Source of the DNA: Ensifer sp. BR816
Lineage (GTDB): Bacteria > Pseudomonadota > Alphaproteobacteria > Rhizobiales > Rhizobiaceae
DNA: 64,000 bases
Assembly: GCF_000378985.1 (NCBI RefSeq)
Contig: NZ_KB905370.1
Location: forward strand, 4,214,799 to 4,278,798
Direction: 5' to 3'
A program made the position numbers and the translations under genes. Positions 1 through 64,000 of this stretch are shown here, piece by piece (within the stretch, counting starts at the first letter, position 1; each line of letters begins with the position of its first letter). Below the pieces are notes generated by a model. It ran no database searches. It saw only the letters and a list, made by a program, of their open reading frames with translations, and was not told where the DNA came from.

Positions 1-2
1 AG

Positions 3-308
3 GTGATGCGGCTGGCCACCGACGAGTTCATCCGCCGTTTCCTGATCCACGTGCTGCCCGACGGATTCCACCGCATCCGCCATTACGGTCTGCTCGCCAG
101 TGCAGGCCACAAGGCCAATATCGCAAGGATCAGGAAACTGCTCGGGGCGCAAACGCCATCGCAGCACGACGCACCAAACGCCGAGGTCACGCCGCTCACC
201 CTGAGAGAGCCATGCCCGGTTTGCGGCGGCCCGATGCGCATCGTCGAGATCTTCCGCCGCGGCCAACAACCCAGATGCCGCGCGCCACCCCGAAAGGACG
301 CCGCATGA
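3..308 (+). CDS. IS91-family transposase, C-terminal fragment
   Basis: The frame is open from the window edge and encodes 101 residues matching the end of IS91/IS801-type transposases: the segment FIRRFLIHVLPDGFHRIRHY followed by GLLAS is characteristic of the family. The catalytic HUH and tyrosine motifs lie upstream of the window, so activity cannot be judged. Near the end, the CPVCGG motif is a typical C-terminal zinc-knuckle remnant. The 65-residue frame at 305-502 starts over its stop codon. Confidence 0.8.
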   Translation: MMRLATDEFIRRFLIHVLPDGFHRIRHYGLLASAGHKANIARIRKLLGAQTPSQHDAPNAEVTPLTLREPCPVCGGPMRIVEIFRRGQQPRCRAPPRKDAA

Positions 309-502
309 CGAAATCCATCTCACATCAGCCGAGGCTGGTCCGCATCGACGAGGCGTTCCGGGGTGGCGCCGGTCAGCCTAAGGCAACCCAGCACACTGAA
401 AAATCGCCGGCGCGAACCTACCAAAGACCTGTGACCCCGATCCCGATCGGCTCATGCAAGACTTCGGGGCTACACCTTCGCACCCGACGCTGCCGCCGAT
501 AG
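305..502 (+). CDS. Small ORF in IS91 tail, hypothetical
   Basis: A 65-residue frame starts with an ATG overlapping the transposase stop. It is rich in Arg, Pro and Ser and has no recognisable domain. Similar short frames are common in IS91 tails and may simply be non-coding terminus sequence that happens to be open. It has no clear ribosome-binding site of its own beyond possible translational coupling. Confidence 0.25.
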   Translation: MTKSISHQPRLVRIDEAFRGGAGQPKATQHTEKSPARTYQRPVTPIPIGSCKTSGLHLRTRRCRR

Positions 503-794
503 CCCCCTTGAAAAACCGCAGCCGCACGCTTTCCCCATAGGCGCTCTACCCAGCCCCCGCGGCCTCCTCCTTGGGAGGTTTGTCAACGCGGGCCGACACA
601 GGCCCAGCCACCACCGTCGCGCCGCGGCCCGCATCGAAAAACCTTCGCCGAAGCAGACTGCCAATTCGTTGCGCGTGAACGGCAGGTTTGCGCCCTCAAG
701 TCGGTCATAGATGCCGTGGTCGGGCCGGCCTTGAAGCGGATATTGTTTTGGCAGGGTTACGTCCCTTAGCGCCATAAGCGGTCGTTCAACATAG
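503..794. other. Gap: IS91 tail and junction, no gene seen
   Basis: No convincing coding sequence is present. The first part looks like the terminal region of the IS91 element. The rest, up to the end of the LysR gene, is less GC-rich and has no recognisable signal. Confidence 0.4.
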
Positions 795-1751
795 TTAGCC
801 ATCGTGGAGACGCGACTCAGATTTCTGCGTGAGATGGTTTTGCATGAGGCTGGTGGACTGCTGCCAATAATCCACGAATGCGCGGAGCTTCGGCAGCATC
901 TGTTTACGGCTAGGAAAGAAGATGAAAAAGCCAGGACTAGTGGGCATGAAGGTTTCAAGGCACGTTTCAAGCAGTCCCTGCCGTATCAGCGGTTCGACAA
1001 CAACACCGATGTTATAGGCCAGGCCTGTCCCCGCCTGCGCAGCAGCAAGAGAAGTTCCAGGCCCGTTAACGGTTAAAGGCCCCTTCACATCCATCGAGAA
1101 GGCTCTGGTGTCGCTCTCCTCAGTGGGCTCTACAAAATCCCACCGGTAGACCGCGCCTCCGGCGAGGCGAATATTGATACAGGCATGATGCTCAAGCTCT
1201 TCCGGCCGCAGAGGCTTCCCGCGATCTGCAAAGTAAGCAGGTGACCCCACAACCACCCTCGGAGAAGCTTGGGTGAGCCGTACGGCCACCATATCCTGTG
1301 CGATCATTTCCCCGACCCTGATGCCAGCATCATAGCCTTCTCCGGCGACATCGACAAAACGGTCCTCAAAGACCAGTTCGAGTTCGATGTCCGGGTATGC
1401 GTCAGTAAATCCCTTGAGCATGGGCTCGATAAGCGTCTGCGCCACATAGGGTACGCTCAAGCGCAGCAGCCCCCTTGGGTTATCACTGAGGCGCTGAGCC
1501 GCCTCATATGCAGCTTCAACGTAGGCGATGCCCGCTGTAGCCTGCTCCAAAAAAAGTTGTCCCGCTTGGGTAAGGCCTACAGATCGTGTTGTGCGGGTGA
1601 AAAGCGGCGCGCCCACACGCGCTTCCAGTTGCTTGACCGTCCAACTGATTGCAGCAGGCGTCACGCCGAGTTCGAGCGCAGCAGCGGTAAAACTGCGTCG
1701 TTCCGCGACACGGGTAAAGACGACTATTCCATCCAGTAGGTCCGCTCGCAT
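795..1751 (-). CDS. LysR-family transcriptional regulator
   Basis: A 318-residue LysR regulator of the CrgA-like subgroup. The N-terminal winged helix-turn-helix (about residues 3-60) contains the typical TPAAISWTVKQLEARVG recognition helix and linker, and residues 90-295 form the periplasmic-binding-protein-like effector domain. The ATG at 1751 is preferred to a TTG two codons upstream, although neither has a strong ribosome-binding site. The gene is divergent from the hydrolase at 1848 across 96 bases, the usual arrangement for a LysR regulator and its target, so control of that hydrolase is the simplest inference. The effector is unknown. Confidence 0.88.
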   Translation of the reverse strand: MRADLLDGIVVFTRVAERRSFTAAALELGVTPAAISWTVKQLEARVGAPLFTRTTRSVGLTQAGQLFLEQATAGIAYVEAAYEAAQRLSDNPRGLLRLSVPYVAQTLIEPMLKGFTDAYPDIELELVFEDRFVDVAGEGYDAGIRVGEMIAQDMVAVRLTQASPRVVVGSPAYFADRGKPLRPEELEHHACINIRLAGGAVYRWDFVEPTEESDTRAFSMDVKGPLTVNGPGTSLAAAQAGTGLAYNIGVVVEPLIRQGLLETCLETFMPTSPGFFIFFPSRKQMLPKLRAFVDYWQQSTSLMQNHLTQKSESRLHDG

Positions 1752-1847
1752 TATCAAATCTAACTTAAAAACCCTTTCATATTTTTGCAGATTATCAAAC
1801 TGGATTCCACCAAATATTACTTGAGCGAATAATGAGGAAGCGCCGAC

Positions 1848-2852
1848 ATGCCCCTAACAACGATTACTCGCCGGAACCTCGGTCTAGCTATCGGTGCGAC
1901 CGCCTTCCTTCTCAGCGCAGGAAAAAACACCATGGCACAAACCCTTACCGAGCGAACCCAGCCAGTGCCTGAAAAAGTCAGCTTTAAGAGCGGGGACGGT
2001 TTCGTCGTAGCCAATCTTTATCTTCCAGAGGGACATGATCCATCACGCCGCTATCCGGCCGTGGCGGTCGGCGGTTCGCTAACCTCGGTGAAGGAGCAGA
2101 TGGGCGGAAATTATGCCGGCGAGCTTTCCCGGCGCGGCATCATTGCGCTCGCAATTGACTATCGCAATTACGGCGAGAGTAGCGGTGCGATGCGGCAGTT
2201 CGAGGACCAAGCTTCAAAGGCAGAGGACTTGTCGGCCGCCTTGCGGTACCTGAAGAAACGTAGCGACGTCGCCGGGACCGGTATCCTCGGAATTTGCACG
2301 TCCGGCGGCACGGCTCTTTACACGGCCGCGAAAGATCCCAATGTGGGCGCGTTAGCCACTGTCGCAGGTTTTTTCTCCGACCCGGAACTGGTGTTGAAGA
2401 TGTTCGGCGGCAAAGAGGGTATCGACAGCCGGATCGCGGCAAGTCGAGAGGCGCGTAAGCGCTATGACGACGAAGGGGTAATCCAAACGGTCTTCGCCTA
2501 TATGCCGAACGACAAAACTGCGGTGAGCTCCGGCCCCAACGAATACTATATGGATCCTTCACGCGGCGGGAGCGTTCGCGCCTGGCGCAACGAATTTGCA
2601 GTTATGGCGTGGGAGCCCTGGCTCGCGTTTGATCCTTTGGCCCAGGCTCCGCATGTTACGGCACCAGCTCTCGTAGTTCACTCAGATGGCGCAGCGTTCC
2701 CTGATCAGGCTCGCAAAATGTATGGCCTTTTGGCGGGTCCGAAAGAATTACATTGGACAGAGGGAAAACACTACGACTTTTACGACCAAGCCGAGACAGT
2801 GCGCCAGGCTGCTGACCGGGTTGCGTCGCACTTCCACAGCAAGCTCGGTTGA
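1848..2852 (+). CDS. Tat-exported alpha/beta hydrolase (dienelactone hydrolase-like)
   Basis: A 334-residue alpha/beta hydrolase with an N-terminal twin-arginine signal (TRRNLGLAIG followed by a hydrophobic run to about residue 30), so it probably acts in the periplasm. The nucleophile elbow reads GICTSGG with Cys150 where Ser is usual, as in dienelactone hydrolases. Likely partners are an aspartate near 280-286 (VVHSDGAAFPD) and His308 (EGKHYDFYD). It resembles uncharacterised YcjY-type hydrolases. It is divergent from the LysR gene, which probably controls it. The substrate cannot be read from the sequence; an ester or lactone is likely. Confidence 0.82.
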   Translation: MPLTTITRRNLGLAIGATAFLLSAGKNTMAQTLTERTQPVPEKVSFKSGDGFVVANLYLPEGHDPSRRYPAVAVGGSLTSVKEQMGGNYAGELSRRGIIALAIDYRNYGESSGAMRQFEDQASKAEDLSAALRYLKKRSDVAGTGILGICTSGGTALYTAAKDPNVGALATVAGFFSDPELVLKMFGGKEGIDSRIAASREARKRYDDEGVIQTVFAYMPNDKTAVSSGPNEYYMDPSRGGSVRAWRNEFAVMAWEPWLAFDPLAQAPHVTAPALVVHSDGAAFPDQARKMYGLLAGPKELHWTEGKHYDFYDQAETVRQAADRVASHFHSKLG

Positions 2853-3215
2853 CGGTCAGCCAAGCACGACAAGCAAGTCCGATGACGGCTTTGGGCCATT
2901 CAGCCCTTGGCGGCAAGAACTTCGATGTCCGCTTTTCCTGTTGGGTGTCTTGGCAGCGGACGGTCGGCCGTCGGCCCCGAATGCGACGTTAGAATATCCG
3001 ATTGGCAATAACCGCTTCTGGCGCGATGTCGCCCTTGGACACTCCGGCTGCGTCGGGTACCAAGCATGGTTTTTCGCCGCTAGAGTCGCACCCCGGTGCC
3101 TACGCCCGTTAAGCTCGCATTCAATCTTTGTTGGTAATTTCCCGTTAGCACTTCCGATCAGTCGCGACGGCATCATGCTCCCCGCCGTCGACAATGTTCT
3201 GCGTACGGGTCTCCA
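2853..3215. other. Gap of 363 bases, no gene assigned
   Basis: Open frames exist on both strands but have no family resemblance, poor ribosome-binding sites and irregular codon use. Base composition is lower in GC than the flanking core genes. It may hold decayed acquired DNA and the promoter of the downstream lysozyme-like gene. Confidence 0.4.
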
Positions 3216-4268
3216 ATGCGTTTGTCGGCTGCGCCAGCAATCTTCCTCATCTGCCTCGTTCTTTCGGGATGCGCTTCCAGTTCCGGTCCGGAGGCGGTCT
3301 TGTCGCCGCGTCCGTCGCGCGAGGTGACGAGCTCGGTCGTCCCGCCTGCCGCCCCGGTGGTCTCCGTACCCGGGCCGGTTCCTTCCGGCGACGTCGCCAT
3401 GGCCGAAGCGTCGAGCGAGCCGCCGGAAGAGCTCGCCTGGGCCGGCCAGGCGCCGCAACCGGAGGCCTTCACCTCCATGGAGAGCGAAGCCGGCATGCCC
3501 GTGCCGATGGACCGGCCGGTGGCGATGGTCGTTCCGGACAACCCGGCGATCGACGAAGCGCCGCGCAACCGGTCGCGCGTCTACAGCCATCGCTTCCGCG
3601 ACGCCAAGCCGATCAATTTCGGCAAGCGGTCGCCGAGGAAGATGGCCGTGCACGGCGTCGACGTGTCACGCTGGCAGGGCAATATCGACTGGGAGAAGCT
3701 AAGGACGCAGGGCGCGAACTTCGCTTATATCAAGGCGACCGATGGCGGCGACCATCTCGACCCGATGTTCAAGAAGAACTGGCGCCGGGCCGAGCAGGCC
3801 GGCCTGAAGCGCGGCGCCTATCACTTCTTCTACTGGTGCCGCACCGCCGGCGAACAGGCCGATTGGTTCATCCGCAACGTGCCGCGCGAGGCGAACGCCC
3901 TGCCGCCGGTCATCGATGTCGAATACAATGGCGAGTCGAGCTGCAAGCGGCGCCTCTCTCCGGAGCGAATCCGGGAGAAGATGCAGGTCTTCATGGACAA
4001 GCTGGAGCGGCACTACGGCCAGCGGCCGGTCATCTACACCGCGCCGGATTTCTATCGCGACAATCTGAGGAACGCGTTCCCCAACCATCCCTTCTGGCTG
4101 CGCTCTGTCGCCGCCCATCCGTCGAAGGTCTATCCGGGCCGCAAATGGCTGTTCTGGCAATATTCCGGCTCCGGCCTGTCGCACGGCGTCGACGGCCGCA
4201 TCGACCTCAACGTCTTCCACGGCAGCGAGGCGGAATGGCACCGCTGGACGGCGGGGAGTTCTACCTGA
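3216..4268 (+). CDS. GH25 (lysozyme-like) lipoprotein
   Basis: A 350-residue protein. It begins with a lipoprotein signal (lipobox LSGC, Cys19), followed by a Pro/Ser-rich linker of about 120 residues. The C-terminal glycoside hydrolase family 25 domain starts at about residue 145 (VHGVDVSRWQG). The family acidic residues are present: Asp149 and the DxE pair Asp234/Glu236 in PVIDVEY. GH25 enzymes cleave the N-acetylmuramyl-glucosaminyl bond of peptidoglycan. The domain is therefore probably tethered to a membrane in the periplasm for wall remodelling. It is transcribed alone. Confidence 0.88.
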   Translation: MRLSAAPAIFLICLVLSGCASSSGPEAVLSPRPSREVTSSVVPPAAPVVSVPGPVPSGDVAMAEASSEPPEELAWAGQAPQPEAFTSMESEAGMPVPMDRPVAMVVPDNPAIDEAPRNRSRVYSHRFRDAKPINFGKRSPRKMAVHGVDVSRWQGNIDWEKLRTQGANFAYIKATDGGDHLDPMFKKNWRRAEQAGLKRGAYHFFYWCRTAGEQADWFIRNVPREANALPPVIDVEYNGESSCKRRLSPERIREKMQVFMDKLERHYGQRPVIYTAPDFYRDNLRNAFPNHPFWLRSVAAHPSKVYPGRKWLFWQYSGSGLSHGVDGRIDLNVFHGSEAEWHRWTAGSST

Positions 4269-4290
4269 GGCTCGTGGGCTGCATCCCGCG

Positions 4291-5187
4291 TCAGGGCCGC
4301 TGCACGCCTTTGCGGTTGAGCGTGATCGTATAGACGCTCGTCGTCGCCGTGATGAACAGCTGATGCTTGGCGCGGCCGCCGAAGCAGATGTTCGAGACGC
4401 GCTCCGGTACCAGGATCTTGCCCATCAGATGTCCGTCCGGGGCTATGCAATGCACGCCGTCGCCGGCCGAGGACCAGAGGTTTCCGTCGCTGTCGACGCG
4501 AATGCCGTCGGCGGCGCCGGGCGCGATCGCGTGGAAAACCTCGCCGCCGGAAAGCGCACCATCGGCGCCGACGTCGAACGCGCGGATGTGCTGCGGGTCC
4601 GAGGAGAACATGCGCCCCGTGTCGGCGACGTAGAGCCGGCTCTCGTCCGGGCTGAAGGCGAGGCCGTTCGGGCAGTTGAAATCCGTCAGGACCGCTTCGA
4701 TTTCACCCGACGGGCGGACCCTGTAAACCTGGCAGGGCAATTCCTGCTCGGCGCGAAAACCCTCGTAGTCGGTCATGATGCCGTAGTGCGGATCGGTGAA
4801 CCAGATCGAACCGTCGGATGTCACCACGACATCATTGGGCGAATTCAACCGCTTGCCCTGGTAGCCGTCGGCGATCACCGTGATCGATCCGTCGAGCTCC
4901 GTCCGCGTGACGCGCCGCGTGCCGTGCTCGCAGCTGATGAGCCGCCCCTCGCGGTCGCGCGTATGGCCATTGGCATAGTTCGAGGGGCTGCGGAACGTCG
5001 AGATGCCGACGCCCGGCAAGAAGCGGAGGATGCGGTTGTTGGGAATGTCGGAAAAGAGCAGGCAGCCGGCATCGCCGAACCACACCGGCCCTTCGACCCA
5101 GTCGAAGCCGGTCGCGATCTGCTTGAGAGGGGCATTGCCCATGACGAAGGACTTGAAGCTGGGGTCGACCGCCTCGAAGAACGACAT
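4291..5187 (-). CDS. SMP-30/gluconolactonase-family protein
   Basis: A 298-residue six-bladed beta-propeller of the SMP-30/gluconolactonase/LRE family. Metal-site signatures are present: the N-terminal glutamate in VEGPVWF, the asparagine-containing SPNDVVV, NGLAFSPDESRLYVADT, and a later aspartate in GAADGIRVDSDGNLW. Family members open sugar lactones. Its place as the distal gene of an operon with idonate dehydrogenase and a 2-ketoacid reductase suggests that it supplies free sugar acids from lactones. It ends 22 bases from the convergent GH25 gene. The start has a GAGG motif 9 bases upstream. Confidence 0.85.
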   Translation of the reverse strand: MSFFEAVDPSFKSFVMGNAPLKQIATGFDWVEGPVWFGDAGCLLFSDIPNNRILRFLPGVGISTFRSPSNYANGHTRDREGRLISCEHGTRRVTRTELDGSITVIADGYQGKRLNSPNDVVVTSDGSIWFTDPHYGIMTDYEGFRAEQELPCQVYRVRPSGEIEAVLTDFNCPNGLAFSPDESRLYVADTGRMFSSDPQHIRAFDVGADGALSGGEVFHAIAPGAADGIRVDSDGNLWSSAGDGVHCIAPDGHLMGKILVPERVSNICFGGRAKHQLFITATTSVYTITLNRKGVQRP

Positions 5188-5327
5188 TCCGATTTTCCTC
5201 CCGATTCTTATCTATTGAAAAGCAGCGATCCGATACCGCCCGATTGCCGACGCGGAACGCGCCCGCGTCGTCCCATCTTCCGGTTGTCCGCAGATTGCCC
5301 CGCCGTCGCGGCGGCGGCAAGCGTCCG

Positions 5328-6359
5328 TCAGGAAAAGGCGATCTGCGCCTTCATCGCCTGGCTGCGGTCGCTCGCCAGCTCGAAGGCGGTGACCGCGTCG
5401 GCAAGCGGCACCGTGTGGGTGATCAGCGGCTTGACGTCGATCAGCCCTTTCTGCATCAGCCCGACGCCGGTGGCGAATTCCTCGTGGAAGCGGAAGGAAC
5501 CGCGCAGTTCGAGTTCCTTGGCGGTGATCGCCATCATCGGCAGGCTCATGTCGCCGCCGAGCCCGAGCTGGACGATGATGCCGCGCGGGCGAAGCGCGGC
5601 GATGCCGGCGGCAAGCGCCGGCGCGGCACCGGAGCACTCGTAGAGAACGTCGAAGCTGCCCTTTTCGGCGCCATAGGGCGCGAGCGCATCCGGCTCGCTC
5701 TTCATGTTGATGACCCGGTCGGCGCCGGCCTTTTTGGCGAGCGCCAGGGTGAAATCGGACAGATCCGTCGCGACGATTTCAGCCGCACCGGCACGGCGTG
5801 CCGCGAGGATCGACAGCACCCCGATCGGCCCGCAGCCGGTGACGAGAACCCGCTTGCCGAGCATGTCGCCGACCCGCCGCGTCGCATGCAGCGCCACCGC
5901 CAGCGGTTCGGCAAGCGCTGCCTCGCCGGGGGTGAGGCCATCGGCCGGCACGCATTGGATCGCATCGGCGACAAGCACCTCGCGGAAGGCGCCCTGGATA
6001 TGCGGGAAAGGCATGGCGCTGCCGTAGAAGCGCATGCCGAGGCACTGGTTGTGCAGCCCTTCCTGGCAATAGCGGCAGGTCCGGCAGGGCCGCGACGGCG
6101 ATACGGCGACGAGCTGGCCTATTTTCAGCCCCTCCACGCCCGGCCCGAGCGCGTCCACATGGGCCGAGACCTCGTGGCCGAGGATCATCGGTTCGCGCAG
6201 GCGCACGGTGCCGAAGCCGCCGTGGTTGTAATAATGCAGGTCGCTGCCGCAGACCCCGCCGACGGCAAGGCGAAGCCGCACTTCGCCGGCAGCCGGTGCC
6301 TCGACGGCACGCTCCTCGATGCGCAGGTCCTTTGCGCCGTGAACGACGATCGCTTTCAT
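5328..6359 (-). CDS. idnD: L-idonate 5-dehydrogenase-like zinc alcohol dehydrogenase
   Basis: A 343-residue medium-chain zinc dehydrogenase. Catalytic zinc ligands lie in VCGSDLHY and GHE, and the four structural-zinc cysteines are in CRTCRYCQEGLHNQC. The Rossmann motif is GCGPIG, with an aspartate (ATDLSD) after the second strand that favours NAD(H). The sequence pattern is that of L-idonate 5-dehydrogenases, which oxidise L-idonate to 5-keto-D-gluconate. A perfect AGGAGG precedes the ATG. It lies 13 bases downstream of the 2-hydroxyacid dehydrogenase in the same operon, and gluconate 5-dehydrogenase and gluconokinase are across the divergent promoter, completing the pathway. Confidence 0.85.
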   Translation of the reverse strand: MKAIVVHGAKDLRIEERAVEAPAAGEVRLRLAVGGVCGSDLHYYNHGGFGTVRLREPMILGHEVSAHVDALGPGVEGLKIGQLVAVSPSRPCRTCRYCQEGLHNQCLGMRFYGSAMPFPHIQGAFREVLVADAIQCVPADGLTPGEAALAEPLAVALHATRRVGDMLGKRVLVTGCGPIGVLSILAARRAGAAEIVATDLSDFTLALAKKAGADRVINMKSEPDALAPYGAEKGSFDVLYECSGAAPALAAGIAALRPRGIIVQLGLGGDMSLPMMAITAKELELRGSFRFHEEFATGVGLMQKGLIDVKPLITHTVPLADAVTAFELASDRSQAMKAQIAFS

Positions 6360-6372
6360 CGGAACCTCCTCC

Positions 6373-7320
6373 TTACAAAACGGGCGTCAGCAGCGGCTGG
6401 CCGGCAAAATGCGCGGCGAGATTGTCGCGCACCAGCTTGCCCATGGCCTTGCGCGTCTCGATCGTGCCCGAGGCATGGTGCGGCTGGAGCAGCACGTTGT
6501 CGAGCGCGAGGAAACGCGGGTTCAGCGCCGGCTCGCCTTCGAAGACGTCGAGCGCCGCCGAGCCGAGGGTCTTGTTTTCCAGCGCCTCGAGCAGCGCCTC
6601 CTCGTCGATGTTGGAGGCGCGGGAAATATTGACCAGCATGCCCTCGGCGCCGAGTGCGGCAATTACCTCGCGGCCGACGATATGGCGCGTCGCGGCCGAG
6701 GCGGCGAGCGTGACGAAGAGGAAGTCCGAGCGCGCGGCCAGCGCCACCGGATCGGCGATGAATTCCCAATCGGATGCGTAGGGCTTCGCGGAAACGTCGG
6801 AATAGGCGATCTCCATGTCGAAGCCCTTGAGGCGCTTGGCCACCTCGTAGCCGATCCGGCCGAGGCCGAGCACGCCGGCGCGACGGCCCCAGACGCGCCG
6901 TTTCAGGGGATAAAGGCCTTGCGTCGCCCAGCTGCCGTCCTTCACCCAGCTTTCCGCGCCGATCATGCCGCGCGACAGGCAGAGCATCATCGCCACGCCG
7001 AGATCGGCGACGTCGTTGGTCAGCACGTCGGGCGTGTTGGTGACGCGCACGCCGCGCTCACGGCAGGCGGCGAGGTCGACGGCATCGAATCCAACACCAT
7101 AGACGGAAATGACTTCCAGCACCGGGCAGGCCTCGATCATCGCGCGGGTCGCACCCAGCTCGCCGCGGGTGGCGATCGCTTTCACGCTCGGGCCGACCTC
7201 GGCGAGGAAACCCGCCTTGTCGGCGGCATCGAAATAGCGATGCACCGTGAAGGCCTCGTCGAGCGGCACCTGGTCCCACTCCGGATAGGGTCCGACCTGA
7301 AGAATATTCGGCTTGCTCAA
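6373..7320 (-). CDS. D-isomer 2-hydroxyacid dehydrogenase (2-ketogluconate/hydroxypyruvate reductase type)
   Basis: An NAD(P)-dependent 2-hydroxyacid dehydrogenase: GxGxxG in VLGLGRIGYEVA, a catalytic Arg in the AATRH region, Glu in FEGEP and His in LQPHHAS. The longest frame starts at an ATG at 7362, but that ATG is the arm of an operator palindrome. A TTG at 7320 has GGAG 7 bases upstream and gives a 315-residue protein of normal family length, so I use it. It is the first gene of the minus-strand sugar-acid operon. Reduction of 2-keto-D-gluconate to gluconate is the likely role, but glyoxylate/hydroxypyruvate reduction is not excluded. Confidence 0.82.
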   Translation of the reverse strand: MSKPNILQVGPYPEWDQVPLDEAFTVHRYFDAADKAGFLAEVGPSVKAIATRGELGATRAMIEACPVLEVISVYGVGFDAVDLAACRERGVRVTNTPDVLTNDVADLGVAMMLCLSRGMIGAESWVKDGSWATQGLYPLKRRVWGRRAGVLGLGRIGYEVAKRLKGFDMEIAYSDVSAKPYASDWEFIADPVALAARSDFLFVTLAASAATRHIVGREVIAALGAEGMLVNISRASNIDEEALLEALENKTLGSAALDVFEGEPALNPRFLALDNVLLQPHHASGTIETRKAMGKLVRDNLAAHFAGQPLLTPVL

Positions 7321-7336
7321 TTCAAATCTCCGTCCC

Positions 7337-7365
7337 TTGACATTGAATGTTATCGATAACATAAA
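7337..7365 (+). promoter_or_regulatory. Sigma-70-type promoter of the idnO operon with an embedded operator
   Basis: TTGACA (7337-7342) and CATAAA (7360-7365) are 17 bases apart, pointing to the gene at 7407. The 16-bp palindrome fills the spacer and reaches into the -10 box, so a bound LacI-type repressor would block polymerase. Confidence 0.55.
7347..7362. promoter_or_regulatory. GntR-like operator box, site 1 (perfect)
   Basis: A perfect 16-bp palindrome, ATGTTATCGATAACAT, lies between the two divergent sugar-acid operons. It matches the style of E. coli GntR/IdnR sites (ATGTTA...TAACAT). It recurs identically at 22619 and with small changes at 9979, 16384 and 16404. Confidence 0.8.
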
Positions 7366-7406
7366 CAGATCAACCCTGGTTGTCGAGATGAAATGCGGGA
7401 GGAAAA

Positions 7407-8162
7407 ATGGCCCTTGAACTGTTCGATCTCAGAGGCCGGCGGGCGCTTGTCACCGGTTCGTCGCAGGGAATCGGCTTTGCGCTGGCGCGCGGCCTCGCGG
7501 GAGCCGGCGCGGAAGTCGTCCTCAACGGGCGGGATGAGACAAAGCTTGCCGAAGCCGCCGCGCGCATTGCCGGCGCAAAAAAGCTCGCCTTCGACGCCAC
7601 CAACCACGAAGCCGCGCGAAGCGCCGTCGACCATTTCGAGGCGGAGGTCGGGCCGATCGACATCCTCGTCAACAATGCCGGCATGCAGCACCGCACGCCG
7701 CTCGAGGATTTCCCCGCCGACGCCTTCGAGAAGCTGCTCAGGACCAATATTTCCACGGTCTTCAATGTCGGCCAGGCGGTGGCGCGCCACATGATCAAGC
7801 GCGGCGCCGGCAAGATCATCAACATCGCCAGCGTCCAGACGGCCCTTGCCCGCCCGAGCATCGCCCCCTACACCGCCACCAAGGGCGCGGTCGGCAATCT
7901 CACCAAAGGCATGGCGACCGACTGGGCGAAATACGGATTGCAGTGCAATGCGATCGCGCCCGGCTATTTCGACACACCGCTCAACGCCGCTCTGGTCGCC
8001 GACCCGGACTTCTCGGCATGGCTCGAAAAGCGTACGCCGGCCGGCCGCTGGGGCAAGGTGGAGGAGCTGGTCGGCGCCTGCATCTTCCTCGCCTCCGATG
8101 CATCCTCTTTTGTGAACGGACACGTGCTCTATGTCGACGGCGGCATCACCGCATCACTCTGA
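7407..8162 (+). CDS. idnO: Gluconate 5-dehydrogenase-like SDR
   Basis: A 251-residue short-chain dehydrogenase with the TGSSQGIG cofactor motif, NNAG, catalytic Ser (INIASVQ), YTATK (Tyr/Lys pair) and PGYFDTPL. It is closest in pattern to gluconate 5-dehydrogenases, which interconvert 5-keto-D-gluconate and D-gluconate. GGGAGG lies 5 bases before the ATG. It is the first gene of the plus-strand operon and overlaps the gluconokinase frame by 32 bases. With the idonate dehydrogenase opposite and the kinase next, it gives L-idonate to 5-ketogluconate to gluconate to 6-phosphogluconate. Confidence 0.87.
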   Translation: MALELFDLRGRRALVTGSSQGIGFALARGLAGAGAEVVLNGRDETKLAEAAARIAGAKKLAFDATNHEAARSAVDHFEAEVGPIDILVNNAGMQHRTPLEDFPADAFEKLLRTNISTVFNVGQAVARHMIKRGAGKIINIASVQTALARPSIAPYTATKGAVGNLTKGMATDWAKYGLQCNAIAPGYFDTPLNAALVADPDFSAWLEKRTPAGRWGKVEELVGACIFLASDASSFVNGHVLYVDGGITASL

Positions 8163-8667
8163 TATCCCACGGCGCATGGTGCTGATGGGGGTCGCCGGCT
8201 GCGGCAAGTCCTCTGTCGGCGCCGCGCTCGCCACGCGCCTCGGCGCCGTCTATTTCGACGGCGACGACCTGCATCCGGCGGAAAACATCGCCAAGATGAG
8301 CCAGGGCATCCCCTTGCAGGACGAAGACCGCTGGCCATGGCTGAGCCGCGTCGGCGAAGCGCTTGCGGCCGGCACGGGACCCACCATCATCGGCTGTTCG
8401 GCGCTGAAGCGCGCCTACCGCCAGCACATCGAACGGGCGGCCGGCGAACCCGTCACCTTCATCCATCTCGCCGGCACCGTCGAGGTCATCGAGAAGCGGA
8501 TGAAGGAGCGGCAGGGCCATTTCATGCCGCCGGCGCTGCTTGCCAGCCAGTTCGCGGCGCTCGAGCCGCCGGGACCGGACGAAAATGCCATCAGCGTCGA
8601 CATCGACCAGCCGCTCGAGGCGGTCGTCGAGTCGATCACTGCGCAACTGGGAGGACTGCGAGAATGA
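8131..8667 (+). CDS. gntK: Gluconokinase
   Basis: A 178-residue thermoresistant-type gluconokinase. The P-loop is GVAGCGKSS, followed by the family motifs FDGDDLHPAENIAKM, GCSALKRAYR and HFMPPALLASQ. It phosphorylates D-gluconate to 6-phosphogluconate for the Entner-Doudoroff or pentose phosphate routes. The annotated start overlaps the end of the dehydrogenase. An internal ATG at 8176, just before the P-loop, is a possible alternative start. The stop overlaps the next ATG (ATGA), indicating translational coupling. Confidence 0.92.
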   Translation: MSTAASPHHSDIPRRMVLMGVAGCGKSSVGAALATRLGAVYFDGDDLHPAENIAKMSQGIPLQDEDRWPWLSRVGEALAAGTGPTIIGCSALKRAYRQHIERAAGEPVTFIHLAGTVEVIEKRMKERQGHFMPPALLASQFAALEPPGPDENAISVDIDQPLEAVVESITAQLGGLRE

Positions 8668-9551
8668 CGAACAGGGTTGCATTGATCGGCGCCGGAGCCA
8701 TGGGCGGCGCCATCGGTACGAGGCTCGTCGAGACCGGCAATCAGCTGACCGTCTTCGACCTCGACCGGGCCAAGGTCCAGGAGCTGATCGACAAGGGGGC
8801 AAGCGCGGCGGCGAGCGCGGCGGAAGCGGCGGCGGCATCCGACACCGTCATCCTCAGCCTCAACTCGGCGAAGATCGTCCATATCGCCGTCTTCGGCGAG
8901 ACCGGTGTCGCCAAGGGCGCCAAGCCCGGAACCCTCATCATCGACATGTCCTCGATCGATCCGGAAGCCACCAGGGCGCTGGCACGGGAAGCCGCGGAAA
9001 ACGGCCTGCGCTGGGTCGACAGCCCGCTTTCCGGCGGCGCCCCGAAGGCGCTCCTCGGGCAATTGACGCTGATGGCCGGCGGCAAGGAGGAGGACGTGGC
9101 GGACGCCCATCAGGTGCTCCGGCATGTCGCAAGCAACTACACGCATATGGGGCCGTCCGGCGCCGGACAGACCACCAAGCTGATCAACCAGGTTCTCTGC
9201 GGCCTGAATTTCCTCGCCGTCGCCGAGGCGACGCAGCTGGCGCTCGACGCCGGCGTCGACGCGGCGAAGATCCCGCAGGCGCTGAAGGGCGGGCGGGCCG
9301 ACAGCGCCATCCTGCAGGAATACATGCCGCGCTTCGTCGCCAAGGATTATCGGCGCACCGGCCGGATCGACAACATGGTGAAGGATCTGAACGGGGCGCA
9401 GGACCTCGCCCGCCGCACCAACACCGCCATGCCGCTGACCGCGACCTGCGCGGAAGTGCACCGGATGCTGACGGCGGCCGGCCTCGGCGGCGAGGACCAG
9501 GCGGCACTGATGGAATATTTCAAGGGACCCAACAAGGAGATTATCGGATGA
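8664..9551 (+). CDS. 3-hydroxyisobutyrate dehydrogenase-family oxidoreductase
   Basis: A 295-residue beta-hydroxyacid dehydrogenase: the N-terminal GAGAMGGAIG nucleotide motif, DSPLSGG substrate loop and the conserved lysine in GAGQTTKLINQ. This family includes 3-hydroxyisobutyrate, tartronate semialdehyde and 6-phosphogluconate-like dehydrogenases. The protein is far shorter than true 6-phosphogluconate dehydrogenase (about 470 residues), so it is not Gnd. It sits in an ATGA-coupled chain between gluconokinase and the small barrel protein. A role on a sugar-acid intermediate is inferred from context, and the substrate is open. Confidence 0.83.
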   Translation: MTNRVALIGAGAMGGAIGTRLVETGNQLTVFDLDRAKVQELIDKGASAAASAAEAAAASDTVILSLNSAKIVHIAVFGETGVAKGAKPGTLIIDMSSIDPEATRALAREAAENGLRWVDSPLSGGAPKALLGQLTLMAGGKEEDVADAHQVLRHVASNYTHMGPSGAGQTTKLINQVLCGLNFLAVAEATQLALDAGVDAAKIPQALKGGRADSAILQEYMPRFVAKDYRRTGRIDNMVKDLNGAQDLARRTNTAMPLTATCAEVHRMLTAAGLGGEDQAALMEYFKGPNKEIIG

Positions 9552-9880
9552 TCACACGCTATGCGCTGTTCGAGGGAAAGGTGAAGGAGGGCGAGACCGA
9601 GGCCTTCCGGGCCGCGGTGCTGGACAACATCCTGCCAAAGTGGAAGGCCTTTCCCGGTGCGCTCGACGTGCGCGTCACCTTTGCGGATTTCCGTGACGAC
9701 GGAGCGCCGGAGATCCCGATGATCCTGGCGATCAACTATCCCGATCTCGCAACCGTGGAGACGGCGCTGGCGAGCCCGGCGCGCGCAGCGGCGAAGGCTG
9801 CGACGGAAGAGGTGCTGGCGCGCTTCTTCGAGGGACGCATCCACCACCACGTCACACAGGCGAACGAATACCGCCTTTGA
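9548..9880 (+). CDS. Small dimeric alpha/beta-barrel-like protein
   Basis: A 110-residue protein coupled to the upstream gene by ATGA. The pattern (beta strand, helix, two strands, helix, strand) with the MITRYALFEGKVKEG opening looks like the ferredoxin-like dimeric alpha/beta barrel group (EthD, ABM or Dabb). Such proteins are small enzymes or ligand binders. No catalytic residue can be assigned. Being last in the sugar-acid operon, it may act on an intermediate, for example as a mutarotase-like or decarboxylase helper, but that is speculation. Confidence 0.65.
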   Translation: MITRYALFEGKVKEGETEAFRAAVLDNILPKWKAFPGALDVRVTFADFRDDGAPEIPMILAINYPDLATVETALASPARAAAKAATEEVLARFFEGRIHHHVTQANEYRL

Positions 9881-9889
9881 AGCTCCCGG

Positions 9890-9911
9890 GCGGCACCGCT
9901 GAAGGTGCCGC
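9890..9911 (+). terminator. Hairpin after the gluconate operon
   Basis: A perfect 8-bp stem, GCGGCACC / GGTGCCGC, with a 6-base loop lies just after the last gene of the operon. No strong T-run follows, so it may be a partial terminator or an mRNA-stabilising element. Confidence 0.45.
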
Positions 9912-9978
9912 TCGCTGCATTTGGCCCTCCCGTGCAGGAGAGGCTTGCATTCCATCGACAATCCGGGTGTAGTTGGAT

Positions 9979-9992
9979 TGGTAACGATAACA
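9979..9992. promoter_or_regulatory. GntR-like operator box, site 2 (12/14)
   Basis: TGGTAACGATAACA matches the core TGTTATCGATAACA at 12 of 14 positions. It ends 3 bases before the likely start codon of the LacI-type gene, which suggests autoregulation. Confidence 0.6.
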
Positions 9993-9995
9993 TGG

Positions 9996-11018
9996 ATGCC
10001 GATGCACAATTCTCGCAAACCCCCGACGATGGCCGACGTGGCGCGGCGAACCGGCGTTTCGCCGATGACCGTTTCGCGCGCCTTCAAGCGTGACAGTTCG
10101 GTCAGCCAAGAGACCCGCGAGGCGGTGCTGCTTGCCGCGGAAGAGCTCGGCTACGTCTTCGACAGCACCGCATCCAATCTCCGCTCGCAGCGCACCGATT
10201 TCATCGCCGTGACGATCCCGTCGATCAACAATGCCAACTTCGCCGATACGGTGCGGGCGCTTTCGGACCGCGTCTCGGACAGGGGCCTGCAGATCCTGCT
10301 CGGCTACACCAATTACGACGTCCGGGAGGAAGAACGGCTGATCGAGCAGCTGCTGCGGCGCAAGCCCGAAGCGATCGTCGTGACCGGCGGCAAGCACACG
10401 CCGCGCGCCCGCAAGCTGCTGTCGAATGCCGGCATTCCCGTCATCGAAACCTGGGACCTGCCGGAGGAACCGATCGGCCATGTCGTCGGCTTCTCGAACG
10501 CGCAGGCCGTGCGCGAAATGGTCGACCACTTCGTCGCTGTCGGCTACCGCAAGATCGCCTTCATCGGCGGCGATGCGGACCGCGACACGCGCGGCGCCGA
10601 CCGGCGCCAGGGCTTCATCGCCGCCTTGAAGGATCACGGGCTCGATGCGCCGCGCCTGATCGCCGCCGGGCCGCCGCCGATCTCGATGCGCGAGGGCGCC
10701 AACGCCATGGGGCAATTGCTCGAGCGCTTTCCCGACACCGAGGCGGTCATCTGTGTCTCCGACCTTTCCGCCTTCGGGGCGCTCACAGAATGCCAGCGGC
10801 GCGGCATCGCCGTGCCGGACCGGATCGCCATCGGTGGCTTCGGCGACTACGAGATCGGCGCGATCTCGGTTCCGAGTCTCACGACGATCAACGCCTTTGC
10901 CGGCGAGATCGGCGCGAAAACCGCGGAGCTGATCCTCGATGTGCTCGACGGCAAGCTCGACCGGCCGGGCCGGGTGACGATCCGGCCCGATCTGATATTG
11001 CGGCAAACCAGCCGGTAA
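9996..11018 (+). CDS. LacI-family regulator of the sugar-acid regulon (GntR/IdnR-like)
   Basis: A 340-residue LacI/GalR regulator. The N-terminal helix-turn-helix is MADVARRTGVSPMTVSRAF followed by the hinge (AAEELGYVFDSTASNL). The C-terminal ligand domain resembles periplasmic sugar-binding proteins. The start is uncertain: ATG 9996 or 10002 gives the usual N-terminal placement of the DNA-binding helix, whereas an upstream TTG at 9945 has a better ribosome-binding site (AGGAG) but would place the operator inside the gene. It lies directly after the gluconate operon. The boxes at 7347 and its own front at 9979 are the likely targets. Confidence 0.85.
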   Translation: MPMHNSRKPPTMADVARRTGVSPMTVSRAFKRDSSVSQETREAVLLAAEELGYVFDSTASNLRSQRTDFIAVTIPSINNANFADTVRALSDRVSDRGLQILLGYTNYDVREEERLIEQLLRRKPEAIVVTGGKHTPRARKLLSNAGIPVIETWDLPEEPIGHVVGFSNAQAVREMVDHFVAVGYRKIAFIGGDADRDTRGADRRQGFIAALKDHGLDAPRLIAAGPPPISMREGANAMGQLLERFPDTEAVICVSDLSAFGALTECQRRGIAVPDRIAIGGFGDYEIGAISVPSLTTINAFAGEIGAKTAELILDVLDGKLDRPGRVTIRPDLILRQTSR

Positions 11019-11255
11019 AGTGCCCACTTCGCGATAGCGGACGAATTCGCGCGCGCCGCGGTCGCGCGCGTGGCGCCGTGGTCTCCTCTCCTTGAGCGGA
11101 TTTGAACCGCTGGCCCGGTACCTGTCATCGCTGCGGAGACAGTATCACCCGAATGAGAGTAGAATCCGCCAGGGGAAACTCAGTGTGGTCCTGGCACTGG
11201 CGGTGCAAATGGCACCGGAGCCGGTGCAGGCGATGCATGGAATTTGAGAGTGTCG
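11019..11255. other. Gap of 237 bases with a GC hairpin
   Basis: A CGCGCGCG / CGCGCGCG hairpin at 11048-11070 could end the LacI transcript. No coding sequence is convincing. The rest presumably carries the antiporter promoter. Confidence 0.35.
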
Positions 11256-13130
11256 ATGATGGCGGGACCAGAAAGTTACAAGGAGCTTCTGCTGTTTCTA
11301 GCGACGGCCGGCGTAATTGTGCCTCTCTTCGGGCGCTTGAGACTGAGCCCGGTCTTCGGGTTTTTGGCCGCCGGCATAGTGCTTGGCCCGTTCGGTCTTG
11401 GAGCTCTCGCGAGAGAGCTACCGTGGCTCTCTGCAGTTTCGATATCAGATATTGGACAGATCACGCATCTGGCTGAATTCGGCGTCGCATTCCTTCTTTT
11501 CATGATCGCGCTCGAGCTGTCGTGGAATCGCCTTCTGCTTATGCGCAGGCTCGTCTTCGGGCTAGGCGGAATGCAATTTCTCGCCTCCACGGCTGTTCTT
11601 GCGGCCGTCGCGGCATTGCTGGGGCAAACGCCAGCTTCATCGGTGGTCCTTGGCAGCGCGCTCGCAATGTCCTCGACGGCGATCATTCTGCCGTCGCTCG
11701 TCGAGCGCAAATTGCTGAACTCCACGGTTGGGCGCGCGAGTTTCGCCGTGCTGCTCTTCCAGGACCTGGCAGTAGCGCCGCTCCTCTTCATGGTGACGAT
11801 GTTGGGTGCAAGTGGCGGGACCCGGCTCGGCACCGGCTTGCTGTATGCGCTCACTCCCGCCGCAATTGCGCTCATCGCAATGGCCGGGCTGGGTCGGCTG
11901 GTTCTTCGGCCGCTGTTTAAGCTTGTCGCCGCAACAAGGAGCGGCGAATTGTTCGTCGCCGCGTGCCTCTTGGTCGTGATTGGCTCTGGCCTTGTCACAG
12001 CGCTCAGCGGCCAGTCCATGGCTCTCGGCGCCTTCGTCGCGGGACTGCTGCTGGCCGAAACCGAATATCGCCGGCAGATCGAGGTGACGATCCAGCCCTT
12101 TCAGGGACTTCTGCTTGGCCTCTTCTTCGTCTCCGTAGGCGCCCGCCTGGATCTTTCGCAGATCATTGCCAACCCGATCCCCACACTGGGTGTCGCAATC
12201 GGCTTCTTTGCCATCAAGGCAGTTATCCTGTTCCCCATAGCGCTCCTGATGGGCTTGCCGAACCGGGCGGCCGGCGAGTTGGCGGTCGTACTGGGCCCCG
12301 GCGGCGAATTCGCGTTGATCCTTGTCGGTGCGGCTGTTGCAGGCAATGTCGTTCCTGCTGATGCCGGCGCCACTGCCACCGTCGCGGCTACTCTGACCAT
12401 GATCGGAATTCCGCTGCTGATCCGCACACTCGGCCGCGGCGCCACATCTGCCCATATGAATGAAGCTGCTGTCGCAGGATTGACGCCCCAGCACGACGAC
12501 GGCCTGGAGCGCGTAATCGTGATCGGATATGGGCGCGTCGGACAATTGGTCGCTGAGATGCTTACACGACACGACCTGCGGTTCCTGGCGATCGACGCCG
12601 ATCCTACCCTGGTCGCCAAGGAGCGGGCTTGCGGTCATACGATCTTTTACGGAGACGCCACCCAGATCGAGCTGCTTCGGCGTTGTGGAATTCAGAGTGC
12701 CCGTGCGCTCGTCGTGACCTTGGACAATGCCGACGCGGTTGGATCCATCGTCCGCGCTGCGCGATCGGTGCGGCCGGATCTGACGATTGTCGCGAGGGCG
12801 CGAGATGCGATGCACGCAACGGAATTGTACGCGCTGAAAGTCACGGATGCAGTGCCGGAGACCATAGAGGCCAGCCTCCAGCTTTCGCAAGCCGTGCTCG
12901 TTGACATCGGCATTCCGATGGGCCTGGTGATTGCATCGATCCACGAGAAACGCGATGAATTTCGCAAGCTGCTGCAGCCTACCGACGGCTCCGGCCGAGA
13001 AAGGCAGGCCATCCGGGCACCTCAGTCGGCGGGTCAGTTGACCAATCGGCCGCGCTCCAGCTCCGAGGAGCACGAACACGTTGAGGACCGTAGTCCCAGG
13101 GAAGATGCGGACCGTACGCGCTCGCGCTGA
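11256..13130 (+). CDS. CPA2-type cation:proton antiporter with RCK/TrkA-N domain
   Basis: A protein of about 624 residues of the KefB/YbaL/RosB type. It has an N-terminal membrane part of about 12-13 helices (residues 5 to roughly 390), opening with GVIVPLFGRLRLSPVFGFLAAG. A soluble TrkA-N nucleotide-binding domain follows (VIVIGYGRVGQLVAEML, with aspartates in AIDADP and FYGDAT). It probably exchanges K+ or Na+ for protons under nucleotide control. A TTG 12 bases upstream also opens the frame; the ATG at 11256 is preferred. The C-terminal tail is charged and low in complexity. It is a single gene. Confidence 0.87.
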   Translation: MMAGPESYKELLLFLATAGVIVPLFGRLRLSPVFGFLAAGIVLGPFGLGALARELPWLSAVSISDIGQITHLAEFGVAFLLFMIALELSWNRLLLMRRLVFGLGGMQFLASTAVLAAVAALLGQTPASSVVLGSALAMSSTAIILPSLVERKLLNSTVGRASFAVLLFQDLAVAPLLFMVTMLGASGGTRLGTGLLYALTPAAIALIAMAGLGRLVLRPLFKLVAATRSGELFVAACLLVVIGSGLVTALSGQSMALGAFVAGLLLAETEYRRQIEVTIQPFQGLLLGLFFVSVGARLDLSQIIANPIPTLGVAIGFFAIKAVILFPIALLMGLPNRAAGELAVVLGPGGEFALILVGAAVAGNVVPADAGATATVAATLTMIGIPLLIRTLGRGATSAHMNEAAVAGLTPQHDDGLERVIVIGYGRVGQLVAEMLTRHDLRFLAIDADPTLVAKERACGHTIFYGDATQIELLRRCGIQSARALVVTLDNADAVGSIVRAARSVRPDLTIVARARDAMHATELYALKVTDAVPETIEASLQLSQAVLVDIGIPMGLVIASIHEKRDEFRKLLQPTDGSGRERQAIRAPQSAGQLTNRPRSSSEEHEHVEDRSPREDADRTRSR

Positions 13131-13237
13131 CACCGTGCCAAGCACGATACCATGGTCTTCCGCCCCTCGAGATGGCGGAGCCACACAGCTCATATAGCGA
13201 TCGGATGGCCGGACGGACGCGACCGAAGCGTCGATCG

Positions 13238-13969
13238 TTATTTGACGTCCGATTTCACGAACTGACGCAGTTCCGGCGTCTGCGGATCGGCGAAGAGGGC
13301 GGCAGACGGCCCCTCTTCCCAGATCTTTCCCTTGTGCATGAAGATCGTCTGGGTGGCGACGCGCCGGGCGAAGCCCATTTCGTGGGTGACGAGGATCATC
13401 GTCATGCCGTCGCGGGCGAGTTGCTCCATCACCATCAGAACCTCCTCGGTGAGTTCCGGGTCGAGCGCCGAGGTCACCTCGTCGAAGAGCATCACCTTCG
13501 GCCGCATGGCGAGCGACCGGGCGATGGCGACGCGTTGCTGCTGGCCGCCGGAAAGCTGGTCCGGATAGGAATCGAACTTTTCCGACAGCCCGACCAGTTG
13601 CAGCACCTCGCGGGCGACCTCCCGGGCCTTCGTCTTCGCCACGTCCTTGACGATCCGCGGCGCCAGCATGATGTTTTCGCCGACCGTCAGGTGCGGAAAG
13701 AGATTGTAGCTCTGGAAGACGATGCCGACATCGGTGCGCAGCTTGCGCAGCGCCTTAGCGTCGCCCCCGAGCGCGTGGCCGGCGATCTCGATCCTGCCCG
13801 AATTGATCTTTTCGAGGCCGTTCATGCAGCGCAGCAGCGTGCTTTTGCCCGATCCCGACCGGCCGATCAGCGCGAAGACCTCGCCGCGCCCGACCGAAAG
13901 CGACACGCCCTTGAGGACTTCGAGAGCGCCAAAGCTCTTGTGGACGTTTTCAACGACTACTTCCGGCAT
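13238..13969 (-). CDS. Polar amino-acid-type ABC transporter ATP-binding protein
   Basis: A 243-residue ABC ATPase of the GlnQ/HisP type: Walker A GRSGSGKST, Q-loop FQSYNLFPHLT, signature LSGGQQQR, Walker B VMLFDEVTSALD and the switch His in LVTHEM. The start at 13969 is preceded by AGGAGG; longer frames upstream are antisense noise. It is the distal gene of a four-gene operon (binding protein, two permeases, ATPase), overlapping the second permease by 20 bases. The operon promoter carries GntR-like boxes, so it is probably expressed with sugar-acid catabolism. Confidence 0.93.
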   Translation of the reverse strand: MPEVVVENVHKSFGALEVLKGVSLSVGRGEVFALIGRSGSGKSTLLRCMNGLEKINSGRIEIAGHALGGDAKALRKLRTDVGIVFQSYNLFPHLTVGENIMLAPRIVKDVAKTKAREVAREVLQLVGLSEKFDSYPDQLSGGQQQRVAIARSLAMRPKVMLFDEVTSALDPELTEEVLMVMEQLARDGMTMILVTHEMGFARRVATQTIFMHKGKIWEEGPSAALFADPQTPELRQFVKSDVK

Positions 13970-14609
13970 GGAGCCTCCTTTCCAGCAAGCGCGACAGCTG
14001 GGACAATGGGTAACAGACAACGAAATAGAGGGCGGCCACCGCCAGGAAGACGCGGAACGGCTGGAACGTCGCATTGTTGATGAGCTGCCCGGCCCGGGCC
14101 AGTTCGACGAAGCCGATGATCGAGGTGATCGAGGTGTTCTTCACCACCTGGACGGCAAAGCCGACGGTCGGCGGCAGGGAGATGCGGATCGCCTGCGGCA
14201 GGACCACATAGCGATATTGCTGCAGCCGGGTCATGGCGAGCGATTCGGACGCCTCCCACTGCTGCTTCGGCACCGCCTGGATGCAGCCCCGCCAGATTTC
14301 CGCCAGATAGCCGGACGCGTAGATCGTCATCGAGGCGCCGGCCGCGAACAGCGGAGGCAATTCGAAACCGGCGAGGCTGAGGCCGTAGTAGGACAGGAAC
14401 AGGATCATCAGCACCGGGATGCCCTGGATCACCTGGATATAGGTAGCCGCGGCAATGCGGACCGGCTTCAGCTGCGCGGTGCGGGCGAGCGCCACGGCGA
14501 AGCCGAGAAGGCCCCCGCCGATCAGCGCGATGAGCGTCAGGAGGATCGTCCATTGCAACGAAAAAAGCAGAAAGCCGAACTGATCGAAACCGAAGGTCTT
14601 GAGGGTCAT
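13950..14609 (-). CDS. Polar amino-acid-type ABC transporter permease
   Basis: A 219-residue inner-membrane permease of the HisMQ/GlnP family with about five helices. The EAA-type cytoplasmic loop (EASESLAMTRLQQYRYVVLPQA) couples to the ATPase. Its ATG overlaps the end of the preceding permease (ATGA at 14606-14609), and its own end overlaps the ATPase start, so translation is coupled throughout. With the permease at 14606 it should form the heterodimeric channel. Confidence 0.9.
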   Translation of the reverse strand: MTLKTFGFDQFGFLLFSLQWTILLTLIALIGGGLLGFAVALARTAQLKPVRIAAATYIQVIQGIPVLMILFLSYYGLSLAGFELPPLFAAGASMTIYASGYLAEIWRGCIQAVPKQQWEASESLAMTRLQQYRYVVLPQAIRISLPPTVGFAVQVVKNTSITSIIGFVELARAGQLINNATFQPFRVFLAVAALYFVVCYPLSQLSRLLERRLHAGSSR

Positions 14610-15310
14610 GCCTGCACCTCCGGAAGTGCCGTCATCGCTCGCCGGGCGACGCGGCGGCCGAAGAGCCACATGCCGATCAGCGCAAGGGCGGCGCGCAGCG
14701 CCAGCGCCAGCGCCAGATAGATCAGCGTCACCGCGATATAGATCTCGAAGGACCGATAGGTCTGCGATTCGATAAAGGCGGCCGAGGCGGCAAGCTCCTG
14801 GGTCGAAATCGCCGAGCAGATGCTGGAGGCCAGCATCATCAGCACGAACTGGCTGCAGAGCGCCGGATAGACCTTGGCGATCGCCGGCACGATGATGACG
14901 TGGCGATAGATCTGGAAACGGGTGAAGCCGAGCGCCTCGCCGGCCTCGATCTGCGACTTGTGCACCGCCTCGATGCCGGCGCGGATGATCTCGGTCGAAT
15001 AGGCGGCGAGGTTGATGGTCATGCCGATCAGCGCAGCCGTATCGGCGCCGACGCGAAGGCCGAGGCCGGGCAAGCCGAAATAGACGATGAACAGCTGGAC
15101 CAGGAAGGGCGTGTTGCGGATGATCTCGACATAGGCATCGACGAGAAAGCGGACCGCACCGCCCCAGATGGAGCGGACCGAGGAAAGCACGATGCCGGCG
15201 GCGCAGCCGAGGATGATCGACAGCACCGAAATCTTGATCGTCAGCCAGATGCCGCTCAGGATCTGGTCCTGGTACTGGGCCAGCACGCCGAACTGAAACG
15301 TGTAGGACAT
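14606..15310 (-). CDS. Polar amino-acid-type ABC transporter permease
   Basis: A 234-residue permease of the same family as its neighbour, with the EAA loop EAGEALGFTRFQIYRHVIIVP and the typical IIRNTPFLVQLFIVYFGLP segment. It follows the binding protein by 64 bases, which include a small GCCGG/CCGGC hairpin that may lower downstream expression relative to the binding protein. The start at 15310 has no strong ribosome-binding site within 10 bases. Confidence 0.9.
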   Translation of the reverse strand: MSYTFQFGVLAQYQDQILSGIWLTIKISVLSIILGCAAGIVLSSVRSIWGGAVRFLVDAYVEIIRNTPFLVQLFIVYFGLPGLGLRVGADTAALIGMTINLAAYSTEIIRAGIEAVHKSQIEAGEALGFTRFQIYRHVIIVPAIAKVYPALCSQFVLMMLASSICSAISTQELAASAAFIESQTYRSFEIYIAVTLIYLALALALRAALALIGMWLFGRRVARRAMTALPEVQA

Positions 15311-15374
15311 GAAGACTCCGTCGACGTTGGGGGATCCGCCGGACGTATCGCCGGCGAATCTTTGAGAGACGCGA

Positions 15375-16178
15375 TCAGAAGGTCGGTAGCGCCGGCATCG
15401 GCCGGCCGGTCCACTTCGTGGCGATCTTGTCGAGATCGCCGGAGATCTTCATCAGGTAGATGGCGGTGTTGAGCCACTGGCGGATCTCGAAGTCCTCCAT
15501 CCGCGTCGCCATCGAATTGCCCTGCTGGAAGAAGGTGAAGCCGACCTGCAGGCCGGCATCCGGGCGCTGCTTGATGATCGCCTCGCCGACCGTCGAGGGC
15601 AGCGCAACCGCATCGACCTGTCCGGCGATCAGCGCCTGGGCGCTGGTGGAATCGTCCTCGTAGACGACGATTTCCAGGCCGGGAACCGCCGCCTTGCGCA
15701 ACGCCGTCTCCTGCGACGAGCCGCGGTTGACGGCGACGCGCTTGCCTTCGAGATCGGCCAGCTTGGCGAATTTCTGGTCGGGGCCGGAGATGATGTCCAT
15801 GTTGAAGGCGCTGTAGGGCTGGGTGAACATCACCGTCTTGGCGCGCTCGCCGGTCGGCGCCAGGGTGGCGACGAGAAAATCGACCTTGCCGGTCTGGAGA
15901 GCCGGGATGCGGGCCGGCGGCGTCAGGGGCACGAGCTCGACCGGCAGCGACAGATAGCCGGCGATCAAATTCGCCACGTCGACGTCGTAGCCGGTCGGGT
16001 TGCCCTGCTCGTCGACCATGCCCATCGGCGGCGCGCCGGTCAGCACGCCGATGCGGACGGTGCCGCGCGAGATGATGTCGTTGAGCGTGGCGGCTTGCGC
16101 CTGGGCGGCCGACGCCAGGCCGGCTGCAGCTATTCCAACGGCGGCCACCATGGTGCGCATGAATTTCGAAATCGTCAT
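15375..16178 (-). CDS. ABC transporter substrate-binding protein (family 3)
   Basis: A 267-residue periplasmic binding protein with a signal peptide cleaved near residue 27-30 (AAQAQA). The family 3 pattern is clear (TLNDIISRGTVRIGVL, GYDVDVANLIA, GKVDFLVATLAPT). The start at 16178 has GGAGGAG 6 bases upstream. It is the first gene of the operon. Family 3 proteins usually bind polar amino acids. Here the regulatory boxes and neighbours point to a sugar acid or amino-sugar acid, an inference from context only. Confidence 0.9.
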   Translation of the reverse strand: MTISKFMRTMVAAVGIAAAGLASAAQAQAATLNDIISRGTVRIGVLTGAPPMGMVDEQGNPTGYDVDVANLIAGYLSLPVELVPLTPPARIPALQTGKVDFLVATLAPTGERAKTVMFTQPYSAFNMDIISGPDQKFAKLADLEGKRVAVNRGSSQETALRKAAVPGLEIVVYEDDSTSAQALIAGQVDAVALPSTVGEAIIKQRPDAGLQVGFTFFQQGNSMATRMEDFEIRQWLNTAIYLMKISGDLDKIATKWTGRPMPALPTF

Positions 16179-16383
16179 AGTTTCTCCTCCACTTGGTAGA
16201 TCGTCATTTTCGGACTTCGCCCACCCCTCGCGGGCTCTCGAAGGCCGAGCCTTGCCGTGAAACCTTTCGCGCCCCTGCACCCGCAGGTCGCAGCGGGGTG
16301 CATTCTCGACGCGATCGCCAAGGCGTCGCGCGCAAGTCAAAAAACTCTTCTTTTGCCGCCTATTTCCCTTGAACGAAGCCGTA

Positions 16384-16397
16384 GGTTATCGTTAACT
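16384..16397. promoter_or_regulatory. GntR-like operator box, site 3 (11/14)
   Basis: GGTTATCGTTAACT matches the core TGTTATCGATAACA at 11 of 14 positions. Its centre lies exactly 21 bases from the centre of the next box, two DNA turns, so two repressor dimers could sit on the same face. Confidence 0.6.
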
Positions 16398-16403
16398 TAG
16401 TCG

Positions 16404-16432
16404 ATGTTATCGATAACAATTCGGTTCGTCAA
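16404..16432 (-). promoter_or_regulatory. Promoter of the amino-acid-type ABC operon with GntR-like box, site 4
   Basis: On the minus strand TTGACG (16432-16427) and TAACAT (16409-16404) are 17 bases apart. The palindrome TGTTATCGATAACA at 16405-16418 is perfect over 14 bp and covers the -10 box. It also lies 50-60 bases ahead of the divergent LacI gene, so both directions may be controlled. Confidence 0.65.
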
Positions 16433-16469
16433 TCCGTGAAACGACGATTGGTGAGAAAAGGAGGACGCA

Positions 16470-17489
16470 GTGAGCTTGCGCGGAAAGGTGATCACGCTCC
16501 AGGACGTGGCGGCCCGGGCCGGCGTCAGCCGGATGACCGTCTCGAAGGTGCTGCGCGGCGCGGGCAACATCTCTGCCGAAACGCGCCGGCGGGTGAAGCA
16601 GGCCGCCGACGAGCTCGGCTATCTGCCCAACAATCTTGCCGGGTCGCTGAGCTCACGCAAGAGCAGGATGGTCGCGGTGATCATACCGTCGATCAGCGAC
16701 ATCGTGTTTTCAGAGGTGTTGAGCGGTATCAATGCAACGCTCAGGCCGCGAGGGCTGCAGACCTTCATCGGCGAATCGCTGTTCGAGCCGGAGACCGAAA
16801 CCGAGCTCATCCGCGCCATGCTGTCGTTCCGGCCGGCCGGGATCCTCTTGAACGGCGGCACGGCTCGCAGCGCCGATGCGGAAAGCCTCCTGGCGCGGCG
16901 GACCTGCCCGGCCATCCAGCTTTGGGATTGCGACAGGCGCGCGTTGGATTTCAGCGCCGGTCCGTCGCACGAGGAAGCCGGGCGCCTGGTTGCAGGGCAT
17001 TTTCTCGAGCGCGGCCTGCGGCGCATCGCCTATGTCGGCGCCGAACTCAAAAAGGACCTTTGCGCCGGCCGCCGCCATCTGGCGCTGAAGTCGTCACTAG
17101 CCGCGGCAGGCATCGACCTCTTGAGCGTGACCTGCGAGGACAGGCCACGCCAGGCCGTGACCGGACGCTTCCTGACGGAAGAACTGATGCGGATGCGTCC
17201 CGATGTCGATGCCATCCATTTTCTCAACGACGCCATGGCGCTTGGCGGTCTCTCCTACCTGCATGAGATCGGGCTTGCGGTGCCCGACCGGATCTCCGTG
17301 GTCGGCTTCAACGGCACGTCGCTCGCTAACGCCGTCAGAACCCGGCTCACGACGGTCGACGTGCCACGAACGGAGATCGGCGAGAAGGCGGCACAGGCGT
17401 TGTTACAGATGATCACGGAGGCCCCCATGGTGGACTCGTGGCAGGCGCCGCTGGAACTGGTGCAGGGCAATACGACGGTGGCGATCTAG
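16470..17489 (+). CDS. Second LacI-family regulator (GntR-like)
   Basis: A 339-residue LacI/GalR regulator. The DNA-binding part reads VITLQDVAARAGVSRMTVSKVL with the hinge ADELGYLPNNLAGSL, close in style to E. coli GntR (LQDVA...MTVS). The GTG start at 16470 has GAGG 5 bases upstream. It is divergent from the ABC operon across the tandem boxes. It and the regulator at 9996 share the MTVS recognition core, so they may compete for the same palindromes or read different ligands. Downstream is the broken aminotransferase, convergent. Confidence 0.9.
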   Translation: MSLRGKVITLQDVAARAGVSRMTVSKVLRGAGNISAETRRRVKQAADELGYLPNNLAGSLSSRKSRMVAVIIPSISDIVFSEVLSGINATLRPRGLQTFIGESLFEPETETELIRAMLSFRPAGILLNGGTARSADAESLLARRTCPAIQLWDCDRRALDFSAGPSHEEAGRLVAGHFLERGLRRIAYVGAELKKDLCAGRRHLALKSSLAAAGIDLLSVTCEDRPRQAVTGRFLTEELMRMRPDVDAIHFLNDAMALGGLSYLHEIGLAVPDRISVVGFNGTSLANAVRTRLTTVDVPRTEIGEKAAQALLQMITEAPMVDSWQAPLELVQGNTTVAI

Positions 17490-17516
17490 CAGGTTTTAGA
17501 TGCGTAACTTTTCCCG

Positions 17517-18666
17517 TCACTCCAATGCGGCTCGCAATGCCGTGACAAACGTATCGAGATCCTCCTGAGCATGTAGATGTGCGGTGAAACCCGCAGGCCC
17601 TCGACGTGCTCGACCTTGCGATACTTCACATGGACCTGATGCTGCTCGCGCAGATCCCGCTCGAGCTTCTTCATGTCCCGGCCGTCGATCGAGAACAGGG
17701 TGATTGCCCCGAGGCTGTCGGTGTCGGTGGCCGTATGCAGCCGGAAACCTGGAATGTCCCGGGCGAGCGATATCCAATAGCGGCTGAGCTCGCGAAGCCG
17801 CGCGTGCATCTTCTCCGCGCCGATCCTCTTGTGGAATTCGATTGCGGGCGCGATCCCCGCCTGTATCGCCGAATTGTAGGTGCCGAGATTCCAATGGTCG
17901 AACTTGTCGATATCCACGGCTGGCTGGTCGAACGGCGCAAGCAAGGGCCAGGTGCGGTCGATCTGCCGTTCGTTGACGATCAGCATCCCGTTGCCGACCG
18001 GCGCACCGAGCCATTTGTGCAGGCTGGTAACGAAGAAATCGCAATCCAGTTCGCGAAAGCTGACCGGCATTTGCGCGAATGTCTGAGCGCCTCCCGGGCG
18101 ATCTCGCAGAGCCGCTTGACGGGAAGCACCCGGCCGTTCCAGTGGTACATATGGGTGAGCTGCAGGACCCGGGTCCGCGGCGTCATCGCCTCGACATAGG
18201 CTTCGATGATATCGTCGTCGCTGTCCAGGAGGTCGAAAGCACAGTTCAAGACCTCGATGCCCTCGCGCTGTTGCCGCTGCAGCCAGCCGGCGCGGACGCT
18301 CGGATAGTCCCAGGGCGAGATCAGCACCTGATCGCCCTTGGCGAGAGGAATCCCGAAGATCGCCGTCGAAAGCCCCTCGGACGAATTCCGGTTCAGAGCG
18401 ATCTCATCGGGGCTGCAGTCGATCAGCTCCGCCAGTTCCCGCTTGATCCCGGGCAGGGCCGTGTCCAGCCTGCTCCACATATTGTAATCGGGATTGCGGC
18501 TGATGAAGCGATAGGCATCGACCACCGCCTCTTCGACGGCGATCGGCGGCGGGCTGACCGCGGCGTTGTTCAAGTTCAGGAACGGCTCCTGCGCGGGATA
18601 CGCCGCGCGGACAGGCTCCCATACGCTCTCGTCTTCGGCCATCCGATCCACGGCAAGATAGTTCAT
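17517..18666 (-). pseudogene. Class V aminotransferase (isopenicillin N epimerase-like), frameshifted
   Basis: The 5' part (ATG 18666 to about 18090) encodes a good class V aminotransferase N-terminus (FLNLNNAAVSPPP, NRNSSEGLSTAIFGIPL). At about 18090 the frame jumps: VKRLCEIAR runs directly into GGAQTFAQMPVSF of another frame. Homologues have about eight residues between, ending in the Asp that contacts the PLP ring nitrogen, so roughly 25 bases seem lost. The PLP-lysine segment FFVTSLHKWLGAPVGNG is intact in the second frame. A further one-base shift near 17565 separates VSPHIYML from EDLDTFVTALRAALE and its stop. Two lesions make it a pseudogene. Confidence 0.85.
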
Positions 18667-18824
18667 GGGAGCATCCTCGCGTCGATTTCGTCGCCCGACG
18701 ATAGGCTGCTCCGGCCGGCTCAATCTGCCTTTGTGGCACCGGCAGGCAGAACTTCGTGTCGAACAGTTGCCATTGGCGGATGCGCCCGCGAGACCTTGCG
18801 TGAGGTTCTTCCTTGGTCACGGAG

Positions 18825-18852
18825 AAAAAAGGGGCGCCATTCGCGGCGCCCC
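18825..18852 (-). terminator. Intrinsic terminator of the sugar ABC operon
   Basis: On the minus strand, 12 bases after the stop of the binding-protein gene, a perfect 8-bp stem (GGGGCGCC / GGCGCCCC, loop of 6) is followed directly by six T residues. This is a textbook rho-independent terminator. Confidence 0.88.
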
Positions 18853-18864
18853 AGTTCTGGGAGA

Positions 18865-19965
18865 TTACATCTTGCCCCAGAGCTTCTTGTACTGATCCCG
18901 ATAGCCGTTGTCGGGATCGAAGGTGTTCTTGGGGCCACCGTCGAACTCGACATTGTCGGCGGTCACCACATGCAGCGGCGACAGGTAGCCCGACCATTTT
19001 TCGCCGGCGAAGGCGCGGTTCAGCTCGTCAACGAGCTGCCAGCCCTGCAGGTTGAGCGGCTCGGCGACCGTCACCTTCTGGAACTGGCCGGCGCGGATGC
19101 GCTGATAGGCGGATTCCGAGCCGTCGCCTGCCGCGACGTTGATCGGCGCGTCTGTGCCGCCCTTGCCGGCGGCGGCGAGCGACGGCCCCATGAAGTCGAA
19201 ATAGAGGTCGTTGATCGCCAGCGAATGGGTCCACTGGTCGCCGTATTTCTGCAGGAGCGACGTGGTCAACTGCGGCATGCGCTGCGATGTCTCGGCGATC
19301 GGCGTGTCCACATATTCGAGCACCGTGCCGCCGAGCGCCTCGATCTCCGCCTTCATCTTGTCGGCCTTGGCGATGGCGATCGCGTAGGTCGAGTCGGTAA
19401 AGATCACCACGCCGGGCTTGCCCTTGGCATCGGCAAAGGCCCAGTTGGCCGCGGCCTTCGACACTTCCATCGCGTCGGTGCTGACATTGGCGAAGAGCCC
19501 GGTCTTGTCGTCCGGACCGATCACCGGCCCGGCATGCCAGGCGACGAGCGGGATGCCGGCGGCCTTGGCCTGTTCAAGGGCCGGGGCCTGCTCGACGGCG
19601 TCGAAGCCATTGATGATGATGCCGGCCGGCTTCAGCGCCATCGCCTGGCCGAAGGCGGCCGTGCGGCCGCCGATCGAGCCGGCGCCGTCGATGACCTTCA
19701 CCTCCCAGCCGATCGCGGCCGATGCCTCTTCGACACCGGTGGTGACGCCGAGGATGCCGCCGTTCTTCAGGTCACCGGCGAGCACGACGATGGTCTTGCC
19801 CTCCTGCGCCTTCGGGCCCGCCGTCGGCCCATCCCAAGCGCTGGCCTTGTTTGCATATTTCGTCACGATCGCCTGGGCATCGGCCATCGGATCGGCAAGC
19901 GCGACGCTGGCGCCCATCAGCGCGATGGCCGCAGCCGTGCCTGTCATGAAAGTCCTGCGTTTCAT
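18865..19965 (-). CDS. Sugar ABC transporter substrate-binding protein (RbsB-like)
   Basis: A 366-residue periplasmic binding protein of the ribose/LacI-like fold (family 2 type). The signal peptide begins MKRRTFMTG and cleaves near ALA-DP (residue 25). Ligand-domain motifs include KPAGIIINGFDAVEQAPAL and LVAWHAGPVIGPDD. It is the distal gene of the operon ATPase-permease-binding protein and is followed at once by a strong terminator. The operon promoter has a perfect GntR-like box, so a sugar acid or its precursor is a likely substrate. Confidence 0.9.
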   Translation of the reverse strand: MKRRTFMTGTAAAIALMGASVALADPMADAQAIVTKYANKASAWDGPTAGPKAQEGKTIVVLAGDLKNGGILGVTTGVEEASAAIGWEVKVIDGAGSIGGRTAAFGQAMALKPAGIIINGFDAVEQAPALEQAKAAGIPLVAWHAGPVIGPDDKTGLFANVSTDAMEVSKAAANWAFADAKGKPGVVIFTDSTYAIAIAKADKMKAEIEALGGTVLEYVDTPIAETSQRMPQLTTSLLQKYGDQWTHSLAINDLYFDFMGPSLAAAGKGGTDAPINVAAGDGSESAYQRIRAGQFQKVTVAEPLNLQGWQLVDELNRAFAGEKWSGYLSPLHVVTADNVEFDGGPKNTFDPDNGYRDQYKKLWGKM

Positions 19966-20010
19966 CTACCCTTCCTCCCTTGGGTTCGTTATTCGATGAG
20001 ACCTCTTGAA

Positions 20011-21072
20011 TTACTTCGTTCCGGCCGGCTCCGGCGCCGCCGCCGGCGCCTTGCGCGTCACCGTTCCCCTCCTGCGCTGCGCGTAGCCGGCTATGCCGAT
20101 CGCAACGAGCAGCGTCACGCCGTTGAAGAGCGGTTCGACGAAGAACGAGCCGCCGATCTGCTGGATGCCGGAGATGCCGACCGCCAGGATGATCACGCCG
20201 ATCATCGTGCCCCAGACATTGACGCGGCCGGGCTTGATGGTGGTCGAGCCGAGGAAGGCGCCGACGAGCGCCGGCAACAGATATTCGAGGCCGACGCTCG
20301 CCTGGCCGATCCGGAGCTTCGAGGCCAGCAGCACGCCGGCAAGGGCGGCGAGCGTGCCCGAGGAGACGAAGGCGCCGATGACGAAGCGGCGGACCGGGAT
20401 GCCGTTGAGCGCCGCCGCCTTGGGATTGGCGCCGATCGCGTAGACATAGCGACCGATCGGCAGATATTCGAGCACGAGCCACAGTGCCAATGCGAGGACG
20501 AGAACGTAGAAGCCGGTGATCGGCAGGCCGAGCACCATCGTGCCGTTCAGAGAATAGAAGCCTTCCGGCAGGACGCCCACCACCTGCCGCCCGCCGGTGT
20601 GCCAGAGCGCCAGCGCATAGAGGATCGTTCCGGTGCCGAGCGTGGCGATGAAGGAGTCGATCCGCGCCACCTCGACGAGCAGGCCGTTCAGGAAGCCGGT
20701 CAGCGCGCCGAGCAGAAGCACGATCATGACGGCGATCGGCCAGGGCACACCGAACATCGTCTGCAGGCTGATTGCCAGGATATGCCAGAGCACGATGCCG
20801 TAGCCGACCGTCAGGTCGATGCGGCCGGAGGCCATCGGGATCATCGCCGCCAGCGACAGGATGGCGATGATCGCCTTGTCGGAGATGATCGAGCGGACAT
20901 TGAGGACCGTCGGAAAGGTCTGCGGCAGGAGCAGCGAGAACAGCACAATCAACAGCAGCGTCAGGATGACGAGGCCATAGACCGGCAGGAAGCGGATCAG
21001 CTTCTGCGCGAGGCTCAGGCCGGCAAGCTCGCCTCTTGTCGGTTCAAGCGCGGTGGATTCGATCGACTGCAT
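20011..21072 (-). CDS. Sugar ABC transporter permease (RbsC-like)
   Basis: A 353-residue inner-membrane protein of the ribose-type permease family with about 9-10 helices. It shows the conserved cytoplasmic segment GRYVYAIGANPKAAALNGIPV and LGSTTIKPGRVNVWGT. It is the middle gene, 16 bases after the ATPase and 45 before the binding protein. The C-terminal tail is Ala/Pro-rich. It should dimerise to form the channel for the solute delivered by the product of 18865-19965. Confidence 0.9.
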   Translation of the reverse strand: MQSIESTALEPTRGELAGLSLAQKLIRFLPVYGLVILTLLLIVLFSLLLPQTFPTVLNVRSIISDKAIIAILSLAAMIPMASGRIDLTVGYGIVLWHILAISLQTMFGVPWPIAVMIVLLLGALTGFLNGLLVEVARIDSFIATLGTGTILYALALWHTGGRQVVGVLPEGFYSLNGTMVLGLPITGFYVLVLALALWLVLEYLPIGRYVYAIGANPKAAALNGIPVRRFVIGAFVSSGTLAALAGVLLASKLRIGQASVGLEYLLPALVGAFLGSTTIKPGRVNVWGTMIGVIILAVGISGIQQIGGSFFVEPLFNGVTLLVAIGIAGYAQRRRGTVTRKAPAAAPEPAGTK

Positions 21073-21088
21073 TTTCTTCTCCCGGAAC

Positions 21089-22585
21089 TCAGGCGGCTTC
21101 GGAGGCCGAGGCGGCGGCGATCACCGCCGAGGTCGTCAATTCTTCGCCCTGCAACTCGCGGACGATGCGTCCGCGCGAGAAGACCAGGGCGCGATGGCAG
21201 ATATGGGCGATTTCCTCGAAATCGGTCGAGACGACGACAACGGCAAGGCCCACCTCGAGCGCCCGGGCGATCAGCCGATAGATGTCGGCCTTGGCGCCGA
21301 CGTCGACACCCGCGGTCGGGTCTTCCGCGACGAGCAGCTTGCGGCCGGTCGCGAGCCAGCGCCCGACCACGACCTTCTGCTGGTTGCCGCCGGACAGCGC
21401 CTCGATCGGCAGGCTCTGGTCGTTCGGCCTCAATCCCACGCTCTCACCGATCGCCTCCGCCAAAGCGGCCTCCTTGGCGGGGGCAAGCACCGAAAACAGG
21501 CCGCGGCCGGTAGCCTGCGGATTGAGGAAGGTGTTCTCGCGCAGCGACAGCGACATCGCGACCGATTCTTCCGTGCGGTCGCGGGCGATCAGGCCGACGC
21601 CGGAGCGCATCGCCGCCACCGGGCTCGAAAGGTCGGGGGACTCGCCGCCGATTGTGACCGTTCCCGAAAAGGGCTGGCAGCCGAACAGCGCGCGCCCGAC
21701 CAGTTCCTGGCCGGCGCCACGCAGGCCCACCAGCCCGATGAGCTCGCCCTTCAACACATCGAAGGAGACCGGCCCGGCGCCCTGGCAGGCGAGATGCCTG
21801 ACGCTGACGACCGCTTCGCCCGGTGTGCTCGCCGCCTTGACGAAAAGCTGATCGGCCTTGCGCCCGACGATCATCTCGATGAGCTCGTCCGGGGTCGTCT
21901 CGGCGACCGGCTTCTGGCCGACCAGGCGGCCGTCGCGGAGCACCGCGACCCGGTCGGCAATCCGGAAGATCTCGTCGAGCCGATGCGAGACGTAGATCAT
22001 CGCGACGCCGCGCTCCTTCAGCGGCCGGATGGCATCGAAGAGCCGCTCGACCTCGTCGGCCGGAAGGCTCGCCGTCGGTTCGTCGAGCACCAGCACATCC
22101 GCCTCGACCGCCAAGGCGCGTGCGATCGCCACCAGCGATTTCTCCGTGCGGGTCAGCGCCTGGACGCGGGTCGAGGGATCGAAATCGCAGCCGACGAGAC
22201 GCAGGGCCTCGCGCGCCCGCTCCTCGGTCCGGCGCCAGTCGATCAGCCGCGTTCGCATCGAAAAACCCTGCGCCAGGCCGACATTCTCGGCGACCGTCAT
22301 CCATTCGATGAGGCCGAGATCCTGATGGATGAAGGCGACCGGCTGGCGCTTGTTCGGTTTCGGCGGCTGGTTGACATAGGGCTCGCCGCGGAACCGGATT
22401 TCGCCGCCATCCGGCCGGTAGATGCCGGCGAGCGTCTTGATCAGCGTCGACTTGCCGGCGCCGTTCTCTCCGAGAAGCGCGAGGATTTCGCCGGCTTCGA
22501 GATCGAGCGAAACCTGGGTGAGCGCCTTGGTGCCGCCGAACCCCTTGGTGATGGAGCGGAACTCCAAGAGCTTTTGACCATCCAT
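21089..22585 (-). CDS. Sugar ABC transporter ATPase (RbsA-like, two nucleotide-binding domains)
   Basis: A 498-residue tandem ABC ATPase. Domain 1 has an intact Walker A (GENGAGKST) and Walker B (VLVLDEPTASL), but its signature reads LTRTEKS instead of LSGGQ. Domain 2 has a normal signature (LSGGNQQKVVVGRW), a degenerate Walker A (GLRGAGQELV, as is common in this family) and a Walker B written AEDPT, with the Asp-Glu order reversed. Thus only the composite site made from domain 1 Walker motifs and domain 2 signature looks active. GGGAGGAG precedes the ATG. It is the first gene of the operon. Confidence 0.92.
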   Translation of the reverse strand: MDGQKLLEFRSITKGFGGTKALTQVSLDLEAGEILALLGENGAGKSTLIKTLAGIYRPDGGEIRFRGEPYVNQPPKPNKRQPVAFIHQDLGLIEWMTVAENVGLAQGFSMRTRLIDWRRTEERAREALRLVGCDFDPSTRVQALTRTEKSLVAIARALAVEADVLVLDEPTASLPADEVERLFDAIRPLKERGVAMIYVSHRLDEIFRIADRVAVLRDGRLVGQKPVAETTPDELIEMIVGRKADQLFVKAASTPGEAVVSVRHLACQGAGPVSFDVLKGELIGLVGLRGAGQELVGRALFGCQPFSGTVTIGGESPDLSSPVAAMRSGVGLIARDRTEESVAMSLSLRENTFLNPQATGRGLFSVLAPAKEAALAEAIGESVGLRPNDQSLPIEALSGGNQQKVVVGRWLATGRKLLVAEDPTAGVDVGAKADIYRLIARALEVGLAVVVVSTDFEEIAHICHRALVFSRGRIVRELQGEELTTSAVIAAASASEAA

Positions 22586-22618
22586 GCGCTCCTCCCAAAG
22601 CCGATTGAGGAGGAGCTT

Positions 22619-22643
22619 ATGTTATCGATAACATGCTGGTCAA
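22619..22643 (-). promoter_or_regulatory. Promoter of the sugar ABC operon with GntR-like box, site 5 (perfect)
   Basis: The palindrome ATGTTATCGATAACAT at 22619-22634 is identical to site 1. On the minus strand TTGACC (22643-22638) lies 3 bases before it, echoing the TTGACA placed 4 bases before site 1. The ATPase start is 33 bases downstream. Confidence 0.7.
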
Positions 22644-22770
22644 GGGGATATTGAAATGGCCGGCGACTCGCAAAAGGCTGACTGCAACATTTTCAGAGAG
22701 CGCCTCTATGACACACCTCGTCGATGGCCTGGCGGGGGAATCCGCGGGATGATCGCAGGCGTAGAACTAG

Positions 22771-22798
22771 AACGCCCGCAAAATACTCTACGGGCGTT
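22771..22798. terminator. Possible bidirectional terminator hairpin
   Basis: AACGCCCG (22771-22778) and CGGGCGTT (22791-22798) form a perfect 8-bp stem around a 12-base AT-rich loop, about 40 bases after the stop of the orphan gene at 22839. No long T-run follows. Confidence 0.45.
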
Positions 22799-22838
22799 CC
22801 GCATGCGTGGCCAGAATTCAATCGAAGACGCTAAGGGC

Positions 22839-23495
22839 TCAGGACGTCGCCAGATCGTAGAATACCAGACTCATCTGTCCGGAGCCGGACTCGATGGGCG
22901 AGGTATAAAAGCTGAAGTTTGGATTGCTGCTGTCGTTCGCCTTGAACGTGGCCCCAAACAACTGCAACTTTGCTGCGAACTTGTGGCCGCTGTCGCCATC
23001 AATGCTGCCACTGACCTGCCAGCGCCCCGGGTCACCTTCATCCGTATAGGCGTAAGTCACCGAGGCCTGTATGGTCCCGACCATGAAATCCAGTTCAATC
23101 TGCGTGGAGGTGCCGAACGTGTCATTCGGGTAATCAAGGATGAAAGTATCGCTCTCGCCGGTGGAGAGCGGCTGCACGATCTTCGATACGTTGCCGCTGG
23201 CGGGATTGTAGTTGTACAGCACCAGCGGCTGCGAGGAGAAGTTCGAGACTTCGATTTCCAGTGAGTCGCCTTTGCCACCGCCCGTGAGCAGTCCCGCCAA
23301 GCCAACGCCGGCTGTGGCCCAGCCTGCTGCAGCACCGGCGATCGATCCTATTGCCGACGCAAAACCACTTCCGACCGCCATGCTTTGAAGCGCCTCATTG
23401 TTGTTAGCTTCGAATAGCTGAAGATCGGCGACGGCTTGCTGCGCCGCACTTTGGGCCGAGTCCAGATACGAGATCGTTCCATTCCCATTCGACAT
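22839..23495 (-). CDS. Hypothetical protein with glycine-zipper segment and beta-rich C-terminus
   Basis: A 218-residue protein that I do not recognise. Residues 1-38 look helical and Gln/Ala-rich. Residues 42-74 are a hydrophobic Gly/Ala run with repeated GxxxG spacing (GSGFASAIGSIAGAAAGWAT). Residues 78-218 look like a beta sandwich rich in Ser, Thr, Asn and aromatic residues (SLEIEVSNFSSQPLVLYNYN, GRWQVSGSIDGDSGH). There is no signal peptide. The start at 23495 is chosen because GGAG lies 6 bases upstream; an ATG at 23573 would add 26 residues. It has its own promoter and stands alone. Confidence 0.7.
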   Translation of the reverse strand: MSNGNGTISYLDSAQSAAQQAVADLQLFEANNNEALQSMAVGSGFASAIGSIAGAAAGWATAGVGLAGLLTGGGKGDSLEIEVSNFSSQPLVLYNYNPASGNVSKIVQPLSTGESDTFILDYPNDTFGTSTQIELDFMVGTIQASVTYAYTDEGDPGRWQVSGSIDGDSGHKFAAKLQLFGATFKANDSSNPNFSFYTSPIESGSGQMSLVFYDLATS

Positions 23496-23651
23496 TTCAC
23501 TCTCCATGATGTGAGTTGGGGCCAAGGGAACTGCGACGACGCCCTCTTTGCGGGAGGTCGCAGCATTCTGCACAATCAGTACTTGCGATGCTTAGCGCCC
23601 CCGGAGTGCGGCGGCAAATGGAGGTTGACGGGGTTGTTAATAGAACTTCGG

Positions 23652-23681
23652 ATTATAACCCTTCGTTGTATCAATTCGCAA
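23652..23681 (-). promoter_or_regulatory. Promoter of the orphan gene at 22839-23495
   Basis: On the minus strand a perfect TATAAT (23657-23652) follows TTGCGA (23681-23676) with an 18-base spacer in an AT-rich stretch. It would give a leader of about 150 bases. Confidence 0.5.
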
Positions 23682-23803
23682 TTAGCCACTTAAAACTGTG
23701 TAACTGAAAATAGCCATCGTCGTTGAGGCGCGTCGAACCGCGCTGTCTTCGCTGTTCCTCATAAGGGGGTTTCTTGCCCCCACCCGATCAGAACGCGACC
23801 GGC

Positions 23804-24385
23804 TCAAACGCTGTCCGTCTTCACCCGCAGATTGTTCTGCACGTAGGACACCCCCGGTACAGCTTCCGAACTGTCTTCGGCTCTGCGACGATCCTGTCTG
23901 CTTGAAACAAAGCCTGCTAAGGTGACCTCGCCACCGGCAACCGAGACTTCGATGTCGGAAGCGTCGAGCCACGGGTCTTCGGTCAACCGGTCGTTGACGT
24001 CCTCCGCGATGCGCGCGTCCGATCGTTTGTAGCCGCGCGGGCCCTTCCCCCGGAAGCTGCCCTCTTCATCGCGGAGCCTGCGGCCGGCGGGCCAGTCCTC
24101 CTGCCCGGAGCGGTTCCGGAAGGGCGGCACGTTCTCATAGGGATCGAAGGAACCGAGTTCCTCGATGCGGTGCGCCAGATCTCGGCCCGAGAGGCCATGA
24201 GGCTCGCCTCGGTCCGAACGTCGCCGCGCCTCCGCGAACCATGCGTCTTCGTCGCGCCGGTCGCCGCGGCGACCCCACCGCTCCTCGTCAGATCCCCGCT
24301 CGCGGCCATGCCTTCCATAGTCACGGTCGCGCCGCGGCTCGGCGCGCGCCGGATTTCTTCTCTGGTCCTGCCAATTGTCTTTCAT
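23804..24385 (-). CDS. BON-domain protein with charged N-terminus
   Basis: A 193-residue protein. The first 120 residues are extremely rich in Arg, Asp, Glu and Gly and probably disordered. A BON domain follows (about residues 123-190): RIAEDVNDRLTEDPWLDASDIEVSVAGGEVTLAG, then VSYVQNNLRV. BON domains bind membranes or partner proteins and occur in OsmY-like stress proteins. There is no signal peptide, unlike OsmY. The start is preceded by a long GGAGGAGGAGG run. It is 80 bases upstream of the DUF1236 gene end and could form a stress-related pair with it. Confidence 0.82.
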   Translation of the reverse strand: MKDNWQDQRRNPARAEPRRDRDYGRHGRERGSDEERWGRRGDRRDEDAWFAEARRRSDRGEPHGLSGRDLAHRIEELGSFDPYENVPPFRNRSGQEDWPAGRRLRDEEGSFRGKGPRGYKRSDARIAEDVNDRLTEDPWLDASDIEVSVAGGEVTLAGFVSSRQDRRRAEDSSEAVPGVSYVQNNLRVKTDSV

Positions 24386-24465
24386 CCACCCTCCTCCTCC
24401 TCCTCCCTGTCTTGAAAGAGACGCCCGCCGGACGATCCGGCGAGCATCTGTTCACGCGCCGACGG

Positions 24466-25179
24466 CTACGCCAGGATGACGACGATCTTCAGCGACGACG
24501 GTTCGACGATGACGATCCGGCCGTCCGCCAGGACGAAGAACAGATAGCCCTCATATCTCGGCACGATCTTGATGATGCGCACCGGAACCGGCTTCAGCTT
24601 GACCTTGACGGTTTCCGGAACGGCGACGCCGACGGACACGTCGAAGTCGACGTCGATGGGCTCGACCTTTTCTTCCTTGATGATCTGGGTGATCTCGGTC
24701 TTCTGCTCCACCGTCACGTCGACATCGGTGGACGAGCCGGAGGCCTCACCCTCCTGGCTTTGCTGCTGTTCACCTTGACCGGACTGCTGCCCGGTTCCCT
24801 CCTGCTTCTGGGTCTCGCCCTCGGCCGGCTGCTGCTCAGTGCCGGACTGGGCACCGCCCTCGGTCTGTTGCTGCTGATCGGAGCTGTCCTGGCCTTGCTG
24901 CTGATCCGGTTGCTGCTGCTGGTCGGTGCCGCCCTGCTCGGCCTGCGGCTGCTGCTCGCCCGACTGGCCCTGCTGGCCCTCGCCGGTCGCTTCGCCACCC
25001 TGCTGGGTCGCTCCGCCCTCAGCATCGGGTTGCTGGCCCTGTTCGGCGCCGCCCTGCGGACATTCCGTGCCCTCCGGGCACGTCTGCCCCTGCGTCGGCT
25101 GCTCCGTCTGCGCGAGCGCCGGCCCGGAGGCGACGCCCAGGCTCAAGACAAGGGCGCTCCTGATAAGGATACTTTTCAT
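24466..25179 (-). CDS. Secreted DUF1236 protein with Gln/Gly-rich region
   Basis: A 237-residue exported protein. The signal peptide is residues 1-23 (MKSILIRSALVLSLG...ALA). Residues 25-150 are a low-complexity region dominated by Gln, Gly, Glu and Ser with a CPEGTEC motif near its start. The C-terminus (about 165-237) is a DUF1236 domain ending GYLFFVLADGRIVIVEPSSL. DUF1236 is typical of Rhizobiales, often in one or two copies, and is of unknown function, presumably periplasmic or envelope-associated. The start at 25179 is fixed by the signal peptide; the longer frame upstream is unlikely to be translated. Confidence 0.85.
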   Translation of the reverse strand: MKSILIRSALVLSLGVASGPALAQTEQPTQGQTCPEGTECPQGGAEQGQQPDAEGGATQQGGEATGEGQQGQSGEQQPQAEQGGTDQQQQPDQQQGQDSSDQQQQTEGGAQSGTEQQPAEGETQKQEGTGQQSGQGEQQQSQEGEASGSSTDVDVTVEQKTEITQIIKEEKVEPIDVDFDVSVGVAVPETVKVKLKPVPVRIIKIVPRYEGYLFFVLADGRIVIVEPSSLKIVVILA

Positions 25180-25680
25180 CGACTGTTCTCCAGACTCACA
25201 GTCCCTTCCACTCGCCAACCGCGCGGCGGAAGGTTTGTTCCCTGGAGGTTCTTGCCCATCCCTGCATGCCCTAATCCATAAGGAGTAGGGCATGACATTT
25301 CGTTCCCGAAGCGTTGCTCCGCTGTTCGTAATTACTTCAGCCATTTATTGTGGAGGCGGCGGGCGGGTGACGGTGCTCGGCGGAGTAGGGCCAACGCGCG
25401 GGCAGCACTGCTCGCTTTCATCCGCGCGGTTTGCTCAGAGGCGGACCGTCGTGAAGACTAGGTCTAGGACCTAGTAGATGGAACAAGCGCTTCGTGCATG
25501 ATTTCGACTGTGCCGACGCCTTCGTCGGGCACAATTTCGGCGCGCCAGACATGCGTCCGCGGTCCGTTGCGATGCCCGATCAGCGCGCGGTCAGACGGGC
25601 ACGATCGCTGGCGAAGGAGATTCTTGTGTGTATGCCCAAGGCACACATCTCAGCAAGGAATTTCCATCCGGCCGCTCATG
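25180..25680. other. Gap of 501 bases; contains an inverted repeat
   Basis: Short open frames here have no family resemblance. The notable feature is the hairpin at 25457-25475. The part next to 25180 presumably carries the DUF1236 promoter. Confidence 0.4.
25457..25475. repeat. Perfect 8-bp inverted repeat (ACTAGGTC-TAG-GACCTAGT)
   Basis: Two perfect 8-bp arms flank a 3-base centre. It is AT-richer than the surroundings and not followed by a T-run, so an operator fits better than a terminator. It lies in the 501-base gap about 280 bases upstream of the DUF1236 gene start. Confidence 0.55.
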
Positions 25681-26079
25681 TCAGGTGGAAACCGGTAGCT
25701 CTGGCAAGTCGTCTGGCACGCGATCCCAAGGAGCATGGCTGTGCCGAAAGAATGACCACGTCGGCTTGAACACTGATGGATCGTCGAGCGTGCCCGCGTA
25801 GATGTTTACGAAGTCGGGAATTACCTCGGGCGTGCTGAAGAGAAGACTGCCGCAGGTGGGGCAAAAGTGGCGGACTGTCATCTTCCCGCTCCCTCCGGGA
25901 GCCGCGTAGCTTCTTGTCTCGCCGCTAATCGTTACCCTCTCGCGTGGCATGCTCATCGCGGGGACATGGCCCGAACCGGAAGCCCTTTGGCAATCCCGAC
26001 AATAGCAGACCAATGAACAATCCGGATCACCCTCGCACTGGTAGCGCACCGCACCGCACAAACAGCCACCTGCTATCAT
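25681..26079 (-). CDS. GFA-family (glutathione-dependent formaldehyde-activating-like) zinc protein
   Basis: A 132-residue protein with the CENP-V/GFA fold cysteines: GGCLCGAVRY, CYCRDCQRASGSG and HFCPTCGSLLF, which bind two zinc ions. Family members include S-(hydroxymethyl)glutathione synthase-like proteins, but most are uncharacterised carbon-sulfur lyase candidates. ATG 26079 is chosen over ATG 26085 because AGGAG is 6 bases upstream of the former and abuts the latter. It may be transcribed with the SDR gene 73 bases upstream. Confidence 0.87.
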   Translation of the reverse strand: MIAGGCLCGAVRYQCEGDPDCSLVCYCRDCQRASGSGHVPAMSMPRERVTISGETRSYAAPGGSGKMTVRHFCPTCGSLLFSTPEVIPDFVNIYAGTLDDPSVFKPTWSFFRHSHAPWDRVPDDLPELPVST

Positions 26080-26152
26080 CACCATCTCCTGAGCCGCGCC
26101 GGTCTCCCTTTGAGACCCGCAGTCCTGACTCTTATATCAGAACCACCAGATC

Positions 26153-26857
26153 TCACACTGAGCGGGTAAGTCCGCCGTCGACCCGGATATTCTGGCCGGT
26201 AATGTAGCCGGCGCCCTCGGAAGCAAGGAAGGCGACGGTGGCGGCGATCTCCTCGCTCGTGCCGTAGCGCTTCATCGGCACGCTGTCGCGTCGGGCTTCG
26301 GTGGCCGGCAGGCTGTCGATCCAGCCCGGCAACACGTTGTTGATGCGGATATTGTGCTTCGCATAGCTGTCCGCATAGATCTTGGTATAGGCGGCGAGCC
26401 CCGCGCGGAAGACCGCGGAGGTCGGGAACATCTCCGAGGGCTCGAAGGCCCAGGCCGTCGAGATGTTGATGATCGAGCCAGAGCCTTGGCCCTGCATGAC
26501 CGGCGTCACCAGCCGCACGGCACGGATGACGTTCATCAGGTAGGTGTCGAGACCCTTGTGCCAATCCTCGTCGCTGATCTCGATGATCGGCGCGCGCGGT
26601 CCGTGTCCGGCGCTGTTGACCAGCACATCGATCCGGCCCCAGGTGGAAACCGCCAGGTCGACCAACATCTTCAGGTCCTCGTTCGACTGGTTCGAACCGG
26701 TGACGCCGACACCCCCCAGTTCCTTCGCCAGCGCCTCACCCTTGCCGGAGGAGGAAAGGATCGCAACCCTGTAGCCGTCCTCCGCCAGCCTGCGCGCCGA
26801 CGCCGCCCCCATGCCGCTGCCGCCCGCCGTGACGACTGCCACTCTTTGCTCTGCCAT
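26153..26857 (-). CDS. Atypical SDR-family oxidoreductase lacking the Tyr-Lys pair
   Basis: A 234-residue Rossmann-fold SDR with TAGGSGMG at the N-terminus, NSAG and a PGWIDSLP segment. Where classical SDRs carry Ser-Tyr-x3-Lys, this protein has NISTAWAFEPSEMFPTSAVFRAGLA: the serine is kept, but the Tyr and Lys positions are Thr or Ser and Phe or Arg. A standard SDR mechanism is therefore doubtful. The start at 26857 follows GGATCAGGAC. It is divergent from the LysR gene at 26958 across 100 bases and is its likely target. Confidence 0.8.
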   Translation of the reverse strand: MAEQRVAVVTAGGSGMGAASARRLAEDGYRVAILSSSGKGEALAKELGGVGVTGSNQSNEDLKMLVDLAVSTWGRIDVLVNSAGHGPRAPIIEISDEDWHKGLDTYLMNVIRAVRLVTPVMQGQGSGSIINISTAWAFEPSEMFPTSAVFRAGLAAYTKIYADSYAKHNIRINNVLPGWIDSLPATEARRDSVPMKRYGTSEEIAATVAFLASEGAGYITGQNIRVDGGLTRSV

Positions 26858-26957
26858 GTCCTGATCCTTTCGCCTGAAAAATTTGGCCGAGTTTGACATG
26901 GCGCGCGGTCCGGGTCTAAGCAGAAAAATACTCTCGTGCCTGTAGGAAAACTACTGG

Positions 26958-27857
26958 ATGCCCGGCGGACAAGGACCCTACATATTTCCCCCTCTGAATG
27001 CTCTCCGGATGTTCGAGAGTTCGGCGCGCCACCTGAATTTCCGCATCGCGTCGGAGGAGTTGGGGGTGACGCAAGGCGCTGTCGCGCAGCAGGTGCGTGC
27101 CCTGGAGGAGCATCTGAACACCAGGCTGTTCGAGCGTCGCCCCCGAGGTCTCGAACTGACCGAGGCAGGCCGCCGATATCTGAAACCTCTCCAGCGTGCC
27201 CTGTCGCTGATCTCGGACGCCACGCAGGAGCTGAAGCCCGCAAAGACCGTGATCACGATCAGCGTCACGCCGTCCTTTGCCGCAAAATGGCTGATCCCGC
27301 GCCTCGGCAAATTCTCCGGACCGAACGCCGACGCGGAGGTCCAAGTGCTTGCGACCAACGGGCTTGCGAATTTCCAAAGCGACGGCGTCGATATCGCCGT
27401 TCGCCAGACGAAGCCGCCCTTCGGGCCGGGGCTCGCCGGCGAGTTGCTGTTTCCGATGCGCTTCGTCGCAGTCTGCAGCCCCGCCATCGTTGCCGCCGCG
27501 CCGATCTGCACCGCCGACGATCTGACCCGCCACGTGCTGCTCCACGACGCGCATGGCATGTGGCCGGTATTTCTGGAGCGCGCCGGCATCGCGGCGGACG
27601 TCAGGACCCTGAAGTCGCTGCGGTTCTCGCACAGCTCGCTGGCGATCGACGCCGCCGTCGCCGGCCAGGGCATTGCGCTCGCCACCGAGGCCCTCGTCGC
27701 CGACGACATTGCCGCCGGGCGCCTTTGCCGCCCCCTCGACTTTGCCGTGACCGACGAACTCGGCTTCTACATCGTCCATCCACGCAACCCGCGTAAAGCT
27801 GAGCATGTCCGATCGATGCGGGACTGGCTCCTCGCCCAAAGCAGCGGCAGCCGGTAG
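26958..27857 (+). CDS. LysR-family regulator (GcvA-like)
   Basis: A 299-residue LysR protein of the GcvA type, with the opening FPPLNALRMFESSARHLNFRIASEELGVTQGAVAQQVRALE (helix-turn-helix at about residues 22-45) and an effector domain at 95-295. It is divergent from the SDR gene. The ribosome-binding site is weak (AGGA 11 bases upstream), which leaves the start slightly open. Autoregulation together with control of the SDR is the normal pattern for such a pair. Confidence 0.88.
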   Translation: MPGGQGPYIFPPLNALRMFESSARHLNFRIASEELGVTQGAVAQQVRALEEHLNTRLFERRPRGLELTEAGRRYLKPLQRALSLISDATQELKPAKTVITISVTPSFAAKWLIPRLGKFSGPNADAEVQVLATNGLANFQSDGVDIAVRQTKPPFGPGLAGELLFPMRFVAVCSPAIVAAAPICTADDLTRHVLLHDAHGMWPVFLERAGIAADVRTLKSLRFSHSSLAIDAAVAGQGIALATEALVADDIAAGRLCRPLDFAVTDELGFYIVHPRNPRKAEHVRSMRDWLLAQSSGSR

Positions 27858-28150
27858 CCACTGAGAAGAGCTGGATTCTCGCCCTTCGGTGAACAATTCC
27901 GGGCCCGCAGCGGCGACAGCTGCGCAATTCGGATATTCCAGCGCGATCGGGCTATCCGCAGCGCACATTATTTACCGAAGCCTAATGTTTTCAACGGACC
28001 ATGGGCTCCGGTTTCGTTCTTGCTCGCATTGCTGGCGGGGATTGGCGGCAGATCGCTTCGGCGCCTGTCGCAGAGCCAGGGATGGGACCGAAGAATGGAG
28101 AGGCGGCCTCGCGTCGGCCTTCTCGATGCGGCGTGGTCCTGGGCATTTAG
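27858..28150. other. Gap of 293 bases, no gene seen
   Basis: The region is less GC-rich than its neighbours. It presumably carries the terminator of the LysR gene and the promoter of the GGDEF-EAL gene; I could pick out neither with confidence. Confidence 0.35.
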
Positions 28151-30529
28151 ATGAATACGCATTCGGTTGAGAGCCGCTTCATACTGATCGTTTCCAGCGC
28201 TCTCCTGCTGCTGATCGCGCCGCTCTTCGTGCTGTTTTTCTATCTCTCGAATGAACGCGCCTATCGCGACGTCATCGATCACGGCCAGGTCCTGCTCAAG
28301 GCCAACTCGCTGGCGCTGGGCAAGCCGCTTTGGGATTTCGACGAGGAAAGCGTTCGGCAGATCGCCAGCACGATCCTCGCGGACCGTTCGGTGATTTCCG
28401 TCCGCGTGCACGAGGTCGCCGGCGGTCTCGATGTCAGGTTGCCGGAACGCTCGCAGGACAAGGATCCGCCGGGAGAGATCCTGTCCACCCCCGTCCATTA
28501 TCGTTCGGTCGATGGGACCAAGACCGTCGGCGAGCTGGAGATCGCGCTCAGGCAGCGCGACCTCCTTTCCGATTTCAAGTTCGACGATGCCGTCTATATC
28601 GGCATCTTCCTGTTCGCGATCGTGATCATCACGGCGGCCGCCATCCTGGGCAACCGGATGATGGTGACGAGGCCGCTGCGGCGCCTGACGCATGCCATCG
28701 AGGCGACGCGCCGGTTCGGGTCGCGCCACATGGTGGACTGGGTTTCCGCCGACGAGATGGGAATGCTGGCCGCCAACTTCAACGAGATGCAGGCCCGCCT
28801 CGCCCAGGAGGAGAACGATCTCAAGCGCGCCCATCAGAAGACGACGCGCATCTACAACCTGACGCCGGCGAAGCTCTATTCCATCGACGACGAGGATCGC
28901 CTGACGGCGGTGAGCGACTATTGGCTGCTCGCCACCGGCTACGACCGCGAGACCGTTCTCGGTCACCCCTTCGCCGACTTTCTCGACCCGGCCACGCGCA
29001 CCGCCTACGAAAACCGCAAGCGGCAGGCCAGCGAAGGCGTTGAGGCCGCCACCGTCACGGTGAAATTCAGATGCGCCGACGGCCGCCTGATCGACGTCCT
29101 GATCAAGGAGGTGCAGGCGCTCGAGGCGGATGAAACCCTGTCCCTGGCCGTCATGACCGACGTTACCGAATTGAAGACGGCGGAGGAGCGCAACCATGTC
29201 CAGGCGATCACCGATCACCTCACGGGCCTCCTCAACCGCCCCGGCTTCGAGATGGTGCTCGATCGGTCGATCCGGCAGACGGCCGAAGAGGGCGGAGAAC
29301 TCGCCTGCCTGCTCATCGATCTCGACCGCTTCAAGCCGATCAACGACAATCTCGGCCATGCCGCCGGCGACGACGTGCTGCGCCAGATCGCCGGACGCAT
29401 CCGCTCGCAGGTGCGCGGCGAGGACAAGGTCGGGCGGCTCGGCGGCGACGAATTCGTCGTGCTGATCCCGGCAAGCAAGGCACAGAGCGCCGCGCTGCAG
29501 ATCTCCGAGCGCATCGCCGCCGCCTGCGCGGAGCCTGTCATCGTCGACGGCAACGCCTTGTCGCTGAGTGCCAGCATCGGCATTGCGCTCTATCCTGCGC
29601 AGGCGAAGACCGCCGCCGAATTGCTGCAGAAATCGGACATGGCGATGTATGCCCGCAAGCACAACGGCAAGAACGGCGCGAAGCTCTTCGACCCGCTGAT
29701 GGCGAGCCTGGCCCAGGAAAGGCTGAAGATCGACACCTATATCGAAGAGGGACTGCGGCAAGACTGGTTCGACGTCCATCTGCAGCCGATCGTCGATCTC
29801 AAGGCCGGCCGGGTCGCCGGCTTTGAAGCGCTGATGCGCCTCAACCATCCCGAACACGGCATCCTGCCGCCGGCGGAAATCATCCGGGTCGCCGAAGAGA
29901 CCGGCGCGATCCTCAGGATCGGCGAGCGCATCTTCGAAAAGGCCGTCGCGCATCTTGCACGTCTCTCCTCAGTACCGGGCCTCGAAAACGCCTATCTGGC
30001 CGTCAACGTCTCGCCCCTGCAATTCCGCCCGGAGCTGCCGGCCAGCACGTTTTCCACCTTGATGAAATGGGGCATTACTCCGACGCGCATCGTCATCGAA
30101 ATCACCGAAGCGGTGCTGATGCACCCCAGCCCCGACATTCGCGACGTTCTCGGCGCACTGAACAATGCCGGACTGAGAATCGCCCTGGACGATTTCGGCA
30201 CGGGCTATTCCTCGCTGAGCTACCTCGTCCATTTCCCCGTCAACATCATCAAGATCGACCAGGCCTTTACCCGATCGCTGACGGATGAGAGCGAAACGGT
30301 CCGCCGTCGGGTCCGCAAGCTCATCGCCGGCATTCAGACCGTGGCGAACGAGCTGAATTGCCAGGTCGTCGCGGAGGGGATCGAGGCCGAGGAACAGCTG
30401 GACGCGCTCCTCACACTGGGCGTGAGCCATGGGCAGGGCTATTTTCTCGGGCGTCCCCAGCCCGTCGGCGACATCTTATCCAAACTCGAATGCGCACATC
30501 TGCCATTGCTGGCCGCGCCTGGGACCTGA
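28151..30529 (+). CDS. Membrane GGDEF-EAL protein with HAMP and PAS domains
   Basis: A 792-residue c-di-GMP enzyme. Helices at about 11-31 and 148-168 enclose a periplasmic domain of about 115 residues. HAMP follows (RPLRRLTHAIEATRR), then PAS (about 233-345), GGDEF (motif at 431-435, inhibitory-site RGED at 422-425) and EAL (motif at 559-561, with DDFGTG later). Both catalytic motifs look intact, so it could make and break c-di-GMP. The stop is 2 bases before the start of a periplasmic binding protein with no transporter partners, which suggests that the binding protein feeds the periplasmic sensor. Confidence 0.92.
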   Translation: MNTHSVESRFILIVSSALLLLIAPLFVLFFYLSNERAYRDVIDHGQVLLKANSLALGKPLWDFDEESVRQIASTILADRSVISVRVHEVAGGLDVRLPERSQDKDPPGEILSTPVHYRSVDGTKTVGELEIALRQRDLLSDFKFDDAVYIGIFLFAIVIITAAAILGNRMMVTRPLRRLTHAIEATRRFGSRHMVDWVSADEMGMLAANFNEMQARLAQEENDLKRAHQKTTRIYNLTPAKLYSIDDEDRLTAVSDYWLLATGYDRETVLGHPFADFLDPATRTAYENRKRQASEGVEAATVTVKFRCADGRLIDVLIKEVQALEADETLSLAVMTDVTELKTAEERNHVQAITDHLTGLLNRPGFEMVLDRSIRQTAEEGGELACLLIDLDRFKPINDNLGHAAGDDVLRQIAGRIRSQVRGEDKVGRLGGDEFVVLIPASKAQSAALQISERIAAACAEPVIVDGNALSLSASIGIALYPAQAKTAAELLQKSDMAMYARKHNGKNGAKLFDPLMASLAQERLKIDTYIEEGLRQDWFDVHLQPIVDLKAGRVAGFEALMRLNHPEHGILPPAEIIRVAEETGAILRIGERIFEKAVAHLARLSSVPGLENAYLAVNVSPLQFRPELPASTFSTLMKWGITPTRIVIEITEAVLMHPSPDIRDVLGALNNAGLRIALDDFGTGYSSLSYLVHFPVNIIKIDQAFTRSLTDESETVRRRVRKLIAGIQTVANELNCQVVAEGIEAEEQLDALLTLGVSHGQGYFLGRPQPVGDILSKLECAHLPLLAAPGT

Positions 30530-30531
30530 CG

Positions 30532-31254
30532 ATGAAACAGCTCTTCTTCCTGATTGCACTTCTCTTTCCGCTCGCCGCTCAATCGGCTGAGGTGAAGTTG
30601 GTGACCGAATCCTACCCGCCCTTCAATTTTCGCGAGGGCGAGGACTACAAGGGTGCTTCGGTCGAGCAGGTCAGGCTTCTGATGGACAATGCCGGCCTCC
30701 AATACACGATGGAGATGATGCCCTGGGCCCGCGCGCTTTTCCTGGCCGAGAACCACGAGATGCACTGCGTCTTCACCACCGTCCATAACAAGGAGCGTCA
30801 CGCCCGCTTCAAATGGGTGGAGCCGCTCTTGAAGAGCCGCACCGTGCTGATCCGCAAGGTCGGCTCGCCTGCCAATCCGAAGACCCTCGACGAGGCAAAG
30901 ACCTTCAAGGTCGGCACGCAGCGCGACGACTTCACCCAGACCATTCTCGAGGAAAACGGTTTCCCGCGGATCGACCTCGCCACCGACCTGGAACTGACGC
31001 TGAAGAAGCTCCTGACCGGTCGCATCGACCTGATGCCGATTTCGGAGAAATACTTCGACAAGCTGAAGCGCGACGGCACGCCGATCGAATCGACGCTGGT
31101 CCTTGCCGAGGACATCTATTCGATCGCCTGCAATCCCTCCGTGCCGGATGAAGTGATCGGCCGGATGCAGAAGGGCCTCGACAAGGTCATCGCCGATGGC
31201 ACGCAGGGGCGTCTCTTCGAGAAATACGGACTCGCGACCGAAGAGCAGAAGTGA
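30532..31254 (+). CDS. Orphan family 3 substrate-binding protein
   Basis: A 240-residue periplasmic protein with an 18-residue signal peptide (MKQLFFLIALLFPLAAQSA). The family 3 fold is recognisable (VKLVTESYPPFNF, GASVEQVRLLMDNAGL, LKKLLTGRIDLMPISE). It starts 2 bases after the GGDEF-EAL stop, so the two are surely co-translated. No permease or ATPase is nearby. The likely role is to sense a small solute and signal through the periplasmic domain of the upstream enzyme, as NspS does for MbaA in Vibrio cholerae (comparison, not proof). Confidence 0.88.
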   Translation: MKQLFFLIALLFPLAAQSAEVKLVTESYPPFNFREGEDYKGASVEQVRLLMDNAGLQYTMEMMPWARALFLAENHEMHCVFTTVHNKERHARFKWVEPLLKSRTVLIRKVGSPANPKTLDEAKTFKVGTQRDDFTQTILEENGFPRIDLATDLELTLKKLLTGRIDLMPISEKYFDKLKRDGTPIESTLVLAEDIYSIACNPSVPDEVIGRMQKGLDKVIADGTQGRLFEKYGLATEEQK

Positions 31255-31337
31255 GCGGCGAGACTGCAGTAGGCCGCCGGCAGCGAGCCCTGTATGATCG
31301 GCAGAGCCTTCATTTTCGCGAGGCCGGACCGGCACAG

Positions 31338-31487
31338 ATGTCCCGTATCCTGATCACCATCGGCCTCGTCATCGTCGCCATCGGCATTCTCTGGCCCTGG
31401 CTTACGCGGATCGGCGTCCCGATCACCAGCGGCCTTATCGTCAGCATCCTGCTGACCGCGGTCCTCTGGCTGGTTTACCGGCACTGA
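31338..31487 (+). CDS. Shortened DUF2905-like membrane protein
   Basis: A 49-residue protein with two hydrophobic helices, MSRILITIGLVIVAIGILWP and TSGLIVSILLTAVLWLVYR. The ends match DUF2905 proteins of about 65-70 residues, but the central segment (normally around GRLPGDI and a short polar loop) is missing, so the helices are joined by only TRIGVPI. The frame is open further upstream to 31251, but homology begins at the ATG at 31338. Function is unknown. It may be co-transcribed with the binding protein upstream. Confidence 0.6.
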   Translation: MSRILITIGLVIVAIGILWPWLTRIGVPITSGLIVSILLTAVLWLVYRH

Positions 31488-31573
31488 CGATCTCAGCGGC
31501 GTGAGCGCGGCACTCGGGTTCGCCTACATCACGATGGCGAACCCCGAGGAGGCTTTACGGCCGGGACGCCCGG

Positions 31574-32401
31574 TCAGTAGGATTTCTGCAGGTGCGAGGA
31601 CGAGGTCGCCTGCTGGCCGCCCTTCTCCGCCTGCCGCAGCGCCCGGTACTCGGCCACGGCGGCGAGGCCCGCGTCGCGCAGCAGCGCCACGTCGTGCGGG
31701 CCGGCGATGACGCGATAGCCGCGGTCGACCAGATCGGCGACGGAAGCGCCGGCGTTCGGCACGGTACCCATGATCTTGCCGGAAGCGAGGATAGCCTTTT
31801 CGGCGCGTTGAACCAGCTCGCGCACCTCCGGATGACCTGTCTGCTCGAGGCGTCCGATCGAGCCGGCGAGGTCGTTGACGCCGATGAAGATGATGTCGGC
31901 GCCCTCGGTTGCCGCGATCGCCTCGGCGTTCTCGACCGCCGTGAAGGACTCGATCTGCACGGCGATCAGCATGTTCTCGTTGGCCTTGTGGATATAGCCG
32001 GGCTCCAGCCCGAAGGTCGAGGCGCGCACGACGCCCGCCGCATAGCCGCGGATGCCGTCCGGCGGGTAGCGGCAGGCCCGGACCGCCGCAAGTGCGGCTT
32101 CCGCCGTATCGACCGAGGGGATCATGACCGACTGCACGCCCGCGTCGAGCACCCGCTTCAGGAAGACATGATCGTTCCACGGCACCCTGACCAGCGCCGG
32201 CGACGGCGTCGTCTCGATGGCGCGCAGCGTGTCGATGATCTCGCTGGTCTCGCCGACGCCATGCTCGTGGTCGACGAGCAGGAAGTCGAAGCCGGCATGG
32301 CCGAGGATTTCCGCATTGGTCGGCGCGCCGCCGCCGACCCAGCATCCGAACGCGACGTGACCGGCGGCAAGGTGGGCTTTCAGGCGGTTGGGTGTGTACA
32401 T
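31574..32401 (-). CDS. HpcH/HpaI-family aldolase
   Basis: A 275-residue class II aldolase of the HpcH/HpaI (2-dehydro-3-deoxyglucarate / 4-hydroxy-2-oxoheptanedioate) family: VDHEHG with the catalytic His region, RVPWND, GVQSVMIPSVDT, the metal-binding Glu in QIESFTAVENAEAI, and GVNDLAGSIG. It splits a 2-keto-acid into pyruvate or a related ketoacid and an aldehyde. It is last in the minus-strand operon after the three TRAP transporter genes, so its substrate is probably derived from the imported acid. A sugar acid is the likeliest class; an aromatic meta-cleavage product is the alternative. Confidence 0.88.
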   Translation of the reverse strand: MYTPNRLKAHLAAGHVAFGCWVGGGAPTNAEILGHAGFDFLLVDHEHGVGETSEIIDTLRAIETTPSPALVRVPWNDHVFLKRVLDAGVQSVMIPSVDTAEAALAAVRACRYPPDGIRGYAAGVVRASTFGLEPGYIHKANENMLIAVQIESFTAVENAEAIAATEGADIIFIGVNDLAGSIGRLEQTGHPEVRELVQRAEKAILASGKIMGTVPNAGASVADLVDRGYRVIAGPHDVALLRDAGLAAVAEYRALRQAEKGGQQATSSSHLQKSY

Positions 32402-32474
32402 GAACAGTCAGCCTCGAATTTGTCGGGAGGGGAAGCATGGGGCGCGCCTTCACGCCCCATGCGATGACGGGACT

Positions 32475-33488
32475 TCAGTTTGCGGCGCGGACCCGCTCGA
32501 TCGTTTCGTTGAGCGCCTTGACGAGGTCCGGATTGGCGGAGGCCGCAAATTTCTCGGCGACCGGCTTGGTCTTCTCGCGGAAGCGGGCGATTTCCTCGGG
32601 CGGCAGCTTGGTGACGGTCATGCCGGAGGCGGCAAGCGCGTCGACCGCCTTCTGGTCGGCATCGCGGGAGAGCTGGCGCTGGAAGGCCGCGGCCTCGGTG
32701 GCGGCGGCCTGCAACAGGTCCTTCTCCTCCTGGTCGAGCTTCTCCCACAGCGGCTTCGAGAACAGCAGCACCATCGGATTATAGGTGTGGCGCGTCAGCG
32801 TGATGTATTTCTGCACCTCGTTGAGCTTGGCCGTCAGGATGCTCGGTGCCGGGTTCTCCTGGCCGTCGACCGTCCCGGTCTCCAGCGCCGTATAAACTTC
32901 CGGGAACGGCATCGGCACCGCATTCGCACCGAGCGCCTGGAACATTTCCAGATAGATCGGCGACTGCACGACGCGGATCTTCAGGCCCTCGATGTCGTCG
33001 ACCTTCTCGACGGGGCGGCGGCTGTTGGTGAGATTGCGGAAGCCGAGCTCCCAGTAGGCGAGCACGACGAGGTTCTTGTCGTCGAGTTCCTTGGCAAAGG
33101 TCTTGCCGACCTCGCCGTCCATCACCGCGTCGGCTTCCTTGGTCGATTCGAACAGGAACGGCAGGTCGAGCACGGCAAAGTCCGGCGCAAGGCTCGCCAT
33201 AAGCCCGGCATTCATCACCGACATCTGCAAGAGCCCGCCCTGCAGCGCGGTCACTGACTGAAGGTCGCCGCCGAGCATGCCGGCCGGAAAGACCTTGACG
33301 TCGATCTTGCCGCCGCTCTTTTCCTTGACGATCTCGGCGAATTTGCGCTGGCCGATGACGAGCGGCGAGCCTTCGGCGCCGGCGCTGGCGAAGCGGATCG
33401 TCTGCTCGTTGATCTCGGCGCTGGCCGTAAGCGGCGCGGCCGAAGCCAGCATCAGACCGGTTATCACTGCCATCAAAGTCTTACGCAT
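32475..33488 (-). CDS. TRAP transporter substrate-binding protein (DctP family)
   Basis: A 337-residue periplasmic protein. The signal peptide ends near ASA-EI (residue 24). Family motifs include GAEGSPLVIGQRKFAE, the arginine-containing GLKIRVVQSPIYLEMFQALGANAVPMPFPEVYTALETG, and VDGQENP. The conserved arginine usually contacts the carboxylate of the ligand. AGGAGG lies close upstream of the ATG. It is the third gene of the operon DctQ-DctM-DctP-aldolase, so it should deliver an organic or sugar acid to the membrane part. Confidence 0.92.
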   Translation of the reverse strand: MRKTLMAVITGLMLASAAPLTASAEINEQTIRFASAGAEGSPLVIGQRKFAEIVKEKSGGKIDVKVFPAGMLGGDLQSVTALQGGLLQMSVMNAGLMASLAPDFAVLDLPFLFESTKEADAVMDGEVGKTFAKELDDKNLVVLAYWELGFRNLTNSRRPVEKVDDIEGLKIRVVQSPIYLEMFQALGANAVPMPFPEVYTALETGTVDGQENPAPSILTAKLNEVQKYITLTRHTYNPMVLLFSKPLWEKLDQEEKDLLQAAATEAAAFQRQLSRDADQKAVDALAASGMTVTKLPPEEIARFREKTKPVAEKFAASANPDLVKALNETIERVRAAN

Positions 33489-33526
33489 GTCGTTTCCTCC
33501 TTGATACGATGCGATTTTTTAAGAAT

Positions 33527-34807
33527 TCAGCGCCCCAGCCAGGCGGCCGGCCAGATGACGAGTTCGGGAAAGGCGATCATCAGCCCCAGCACGACGAGCT
33601 GGGCGACCATGAAGGGCGTGACGCCCCGGATCACCGTTTCCATGTTGAGTTTGGAGACGCCGGCGACGACGTTCAGCACCGTGCCGACCGGCGGCGTGAC
33701 GAGGCCGATGGAATTGTTGATGATGAACAGCACGCCGAAATAGATCGGGTCGATGCCGGCCGCCTGCACCACCGGCACCAGCACCGGCGCCAGGATCAGG
33801 ATGGTCGGCGCCATGTCCATCGCCGTGCCGACGATGACGACGAGGATCATGATCGCCAGCATCAGGAGCTTCGGGCTGTCCATAAAGGGCGACAGAAGTT
33901 CGATCACCTGCCCCGGCAGGTCGGCGATGGTGATCAGCCAGGCCGAGACGAGCGCCGCGGCGACGAGGAAGATGACGACGCTCGTCACCTTGGCGGAGGA
34001 GACGAAGACGGCGTAGAGCTGGGAAAGGCTGAGCTCGCGGTAGATGCTGGTGGCGACGAAGATCGAATAGACGGCGGCGACGACGGCGGCCTCGGTCGGG
34101 GTGAACAGGCCGAATTTCAGGCCGAAGATGATGATCACCGGCAGGCCAAGCGCCCAGAGGCTTTCGCGCAGCGCCTTCAGCCGCTCGGCGCCGCTGGCAC
34201 GCGGCCGGAGCTCGATCTCCTCCTTGCGCACCATCAGCCACCAGGCGACCGCAAGGCCGACGCCGATCATCAGGCCCGGCGCGATGCCGGCCATGAAGAG
34301 CTTCGAGATCGACAGGTTGGCGGTGACGCCGAAGAGAATGAAGGCGATCGACGGCGGGATGATCGGTCCGATGACCGAGGCCGAGGCGACGAGGCCGGCG
34401 GAGCGCGCCTTGTCGTGTCCGGCCTTGACCATCATCGGCACGAGAAGCGCCCCGAGCGCTGCCGCGTCGGCGACCGCCGACCCGGAGAGCGCAGAGAGAA
34501 CGCAGGCCGCGATGATCGCCACATAGCCGAGCCCGCCACGCACATGGCCGACAAGCGTTAGAGCCAGCGCCACGATGCGCTTCGAGAGCCCACCGGCATT
34601 CATCACCTCGCCCGCCAGCATGAAGAAGGGCACCGCGAGCAGCGTGAAGCTGTCGGTGCCGCCGACGAGGTTTTGCGCCAGAATCTGCGGATCGAACATG
34701 GCAAGCTGCACCATCAGCGCCACCCCGCAGATCAGCAGCGCATAGGCAATCGGCATGCCGATCGCCATGGCGGCAAGAAGGGCGGTGATGAAGACCAGAA
34801 TTGTCAT
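33527..34807 (-). CDS. TRAP transporter large permease (DctM family)
   Basis: A 426-residue protein with about 12 hydrophobic helices and the DctM pattern (FFMLAGEVMNAGGLSKRI, GPIIPPSIAFILFGVTA, GLVTPPVGTVLNV). It uses an ion gradient, usually sodium, to move the acid presented by the binding protein. It lies between the small permease and the binding protein, with gaps of 106 and 38 bases. Confidence 0.92.
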   Translation of the reverse strand: MTILVFITALLAAMAIGMPIAYALLICGVALMVQLAMFDPQILAQNLVGGTDSFTLLAVPFFMLAGEVMNAGGLSKRIVALALTLVGHVRGGLGYVAIIAACVLSALSGSAVADAAALGALLVPMMVKAGHDKARSAGLVASASVIGPIIPPSIAFILFGVTANLSISKLFMAGIAPGLMIGVGLAVAWWLMVRKEEIELRPRASGAERLKALRESLWALGLPVIIIFGLKFGLFTPTEAAVVAAVYSIFVATSIYRELSLSQLYAVFVSSAKVTSVVIFLVAAALVSAWLITIADLPGQVIELLSPFMDSPKLLMLAIMILVVIVGTAMDMAPTILILAPVLVPVVQAAGIDPIYFGVLFIINNSIGLVTPPVGTVLNVVAGVSKLNMETVIRGVTPFMVAQLVVLGLMIAFPELVIWPAAWLGR

Positions 34808-34913
34808 CGCGGACCAACCTTTGCCGCTGGGCTAAGGGGGAAACTCACCCTTCGGATCGCGGCTGCAACTTTCGGAAGCGCCGATGGCGCATTGAAACGG
34901 CTCGGCAACACCC

Positions 34914-35465
34914 TCAGCGCGGCGGCGCGCCGCCGGGCGGCATTTGCGCGATGTCGAAATCCTCTTCCGATTCCTTGACGCCGATCAGCTCTTCGTCGCT
35001 GATCCGACCGCTCAGCGACCGCAAGAGCGAGAGGCAGAACCAGGCGGCTGCGAAACCCGTGAAGATCAGCACCGGCACGAAGAACCAGGCCTGGGAGATG
35101 CCCATGACCGGCGTCGTCATGCCGAGATTGATGCCGAACTGCTGCCAGGTGCCGGAGAAGATCAGCCAGGTCGTATAGAGCATCAGCAGGTTGGAAAGGA
35201 CGAAGCAGACGAGGCGGCCCTTGCGAGAGAGCCGCCTGATCAGCGTATCGACGCCCAGATGCGCCTGCTCGAACAGCGTCACCGCCGCGCCAAGGAAGAC
35301 CACCCAGACGAAGAGCAGGCGCGACAGCTCCTCCGACACGGAAATGCCGGTGTTGAAGGCGTAGCGCAGGACGACATTGCCGAAGACCAGAACCAGCATG
35401 GCCGCAAGACAGGCGGCGAGCAGGAACTGCATGGGGCTCAGCAGGAATTTGCGGATCGCGTTCAC
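34914..35465 (-). CDS. TRAP transporter small permease (DctQ family)
   Basis: A 183-residue protein with four helices and the DctQ core (VVLRYAFNTGISVSEELSRLLFVWVVFLGAA, AHLGVDTLI). The longest frame begins at 35513, but a GTG at 35465 has GGAGGAG 6 bases upstream, so the start is placed there. First gene of the operon; the operator at 35540 lies about 75 bases upstream. The acidic C-terminus (DEELIGVKESEEDFD) is unusual in length. Confidence 0.85.
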   Translation of the reverse strand: MNAIRKFLLSPMQFLLAACLAAMLVLVFGNVVLRYAFNTGISVSEELSRLLFVWVVFLGAAVTLFEQAHLGVDTLIRRLSRKGRLVCFVLSNLLMLYTTWLIFSGTWQQFGINLGMTTPVMGISQAWFFVPVLIFTGFAAAWFCLSLLRSLSGRISDEELIGVKESEEDFDIAQMPPGGAPPR

Positions 35466-35539
35466 GTTGGCTCCTCCTCCGATGAGGACTGTCCCGGTCA
35501 TGCGCCTCTGCACATCACCGCCTCCGGACGCCGCTCAGA

Positions 35540-35555
35540 ATGTAAGCGCTTACAT
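35540..35555. promoter_or_regulatory. LacI-type operator, perfect palindrome ATGTAAGCGCTTACAT
   Basis: A perfect 16-bp palindrome between the TRAP operon and the LacI gene. It differs in sequence from the GntR-like boxes, so it is probably read by the local LacI protein at 35651. Confidence 0.75.
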
Positions 35556-35578
35556 ATCACTTTCATTCGAAGTGTCAA
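35551..35578 (-). promoter_or_regulatory. Promoter of the TRAP operon
   Basis: On the minus strand TTGACA (35578-35573) and TATGTA (35556-35551) are 16 bases apart. The -10 box overlaps the palindrome at 35540, consistent with repression. Confidence 0.5.
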
Positions 35579-35607
35579 ATGGAATGTAAAAGGCTTGGAA
35601 GAACGGA

Positions 35608-35621
35608 TGTAACCGTATACA
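35608..35621. promoter_or_regulatory. Second, weaker LacI-type operator
   Basis: TGTAACCGTATACA matches TGTAAGCGCTTACA at 11 of 14 positions. It lies 67 bases centre-to-centre from the first site and 30 bases before the regulator start, so it may serve autoregulation or looping. Confidence 0.5.
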
Positions 35622-35650
35622 TATCTAATCGATTGAGGAGAATCGAACCG

Positions 35651-36703
35651 GTGGCACGCGGAGGAAGAGAGCGGAACGGACAGACGGGGGCCCGCGCGCT
35701 CGATGTCGCGGCGCTTGCCGGTGTTTCGACTGCCACGGTGTCGCGCGCCTTCAATGCGCCGGAGAAGGTCGCCCCGGACATTCGCGAAAAGGTGCTGAAG
35801 GCGGCGGCCGAGCTCGGCTGGATGCCGCACCCGGCCGGCGCGGCGCTGGCGAGTCGCCGCACCTGGCTTGCCGGAGTCCTCATTCCGACGCTCGACAACG
35901 ACGTCTTCGCTTCCCAGGTCGGCGCCTTGCAGACGCGGCTCTCCGCCGACGGCGTCACGGTGCTGATCGGCTGTTCGAACTACGACGCCGACCAGGCCGC
36001 AAACCAGGTCCGCACCATGCTGGCGCGCGGCGTCGAGGCGCTGGCGGTCGTCGGCGAATCGCACCGCCCCGGCCTGTTCGAGACGATCTCCGGGCGGGGC
36101 GTTCCCTATGTCGTCACCTATTCGCACCGGCCCGGCTCGCCTCACCCGAGCGTCGGTTTCGACAACGCCGCCGCCTTCCGGCGGATCGCCCGCCACCTGC
36201 TCGATCTCGGCCATCGCGATTTCGGCCTGATCCACCAGCCGTCGATCGACAACGACCGCGTCGTGGCCCGCATCGAGGGCCTGCGCGCGACGCTCGCCGA
36301 GGAAGGGGTGGCGCTCAGACCGCAACACGTGCGCGAGGGGCCGGCGAGCATCGCCTTCGGCCGCGAGAGCCTGCGCTCGATCGTGGATGCCCCGGGGCCA
36401 CGGCCGACGGCAGTCGTCTGCGGCAACGACGCGCTGGCGATCGGCGCGCTCATCGAGGCCCGGGCGCTGGGCATCGGCGTGCCGGACGAACTCTCGATCA
36501 CCGGTTTCGACGACGTCGCGATGGCGGAACAGACCGACCCGCCCCTCACCACCATGCGTGTCGACAATGCCGAGATCGGCCGGCGGGCGGCAGACTATCT
36601 GCTCGCCTGCCTCGCCGGCCGTCAGCCGCCACCGCCGCCGCCGCTCGAAAGCCGCCTGATCCTCCGGGCATCGACGGGTGTCCCTGCCCGTTCCGCCGCC
36701 TGA
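35651..36703 (+). CDS. LacI-family regulator of the TRAP/aldolase cluster
   Basis: A 350-residue LacI/GalR regulator: ALDVAALAGVSTATVSRAFNAPEKV (helix-turn-helix at about residues 16-35), hinge AAELGWMPHPAGAALAS, then a sugar-binding-protein-like domain with the usual CGNDALAIGAL and ITGFDD. The longest frame reaches 35579 but runs through the second operator. The GTG at 35651, with GAGGAG about 10 bases upstream, gives a normal length. It is divergent from the TRAP operon and followed by a hydratase gene that it may also control. Confidence 0.88.
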   Translation: MARGGRERNGQTGARALDVAALAGVSTATVSRAFNAPEKVAPDIREKVLKAAAELGWMPHPAGAALASRRTWLAGVLIPTLDNDVFASQVGALQTRLSADGVTVLIGCSNYDADQAANQVRTMLARGVEALAVVGESHRPGLFETISGRGVPYVVTYSHRPGSPHPSVGFDNAAAFRRIARHLLDLGHRDFGLIHQPSIDNDRVVARIEGLRATLAEEGVALRPQHVREGPASIAFGRESLRSIVDAPGPRPTAVVCGNDALAIGALIEARALGIGVPDELSITGFDDVAMAEQTDPPLTTMRVDNAEIGRRAADYLLACLAGRQPPPPPPLESRLILRASTGVPARSAA

Positions 36704-36729
36704 CCTTTCCTTCCAAAACGGATGTTCGC

Positions 36730-37485
36730 ATGACCGACGCTACACTTTTCGATGCTGCTGATCTCGCCCAGCGTTTTGCGACAGCGAAGGATCGCATCGC
36801 CGCCGCGCAGCTGCCGGCGCCCGCGACCATCGCCGAGGCGACCGCCGTACAGGCGGCGTTCGTCGCGCCCGAAGACGCGCCCGCCGCGGGATACAAGGTG
36901 GCCCGCTCACCCGAAGGCATAAGCGTCGCCGGCCGCCTCTCGCCGATCGCGATCGTCGGGGCGGATGCGCGGCCCGCCGCCTTTCGCTGGCGCAGGGGTG
37001 TGCGCGTCGAGGCGGAGATCGGCTTCCGTCTTGCCTCGAGCCTACCGCCGCGACAGGCAGGCTATAGCCGCGACGAGGTGATCACCGCCATCGGCGCGGT
37101 CCATCTCGGGATCGAGGTCCTCGACAGCCGCATCGACGAAGGCAGCAAGGCGCCGTTCCTTCTCTTCCTTGCCGATCGGCTCGGCAATGCCGGCTACGTG
37201 CTCGGGCCTGAACTGCCACGTGATTTCCTCGACGCGGAGGGGCGGACGCTGGGCGTGAGCCTCGACGGAGCCCCGATCTTCGAGGGAGAAGCGCATCATC
37301 CGGCGGGCGACGTGCTCGCCTGGCTGGTCGGCTGGGCCAACGAAACGCAAAGGGCGGAGAACTCGCTCGCTGCCGGCGAAATCGTCACCACCGGCAGCCT
37401 GTGCGGCGCCCTCGACCTCGCCGCACCCGGCCGCGTCGACGTGCGGCTCGACGGGCGATGGAGTCTAGCTGTTCGGTTCGAATAG
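36730..37485 (+). CDS. 2-keto-4-pentenoate hydratase-like protein (FAH superfamily)
   Basis: A 251-residue protein of the MhpD/4-oxalocrotonate decarboxylase branch of the fumarylacetoacetate hydrolase superfamily. Seen motifs are the acidic metal-site region RVEAEIGFRL, IGAVHLGIEVLDSRI and the C-terminal EIVTTGSLCGAL. Family enzymes hydrate or decarboxylate 2-keto-acids using a divalent metal. It follows the LacI gene by 26 bases. Together with the aldolase across the operator it could form a two-step hydration and aldol cleavage of an unsaturated or deoxy-keto acid (inference). Confidence 0.78.
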   Translation: MTDATLFDAADLAQRFATAKDRIAAAQLPAPATIAEATAVQAAFVAPEDAPAAGYKVARSPEGISVAGRLSPIAIVGADARPAAFRWRRGVRVEAEIGFRLASSLPPRQAGYSRDEVITAIGAVHLGIEVLDSRIDEGSKAPFLLFLADRLGNAGYVLGPELPRDFLDAEGRTLGVSLDGAPIFEGEAHHPAGDVLAWLVGWANETQRAENSLAAGEIVTTGSLCGALDLAAPGRVDVRLDGRWSLAVRFE

Positions 37486-37521
37486 CGAAAAGGCCGCGGC
37501 GATATTGGGGACGCCGAAGTA

Positions 37522-37699
37522 GCACCCTCCCTCTGCCCTGCCGGGCATCTCCCCCACAAGGGGGGGATCGGCAAGTGGCGGCGCCTCGCTCGACTAATTA
37601 CTTTTCGGGATTTCGCGGGCCTGTTGTCTGGCAGGGCTCCGCCTTTGTCCAATCTCCCCCCTTGCGGGGGAGATGGCCGGCAGGCCAGAGGGGGGTGCC
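37522..37699. repeat. Rhizobial palindromic intergenic element (RIME-like)
   Basis: Arms of about 34 bases at 37522-37555 and 37666-37699 are close to perfect inverted copies (GCACCC...CATCTCCCCC against GGGGGAGATGGCC...GGGTGCC). The interior contains shorter GC hairpins. It lies between convergent genes, the usual place for such repeats. It has no coding sense. Confidence 0.75.
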
Positions 37700-37735
37700 A
37701 CTTGGCCAGTTCGGCGCCGGTCCCTCCCGGCCCTC

Positions 37736-39679
37736 TCAGAACTCCTGCCATTCCTCCGCCACGGCGGCATTTCCTCGGAAGGACTGCGCGACCTTGGCGA
37801 CCATCTGGCGAGCCGGCGAAGCAGCCGGGCGGGCGCTTGGCGCGGTCGCCGTTCGCTTCGATGCCGCGCCGGCGCCGATGTTGAACTGGCCGAGCAGTTG
37901 GAACAGTTCGTCCGCTTCCTTGGCAAGGCCGTGGGCGGCCGCTGTCGCTTCCTCGACCATCGCCGCGTTCTTTTGCGTCCCCTGGTCCATGGTGTTGACC
38001 GCCGTGCTGATCTCCTTCAGGCCCGTTGCCTGTTCCCTGGAGGCCTCGACGATCGCCCCGACATTGCCGTCGACCTGCTGGACCTGCTCGACGATTTCCT
38101 CGAGCGCCTTACCGGTTTCCCCGACGAGCGCCACGCCGCTCTTGACATGGGCGTTCGAAGTATTGATCAGGTCCTTGATCTCCTTGGCGGCCTTGGCGGA
38201 ACGCTGCGCCAGTTCGCGCACCTCTTGCGCGACGACGGCGAAGCCCTTGCCGGCCTCGCCGGCACGCGCAGCCTCGACGCCGGCATTCAGCGCCAGAAGG
38301 TTGGTCTGGAAGGCGATCTCGTCGATGACGCCGATGATGTTGCCGATCTCGACCGCCGAGGTTTCGATCTTGCCCATGGCGTCGACGGCGTCGCGGACCA
38401 CCCGCCCGGAACGCTCGGCATTGTCCTTAGTCTTGCGAACGAGCTGGCCCGCCTCTTGAGCGCGGTTGCTGGAATCGCCGACCGTGGTGGTGATCTCGTC
38501 GAGCGCCGCTGCCGTTTCCTCGACGGAAGCCGCCTGCTGTTCCGTCCGCTTGGCGAGGTCGTCGGATGCCGACCTGATCTCCTGCGCGCCGGCTGCAATC
38601 GCGCTCGCGTTTTCGGCGACTGCCTGCATCGCCTCGCGCAGCTTTTCCACCGCGCCGTTGAAGTCGAGCCGCAGCTTGTCGAGCGACGGAATGAACGGCG
38701 TGTCGATCCTTTGGGTCAGGTCGCCGTCCGCCAGGCTTTGCAGGGCGGCGGCAAGCTGATGGACGGCCTCGTCGGTTTTTTCGCCCAAAGCCTCGCGTTG
38801 CTTGGCATCCTCTTCGAGCCGCTGGCGCTCCGCTATCGCCCTCGTGGACTCCGCATCCGCTTCGCGCTCCGCCTTGGCGGAAATCGCATCCCGCAGCGCA
38901 GCGACGGCCCGGGCCAGCATGCCGATCTCGTCGCGGCGTGCTTCGAGGCGGCGGTCGCCGGTCAGGTCGCCATCAGCCATCGCCTTCAGCGACGACTGAA
39001 GCTTCGACAGCGGGCCGATGATCGAGCGCGCCGACAGCGCCGCCGCGGCGATCGACAGCAGGGCAGCGATACCGAGCGCCGTGAATGCCAGGGATTCGAA
39101 GCCGCTCGCCACGCCGCGAACGTCGCTGCCGATCGATCTGTTCAGGGCTTCCTGATAGTCGATGAACTTGTTGATGGCGCCGAGCCAGGCCTCGAAGAGC
39201 GGGCTGGCCCGTTCCAGCAGGATCCGGCGTGCCCCCTCGCCGTCCCCCTGCTTCTGCAGCGCTATGATGTCGGCGACGAGCGGATTGGTCTTCGCCTGGA
39301 TGGCGGCGATTTCGGCCAGGATCGTTCGTTCCTGTTCGCTCGCGCCCGCCGGAGAAGCAACCATATCGGCCATCCTCTTCTCGTTCTCGGCATAGGTGGC
39401 GGCGAGTTTCGCGATCAGGGCGACCGCCGTATTGTGGTCTTCCTTGGAGGTCACCAGCGTGACGTCGCGGATGGCGATCGCCCGATCATGGACGCTGCCA
39501 CGGTAATTGATCGCAAAGCGTTGCTTGGCACTGTTCACGTCATTGATGGTAGCGAGATTGCCTTTGATCTCTTCGACCTGAACGACGGAATAGACGGTCA
39601 AGCCGACCATCATGAGAAGCAGGAAGCCGAAGCCGATGGCAAGGCGCGCGGCAATCCCGAAACTTTTGAAATGGCTCAT
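37736..39679 (-). CDS. Methyl-accepting chemotaxis protein with CheR/CheB tether
   Basis: A 647-residue chemoreceptor. Helix 1 is at about 10-35 and the periplasmic four-helix-bundle-like domain at 36-180. Helix 2 is near 190-215, followed by HAMP (GPLSKLQSSLKAMADGDLTG). The signalling tip is EIAFQTNLLALNAGVEAARA with AGEAGKGFAVVAQEVRELA. The last residues, EEWQEF, are a tethering pentapeptide of the xWxxF type that docks CheR or CheB after a flexible Ala/Pro linker. ATG 39679 is chosen over an upstream in-frame ATG because a GGAAA motif and the natural N-terminus fit. It is a single gene. The ligand is unknown. Confidence 0.92.
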   Translation of the reverse strand: MSHFKSFGIAARLAIGFGFLLLMMVGLTVYSVVQVEEIKGNLATINDVNSAKQRFAINYRGSVHDRAIAIRDVTLVTSKEDHNTAVALIAKLAATYAENEKRMADMVASPAGASEQERTILAEIAAIQAKTNPLVADIIALQKQGDGEGARRILLERASPLFEAWLGAINKFIDYQEALNRSIGSDVRGVASGFESLAFTALGIAALLSIAAAALSARSIIGPLSKLQSSLKAMADGDLTGDRRLEARRDEIGMLARAVAALRDAISAKAEREADAESTRAIAERQRLEEDAKQREALGEKTDEAVHQLAAALQSLADGDLTQRIDTPFIPSLDKLRLDFNGAVEKLREAMQAVAENASAIAAGAQEIRSASDDLAKRTEQQAASVEETAAALDEITTTVGDSSNRAQEAGQLVRKTKDNAERSGRVVRDAVDAMGKIETSAVEIGNIIGVIDEIAFQTNLLALNAGVEAARAGEAGKGFAVVAQEVRELAQRSAKAAKEIKDLINTSNAHVKSGVALVGETGKALEEIVEQVQQVDGNVGAIVEASREQATGLKEISTAVNTMDQGTQKNAAMVEEATAAAHGLAKEADELFQLLGQFNIGAGAASKRTATAPSARPAASPARQMVAKVAQSFRGNAAVAEEWQEF

Positions 39680-39996
39680 CGATGTTTCCTTGTCCCTTTG
39701 ATGCATCGCCGCGGCTCCCGCGACCGAGTTGGCCGGGCCGTCGTTCTTGCGTCCTTCTGAATCAACGTATCAAGGAGGCGCGAGCGGGCGCATGGTGCAG
39801 CCCGCGTCAAAACCGTCCCAAATGCTGTGAAAACCAGTCCTAGCGGCGGCTTGCGCCTCGAAGGCCACCCGCCTTCATGGCGGTTGAGACAAGCGTTACA
39901 TCCGCTTCGCTTTGCTCAAGAAATGGCATCTGTTGGTTGCGAAATGGTGAATAATTAGCTTTTCTATAAAAGTAATTTCTAAAATTGCCATGATAA
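39680..39996. other. Gap of 317 bases, no gene seen
   Basis: The chemoreceptor promoter must lie here. The right part, near 39930-39990, is AT-rich and may hold the crcB terminator. No open frame of interest. Confidence 0.35.
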
Positions 39997-40386
39997 TCAG
40001 GCCGCCTGCCCGGCCGCGAGCAGGCGGACGACCATCATCCCGGCAAGCAAGCTGAGAAGCGAAAAGATCACGGAGGAAGCGGCGTAGATCGCCGCGGCCA
40101 TCCACTCGCCGCGCTCAAAGAGGCCGATCGTGTCGAGCGAGAACGCGGAAAAGGTCGTGAACCCGCCGAGGACGCCCGTCGCCAGGAACAGCTGTACATC
40201 CGGGGGCAGGTCGCCGCGCAAGGCGAAGTATTCGGCAAGCAGGCCCATCGCGAAGGAACCGGCGACGTTGATCGCCAGGGTACCGAAGGGGAAAGGGACA
40301 CCCAGAACCTGGCCGGCGAACTGGTTGACGCCATGGCGCATGGCGCCGCCCAATCCGGCACCGATGAATACAAGCAGATAGGCCAT
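39997..40386 (-). CDS. crcB: CrcB/Fluc fluoride channel
   Basis: A 129-residue four-helix membrane protein. Motifs are GGAMRHGVNQF, PFGTLAINVAGSFAMGLL (pore Asn), and GGFTTFSAFSLD (the Phe-box and central sodium-site Thr). Fluc channels export fluoride as antiparallel homodimers. A single 129-residue gene is the normal homodimeric form. The start at 40386 is fixed by the family; longer frames upstream are not conserved in style. I looked for a fluoride riboswitch in the 60 bases upstream and saw none. Confidence 0.92.
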   Translation of the reverse strand: MAYLLVFIGAGLGGAMRHGVNQFAGQVLGVPFPFGTLAINVAGSFAMGLLAEYFALRGDLPPDVQLFLATGVLGGFTTFSAFSLDTIGLFERGEWMAAAIYAASSVIFSLLSLLAGMMVVRLLAAGQAA

Positions 40387-41180
40387 TGCTCTGTGTTTTT
40401 CCTTTTGCGACGCAAGAGTTGGGGACAATAAGGCGGCACGCAGCGTGCGACAACTGCCGCGCCGTCTGGCGCAGGATTTCCTGGACTCGGACACGGCCTC
40501 GGGGCGTCCCATGCATGCCTGCTGGGATGCCGCGGCGCGACCGCTTGCGGGCGCGTTCCACGAGCCGGACCGATTTGGGGCAGCCCGGAGCACTGGTCCT
40601 ATCCACTTTCTGCATCGACCTGTCCACTTTCCGCCGCGATCTGTCGGAAAGGCTTCGTATTTAAGCGTTTGTTTACCCAAGCCCGGTTGGGTGGTGATTG
40701 CGACGGCGATCGCCAATGCAACCGGGGGATACGCCCTCGAGTGTCGATCCAGAAGGCTCCGGCCTTTTTCCATCCATTCGCTCCGGCGGGATGAGCCCGC
40801 GGGATTTCAATATCCCATGTTTCGAGAATTGGCTGACCGCATTCGGCGACGGGCGCGGAAGGATGCCCGCGCGCTCGACGTTTATGATCTCCTCTCCCCG
40901 TTCGCGGGGACAGGCGCAGGGTGACGGGGCGGACGCCCCTCGCCCATCCATGCATCTCGCTTCCGGAGCCGTAACCAGTGTCGAATATCGCTGCCTTTCC
41001 ACCCCGAACGCCCAAGGACCGCGCCCGCGCAGCCGACCTGCAAAACGCCAGGGACCGCATGCTCGTCGTCGCCGCCGAGCTCGACCGCCTCGTGACGGTA
41101 TCGCAAGAAGGCTTGCGGGCTGCCTCCGAACAATGGGGAAGAACCGGTACCTGACGCGGGACCGGCGGAGGAGGACAAAG
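40387..41180. other. Gap of 794 bases with one doubtful small ORF
   Basis: No conserved gene is seen apart from the doubtful 58-residue frame at 40978-41154. The long frame on the plus strand that runs into the GGDEF-EAL gene is open here by chance, as its content before 41181 has no family resemblance. Confidence 0.4.
40978..41154 (+). CDS. Possible small helical protein
   Basis: A GTG-started frame of 58 residues just upstream of the GGDEF-EAL gene. The middle (KDRARAADLQNARDRMLVVA, then AELDRLVTVSQEG) would form an amphipathic helix and has high GC at third codon positions. GGAG lies about 10 bases upstream. There is no homology that I recognise. It could be a real small partner of the downstream enzyme or a chance frame. 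Confidence 0.3.
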   Translation: MSNIAAFPPRTPKDRARAADLQNARDRMLVVAAELDRLVTVSQEGLRAASEQWGRTGT

Positions 41181-43307
41181 GTGCGAGCACGTCAGCCTGA
41201 TGAGATGATTGAACGATCGGAACTGCTGGCCAAGCCCCGGCAATCGGTGGAGCAATATATCCGGTCGATCGGCCGGCACTATCTCAACGCCGTCATCGTC
41301 ATGACGATGCTGATCGCCGCCACCTATCTGACCATGCTGGTCGCCCTTGACCGCCATTCGCTCCAGCAGAAGATCAGCTTTCTGACCAGCAACCAGTACA
41401 TCCGGTTCCAGCAGCTCGCCAACCAGACCCGGGCGCTGATGCGGGCCTCAACCGATCCCAATCTGACGGAATATATCATCGGTCCGATGCGCGACGATAT
41501 CCACCGGGCAATCGGCGATATTCATGCGATGGGCTCGGAATTGCAGGAGCTCCATCAGAGCCTCGGCGGCAATCTCCTGGAAAGACTCAACCGGCGCGAC
41601 GAACTATCGGTGCAATTGCGTCTGGAGCTCAACGCCCGGCTGCAGGACTTTCTCGAGCGCGCCGCACGGATAGCCGATGCAAGCACCGAGGACCGGCGGG
41701 AGCGCTACTCCTTCTGGGGCCCGATCGACTTCGCGGTCGCTGCCGACAGCATGCTTATCCGCCAGTTCAGCGACCTCATCCGCTACGGGCATGACCGCAG
41801 CGGCGTCAGCATCGACCACGCCAAGCTGATCACCACGGGCCTCCTCGGGCTGATCGCCGCCGCCGTCATCCTGGCGAGCACCTTCCTGTTCAGCCCGCTC
41901 CTGAAGAAGCTGCGCAATGAGCATCGCCGTACGATGGCGTTCGAGAAGCAGCTGACGCAGCTCGCCCACACCGACGCACTGACCGGTCTCAACAACCGCT
42001 CTTCCTTCAATCTTGCCCTCGGCAACCTCTTTGGCGAACTGGAGCGGACCGGCACCGGCTTCTCCATGCTGCTCGTCGACCTCGACCGCTTCAAGAGCAT
42101 CAATGACGGCCTTGGCCATCCGGCCGGCGATGCGGTGCTGCGGCATGTCGCCCGCGCCCTTCAAAGGACGTTGCGCATGAGCGACGTCATCGCCCGTCTC
42201 GGCGGCGACGAGTTTGCCGTGCTGCTCCCGGGAATCGGCGATGCCGCCGCGCTCGAAGCGGTCGCCGCGCGGGCGATCGAGGCGATCGCCGCCGGCATTT
42301 CCTTCGAGGAGCGCACCCTTGAGGTCTCTGCCAGCATCGGCGGCGCCGTCGTGCCCGACCACGCCGCGGACGAGGCAAGCCTCATGCGCATCGTCGACCT
42401 GGCGCTCTACACCGCGAAGGGCAGCCGCAGTGCCACGGTGATATTCGACGAGGCGGCGCTGGCAAGACGGCTCGAGCAGAACCAGCTCTCCCTCGCCCTC
42501 GTGCTCGCCGCCGATCGCCGCGAATTCGTCGTGCACTACCAGCCGAAGGTCGATCTCACGACCGGCGCGCATCTGGGCTTCGAGGCGCTGGTGCGCTGGC
42601 AGCATCCCGAGCTCGGCTTGCTCCCGCCCGGCCGCTTCATGCCGTTGATGGAGGGAACCCAGCTCATCCGCGGCATGACCCGCGCCGTCATCGCCACCGT
42701 CGGCCGCGACCTCAAGGCCTGGAAGGCAGCCGGGCTCGCGCCCGGCCCCGTTTCGATCAACCTGCCGGAGGTGCTGCTCGTCGGCCAGGAAGGCTATGAG
42801 ATGTTTGCCGGCGCGGTTCGCGACAACGGCCTGGAGTGGGAGGACTTCGCGGTGGAGATCACCGAGGACGTCTTTCTCAATCGCTCGGCCGATCAGATTC
42901 TTGCGACGGTGGCGCGGTTCCGCCAGCACGGCCTGTCGATCTCGCTCGACGATTTCGGCACCGGCTTTGCTTCGCTCGTGCACTTACGCGATTTCCCCTT
43001 CGACGAATTGAAGATCGATCGGAGCTTTGTCGACGGCATCGGCAAGGACGCCCGCAGCGAGCAGATCATCCAGGCCATGGTCCACCTCGCGCAGAGCCTC
43101 GGCAAGCGCTGCGTCGCCGAGGGCATCGAGACGGAAGAACAGCGACGTTTCCTGATGGAGGCCGGCTGCGACGTCGGCCAGGGATACCATTTCGCCAGGC
43201 CCGAGTCCGCCGCCCTTGCAGGCCAGCGACTGCCGGGACGGGCAGCCGCAGGCCGGCGTGCGGCCAAGACTTCGCCGGCATCGCTGCGGCGGATCGCGCG
43301 ACGGTAA
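41181..43307 (+). CDS. Membrane GGDEF-EAL protein with large periplasmic domain
   Basis: A 708-residue c-di-GMP enzyme. Helices at about 37-57 and 218-238 enclose a mostly helical periplasmic domain of about 160 residues. The GGDEF motif is at 341-345 with inhibitory-site RMSD at 332-335; EAL is at 468-470 with DDFGTG later. Both halves look active. There is no PAS domain, unlike the enzyme at 28151. The GTG at 41181 has GGAGGAGG 6 bases upstream and is preferred to ATG 41205. It is followed after 22 bases by an orphan binding protein, so again a two-gene sensing unit is likely. Confidence 0.9.
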   Translation: MRARQPDEMIERSELLAKPRQSVEQYIRSIGRHYLNAVIVMTMLIAATYLTMLVALDRHSLQQKISFLTSNQYIRFQQLANQTRALMRASTDPNLTEYIIGPMRDDIHRAIGDIHAMGSELQELHQSLGGNLLERLNRRDELSVQLRLELNARLQDFLERAARIADASTEDRRERYSFWGPIDFAVAADSMLIRQFSDLIRYGHDRSGVSIDHAKLITTGLLGLIAAAVILASTFLFSPLLKKLRNEHRRTMAFEKQLTQLAHTDALTGLNNRSSFNLALGNLFGELERTGTGFSMLLVDLDRFKSINDGLGHPAGDAVLRHVARALQRTLRMSDVIARLGGDEFAVLLPGIGDAAALEAVAARAIEAIAAGISFEERTLEVSASIGGAVVPDHAADEASLMRIVDLALYTAKGSRSATVIFDEAALARRLEQNQLSLALVLAADRREFVVHYQPKVDLTTGAHLGFEALVRWQHPELGLLPPGRFMPLMEGTQLIRGMTRAVIATVGRDLKAWKAAGLAPGPVSINLPEVLLVGQEGYEMFAGAVRDNGLEWEDFAVEITEDVFLNRSADQILATVARFRQHGLSISLDDFGTGFASLVHLRDFPFDELKIDRSFVDGIGKDARSEQIIQAMVHLAQSLGKRCVAEGIETEEQRRFLMEAGCDVGQGYHFARPESAALAGQRLPGRAAAGRRAAKTSPASLRRIARR

Positions 43308-43329
43308 CGTTTCAAGGATGGAGGAGATG

Positions 43330-44577
43330 ATGAGAAGACGAATGAAAAGCGCCAGCCTGGCCGCGGCGCTGCTGCTTTGCAGTGCCTGCCCGCCTGCTGC
43401 TGCCGATCAGAACGGCGCCGTCGATGTCGTGCATTTCTGGGTGTCGCAGAGCGAGGCGGCGGCACTCGACGTGCTGCGCAAGGCCTGGGCCGAGACCGGC
43501 CGCCAATGGATCGACCTGCCGGCGGAGAACAAGGTGGCGGTGCAGAGGGTTGTCAGCGATCGCATTGCAAACGGCTATGCGCCCGCCGTCATGCAATGGA
43601 ATGCCAATGAGGGTTCCCGCGAGCTGCCCGAGATGGGTATCGTGCTCGACATCGAAGACGTCGCGAAGGCCGATGACTGGCGCAGCGTCCTGCCGGCAAG
43701 CGTGTTCGAACGGATCAGCTACAAGGACAAGGTGTTCTTTGCGCCGACCAATATCCACGCGGAAAACTGGCTCTGGACCAGCGAGGCGATCTTCCGCGAG
43801 GTCGGCCTGAAGGCGCCCGAAACATGGGACGAAATCTTCACCGCTGCGGAAAAGATCAAGGCGGCAGGCCACGTGCCTATCGCCCTCGGGGATCGCCCCT
43901 GGGAAATATCCCTCGTCTTCAACGGCATCATGTATTCGCAGCTCGGCTCCGAAGGCTATGCCCGGATCATGCGCGGCGACCCTGCACTCGTCAGGGATCC
44001 ACGCATGGCCGAGGCGCTCGGCATGCTGCGGCGCCTGTCCGGCTATGCCCCGCCGGCGGCAGCGCGCCACAACAAGACCTGGGCGGACGCCACCGCCGCG
44101 GTCGGTGCCGGCGAGGCAGGGATGCAGTTCATGGGCGATTGGGCAAAGGGCGAGCTGGTGGCCCGTGGCTACGCCGTCGACAAGGATTTCGGCTGCAGCC
44201 TGATACCGGGCACGGAGATCGCCTATTTCATGGTCATCGACGCCTTCGCCTTTCCGCTGACGAACCGCGAGGATGCTGCCGAGGCGCAGCGCGCCTTCGC
44301 CCGCATGGTGCTCGATCGCGACAACCAGGTCGCCTTCAGCCGCATCAAGGGCTCGCTGCCGGTGCGCACCGACGTCGACCCGAGCGGGCTCGACCGCTGC
44401 GGTCGCCTGGGCCTCGAGAAGATCATCCGAAAGAGCGGCGTCAGCGCCCAGTCGATGGCCATGCCCACCCAGACCTCGGAGGGCTGGATCGCCGTGCTGG
44501 CCGATTTCTTCAACGATCAGACCATGCCCGTCGAGACCGCTCAGCAGCGCCTCTACGACATCATCGATCGGCAATGA
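43330..44577 (+). CDS. Orphan family 1 (sugar-type) substrate-binding protein
   Basis: A 415-residue extracellular solute-binding protein, with a signal peptide to about residue 22 (LLLCSACPPAAA-DQ). Family 1 motifs include VVHFWVSQSEAAALDVLRKA, APAVMQWNANEGSREL, and GLKAPETWDEIFTAAEKIKA. Several in-frame ATGs (43318, 43327, 43330, 43342) are near a GGAGGAG run; 43330 fits best. No permease or ATPase is present nearby; the next gene is a LysR regulator. The tie to the GGDEF-EAL gene suggests a sensory rather than transport role. Confidence 0.87.
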   Translation: MRRRMKSASLAAALLLCSACPPAAADQNGAVDVVHFWVSQSEAAALDVLRKAWAETGRQWIDLPAENKVAVQRVVSDRIANGYAPAVMQWNANEGSRELPEMGIVLDIEDVAKADDWRSVLPASVFERISYKDKVFFAPTNIHAENWLWTSEAIFREVGLKAPETWDEIFTAAEKIKAAGHVPIALGDRPWEISLVFNGIMYSQLGSEGYARIMRGDPALVRDPRMAEALGMLRRLSGYAPPAAARHNKTWADATAAVGAGEAGMQFMGDWAKGELVARGYAVDKDFGCSLIPGTEIAYFMVIDAFAFPLTNREDAAEAQRAFARMVLDRDNQVAFSRIKGSLPVRTDVDPSGLDRCGRLGLEKIIRKSGVSAQSMAMPTQTSEGWIAVLADFFNDQTMPVETAQQRLYDIIDRQ

Positions 44578-44655
44578 CGAGCAATAACTTAATCGCTTGT
44601 TTCCACGGCGCCTGAAAATTACCAATAGGCTCCGTTGGAGGCGTTGGGAGGCGTC

Positions 44656-45549
44656 ATGCTGACTTTGCGACAGATCGAGGTGATCCGAGCGATCATGGTC
44701 ACCGGCACGATCGCCGGCGCGGCGAAGCTCCTCGGCGTCGCGGCACCCGGCGTCAGCCGGCTGATGAAGTATACGGAAGACAGCCTTCGCGTCCGTCTCT
44801 TCAACCGCAGCCATGGGCGCTATGTGCCGACGCCGGAGGCCCGGCACATCTTCGGCTTGCTCGACACCGTCTACCGGCAGGTCGAGGACCTGCAGTTCGC
44901 CGTGCAGCGGCTGGAAAAGGGCGACGGGCTCGAGCTCAGTGTCGGCTCGGTTCCGAGCATCGCCAATGTGATGGTGCCGCGGGCGATCGCCAAGCTGCGC
45001 CAGCAATATCCGTCACTCTATGTCGACATCAACATTCTGAAGATCGAGGAGGCGATCGACTATCTGCTCGTCGGCCGCGGCGAGGTGGTGGCGATCAGCT
45101 CCTATCTCGAACACTCGATCATCCATTTCGAACCGCTCGCCACCGGCCGGCTGCTCTGCATCGTGCCGCAGGACAGCGAGCTCGCCGGCAGGGACAGCAT
45201 CGCGCCGGCGGAAATCGTCAGCCATACCCTGATCGGGATCGATCCGAACGATCCCTACGGACGGGTGATGACCGAGATTTTCCGTCGTCAGAACCTCGCC
45301 TATGATATGAAGATCAAGGCGCGGTTCGGCACGACCGTCTGCGCCCTCGTCGCCGCCGAGCTCGGTATTGCCATCATCGACGAGTTCACGGTCGCCGCCG
45401 GCCGGGTGCCGGGAATCAAATGCCTGGAAATCGAAGCGGACACGACCTTCCCGACCTTCGTCGCCTATCGGCGCGACGTTCCGCTGTCGATCTTTTCCGA
45501 GCGCTTCATCGACACGCTGAGGACCGAAATGAACGGCGCCAAAAGATAA
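44656..45549 (+). CDS. LysR-family regulator of the hydroaromatic acid operon
   Basis: A 297-residue LysR protein: LTLRQIEVIRAIMVTGTIAG then AAKLLGVAAPGVSRLMKYTE as helix-turn-helix, effector domain from about residue 90. GGGAGG lies 5 bases before the ATG at 44656. It is co-directional with, and 120 bases upstream of, the transport/dehydratase operon. A dyad at its stop codon could be its binding site. By position it should respond to quinate, shikimate or a derived acid. Confidence 0.87.
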   Translation: MLTLRQIEVIRAIMVTGTIAGAAKLLGVAAPGVSRLMKYTEDSLRVRLFNRSHGRYVPTPEARHIFGLLDTVYRQVEDLQFAVQRLEKGDGLELSVGSVPSIANVMVPRAIAKLRQQYPSLYVDINILKIEEAIDYLLVGRGEVVAISSYLEHSIIHFEPLATGRLLCIVPQDSELAGRDSIAPAEIVSHTLIGIDPNDPYGRVMTEIFRRQNLAYDMKIKARFGTTVCALVAAELGIAIIDEFTVAAGRVPGIKCLEIEADTTFPTFVAYRRDVPLSIFSERFIDTLRTEMNGAKR

Positions 45550-45560
45550 CATGATGTTAT
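45546..45560. promoter_or_regulatory. LysR-type dyad (ATAACAT-G-ATGTTAT)
   Basis: A perfect 7-bp inverted repeat with a single central base, of the T-N11-A form typical of LysR sites. It overlaps the LysR stop codon and lies about 110 bases before the binding-protein gene. Confidence 0.55.
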
Positions 45561-45668
45561 TGACTCTGCATAACTTGGTATTTGCCGTTACGTAAGAGAT
45601 GGGACAGTATCACGCAGCTGGGCGGGGGAGGTTCGCCGCCCAAGGAAGAACGACATAAGGAGGAGAAC

Positions 45669-46808
45669 ATGACGAAAAGAGCACTTGCGTCGATCGCAAT
45701 TGCCATGGCGCTATCGGCCGGCCTGCCGAACATATCCTGGGCGGACACGATAAAGATCGCCAACGTGATCGAGCTCTCGGGCGCCGGGGCCACCGTGGGC
45801 AGCAACTGGCGCGACGCGCTGAAGCTCGCCTTCGAGGAGATCAACGCTGCCGGCGGCATCCTCGGCGAACAGGTCGAGGTGACGGATTACGACACGCAGA
45901 CCGACCCGACGACCTCGCGTGCCATGGTGCAGAAGGCGATCGACGACGGCGCCTATGTCATCATGGGTCCGATCTATTCCGGCTCGGTCAAGGTCAACAT
46001 GATGGTCGCCCAGCAGAACGGCGTGCCGCAGCTGACCGGCGCCGAGGCCCCGTTCATCACCGACATGGGCAATCCCTACATCTTCCGCACCTCCTTCGGC
46101 GCCCAGCAGTCGATGCCGAAGCTGGTCAAGTATCTGACCGAGGAAATGAAGGTGAAGTCGGTCGCCGTCGCCTGGGTCAATGACGACTTCGGCAAGGGCG
46201 GACGCGATTCCTTCGTGGCCGAGCTGGAGAAGAACGGCATCGCCGTCAACGCCGACGTTTCGAGCGAGGTGGGCCAGGCCGATTTCGCAGCCGACGTCAT
46301 CAAGCTGAAGTCGAGCAATGCCGATGCAATCTTCGCCTATCTGCATGAAGAGGAAAGCGCCCGGCTGCTCAAGGAAATCCGCAAGCAGGGCGTCACCCAG
46401 CCGATCTTCGGCGAAACGACGCTGATGAACCAGAAGGTCGTCGACCTTGCCGGCGAAGCCGTCAACGGCGTGCGCGGACATGTCGGGCTCAGCGCCAATG
46501 CGCCGATCCCCGGCATCGAGGAATTCGCCAAGAAGTTCGAGGCGAAGTACAGTTACAAGCCCGACCACAACGCCATCAAGGCCTATATGGGCGCCTATGT
46601 GGTGAAGTACGTCACCACCAAGAACGGCAAGGCCGACCGCCAGGCCTTCGCGGATGCGCTGCATGGCCTGACCATCACGCCGGCCGACGAACCCGGCATC
46701 CTGATGGAGACCAGTTGGGACGACAAGGGCGAGGTCAACCGCGAAAGCTTCCTCGTCGAGGTCAAGGACGGCAAGCAGACCGTCGTGTCCACGCTTCCGA
46801 AACTCTAA
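45669..46808 (+). CDS. Branched-chain-type ABC substrate-binding protein (family 4)
   Basis: A 379-residue periplasmic protein with signal peptide MTKRALASIAIAMALSAG, cleaved near SWA-DT. The LivJ/LivK fold is clear (INAAGGILGEQVEVTDYDTQ, VIMGPIYSGSVKVN, DAIFAYLHEEE). AGGAG precedes the ATG. Despite the family name such proteins also bind aromatic and hydroaromatic acids. The operon ends with a dehydroshikimate dehydratase, so quinate, shikimate or dehydroshikimate is the likely ligand. Confidence 0.88.
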   Translation: MTKRALASIAIAMALSAGLPNISWADTIKIANVIELSGAGATVGSNWRDALKLAFEEINAAGGILGEQVEVTDYDTQTDPTTSRAMVQKAIDDGAYVIMGPIYSGSVKVNMMVAQQNGVPQLTGAEAPFITDMGNPYIFRTSFGAQQSMPKLVKYLTEEMKVKSVAVAWVNDDFGKGGRDSFVAELEKNGIAVNADVSSEVGQADFAADVIKLKSSNADAIFAYLHEEESARLLKEIRKQGVTQPIFGETTLMNQKVVDLAGEAVNGVRGHVGLSANAPIPGIEEFAKKFEAKYSYKPDHNAIKAYMGAYVVKYVTTKNGKADRQAFADALHGLTITPADEPGILMETSWDDKGEVNRESFLVEVKDGKQTVVSTLPKL

Positions 46809-46818
46809 AAAACGGTGA

Positions 46819-46845
46819 GGCTTCCGGCCCGCCGGGCCCGAAGCC
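46819..46845 (+). terminator. Intercistronic hairpin after the binding-protein gene
   Basis: A 12-bp stem with one mismatch (GGCTTCCGGCCC / GGGCCCGAAGCC) followed by CCCCTTTCTT lies between the binding protein and the first permease. Such structures often let binding-protein mRNA exceed that of the rest of the operon. Confidence 0.6.
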
Positions 46846-46867
46846 CCCTTTCTTGGGGACATCTTCC

Positions 46868-47746
46868 ATGAATACGTTTTTCCAGTTGTTCGTCTCCGGA
46901 CTGGCAACGGGGTCGATCTATGCGCTCGCGGCGATCGGCTTCACCCTGCTCTGGCAGGCGTCGCAGACGATCAATTTCGCCCAGGGCGAGTTCATCATGC
47001 TGCCCGCTTTCTTCGTTCTGGCCGGAACGCAGTTCCTTGGCCTGAGCTTTCCGGTGGCGATGGCGATCGCCGTGGTGCTTTCGCTGCTGCTGCTCGGCCT
47101 CGGCTTCAAGCGCATCATCATCGATCCGCTGCTGCCGCACGGCGTCCTGCCGATCGTCATCGCCACGATCGCGCTCGGCATCCTGATGAAGGAAGGCGTC
47201 AAGCAGTTCTATACGGCCGAGGCCTTGCCCTTCCCGGCCCTGTTTTCCGACCGCACCCTCAACGTGCTGGGCGCCGCCATCTCGGTGCAGGACATCGCCG
47301 TGCTGCTGATCGCGCTCGGCGCGGTAGCGCTGCTGCAGCTCTTCCTGAACGGCACGAAGATCGGCCGCTGCATGCAGGCAACCGCGCAGAACCCGAACGT
47401 CGCCGAAATCCTCGGCGTGCCGGTGCGCCGGATGATCCTCTACACGTTCCTGATCAATGCCGGCCTCGCCTTTCTCGCCTCCGTCCTGATCTCGCCGATC
47501 TACCTGGCGAAGTTCTCGAACGGCGAGACGCTCGGCCTGATCGCCTTCATCGCGGCAATCGTCGGCGGCTTCAACCAGATCCGCGGCGCACTGGCCGGCG
47601 GTCTCCTGCTCGGCGTCATCGACAATCTCTCGGCAGCCTACGTTTCGGCGTCGTATCGCTCCGCGGTGCCGCTGATCCTGCTCATCATCATCATTCTCGT
47701 GCGGCCGCAGGGCCTGCTCGGAAAGGCGGAAGGACGCACCGTATGA
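46868..47746 (+). CDS. Branched-chain-type ABC permease (LivH-like)
   Basis: A 292-residue permease with about eight helices and the LivH pattern (LFVSGLATGSIYALAAIGFTL, QTINFAQGEF, and the loop RCMQATAQNPNVAEILGVP). The stop overlaps the next ATG (ATGA at 47743-47746), showing translational coupling with the partner permease. Confidence 0.92.
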   Translation: MNTFFQLFVSGLATGSIYALAAIGFTLLWQASQTINFAQGEFIMLPAFFVLAGTQFLGLSFPVAMAIAVVLSLLLLGLGFKRIIIDPLLPHGVLPIVIATIALGILMKEGVKQFYTAEALPFPALFSDRTLNVLGAAISVQDIAVLLIALGAVALLQLFLNGTKIGRCMQATAQNPNVAEILGVPVRRMILYTFLINAGLAFLASVLISPIYLAKFSNGETLGLIAFIAAIVGGFNQIRGALAGGLLLGVIDNLSAAYVSASYRSAVPLILLIIIILVRPQGLLGKAEGRTV

Positions 47747-48714
47747 GCAAGCGCACTCTCGCTACCCTGGTCGCGGGTCTCGCGATCCTGATCCTGCTCC
47801 CCTTCACGCAGTCGAATTACGGCGTCTTCGTGCTGTGCTCGTGGCTGGTCTATTCGATCTCCGCCATGGGGCTCAACCTGACGCTCGGCTATGCGGGGCA
47901 GGTGTCGCTCGCCCAGGCCTCCTTCATGGGCATCGGCGCCTATACGACGGCGCTCATGACCATGGCGGGCGTGCCGTGGCCGGCGGCGATGATCGCCGCG
48001 ATGGTCTTATGCTTCGTCATCGGACTTCTGCTCGGCTACCCGGCGCTCCGCGTCCAGCATCACTTCCTCGCCTTCATCACCCTCGCCTTCAACGCGCTGG
48101 TGGTGCTGGTGCTGCGCAACGAGGAATGGCTGACCGGCGGCACCTACGGCATCGTCGGCATCCCGCGGCCGGAACTCTTCGGCTTGCAGACGCAGAAGCC
48201 GCTCGCCTTCTATTTCTTCGTGCTGGCGCTGTTCGTGCTGATGGCCGTCGCCCTCTACGCCATCATCCGTTCGCCCTGGGGCCGCGCCTTTAAGGCGCTC
48301 CGGGAAAACCCGATCCGCGCCAACAGCCTCGGCGTCGACATCCGCAAGACGACGCTTCTCGCCTTCGCCATCGGCTCCTCCTATGGCGGGCTGGCCGGCA
48401 GCCTGCTGGCCCAGCTCACGCAGTTCATCGATCCGCATTCCTTCGGCCTGACCATCTCGCTCAAGGTCCTGCTGATGGTCATCGTCGGCGGCGCCGGCTT
48501 CTTCTTCGGCCCGATACTGGGCGCGCTGCTGATCGTTCTCGCGCCGGAATTCCTGCGCTTCACCGAGGGATATTACCTGATGATCTATGCCGTGCTGGTC
48601 ATCGTGCTGATGATCTTCTGCCCGACCGGCCTGCTCGGCCTCGTCGAGCGTGCCCGCACGGCGCTGAAGCTCAGGCAGAACCCCAATGCCACGACCTGGG
48701 AGGCAGGACGATGA
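47743..48714 (+). CDS. Branched-chain-type ABC permease (LivM-like)
   Basis: A 323-residue permease with the LivM pattern (NLTLGYAGQVSLAQASFMGIGAY, GRAFKALRENPIRANSLGVD, MVIVGGAGFFFGPILGALL). It overlaps the genes on both sides by ATGA. With the LivH-like protein it should form the membrane channel. Confidence 0.92.
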   Translation: MSKRTLATLVAGLAILILLPFTQSNYGVFVLCSWLVYSISAMGLNLTLGYAGQVSLAQASFMGIGAYTTALMTMAGVPWPAAMIAAMVLCFVIGLLLGYPALRVQHHFLAFITLAFNALVVLVLRNEEWLTGGTYGIVGIPRPELFGLQTQKPLAFYFFVLALFVLMAVALYAIIRSPWGRAFKALRENPIRANSLGVDIRKTTLLAFAIGSSYGGLAGSLLAQLTQFIDPHSFGLTISLKVLLMVIVGGAGFFFGPILGALLIVLAPEFLRFTEGYYLMIYAVLVIVLMIFCPTGLLGLVERARTALKLRQNPNATTWEAGR

Positions 48715-49454
48715 CGCCGGTCCTTTCCGTACGCAATGTCAGCAAATCCTTCGGCGGCCTCAAGGCGGTGGACAATGTCTCCTTCGACGTCCACCAGGGC
48801 GAGATCCTCGGCCTGATCGGCCCGAACGGCAGCGGCAAGTCGACGCTCTTCAACTGCGTCCTCGGGCAATTGCCTTCCTCGACGGGCACCGTGCTCGTCG
48901 ACGGCAAGGAAGTCGCGGGCAAGCGCCCCTGCGACCTCAACAAGCTCGGCGTCGGCCGCACCTTCCAGATGCTGCAGGTCTTCCCCGAGATGACGGTGCT
49001 CGACAACATCATCCTCGCCGGCCAGGAGCACAAGGGCACGATGCTGTCGAGGCTCTTCGGCAAGCCGGATGCGGGCCTCACCGAAGAGGCCTTGCGGATG
49101 ATCGACTTCTTCCGGCTCGGGCACCAGACCCACGAGAAGGCGGGATCGCTTTCCTACGGCCAGCAGAAGCTGCTCGACGCCGCGATGGCCTTCATGGCGG
49201 GACCGAAGCTGGTGATGCTCGACGAGCCCGCCGGCGGCGTCAACCTCACCATGCTCGGCGACCTCAAGGAGCGGCTGAAGGCCTTCAATCGGGAACGCGG
49301 CGCCACCTTCGTCGTCATCGAACACAACATGGAATTCGTGATGTCGCTCTGCACGCGCATCATCGTTCTGGCGAACGGCAGGATCATCGCCGAAGGCGAC
49401 CCGGAAACGGTGCGCAACGATCCGACCGTCATCGAAGCCTATCTCGGAGGTTGA
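48711..49454 (+). CDS. Branched-chain-type ABC ATPase (LivG-like)
   Basis: A 247-residue ABC ATPase: Walker A GPNGSGKST, signature LSYGQQKLLDAA (Tyr in place of the first Gly, frequent in LivG), Walker B LVMLDEPAGGVN and switch His in VIEHNM. It ends 3 bases before the LivF-like gene. Confidence 0.93.
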   Translation: MTPVLSVRNVSKSFGGLKAVDNVSFDVHQGEILGLIGPNGSGKSTLFNCVLGQLPSSTGTVLVDGKEVAGKRPCDLNKLGVGRTFQMLQVFPEMTVLDNIILAGQEHKGTMLSRLFGKPDAGLTEEALRMIDFFRLGHQTHEKAGSLSYGQQKLLDAAMAFMAGPKLVMLDEPAGGVNLTMLGDLKERLKAFNRERGATFVVIEHNMEFVMSLCTRIIVLANGRIIAEGDPETVRNDPTVIEAYLGG

Positions 49455-49457
49455 GCC

Positions 49458-50177
49458 ATGCTGGAACTCAAGCAGGTCTACGGCGGCTACGGCAAAATGA
49501 CGATTTTGAACGGCACGTCGTTCAAGATCGACAAGGGCACGATCACCACAGTGATCGGCCCGAACGGGGCAGGCAAGTCGACGGTGTTCAAGGCGATCTT
49601 CGGGCTCCTGAAGATCCGCTCGGGAAATGTCATCCTCAACGGCGAGGATGTGACCTCCCTGCCGCCGGCCAAGATGCTCGGCAAGGGCGTCACCTATGTG
49701 CCGCAGGGGCGCAATCTGTTCCCGATGCTGTCGGTGCGCCACAATCTCGAGATCGGCGGCATCTCCTCCGGTGACCAGGCGAAGATCGCCAAGCGCATCG
49801 ACGAGGTGATGGAGCAGTTCCCGATCCTCAAGGAGAAGGCCAAGGAACAGGCGATCACGCTTTCGGGCGGCCAGCAGAAGCAGCTCGAAATCGCCCGCGC
49901 GCTTCTGCTCGATCCGTCGCTGATCCTCATCGACGAACCGTCGATCGGCCTCTCGCCGCAGATGATCAACGAGACCTTCCGCACGCTGATCCGGCTGCGC
50001 GACCAGGGCGTGACCATCCTGATGGTCGAGCAGAATGCCAAGGCGGCGCTCGCCATGTCAGACTTCGGCCTGGTGCTCGAACAGGGCCGCAGCCGGATGT
50101 ACGACAGGGCCGACAAGCTGCTTGCCGATCCGCGCGTCGGCCAGCTCTTCCTCGGTGCCCATCTCGAGGAGGCATGA
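49458..50177 (+). CDS. Branched-chain-type ABC ATPase (LivF-like)
   Basis: A 239-residue ABC ATPase: Walker A GPNGAGKST, signature LSGGQQKQLEIARAL, Walker B LILIDEPSIGLSP, and MVEQNA in place of the usual switch-His motif, as is normal for LivF. It abuts the dehydrogenase gene directly, so transport and metabolism are on one message. Confidence 0.93.
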   Translation: MLELKQVYGGYGKMTILNGTSFKIDKGTITTVIGPNGAGKSTVFKAIFGLLKIRSGNVILNGEDVTSLPPAKMLGKGVTYVPQGRNLFPMLSVRHNLEIGGISSGDQAKIAKRIDEVMEQFPILKEKAKEQAITLSGGQQKQLEIARALLLDPSLILIDEPSIGLSPQMINETFRTLIRLRDQGVTILMVEQNAKAALAMSDFGLVLEQGRSRMYDRADKLLADPRVGQLFLGAHLEEA

Positions 50178-51026
50178 ATGCAGCCCGTCCCGGAGATCAC
50201 CGGAAAGACCGTCTTCATTCCGCTGATCGGTCACCCGGTCGAGCAGGTGAAGTCGCCGGGACCGGTGAACGCGTGGTTCTCCGACCATGATGTGGGGGCC
50301 GTCCTCATCCCGGTGGATATCTTCCCCGAGAAGGTGGCGGCCTTCCTCGATGCCATTCGAGGAACACCCAATTGCCCCGGCGTTTCGGTGACCATGCCGC
50401 ACAAGCAGGCGGCCTGCGCCGGGGTCGACGACCTGACGGAGCGGGCCCGCCGGGCCGGCGCCGTCAACATCATCCGTAGAAGGCCGGACGGCACGCTCCT
50501 CGGTGACATGGTCGATGGTGACGCCATGGTTGCGGCGCTTGCCAGGAACGGCGTGACCGTCAAGGGCAAGACCGCGCTGGTCGTCGGTGCCGGCGGCGCC
50601 GGAACGGCGATCATCTACGCGCTTGCCGAGGCGGGTGCGGCGACCATCGTCGTCATCGAACGGGATCGGACGAAGTCGAACCGCCTGATCGGACAGTTAC
50701 GCAGCGACTATCCTGGGCTTCAAGCCCATGACGTTCTGCCGGACGACATCGACGTCGACATCGCCGTCAATGCCTCGCCGGCCGGCATGAACCCAGCCGA
50801 CCCCTATCCCTTTCCGCTGGAGCGGCTGACAAAGGCGGAAATCATCGCCGACGCGGTGACGAAACCGCCGGTGACCCCCTGGCTCGAGGAAGCCCGGCGC
50901 CGCGGCATCGCCATCCAGGCCGGCGCCGAGATGACCCTCGCGCAGCTGCCGACGCAGATCGCCTTCTGGGGGCTCGACACGGGCGATCTCGAGAAGGGCG
51001 ATCGCGACGAAGGTGAGCGGCGATGA
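50178..51026 (+). CDS. Shikimate/quinate dehydrogenase-like protein (AroE superfamily)
   Basis: A 282-residue AroE-type protein. The catalytic Lys (VTMPHKQAA) and the substrate Asp (MVDGDAM) are present, and the NAD(P) motif is GAGGAGTA. The substrate Ser-x-Ser motif near the N-terminus is altered to EQVKSPGPVN, so one serine is missing. After the second strand the sequence reads IERDRTKSNRL, favouring neither cofactor clearly. A start abutting the previous stop has GAGGAGG upstream. In this operon it should oxidise quinate or shikimate to the dehydro form rather than serve aromatic amino acid synthesis. Confidence 0.85.
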   Translation: MQPVPEITGKTVFIPLIGHPVEQVKSPGPVNAWFSDHDVGAVLIPVDIFPEKVAAFLDAIRGTPNCPGVSVTMPHKQAACAGVDDLTERARRAGAVNIIRRRPDGTLLGDMVDGDAMVAALARNGVTVKGKTALVVGAGGAGTAIIYALAEAGAATIVVIERDRTKSNRLIGQLRSDYPGLQAHDVLPDDIDVDIAVNASPAGMNPADPYPFPLERLTKAEIIADAVTKPPVTPWLEEARRRGIAIQAGAEMTLAQLPTQIAFWGLDTGDLEKGDRDEGERR

Positions 51027-52912
51027 AGACCTCGATCGCAACGGTTTCGATCAGCGGCGAATTGCCGGACAAGCTCGCGGCGATCGCCGCCGCCGGTTTC
51101 GACGGCGTGGAGATCTTCGAGAACGACTTTCTCGCCTTCGACGGCAGCCCAGCGGATGTCGGGCGTATGGTGCGCGACCATGGTCTCGAGATCACGCTGT
51201 TCCAGCCGTTCCGCGACTTCGAGGGCATGCCCGAACCGCACCGCAGCCGCACCTTCGACCGGGCTGAACGCAAGTTCGACGTCATGCAGCAGCTCGGCAC
51301 CGACCTCCTGCTCGTCTGCTCCAACGTCTCGCCGATCTCGCTCGGCGGCATCGACCGGGCCGCCGCCGATTTCCAGGAACTCGGCGAACGCGCCGCCAGA
51401 CGCGGGTTGAAGGTCGGCTACGAGGCGCTCGCCTGGGGCCGGCATATCCATGACCACCGCGACGCCTGGGAGATCGTCCGGCGTGCCGACCACCCGAATA
51501 TCGGCCTGATCCTCGACAGCTTCCACACGCTGTCGCACAAGATCGAGGTCAATTCGATCCGCTCCATCCCCAAGGAAAAAATCTTCATCGTCCAGCTCGC
51601 CGATGCGCCGCTGATCGACATGGATCTGCTCTACTGGAGCCGGCACTTCCGCAACATGCCCGGCGAAGGCGACCTGCCAGTCGCCGAATTCACCCGGGCG
51701 ATCGCCGAAACCGGCTACGACGGCTACTTCTCACTGGAAATCTTCAACGACCAGTTCCGCGGCGGCGCCGCCAAGCCGATTGCCGCCGACGGACATCGCT
51801 CGCTGATCTATCTCGGTGACCAGGTCCGTCGGCTTCCGAATGCCGGCACTCTCACCGTCACGCCGATGCCGGAGCGTGCTCCGGTCCAGCGGGTCGGCTT
51901 CGTCGAATTCGCGGCCGCCGACGAGGAGGCCGCCGAGCTCTCCGCCATCCTGAAGACGCTGGGCTTCCGCAAGGCAGCCTGCCACCGCTCGAAGAATGTC
52001 GACCTCTACCAGCAGGGCGACATCCGCATTCTGGTCAATACCGACGAGAACGGATTTGCCAGCTCCTCCTATGCCGTTCACGGCAGCTCCGCCTATGCCG
52101 TCGCACTCGTCGTCGACGACGCGCAGCAAGCCATGAAACGGGCGCTGGCGCTCGATGCCGAGCCCTTCAGCCAGCCGGTCGCCGCGGGCGAAGTCGAGCT
52201 GCCGGCGATCCGCGGCGTCGGCGGCGGGCTTCTCTATTTGCTCGACGACAAGGGCGATCTCGGCCGCATCTGGGACATCGACTTCAAGCCGTCCGACGAG
52301 GGTGGCGCGGTGGAGGGGGCCGGGCTCCGCTGCGTCGATCATATCGCCCAGACGGTCGCCTACGAGGAAATGCCGACCTGGCTCCTGTTCTACACCTCGA
52401 TCTTTGCGGCCGGGAAGACGCCGATGGTCGATATCATCGATCCCGCCGGGGTGGTGCGCAGCCAGGTCGTCGAAAATGCCTCCGGGTCGTTGCGCCTGAC
52501 GCTCAACGGTGCGGAGAACCGCCGCACGCTCGCCGGCCACTTCATCGCGGAGACTTTCGGCTCCGGCATCCAGCATCTCGCCTTCCACACGGACGACATT
52601 TTCGCTACCGCGGCAGCGCTCCACCGCAACGGCTTCCGCCCGCTGCAGATCTCGCCCAACTACTACGACGACGCGGAGGCGCGCTTCGGCCTCGAACCGG
52701 CTTTGACGGAGCGGTTGCGGGCTGCGAACATCCTCTACGACCGCGACGAGCACGGCGAATATTTCCAGCTCTACAGCCCGACCTACGGCGAAGGCTTCTT
52801 CTTCGAGATCGTCGAGCGGCGCGGCTATCGCGGCTATGGCGCCGCCAACGCCATTTTCCGCATCGCCGCGCTGAAGAAGCAGCTCAGGCCGGAAGGATTA
52901 CCGAAGCTGTAG
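51023..52912 (+). CDS. 3-Dehydroshikimate dehydratase (QuiC-like; TIM barrel plus VOC domain)
   Basis: A 629-residue fusion. The N-terminal half (1-270) is a xylose-isomerase-like TIM barrel (GFDGVEIFENDF, GYEALAWGRHIHD, GLILDSFH, GYFSLEIFND). The C-terminal half is a 4-hydroxyphenylpyruvate dioxygenase-like VOC domain with likely metal ligands His near 436 (CVDHIA), His near 515 (IQHLAFH) and Glu near 593 (FFFEIVE). This layout matches Pseudomonas QuiC-type dehydroshikimate dehydratases, which make protocatechuate. It overlaps the dehydrogenase by ATGA, so uptake, oxidation and dehydration are one operon. Confidence 0.88.
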   Translation: MKTSIATVSISGELPDKLAAIAAAGFDGVEIFENDFLAFDGSPADVGRMVRDHGLEITLFQPFRDFEGMPEPHRSRTFDRAERKFDVMQQLGTDLLLVCSNVSPISLGGIDRAAADFQELGERAARRGLKVGYEALAWGRHIHDHRDAWEIVRRADHPNIGLILDSFHTLSHKIEVNSIRSIPKEKIFIVQLADAPLIDMDLLYWSRHFRNMPGEGDLPVAEFTRAIAETGYDGYFSLEIFNDQFRGGAAKPIAADGHRSLIYLGDQVRRLPNAGTLTVTPMPERAPVQRVGFVEFAAADEEAAELSAILKTLGFRKAACHRSKNVDLYQQGDIRILVNTDENGFASSSYAVHGSSAYAVALVVDDAQQAMKRALALDAEPFSQPVAAGEVELPAIRGVGGGLLYLLDDKGDLGRIWDIDFKPSDEGGAVEGAGLRCVDHIAQTVAYEEMPTWLLFYTSIFAAGKTPMVDIIDPAGVVRSQVVENASGSLRLTLNGAENRRTLAGHFIAETFGSGIQHLAFHTDDIFATAAALHRNGFRPLQISPNYYDDAEARFGLEPALTERLRAANILYDRDEHGEYFQLYSPTYGEGFFFEIVERRGYRGYGAANAIFRIAALKKQLRPEGLPKL

Positions 52913-52965
52913 CGTTGAGTGGCGCTTGGGAACCGCGGGAATACGGGGCCGAGGGGGGCGGCTCT

Positions 52966-53616
52966 CTAGCCCGCATCCCGGGGGATCGCCGACAGCAGCC
53001 GTTCGCACACGACCGCCGCCTGGGTGCGGCTGACGACGCCGAGCTTCTTGAGGATCGCCGAGACATGCACCTTGACGGTCTGCTCTGCAATGTCCATGTC
53101 GCCGGCGATCTGCTTGTTGAGCTTGCCCTCGATGACCTTCGTCAGGATGCGCAGTTGCTGCGACGACAGCGAAGCGAGACGGGCGCTCATCGCCGCATCC
53201 GGATCGGAGGCTTCGCTGTCGAAGCGCGGCGGCGTCCAGATCTCGCCCTCGAGAATGGCGCGGATCGCGCTCGCCATTTCCGGCAGGTCCAGCGATTTCG
53301 GGATATAGCCCGAAGCGCCGAAGGTGATCGCTTTGCGGATCGTCGCCGCGTCCTGCCTGGCCGAGACGATCGCCACCGGGAGCGTCGGATGGTGGGCGTG
53401 CAGCAGGAACAGTCCGGCGAACCCGTCCGTGCCGGGCATGGTCAGGTCAAGTAGGACGAGATCCACCTCGTGCCGATCGCCCGACAGAACCTCGAGGACC
53501 TCGTCGACCGAACGGCAGGCGATCAGTTCGAGCTCGGGCAGCACCGCGACGAGAGCGCTGCGCAACGCGGCCTGGACCATCGGATGGTCATCCGCAATGA
53601 CGATGCGCGTGCTCAT
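52966..53616 (-). CDS. LuxR-family response regulator (CrbR/ErdR-like)
   Basis: A 216-residue regulator with a receiver domain (acidic pocket ADDHP, phosphoacceptor Asp57 in LLDLTMPG, Lys in YIPKSL) and a C-terminal LuxR helix-turn-helix (LSSQQLRILTKVIEGKLNKQIAGDMDIAEQTVKVHVSAILKKLG). It overlaps the end of the hybrid kinase gene by 29 bases, so the two are a cognate pair. The pairing with a symporter-fused kinase matches CrbS/CrbR (MxtR/ErdR) systems that control acetate or other carbon-source use. Confidence 0.9.
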   Translation of the reverse strand: MSTRIVIADDHPMVQAALRSALVAVLPELELIACRSVDEVLEVLSGDRHEVDLVLLDLTMPGTDGFAGLFLLHAHHPTLPVAIVSARQDAATIRKAITFGASGYIPKSLDLPEMASAIRAILEGEIWTPPRFDSEASDPDAAMSARLASLSSQQLRILTKVIEGKLNKQIAGDMDIAEQTVKVHVSAILKKLGVVSRTQAAVVCERLLSAIPRDAG

Positions 53617-56600
53617 GGTTTTCCTCCCCCTCTATTCCCGCGCCCTTCTTGAGGGCGACGGCATCCAGATATCGTCTCAGCGCGGCCGGCTTCACCGGCT
53701 TCGCCATGATCGCGCAGCCCAGCGCCTTCGCCTTCGCGCCAACCTCCTCGCTTCGGTCCGCGGTGATCACCAGAGCCCTTACCTCCCGGCCCCAGTGGTC
53801 GCGCAGCCTGCCCAGCATCTCGACGCCGGTGGTGCCGTCGAGATGATAGTCGACGAGCGCCAGATCTGGCACTTGCCCGTTGCAATTGGCAAGCGCCGTC
53901 CTCTCGTCGCTCGCGACAATCGGCCGGTGTCCCCAGCGGGAGAGCAAGGCAGCGAGCCCCTCTCGTATCGCCTCGTCATTGTCGACGCAGAGCACTGCAA
54001 GCGCCGTATGGCTCGCCACAGGGGGGATGGCGGGCTTTTCCGAAGCCGCGACCGCCACGCCGTCCGCCGCGCGTGGAACGGTGACGACGAAGCACGTTCC
54101 CTCGCCCGGGCGGGAGCGCACCTCCAGCGGAAGATCGAGCAGGCGGCAGATGCGCTCGACGATCGCGAGGCCGAGGCCGCTCCCCTTCTCCTGCTCCTCG
54201 CCCGTATCGAGCCGGCGAAACTCCTCGAAGATCTCCTTCTGCCGCTCCGGAGCGATGCCGATGCCGGTGTCGCGAACCTCGATCAGCAGGCTGTCCTTTC
54301 GTCGCCGGCACCCCAGCAGCACCCTTCCCTCGGGCGTGTAGCGTATGGCGTTCGAGAGAAGGTTCTGCAGGACGCGGCGCAGCAGCTGCGGGTCCGTCCT
54401 GACAGAAAGCGTCGAGCCAACGACCTTGAGCGTCAGGCCGCGCTGTCGCGCCAGGGCGGAGAATTCCAGATCGAGCTGGGCGAGCAGCGAGCCGACGGAG
54501 AAATCGACCGGCTGCGCCCGCACCGCACCGGAATCATAGGAGGAGATGTCCAAAAGCTCATCGAGCAGCCGCTCCGTCGATGAAAGGGCTGCCGCGGCGT
54601 TGCTGGCAAGCGACCGCTCCTCTGTGCGCAGGTCCTTCTCGGCCTGGTCGGGCTTCAGCCGCAGGCTCTCGTCGAGCGCCGCCAGATAGAGCCGCGCCGC
54701 ATTCAGCGGCTGGAGCAGGTCATGGCTCGCCGCGGCGAGAAAGCGCGTCTTGCCGATATTGGCGCGCTCCGCCTCGGCCTTCGCCTGCTCCAGCGCCTGC
54801 GTCCGCTCCTGGACGCGCCGCTCCAGTTCCTCGTTGGCGCGGCGTAAGCCCGCCGCCGCCCGGTGCCGCTCGGTGACATCCGTATAGGTCGAGATATAGC
54901 CGCCCTCCGCCATCCGGTCGTAGGCGATTTCCAGCACCATGCCGTCCGGCCGCTCGCGCTCATAGACATAGGGCCAGGATTGCGTGGCGAGATCGCGGTT
55001 GACGAGCAGTGCCTTGAGGTCGTCGGCGTCGTATTCGCCGCGCTCCCGGTTGAAATCGACGAGGTCGGTGAGGGCCACGCCGACGCGGATCAGGTCCCGC
55101 GGCAGGTCGAGCAAGGTCAGGAACCGGCCGTTCCAGGCCTCGATGGCGAGGTTGGCGTCGAACACGCAAATCCCCTGCGGCACGCTTTCGAGCGCGCCCT
55201 GCAGGAGCTTCCGGTTGAAATGCAGCGCCTGCGATGCCTCGTCCAGCATTCCCACGGCGGCCTTGCGCGACAGCGAGCGGCTTTCCAGAGCTGCGGCCAT
55301 CACCACGCGCGCCGACGCCGCGCCGAGCGCGCCGGCGATCAGGTTCTCCGTGAACCGCATCGCTTCGATGTCGGCAAGCCGGTCATGCCGCGAGCGTCGC
55401 TGCTCGACGAAGTCTTCGAAGGCGGATGCGCTGCGCTCTGCCCCGACGAAACGTGCGGCGAGCGTCTTCAGGTCGTCGAGCCGCGTGACGAGCGGCAAGG
55501 AGGCCAGCGATGGCCGATGCGCCGGGACCCCCTCCGCGAAAGCCTCGGCCTGACGGCGCTCGAGTGGGGAACGCTCGGCCAGCAGGGACACGGCGGCGAA
55601 GGCGACGAGATTGGCGCCGAGGCTCCAGAGCGTCGCATGCGAGATCGGGTCGAGGCCGGCAAGGCCGAAGAGCGCCTGGGGCTTCAGCCAGGCAATCCCG
55701 AAAGGCCCGCTGGCGACAAGCGCGTCGACGGCGGGCACGAGCGGGGCGATCGAGGGGACGAGCAGCGTATAGATCCAGAAGGCGAAGCCGACGACGATGC
55801 CGGCGAACGCCCCGGGCGCCTTGGCGTGCCGCCACAGCAACCCGCCCAGAAAGGCGGGGCCGAACTGGGCGATCGCGACGAAGGAGAGCAGCCCGATGAC
55901 GGTCAGCGGATAGGCCTGGTCGACCAGCCGGTTCATCAGGTAGGCGAGCAGCAGGATCGCCGCGACGGAGATGCGCCGCACCAGGAGCAGGGCCGCGGGC
56001 GACGGCCAGATCGCACCGCTGCGTCCGACGAGGCTCGAGCGCAGCAGCAGAGGAACGACGACGTCGTTGCAGAGCATCGTGCTCAACGCCACCGAGGCGA
56101 CGATCACCATGCCGGTCGCTGCCGAGAAGCCGCCGAGAAAAGCCACCAGCGCCATCAGAGGCGCATCGGCGGCGAGCGGCAGCGAGATCACGAAGGTATC
56201 GGGGTTTACCGTATCGGCGAAGCGCGCAACGCCGGCAATGGCGATCGGCACCATCAGTACGCTGAAGACGAGGAGATAGGCGGGATAGAGCCAGGCGGCG
56301 GCGCGCGCCTGCGGCAGCGATTTGTTCTCCACCACCGCGACATGAAACATATGCGGCAAACAGAGGAAGGAAATCGCCGCGATGATGGTGTTCGAGATCC
56401 AGGTCGGGTCGGAAAAGTCGGGCGCCAGCAGCGACTCCATGCGCGGATCCGATTGCGTGCGGGCGACGAGGTCGCCGAGGCCGTCGAACATGCCGAAGAC
56501 GATGAAGAGCGCGACGATGACGAAGGCCGAAAGCTTGACCAGGCTCTCGAAGGCGATCGCCGCCATCAGCCCCCGGTGATGCTCGCTCGCATGAATGTGC

Positions 56601-57148
56601 CTGACGCCGAACATGATCGCGAACAGCGCCATCGAGGCGGCGACGGCAAAAGTGCTGTCGCCGCGGATCGGCCGGGCACCTCCAGGAGCAACGGCCGGCG
56701 CGGTCAGGATGTCGAAGCTGGTGCCGACCGCCTTCAGCTGCAGCGCTATATAGGGCAGCACGGCAAGCAGCGCCGCCATGGTGACGAGCGCGGCCAGCGC
56801 CTGGCTCTTGCCGTATCTTGCGGCGATGAAGTCGGCGATCGATGTGATGTTCTGGCTCTTCGCGATCGTGACGATCCTGGCGATCAGCCGCTGCCCGAAG
56901 ACGAGCACGAGGGTCGGGCCGATATAGATCGCCAGGAAGTCGAAGCCGCTCAAGGCCCGCCCGACCGAGCCGTAGAAGCTCCAGGAGGTGTTGTAGACGG
57001 CGAGCGTCAGCGCGTAGCCGAGCGCGGCCATCCACGCGGTGGGCACCGGCAAACGGCGGCCCACGCTTTGCCGATCCGTCCACCAGGCGATCAGGAAGAG
57101 GACGACGACATAGGCCGTGGAAACGGAGAGGACGACCCAACCGGGCAT
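53588..57148 (-). CDS. Symporter-fused hybrid histidine kinase (CrbS/MxtR-like)
   Basis: A 1186-residue protein. Residues 1 to about 480 are a 12-13 helix sodium:solute symporter domain (YNTSWSFYGSVG, QSITSIADF-like segment QNITSIADFIAARYGKSQ). A PAS domain spans roughly 635-745 and a coiled coil follows. HisKA has His809 in AAASHDLLQPLNAARLYL, and the ATPase domain has NLLSNAIRY, DTGIGI and GSGLGLAI. The C-terminal receiver has Asp1100 in LVDYHLDG. The symporter part may transport or only sense the solute. The cognate regulator gene overlaps its 3' end. The neighbouring DUF3311/symporter pair is a likely target. Confidence 0.93.
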   Translation of the reverse strand: MPGWVVLSVSTAYVVVLFLIAWWTDRQSVGRRLPVPTAWMAALGYALTLAVYNTSWSFYGSVGRALSGFDFLAIYIGPTLVLVFGQRLIARIVTIAKSQNITSIADFIAARYGKSQALAALVTMAALLAVLPYIALQLKAVGTSFDILTAPAVAPGGARPIRGDSTFAVAASMALFAIMFGVRHIHASEHHRGLMAAIAFESLVKLSAFVIVALFIVFGMFDGLGDLVARTQSDPRMESLLAPDFSDPTWISNTIIAAISFLCLPHMFHVAVVENKSLPQARAAAWLYPAYLLVFSVLMVPIAIAGVARFADTVNPDTFVISLPLAADAPLMALVAFLGGFSAATGMVIVASVALSTMLCNDVVVPLLLRSSLVGRSGAIWPSPAALLLVRRISVAAILLLAYLMNRLVDQAYPLTVIGLLSFVAIAQFGPAFLGGLLWRHAKAPGAFAGIVVGFAFWIYTLLVPSIAPLVPAVDALVASGPFGIAWLKPQALFGLAGLDPISHATLWSLGANLVAFAAVSLLAERSPLERRQAEAFAEGVPAHRPSLASLPLVTRLDDLKTLAARFVGAERSASAFEDFVEQRRSRHDRLADIEAMRFTENLIAGALGAASARVVMAAALESRSLSRKAAVGMLDEASQALHFNRKLLQGALESVPQGICVFDANLAIEAWNGRFLTLLDLPRDLIRVGVALTDLVDFNRERGEYDADDLKALLVNRDLATQSWPYVYERERPDGMVLEIAYDRMAEGGYISTYTDVTERHRAAAGLRRANEELERRVQERTQALEQAKAEAERANIGKTRFLAAASHDLLQPLNAARLYLAALDESLRLKPDQAEKDLRTEERSLASNAAAALSSTERLLDELLDISSYDSGAVRAQPVDFSVGSLLAQLDLEFSALARQRGLTLKVVGSTLSVRTDPQLLRRVLQNLLSNAIRYTPEGRVLLGCRRRKDSLLIEVRDTGIGIAPERQKEIFEEFRRLDTGEEQEKGSGLGLAIVERICRLLDLPLEVRSRPGEGTCFVVTVPRAADGVAVAASEKPAIPPVASHTALAVLCVDNDEAIREGLAALLSRWGHRPIVASDERTALANCNGQVPDLALVDYHLDGTTGVEMLGRLRDHWGREVRALVITADRSEEVGAKAKALGCAIMAKPVKPAALRRYLDAVALKKGAGIEGEENHEHAHRHCG

Positions 57149-57318
57149 GGCACCTCGCTGCCCAACTGCATGACCCTACAGTGAAGGGCCAAATCTTGCA
57201 GTGTTTCAATGTGCTGCCGCGCCCCTCATGGTCTGATCGTACTCTTCGGCGCGGCTACCGGTTCATTGCCATATCGCCTGCGGAATGGCAACGCGACGTG
57301 CGAAAGCCGGCACTGACG

Positions 57319-57348
57319 AAAGGGCCGGCCCGATCCGGCCGGCCCCTT
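57319..57348 (-). terminator. Terminator hairpin of the symporter operon
   Basis: On the minus strand, 8 bases after the symporter stop, a near-perfect 12-bp GC stem (AAGGGGCCGGCC / GGCCGGCCCTTT) ends in a short T-run. It may act in both directions. Confidence 0.7.
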
Positions 57349-57355
57349 GGCTGTG

Positions 57356-58855
57356 TTATTCGGCCTCGGCGACCGCGAGGCGATCGTCGGCGGTCTCCTT
57401 CGCCGGCACGACGAGGTTGACGACCACCGCCACGACGACATTGAGCGCCAGCGCCAGCAGCCCGGTATAGACCGAGACGGTGATCCCGTCGAAGGCCAAG
57501 GCGTGCAACGGCTTCAGGCCATCCGACCAGACGAGCGCCGAGCCGCCGGTGAAGCCGGCCGCCCAGCCGGCGAGCAGCGCCGGAGCCCGGAACCAGCCGG
57601 TGTAGAGGCCGAAGACGAGGGCTGGCAGGGTCTGCAGGATCCACAAGCCCCCGAGCAGCTGCAGGTCGAGCGCGAACTGGGTCGGCAGCATGAGGATGGC
57701 AAGAAGCGCCCCCACCTTCACCAGCATCGAGGTGATCTTGGCGACCTGCGCCTCGCCGGCAGGCGTGACCTCCGGGTTGACCCAGACCTTCCAGAAGTTG
57801 CGGGTGAAGAGGTTCGCCGCGCCGATGCTCATGACCGCCGCCGGAACGAGCGCGCCGATGGCGATCGCCGAGAAGGCGAAGCCTGCGAACCAGCCCGGAA
57901 ACAGCGTCTTGAACAGCGTCGGGACGACGTCGTTGTTGCTCTGAAGCTGCAGTCCGGCGGCGTGGCCCATATAGCCGAGCAGAGCGAGCAGGCCGAGCAG
58001 CAGCGTATAGGCGGGCAGCAGCACCGCGTTCTTGCGGATCGTGTTGGCGCCGGACGAGGCGAAGATGCCGGTCAGCGTGTGCGGATACATGAAGGCGGCG
58101 AGCGCCGAGCCAAGCGCGAGCGTCACATAGGGGACGAGCTGCGACGGATCGAGCAGGATGCCGCCCTTGCCTTTCGCCTCGAAGGCCGCGTCGGCTGCCG
58201 AAAAGACGGCGCTGTAGCCGCCGAGCTTGGAGGGAACGACGATGATCGCCGCAAGCACCACGATATAGATCATGATGTCCTTGACGAAGGCGATGAGCGC
58301 CGGTGCCCGGAGACCGGACGAATAGGTGTAGAGCGCCAGCACCAGGAAGGCGAGGATGATCGGCATTTCGCCGGTCAAGCCCAGGGCCTTGATCGCCACT
58401 TCCATGCCGATGAGCTGGAGCGCGATATAAGGCATCGTCGCGATCACCCCGGTGGAAGCGACCGCAAGCTCCAGCGCCCGCGAGCCGTAGGTGCCGCGCA
58501 CCACATCGCCGGCCGTCACGTAACCGCGCTCCTTCGCCGCCTTCCACAGAAGCGGCATGACCGCAAAGACCAGCGGGTAGACGATGATGGTGTAAGGCAA
58601 TGCGAAGAAGCCGTAGGCGCCGATCGCATAGACGAGCGCCGGCACGGCGATGACCGTATAGGCGGTGTAGAAATCGCCGCCAACCAGGAACCAGGTGACC
58701 CAGGTGCCGAATTTGCGGCCGCCGAGGCCCCATTCGTCGAGGTGATCGAGCGATTCCGCCCGGCGCCAGCGCGAGGCGAAGAAGCCCATGGCGGTGACCA
58801 GCACGAAGAAGAAGATGAAGACGGCGAGTGCCGACATGTCGATGTTAGCCGTCAT
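57356..58855 (-). CDS. Sodium:solute symporter (SSS family)
   Basis: A 499-residue transporter with about 13 helices and the SSS pattern (GGRKFGTWVTWFLVGGDFYTAYT, YGSRALELAVASTGVIATMPYIALQLIGME, GLRAPALIAFVKDIMIY, MSIGAANLFTRNF). The ATG at 58855 lies inside the end of the small DUF3311 gene (11-base overlap). The pair DUF3311 plus SSS symporter is a common two-gene unit in proteobacteria. The solute is probably a monocarboxylate; the neighbouring CrbS-like kinase supports acetate or a relative. Confidence 0.9.
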   Translation of the reverse strand: MTANIDMSALAVFIFFFVLVTAMGFFASRWRRAESLDHLDEWGLGGRKFGTWVTWFLVGGDFYTAYTVIAVPALVYAIGAYGFFALPYTIIVYPLVFAVMPLLWKAAKERGYVTAGDVVRGTYGSRALELAVASTGVIATMPYIALQLIGMEVAIKALGLTGEMPIILAFLVLALYTYSSGLRAPALIAFVKDIMIYIVVLAAIIVVPSKLGGYSAVFSAADAAFEAKGKGGILLDPSQLVPYVTLALGSALAAFMYPHTLTGIFASSGANTIRKNAVLLPAYTLLLGLLALLGYMGHAAGLQLQSNNDVVPTLFKTLFPGWFAGFAFSAIAIGALVPAAVMSIGAANLFTRNFWKVWVNPEVTPAGEAQVAKITSMLVKVGALLAILMLPTQFALDLQLLGGLWILQTLPALVFGLYTGWFRAPALLAGWAAGFTGGSALVWSDGLKPLHALAFDGITVSVYTGLLALALNVVVAVVVNLVVPAKETADDRLAVAEAE

Positions 58856-59021
58856 GGCGCACGCTCCTGTAAACGACATAGGTGATGAGCGACGTCAACG
58901 GCACCCAAGCGAGCTGGTACCAGTAGAAGAAGGGAAAGCCGAAGAGCTTCGGCTCCTCGAAATTGTAGAAGGGGACCCAGAGCAGCCCGATATAGGGCGC
59001 CAGCAACAATAGGCGTATCAC
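58845..59021 (-). CDS. DUF3311 small membrane protein
   Basis: A 58-residue protein read directly from the minus strand. It starts at a GTG with GGGAGG 5 bases upstream and begins VIRLLLLAPYIGLLWVPFYN; it contains LFGFPFFYWYQLAWVPLTSL and ends YRSVRHDG. This is a clear DUF3311 pattern with two helices. Its end overlaps the symporter start, so the two are translationally coupled. DUF3311 proteins resemble the YhdT partner of the PanF-type symporter and may help assembly or gating. Confidence 0.85.
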   Translation of the reverse strand: MIRLLLLAPYIGLLWVPFYNFEEPKLFGFPFFYWYQLAWVPLTSLITYVVYRSVRHDG

Positions 59022-59331
59022 GTCTTCCTCCCGCGATGACTGGGTAGAGCGCGGATAAGGAAGGTGCCTGCGGCTCCTCCCGCATCCCGCTCTACTTCAT
59101 GTGGATCGATGGTCACGTGATCCTCGACACGTGTCCCCATCGCATAGCGGCAAACGCTCAGCGGCGGCCTCCCTACTTTCGCTCCGGTGCCCCCTACTTT
59201 CGCTCATGCCCGCCGCATTCACGACCTTGCTCGAGGCGCGTCGAAAGATGGGAAGGGCAATTTCCTTCAATAACCACGGCCGGCTTTGTCCATACCTTCC
59301 AGGCGACCGAGACCACGCCAGAGGAAGACCC
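59022..59331. other. Gap of 310 bases between divergent genes, with tandem repeats
   Basis: Promoters of the DUF3311/symporter operon (minus) and the DUF2000 gene (plus) must lie here. The repeats at 59171-59205 are its outstanding feature. Confidence 0.45.
59171..59205. promoter_or_regulatory. Tandem 14-bp direct repeats, 21 bases apart
   Basis: CCCTACTTTCGCTC occurs at 59171-59184 and again at 59192-59205. The 21-base period equals two DNA turns, a usual layout for activator sites. It lies about 150-185 bases upstream of the symporter operon, where a LuxR-type response regulator could bind. Confidence 0.65.
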
Positions 59332-59742
59332 GTGACACGCTGTGCATTCATCATCGACAACGCCCTGCCGCGCGGCCTGGTGGCCAATACGGCCGCCATA
59401 CTGGCCATGACGCTGGGCCGGGAGCGGCCGGATCTGATCGGCCATGCCGTCCACGACGCCGACGGCAACCGCCATCAGGGCATCACCACCATCGTCATGC
59501 CCATTCTGATGTCGGACGCCGACGGCCTGATGGACTTGAGGAGGCGGGCGACGGCGCAGGAGACAGCAGGGCTCGGCCTGATCGACGTGACCGAGGCGGC
59601 CCAGCGCGCCAAGAGCTATCAGGCCTATGAGCTCCGCATCGGCGAGATGCGTCACGATCATCTGAGATATCTCGGCCTTTGCCTGCACGGCCCGGAGAAG
59701 CTCGTCCGCTCGCTGACCGGCGACCTGCCGCTGATGAAATAG
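59332..59742 (+). CDS. DUF2000-family protein
   Basis: A 136-residue soluble protein of the DUF2000 family (CAFIIDNALPRGLVANTAAI, then GITTIVMPIL and a C-terminal LCLHGPEKLVRSLTGDLPLMK). The GTG at 59332 has GAGGAAG upstream. Structures of the family suggest a peptidyl-tRNA-hydrolase-like fold with unknown ligand. The next gene, a LysE-family fragment, starts 8 bases later, and DUF2000 and AraC/LysE genes are often neighbours. Confidence 0.85.
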   Translation: MTRCAFIIDNALPRGLVANTAAILAMTLGRERPDLIGHAVHDADGNRHQGITTIVMPILMSDADGLMDLRRRATAQETAGLGLIDVTEAAQRAKSYQAYELRIGEMRHDHLRYLGLCLHGPEKLVRSLTGDLPLMK

Positions 59743-59750
59743 AGGCACCC

Positions 59751-59990
59751 ATGTCGCTGGCACTCTATCTTTCGATGAGCTCCTTCGCGCTCGCCGCGTC
59801 GATCTCGCCGGGGCCGGTCAACATCGTCGCCCTGACCACCGGGCTCCGCCACGGCTTCCGCGCGGGCGAGGGCGGCGCTCAGCGCCGTCGCCGATCTTGC
59901 GTCTCGCCTACTGTGGTACGGCAAGGCCTCACCTTCGATCCTCATTCCTGTGCTTGTCACGGGAATCCAGCCAGCCAAGTCCTTGGCTGA
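59751..59990 (+). pseudogene. LysE-family exporter, truncated
   Basis: The first 38 residues (SLALYLSMSSFALAASISPG then PVNIVALTTGLRHGFRA) are a good LysE/RhtB N-terminus with its first helix and the PGP motif. At about 59865 the resemblance stops, and the frame runs through Arg-rich nonsense into a palindromic repeat and ends at 59990. The remaining 160 or so residues of the exporter are absent before the AraC gene. Loss probably accompanied the repeat insertion. Confidence 0.75.
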
Positions 59991-60052
59991 ATGAGTCTTG
60001 CGCGCCGCAGACGCGGCGCTGCTGGATCCCTGTGACAAGCACAGGGATGAGG
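59940..60052. repeat. Rhizobial palindromic intergenic element with three stems
   Basis: Outer arms CCTCATTCCTGTGCTTGTCA (59940 on) and the mirrored segment ending at 60052 pair over about 30 bases. Inside are two perfect 7-bp hairpins: AGCCAAG/CTTGGCT at 59973-59988 and GCGCCGC/GCGGCGC at 60002-60019. Similar elements are widespread in Rhizobiaceae genomes. This copy lies in the broken LysE-family gene. Confidence 0.8.
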
Positions 60053-60125
60053 GCGGATAAAGCAGGCCGCCCACTGCCGAACTGTCGCGTCGTGTCTGAG
60101 AAGACGCACGGCGCTATAAGGCTGA

Positions 60126-60932
60126 TCACGCCCGCGCATACTGGCGCGGCGTCGCCGCCACATGCTGCTTGAAGACCCGTTGGAAATGGGCCTGGTCGGC
60201 AAAGCCGGCCGAGAGCGCGACATCGACGATCGGCCGGCCGCGGCGCAGCTCACTCTGCCCGAACTGGATGCGGCGGTTGAGCTGGTAGGCGTGCGGTGTC
60301 ATGCCATGGCGCGCCCGGAAGGCGCGCACGAGATAGGACGGCGACAGACCCGAAACGTCGGCGATTTCGGTGAGCCGCAGGCGGCGCGTGCAATGCTCGG
60401 TGATGAATTCCGCAGCACGGTCGAGGCGGGGTGCTGCAAGGGGCAACGGCGGCTCGATCCGCTCGAGGCGTTTGTCGAGATCGCCGAAAAAGGCCGCCCC
60501 CGCGCATTCCTTGACAAGCACCTCGCTCTCCGCGTCGAACAGCACGTCGAACAACCGGTTGAGGCGGCGATAGAGATCGGGATCGCTGCTCGCCACGGCG
60601 GCATAGGGAGTGAAGTCGGCCGCGCGCTGCATCTCCGTCAACCACGCCATGTCCACATAGAGCATGCGATAGCCCCAGGGCACGTTTCGAAGCGGGTTGC
60701 AGGCATGCGCCTCTTCGGGGTTCATCAGAACGACGGTGCCGGCCGCGACGTCGTGCCGGTGGCGGCCGTTGCGGTAGCTGCTCCGGCCATTGGTGACCGA
60801 GCCGATCGAAAAGGTGCGGTGACTGTGGAGACCGTAGCAGACGTCCCGGCCGTCCTCGACCTGGCGCGCCTCCAGAAAGGGAAGCGCCGGATCGCGCCAG
60901 AAAGAATGGGCATCGACGGGCCGGTGAGCCAT
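60126..60932 (-). CDS. AraC-family regulator (LysE-associated type)
   Basis: A 268-residue AraC protein. An N-terminal cupin-like sensing domain (HRTFSIGSVTNGRSSY, VVLMNPEEAHACNPL) is followed by two helix-turn-helices at the C-terminus (LRLTEIADVSGLSPSYLVRAFRARHGMTPHAY and VDVALSAGFADQAHFQRVFKQ). ATG 60932 has GAGG 6 bases upstream. The gene converges on the truncated LysE-family exporter; regulators of this type usually control such exporters. With the exporter broken, its target may be lost or elsewhere. Confidence 0.88.
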   Translation of the reverse strand: MAHRPVDAHSFWRDPALPFLEARQVEDGRDVCYGLHSHRTFSIGSVTNGRSSYRNGRHRHDVAAGTVVLMNPEEAHACNPLRNVPWGYRMLYVDMAWLTEMQRAADFTPYAAVASSDPDLYRRLNRLFDVLFDAESEVLVKECAGAAFFGDLDKRLERIEPPLPLAAPRLDRAAEFITEHCTRRLRLTEIADVSGLSPSYLVRAFRARHGMTPHAYQLNRRIQFGQSELRRGRPIVDVALSAGFADQAHFQRVFKQHVAATPRQYARA

Positions 60933-61312
60933 GCTGGCCTCGCACTGTAAAGTTTCGGTGTCGAACCTCATAGGACAGTTCCACGCCCCGGACAAACGGC
61001 TTGCGAGCCAACGCGTTGCCACCAAAATGGAGCCGGGAACGGGTGTTCCGGCAGCTGGGAAGGCACGCGCGCAAGGGCGGCGACAACCTGTGCACGACCG
61101 CTTTCGGCGCTCCCCGCAGGTCATGCAAATCGCGAATAACCTGCAAAATCCGTGCATTGCGGGATTTCTTGAATCGAAACCGATTTCAGGATAAAATTAC
61201 GCCAGCAATTCAAGGCGTTACGGCAACCGTGCGATCTCAAACGACCGGAGCTGGAACGTGTGTTGCACGCGAGTGGTGACGCTTTGATCAAGCTTCATAC
61301 GTGGAGGTTGTC
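60933..61312. other. Gap of 380 bases between divergent genes
   Basis: It contains the promoter at 61169-61197. The rest has no coding sense that I recognise. Confidence 0.4.
61169..61197 (+). promoter_or_regulatory. Promoter of the SPW gene
   Basis: TTGAAT (61169-61174) and TAAAAT (61192-61197) with a 17-base spacer, a good sigma-70-type match, about 110 bases before the SPW gene. Confidence 0.55.
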
Positions 61313-61669
61313 ATGCCCAACACTCTTATGGCAGGAAAAAGAAGCCAGGATTGGGCCAATCTGGTCCTGGCCGTATGCCTGTTCGTCTCTCCCTGGGTCA
61401 TCGGATTTGCGACTGAAGCCGCACCGACCTGGAACGCATGGATCGCCGCGATCGTGCTCGGCGCCCTTGCGGTCGCGACCCTCTCGGCCTTCGCCGAATG
61501 GGAGGAATGGGCCAATATGGTGATCGGCCTGTGGTTGATCGTCTCTCCCTGGATGCTCGGCTTCATGGCGAATGTGAACGCGATGTGGACTCACGTCATT
61601 CTGGGCGTGCTCGTCGCGGCAATCGCCGCCTGGGCAGTCTGGGACTATCGTCACCACTCGCACGCCTGA
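61313..61669 (+). CDS. SPW-repeat membrane protein
   Basis: A 118-residue membrane protein with four hydrophobic helices and two SPW repeats (ANLVLAVCLFVSPWVIGF and ANMVIGLWLIVSPWMLGF), each with Ser-Pro-Trp in the helix. The ATG at 61313 has GGAGG 6 bases upstream. The family is found in rhizobia and other bacteria; its function is unknown. It has its own promoter and no operon partners. Confidence 0.9.
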   Translation: MPNTLMAGKRSQDWANLVLAVCLFVSPWVIGFATEAAPTWNAWIAAIVLGALAVATLSAFAEWEEWANMVIGLWLIVSPWMLGFMANVNAMWTHVILGVLVAAIAAWAVWDYRHHSHA

Positions 61670-61770
61670 ACGCTTACGGCTTCGGTTGGAACCGCAGCCG
61701 TAAGAACAGATGGTAGGAGCGGGTCGCGCACGAAGCTTCTCGCTCGACCTCTCAGTTTTAGCTGAGCCAC

Positions 61771-61801
61771 ACCTCCCGCCTCGGGAACACCCGAAGGCGG
61801 G
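61771..61801. terminator. Bidirectional terminator hairpin
   Basis: CTCCCGCCT-CGGG, loop AACA, CCCG-A-AGGCGGGAG forms a long stem with one bulge between the convergent SPW and thuB genes. It is followed by ATTCTTGTT on the plus side. Confidence 0.7.
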
Positions 61802-61811
61802 AGATTCTTGT

Positions 61812-62900
61812 TCATCCGCCCACGACGAGCCGCCCGTCCGCCACCCACTCCATGTCGGCGACGCCGAGTTCGCGGCGTTCGCGCTCGGTTTCGATCGCGA
61901 GATCGAGGACCTTCTGCAGGTCGGCGGCATGGCGGAAGCCGGGCTCGGCCGTCTGCCCCGCCTCCACCGCGGCGGCGAACCGCTCGTAATTGGTCGGCAC
62001 GGTGCCGGCATCGATCTCGCGCCAGATCGCCTTTTCGACATCCGGCCCGATACAACCCCTGAGGCTCGAGCCGTCCGGCGTGTGAATCACCTCCAGGGCA
62101 CCTCGGTCGCCATGCAGCCTGAGCCGCAGCTCGTTCAGATGGCCGGTGGCCCAGCGGCTTGCATGGATGACGCCCATGGCGCCGCTGTCGAACTCCACCG
62201 TCATGGCGAAGCTGTCATTGGCATCGAGGTCGTATTCGCCGATGCGGTTGCCGGGCGCCTTGTCGAAGGCTTTCAGCCGCGCGAACACGCGCTCGACCGA
62301 AATGCCGGCGCCGTAGCCGGCAAAGTCGAGAATATGGATGCCGACATCGCCGAGCACGCCGTTCGAGCCGTGCCTGGTCGAGAGCCGCCACAGCCATTTC
62401 GACTCGCTTGCCCAGTCCCCCCAGGCCTTCGAGACGAGCCAGCTCTGCAGGTAGGAGGCCTCGAGATGCCGGACTGCGCCGATCGTACCGGACAGCACCA
62501 GTTCGCGCGCCTTCTGCAGCGGCGCCACATTGCGGTAGGTGAGGTTGACCATGGCGACGAGGCCGGAGCGTTCGGCCGCCGCGGCCATTTCCGCCGCCTT
62601 CTCATAGTTCTCCGCCAGCGGCTTCTCGCAGAGCACGTGCTTGCCGGCGGCGATGAGCGCCAGCGTCGTCGGATGGTGCGCCTTGTCCGGGGTGACATTG
62701 GCGACCGCATCGAACGCACCCCAGCCGATCGCCTCTTCGAGCGATGTGAAGGTGTGCTCGATGCCGTGCTGGGCGGCAAAGGCCTTGGCGCGCGCCGGGT
62801 CGACATCGACGGCGCCGACCATGTCGACGCCGTCTATTCTGGCAAAGGCGTTTGCATGGGTGTTTGCCATGCCGCCGGTTCCGAGTATCAGCAGACGCAT
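61812..62900 (-). CDS. thuB: ThuB-like Gfo/Idh/MocA oxidoreductase
   Basis: A 362-residue dehydrogenase of the Gfo/Idh/MocA family: Rossmann motif ILGTGGMANTHANAF, catalytic CEKPLAEN and a C-terminal beta-sheet domain with DVGIHILDFAGY. Start 62900 is chosen because GAGGAG lies 8 bases upstream and the next upstream ATG has no such site. It sits 11 bases after the ThuA gene. In Sinorhizobium meliloti, ThuA and ThuB act together on trehalose and related disaccharides, giving 3-keto derivatives. The symbol rests on this gene order. Confidence 0.85.
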   Translation of the reverse strand: MRLLILGTGGMANTHANAFARIDGVDMVGAVDVDPARAKAFAAQHGIEHTFTSLEEAIGWGAFDAVANVTPDKAHHPTTLALIAAGKHVLCEKPLAENYEKAAEMAAAAERSGLVAMVNLTYRNVAPLQKARELVLSGTIGAVRHLEASYLQSWLVSKAWGDWASESKWLWRLSTRHGSNGVLGDVGIHILDFAGYGAGISVERVFARLKAFDKAPGNRIGEYDLDANDSFAMTVEFDSGAMGVIHASRWATGHLNELRLRLHGDRGALEVIHTPDGSSLRGCIGPDVEKAIWREIDAGTVPTNYERFAAAVEAGQTAEPGFRHAADLQKVLDLAIETERERRELGVADMEWVADGRLVVGG

Positions 62901-62911
62901 CGGCACGCTCC

Positions 62912-63697
62912 TCATCTGTAGCCCGCCTCGCCGGCCCGGTGCAGTCTCGGGCCGCGCTCGACGATCGGCTCCAGTGCCTTTTCCACCGGCACGTTCGGCG
63001 CCTCGTGGATCGCCTCGTAGGTGCCTTGCGGGTTGTAGGCCCATTTTACCGAATTGCGCAGCACATGCTGTACGGTTTCGTCGTGATAGGTCGGATAGGT
63101 CTCGTGGCCGGGGCGGAAATAGAAGATATTGCCGGCGCCGCGCCGCCAGGTCAGCCCCGAGCGGAACACCTCGCCGCCGGCAAACCAGGAGATGAAGACC
63201 GTCTCCAGCGGCTCCGGCACGGAGAATTGCTCGCCATACATCTCCTCGTACTCAAGGACGAAATTGTCGCTCAGCCCTTCGGCGATCGGATGGCGCGGGT
63301 TGACCACCCAGACGCGCTCGCGCTCGCCCGCCTCGCGCCATTTCAGCGCGCAGGGCGTCCCCATCAGCCGCTTGAAGATTTTGGAGAAATGGCCGGAATG
63401 CAGCACGATCAGCCCCATGCCTTCCCAGACCCGCCTGGCGACGCGCTCGACGATCACGTCGTCGACGGCGCCATGGTCCTTGTGGCCCCACCACAGGAGC
63501 ACGTCGGCCGAAGCCAGCCGCTCTTCGCTCAGCCCATGCTCGGGCTCCTGCAGCGTCGCCGTCGTTGCCTTGATCGCCGGATCGGTGTTCAGCGCCGCTG
63601 CGATCGTGTTGTGCATGCCGTCCGGATAGATTTCCCTGACGACGGCATTCGTCTGCTCGTGGATGTTCTCACCCCACACGATGGTGTTGATAGACAA
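62912..63697 (-). CDS. thuA: ThuA-family protein
   Basis: A 261-residue ThuA-domain protein of the class I glutamine amidotransferase-like fold ([70 protein letters not shown]). It is required with ThuB for trehalose utilisation in S. meliloti. It lies between the ATPase gene upstream (144-base gap) and thuB downstream, the same order as the S. meliloti thuEFGKAB operon. Confidence 0.9.
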
Positions 63698-63841
63698 GGT
63701 CGTTCTCCTGCTGATTGGGGCATCCGCCGCGGGTGCCCGCTGTCCGTGATTTCAATCTGTCGACCTGGGTCGGGCCTGGGACGGCCCTACCCGGTCTAAC
63801 GTCTGGCCTTTGGAAATGATCCGAAATCGATGCGGTCTAAA

Positions 63842-64000
63842 TCAGGCGGCACCCCGCAGGATGTGTCGCCCGATCGACCGCCCCGCCGCATCGAAACGGT
63901 GGATCTGGCCGGGCTCCGGCGAAATCCGCACCGTTTCGCCGGGCTGATGGCGGGAGGTACCGCTCTCCCGCACGATCACCGGTTCGCCGGCGCCGATGTC
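63842..64000 (-). CDS. thuK: Sugar ABC transporter ATPase, C-terminal end (probable ThuK)
   Basis: Partial, continuing past the window edge. The 52 visible residues (GDIGAGEPVIVRESGTSRHQ, ending AGRSIGRHILRGAA) are a MalK/UgpC-type C-terminal regulatory (TOBE-like) end, with the typical PGETVRISPEPGQIHRFDAAG pattern. Its position just upstream of thuA and thuB makes ThuK, the ATPase of the trehalose/maltitol importer, the best guess. The catalytic half is not in the window. Confidence 0.75.
   Translation of the reverse strand, partial: DIGAGEPVIVRESGTSRHQPGETVRISPEPGQIHRFDAAGRSIGRHILRGAA

Follow-up and report, generated by a model that had tools for sequence, protein, structure and literature searches.

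Two membrane GGDEF-EAL enzymes encoded in a 64,000-nucleotide stretch of the genome of Ensifer sp. BR816 (hereafter the window) each adjoin, on the same strand, the gene of a secreted solute-binding protein (SBP) that has no permease of its own. Each of these pairs can with good reason be regarded as a two-gene sensory module, in which the SBP would dock according to its ligand state and thereby shift the activity of the enzyme. That SBPs can serve as inputs for c-di-GMP enzymes is by now accepted, and units 1 and 2, as the pairs are called here, are new members of this kind of system.

Architecture of the two units

The original prediction described two GGDEF-EAL genes followed by secreted SBP genes after gaps of 2 and 22 nt, and both pairs are present with their motifs intact (Table 1). 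Unit 1 spans 28151-31254, with the 2-nt gap between enzyme and SBP, and its enzyme gives Pfam matches to HAMP, PAS_9, GGDEF and EAL and carries the motifs RGED..GGDEF, FEAL and DDFGTG. Unit 2, with the 22-nt gap, spans 41205-44577 and keeps RMSD..GGDEF, FEAL and DDFGTG in an enzyme for which the Pfam scan gave no HAMP or PAS match. Its start had been placed at an in-frame GTG at 41181, and comparison with orthologues makes the ATG at 41205 more likely. The GGDEF domains of both units fit the pattern of active cyclases quoted in PMC8546604. The EAL pattern, with each spacing allowed to vary by about 2 residues, is passed by unit 2, and by unit 1 only with wider slack. Among the best 25 NCBIfam models for each protein, the one for the GGDEF domain alone scored above its cut-off.

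Table 1. Positions in the window of the two units and of the transporters near them
Feature	Coordinates	Strand	Description
Unit 1 GGDEF-EAL enzyme	28151..30529	+	792 aa: TM, PAS-like periplasmic domain, TM, HAMP, PAS_9, GGDEF with I-site, EAL
Unit 1 periplasmic sensor	28256..28573	+	Residues ~36-141, predicted alpha/beta PAS-like; moderate model confidence
Unit 1 secreted orphan SBP (SBP_1)	30532..31254	+	SBP_bac_3, 240 aa; signal peptide by eye
TRAP transporter	32475-35513	-	Own SBP, of a different family
Unit 2 GGDEF-EAL enzyme	41205..43307	+	700 aa from ATG 41205: TM, helical periplasmic domain, TM, GGDEF with I-site, EAL
Unit 2 periplasmic sensor	41352..41816	+	Residues ~50-204, predicted all-helical bundle
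Unit 2 secreted orphan SBP (SBP_2)	43330..44577	+	SBP_bac_1/8 (Pfam), 415 aa, glucose-binding-protein type; signal peptide by eye
Branched-chain ABC transporter	from 45672		Own SBP, of a different family

A closer view of the sensor regions indicates that structural matches to the unit 1 model are weak: Foldseek retrieved just two integrative models below E 0.001, and its matches include a WalK model and the LapD orthologue CdgS9 (4u64) at E 6e-3. The corresponding PDB profile search found chemoreceptor and NarQ chains, aligned mainly over the TM/HAMP part. For the sensor of unit 2, which contains a stretch identical in all five aligned sequences (YSFWGPIDFAV), Foldseek gave no match below E 0.001 and the PDB profile search nothing below E 0.1. 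The SBP families and the predicted sensor folds, PAS-like alpha/beta against helical bundle, rule out that units 1 and 2 are copies of each other. In this regard, the claim that they are not a recent duplication holds between the two, but has to be qualified by a paralogue of unit 1 found elsewhere in the same genome.

The flanking genes scanned comprise LysR, SDR, GFA, HpcH/HpaI aldolase, TRAP, LacI, MCP, CrcB, a further LysR and branched-chain ABC genes, and an ORF at 36730-37482 had no Pfam match. As anticipated from the first reading of the DNA, no fitting permease lies beside either SBP, the TRAP and branched-chain ABC transporters nearby having SBPs of their own, and the window holds no permease resembling those that adjoin the relatives of SBP_2.

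Conservation and origin of the pairs

Unit 1 is an old pair, whose module is present in many rhizobia and some agrobacteria. Of 151 family genomes, 27 contain homologues of SBP_1, and in all 30 loci fetched from their 32 matches (the other two sit in tandem inside L005 and L006) a GGDEF-EAL gene lies upstream on the same strand. Equally, enzyme sequence precedes the SBP in 80 of 80 named rhizobial loci, which were the top-ranking 80 among 343 relatives, a sample that overlaps the former in that some of its loci come from the same genomes as the family survey. The median gap between both genes is 24 nt in the 78 named loci with usable coordinates. Moreover, the pair is found between housekeeping genes in 74 of the 80, most commonly arranged as rplY-DGC-SBP-pth, a copy that the studied genome also carries. 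The trees of enzyme and SBP have 42 of 75 splits in common, where 200 shuffles gave at most 2, and Arg89 and two cysteines (79 and 200) of SBP_1 are unchanged across 29 aligned sequences. Beyond the family, a GGDEF gene adjoins the unit-1-like SBP in only 1 of 28 fetched loci, and a unit-1-like SBP is absent from all six loci whose sensor region resembles that of unit 1, the sensor belonging to a GGDEF-EAL enzyme only in L257. As far as these sequences indicate, coupling in these families looks lineage-specific, the pairing being nearly absent outside the family.

Unit 2 is younger than unit 1. Its sensor was detected in five of the 151 family genomes, exactly those with close orthologues of SBP_2, and in 11 of 33 genomes of the genus, ten of which have the SBP at the same spacing; the conserved synteny proposed as a check of the original prediction is thus found for both units. 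Among 30 SBP_2-like loci fetched with flanks of about 1.5 kb, a permease is present at 25, none of which gave a GGDEF-EAL match, and the other five have the enzyme and no permease match. A permease of the expected type is missing at these five orphan loci and at three further loci of the genus. The orphan SBPs form a single clade with a support of 100/100 and a long stem. A PDB search matched SBP_2 to 5xpj with E 9e-68, and its sugar pocket keeps 7 of 12 glucose contacts, with four replaced and no His counterpart for His379. As judged from its sequence, SBP_2 is a descendant of the glucose-type ABC sugar-binding proteins.

On the genome scale, a same-strand SBP_bac_1 or SBP_bac_3 match lies within 3 kb of 4 of the 27 GGDEF matches, where random placement would give 0.92 (P ~0.012), two of the four being paralogues. 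Conservation is far stronger evidence for the pairing than this test. In 22 regions around other GGDEF genes, an ORF heuristic (which marked no GGDEF ORF in six of them) yielded 14 operon-like neighbours, and the 13 scanned, all except a long ORF downstream in L233, matched no SBP family.

Proposed mechanism and alternative explanations

In the related rhizobia examined, enzyme and SBP are hardly ever separated, and therefore the SBP is probably the external sensor of the enzyme. According to the proposed mechanism, enzyme and SBP would probably be produced from the same transcript, as the short gaps suggest, and the SBP, whose signal peptide, judged by eye, points to export, would bind a small ligand in the periplasm. 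Depending on its ligand state, it would then dock on the periplasmic domain of the enzyme and shift it between synthesis and breakdown of c-di-GMP, in whichever direction, with a possible output on biofilm, motility or EPS. The ligand of SBP_1 probably carries a carboxylate and is not a standard alpha-amino acid, and since SBP_2 appears to stem from sugar importers of the glucose type, it probably binds a hexose or a sugar like it.

Alternatively, the SBPs could be ordinary parts of importers that share a distant permease, being co-transcribed with the enzymes to co-regulate uptake and lifestyle. Sharing of permeases among SBPs is established, and both the wealth of SBPs in this genome, with 29 SBP_bac_3 and 51 SBP_bac_1 matches above threshold, and the intact core of the sugar pocket of SBP_2 speak for such a role. 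It is nonetheless an unlikely explanation, against which stand the missing permease at the five orphan and three further genus loci of unit 2, the lack of the enzyme at 25 of 25 fetched loci where relatives of SBP_2 do have a permease, and the steady place of the unit 1 pair between housekeeping genes. Slightly less probable still is that operon convenience made the two genes neighbours, with the enzyme sensing alone and the SBP having either an unrelated periplasmic role or a ligand-free binding to the enzyme. Enzyme sequence kept upstream of the SBP in every named locus of unit 1, the pairing in ten of eleven genus genomes for unit 2 and the existence of three SBP-enzyme lineages within one genome all argue against this possibility. 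In its favour, either partner can be lost alone, because in G092, a genome of the family, the enzyme lies between rplY and pth with the SBP absent, the unit 2 of G536 has a broken SBP gene beside an intact enzyme, and in two of the 80 named loci (L146 and L178) an intact SBP accompanies a broken enzyme. Furthermore, co-evolution of the SBP is not preferential for the sensor, since in a distance-matrix analysis its partial correlation reaches 0.345 for the periplasmic domain, which does not exceed the 0.383 obtained for the GGDEF domain.

Going back to the sensory modules, an evenly balanced proposition is that Rhizobiaceae repeatedly converted uptake SBPs to dedicated inputs of c-di-GMP signalling: in unit 2, a glucose-type importer SBP would have lost its permease to become the sugar sensor of a helical-bundle GGDEF-EAL receptor, and in unit 1, the widespread rplY-DGC-SBP-pth module would read a carboxylate. 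If so, and counting the NspS-MbaA-like pair of this genome, three SBP-enzyme lineages, making four pairs, would serve 4 of 27 GGDEF proteins in a single genome. Few c-di-GMP enzymes have known ligands, and an SBP linked to the enzyme offers a purifiable protein for ligand screening. Unit 2 offers, in addition, a clear example of a protein of transport origin re-used in signalling, with importer relatives still there to compare.

Comparison with known systems

The idea of a general modular design, advanced in the original prediction, is right in principle and was already in print, as passages of PMC9602780 indicate, although in these families it has a lineage-specific look. Targeted open-access searches found no paper on these units or on the rplY-pth pair. 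One precedent for an SBP-gated enzyme is NspS-MbaA of Vibrio cholerae (PMC8967002), which resembles both units in having an SBP gene beside that of a two-TM GGDEF-EAL enzyme, and which occurs in Sinorhizobium too. According to the pertinent part of PMC9993111, the MbaA of the smc00991-smc00992 pair of S. meliloti has SGDEF, no I-site and a periplasmic region of residues 24-256. A separate third pair in the studied genome, with the SBP upstream, a 4-nt overlap and SGDEF, fits this description, so that neither unit is NspS-MbaA. NspS is of the PotD type, and its gene precedes and overlaps that of the enzyme, whereas units 1 and 2 have SBPs of other types encoded downstream, shorter sensors, and LGGDEF with an RxxD I-site in place of the SGDEF without I-site of MbaA; SBP_2 gave only short, weak matches with the NspS-like protein of the genome. 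The resemblance drawn at the outset therefore concerns a probably similar way of working and not identity.

In Vibrio parahaemolyticus, the periplasmic binding protein ScrB switches the GGDEF-EAL enzyme ScrC of the same operon, as related in portions of PMC11315295, where a signal-making aminotransferase, ScrA, is also encoded, unlike among the scanned window neighbours of the units. Closer in taxonomy, PruR-DcpA of Agrobacterium tumefaciens likewise combines, within Rhizobiaceae, a secreted ligand-binding protein with a dual cyclase-phosphodiesterase, but PruR, in the account given in sections of PMC13259868, has a sulfite-oxidase-type fold, binds pterins, is not an SBP and is encoded upstream. 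On the other hand, a direct responsibility for c-di-GMP signalling was judged not to lie with the arginine SBPs of P. putida (PMC7423604), which counts against the present reading, as do the weak structural matches of both sensors, the near absence of the pairing outside the family, the loss of single partners and the lack of preferential co-evolution with the sensor.

With regard to the individual SBPs, SBP_1 matches chain C of PDB 7ejg ('EAL domain-containing protein') with E 1.4e-5, and there, as in RmcA of Pseudomonas aeruginosa, an SBP_bac_3 domain serves a c-di-GMP enzyme, as is proposed for unit 1. That domain is part of the enzyme itself in RmcA, as stated in parts of PMC8846402, whereas SBP_1 is a separate secreted protein. 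For unit 2, the parallel is the P. aeruginosa glucose SBP GltB, of the same type, which passages of PMC7927077 describe as binding the sensor kinase GtrS and being needed for its activation; a glucose-type SBP signals there to a membrane receptor, but this is a histidine kinase, and GltB belongs as well to a glucose ABC importer. Altogether, by analogy with these systems, units 1 and 2 probably work like NspS-MbaA, ScrB-ScrC or PruR-DcpA.

Coordinates of the units and of related features. Bare numbers are window positions; C1 is a contig of the genome. SBP, solute-binding protein; TM, transmembrane segment.
Feature	Position	Length	Make-up
Unit 1 enzyme	28151-30529	792 aa	TM, ~106-residue periplasmic domain, TM, HAMP, PAS_9, GGDEF, EAL
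Unit 1 SBP (SBP_1)	30532-31254	240 aa	SBP_bac_3
Cluster just 3' of unit 1	31574-36703		HpcH/HpaI aldolase, TRAP transporter, LacI-type regulator
Unit 2 enzyme	41205 (ATG) to 43307	700 aa	
Unit 2 SBP (SBP_2)	43330-44577	415 aa	SBP_bac_1
Unit 1 paralogue (L096)	C1:2302216-2305573		Between rplY (L25) and pth
NspS-MbaA-like pair (L097)	C1:4835935-4839449	796 aa (enzyme)	PotD-like SBP upstream of enzyme, 4-nt overlap

Enzyme-SBP pairs in the window and the genome

The original prediction of two units, each a membrane GGDEF-EAL enzyme gene followed by the gene of a secreted SBP, was borne out for both. The start first proposed for unit 2, 41181, is an in-frame GTG, and orthologues favour the ATG. 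As had been anticipated, the catalytic motifs are intact, both enzymes keeping GGDEF, the I-site RxxD, EAL and DDFGTG. Moreover, both GGDEF domains match the active pattern cited from excerpts of PMC8546604, where the EAL pattern is matched by unit 2 with small slack and by unit 1 only with wider slack. The cluster 3' of unit 1 is probably a separate catabolic locus.

The units had been likened to MbaA/NspS, but the NspS-MbaA-like pair of this genome is a separate one. Its SBP has SBP_bac_8 as top Pfam match, and its enzyme carries LSGDEF without an I-site, with TM segments at 5-30 and 255-289; going by its description, it is much like the S. meliloti NspS-MbaA of the excerpted PMC9993111. That unit 1 or unit 2 is NspS-MbaA is ruled out, since this pair fits and the units are additional to it.

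The genome holds 27 GGDEF matches and, above the cut-off, 29 SBP_bac_3 and 51 SBP_bac_1 matches (one sub-cut-off match per family is excluded). A same-strand SBP lies within 3 kb of four GGDEF genes, against 0.92 expected by random placement (P ~0.012), these being unit 1, unit 2, the unit 1 paralogue and the SBP-upstream, NspS-MbaA-like pair at about C1:4.84 Mb. Taken alone this excess is modest evidence, because two of the pairs are paralogous to each other, the random model is a rough one, and the count covers the SBP_bac_3 and SBP_bac_1 families only. Elsewhere on C1, a CreA-family ORF at ~68 kb either comes straight after a GGDEF ORF or overlaps with its end (L240), and an IS66 transposase ORF lies immediately 5' of a very long GGDEF ORF at ~1.44 Mb, with slight overlap (L229).

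Unit 1, an old and conserved pair

The unit 1 pairing is old and has been conserved. SBP_1 has 32 matches across 27 of 151 family genomes, and synteny is conserved, the enzyme lying upstream on the same strand in 30/30 fetched loci (the two unfetched matches are second SBPs within loci L005 and L006). The N-terminal part of the enzyme is matched at E <1e-80 in 31 places in 28 of the 151 genomes, a single one of which (G092) has no SBP match, its gene order being rplY-enzyme-pth with no SBP in between. A further sample, drawn partly from the same genomes, comprised the best 80 of 343 SBP_1 relatives, by title mostly from Rhizobium, Sinorhizobium, Ciceribacter, Agrobacterium vitis and other Rhizobiales, plus one metagenome bin titled Arenimonas. 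Enzyme sequence stands 5' of the SBP in all 80 (77 passing a first filter and 3 on short contigs); in Ensifer sp. LCM 4579 (L146) and Rhizobium sp. RCAM05350 (L178) it is broken into several frames beside an intact SBP gene. The intergenic gap has a median of 24 nt, is at most 40 nt in 68/78 loci and reaches 357 (L174 and L186, whose enzyme hits are normal, left out). Enzyme and SBP trees of 78 tips (76 of these loci, window unit 1 and its own paralogue) have 42/75 splits in common, and 37/50 well-supported enzyme splits also occur in the SBP tree.

The usual site, with rplY and pth both within the locus, is found in 74 of the 80 and is also that of the unit 1 paralogue. Five of the six loci without both genes are the closest matches, Sinorhizobium/Ensifer loci like the window's (though the L145 contig is too short for this to be judged), and the sixth is a short contig with pth only. 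Since the genome also has an rplY-pth copy, and the loci without both genes are mostly Sinorhizobium/Ensifer, window unit 1 is a separate copy of that group, away from the usual site. The closest of the best 80 of 343, in Sinorhizobium fredii, S. glycinis and S. americanum, are 90-93 percent identical to SBP_1, which makes a Sinorhizobium the most likely source of the window.

A second SBP_1-like gene comes after or near the first in L005, L006 and 7/80 of the best relatives, which suggests that some loci have two alternative binding proteins per enzyme. Two genomes of the window's own genus (loci L002 and L003; G045 and G138) carry a further GGDEF-EAL gene of ~35 percent identity past the unit 1 SBP, on the opposite strand.

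Unit 2, a young pair with an SBP probably recruited from importers

Unit 2 is a young pair with evidence of recruitment. The periplasmic domain of its enzyme, the sensor, is found in 5/151 family and 11/33 genus genomes, and the 384 other genomes sampled from the class lack it. Synteny is again conserved, with an SBP orthologue on the same strand, 1.37-1.42 kb past the sensor match, in 10 of the 11 genus genomes; in the eleventh (G536, L223) the enzyme is intact and the SBP is in two pieces in different frames. SBP_2-like matches occur in 113/151 family genomes, and one locus apiece was fetched from 30 genomes. All five orthologue loci have the enzyme and no permease match (BPD_transp_1 query, ~1.5 kb flanks), as had been claimed for unit 2, whereas the other 25 have a permease match and no GGDEF-EAL match over the same distance on each side. 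Between SBP_2 and the four other family orthologues identity is 69-78 percent, and with the next relatives it is 38 percent or less. A single clade (support 100/100) unites these orphans. Its stem measures 1.84 changes per column and, the tree program warns, joins the likewise long L036.

The solved chains nearest to SBP_2, 5xpj and 5dvf, are titled binding protein component of ABC sugar transporter; we take them to be the glucose-binding protein of P. putida CSV86, with which the residue numbers are consistent. Out of 12 glucose contacts given for that protein in excerpts of PMC7927077, SBP_2 retains seven (W37, E42, Q89, W251, W271, D304, K340), four are replaced (F36, N67, N91, V302) and His379 has no His counterpart. 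N67 aligns to a gap in a second alignment, N91 is common among importer relatives as well, and F36 is confined to the orphans among the 30 loci.

Sensors and ligands

The model of the unit 1 sensor has one long and one short helix and a sheet of four strands, flanked by two TM helices (mean pLDDT 76.9, pTM 0.46). Its top Foldseek matches are two integrative models (WalK-YycH, McpB-McpC), with the periplasmic domain of CdgS9, which is of the LapD type, next (4u64; E 6e-3, probability 1.00). The unit 2 sensor model is all-helical (mean pLDDT 75.1, pTM 0.56; 5 sequences) and found nothing at E <0.001, its weak Foldseek matches including designed bundles, NarQ and Tar.

In SBP_bac_3-type SBPs, an Arg usually holds the ligand carboxylate and an Asp the amino group. 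SBP_1 keeps the Arg (R89, invariant across 29 rows) and has a Ser at the usual Asp position (S171, invariant in a 12-row alignment), from which our best guess, and only a guess, is that its ligand may be a carboxylate other than a standard alpha-amino acid.

Signalling or transport

The best explanation, and a likely one, is that the SBP docks on the periplasmic domain of its enzyme and thereby shifts the balance of c-di-GMP synthesis and breakdown. It seems improbable that the SBPs are instead importer components using a permease encoded elsewhere. An SBP_1-like gene is absent from all six loci outside the own genome with a unit-1-like sensor region, a thin control that leaves some room for transport, as in only one of them (L257) is that region part of a GGDEF-EAL enzyme and the match spans TM and HAMP. 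Caution in presuming signalling also comes from P. putida, whose arginine SBPs are described in the excerpted PMC7423604 as not directly responsible for signal transduction. Distance correlations (52 non-redundant of 71 loci having all four genes) did not single out the sensor as the co-evolving partner of the SBP, partial r being 0.383 for GGDEF, 0.345 for the periplasmic domain, 0.196 for EAL, 0.152 for PAS and 0.027 for TM2/HAMP.

SBP_1-like matches occur in 18 of the 385 genomes sampled from the class. Apart from those in the own genome there are 33, and of the 28 loci fetched for these one (L121) stands beside a GGDEF gene. The coupling looks lineage-specific, in keeping with recruitment and not with a universal rule. 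Of the general modular design originally proposed, the principle holds, SBP-mediated activation of receptors, c-di-GMP enzymes included, being called general and widespread in excerpts of PMC9602780. Precedents in similarly excerpted sources are ScrB-ScrC (PMC11315295), PruR-DcpA (PMC13259868), NspS-MbaA (PMC8967002) and ArtI-STM1987 (PMC8846402, PMC7423604), and therefore units 1 and 2 are two new partner lineages within an already known kind of SBP-receptor system.
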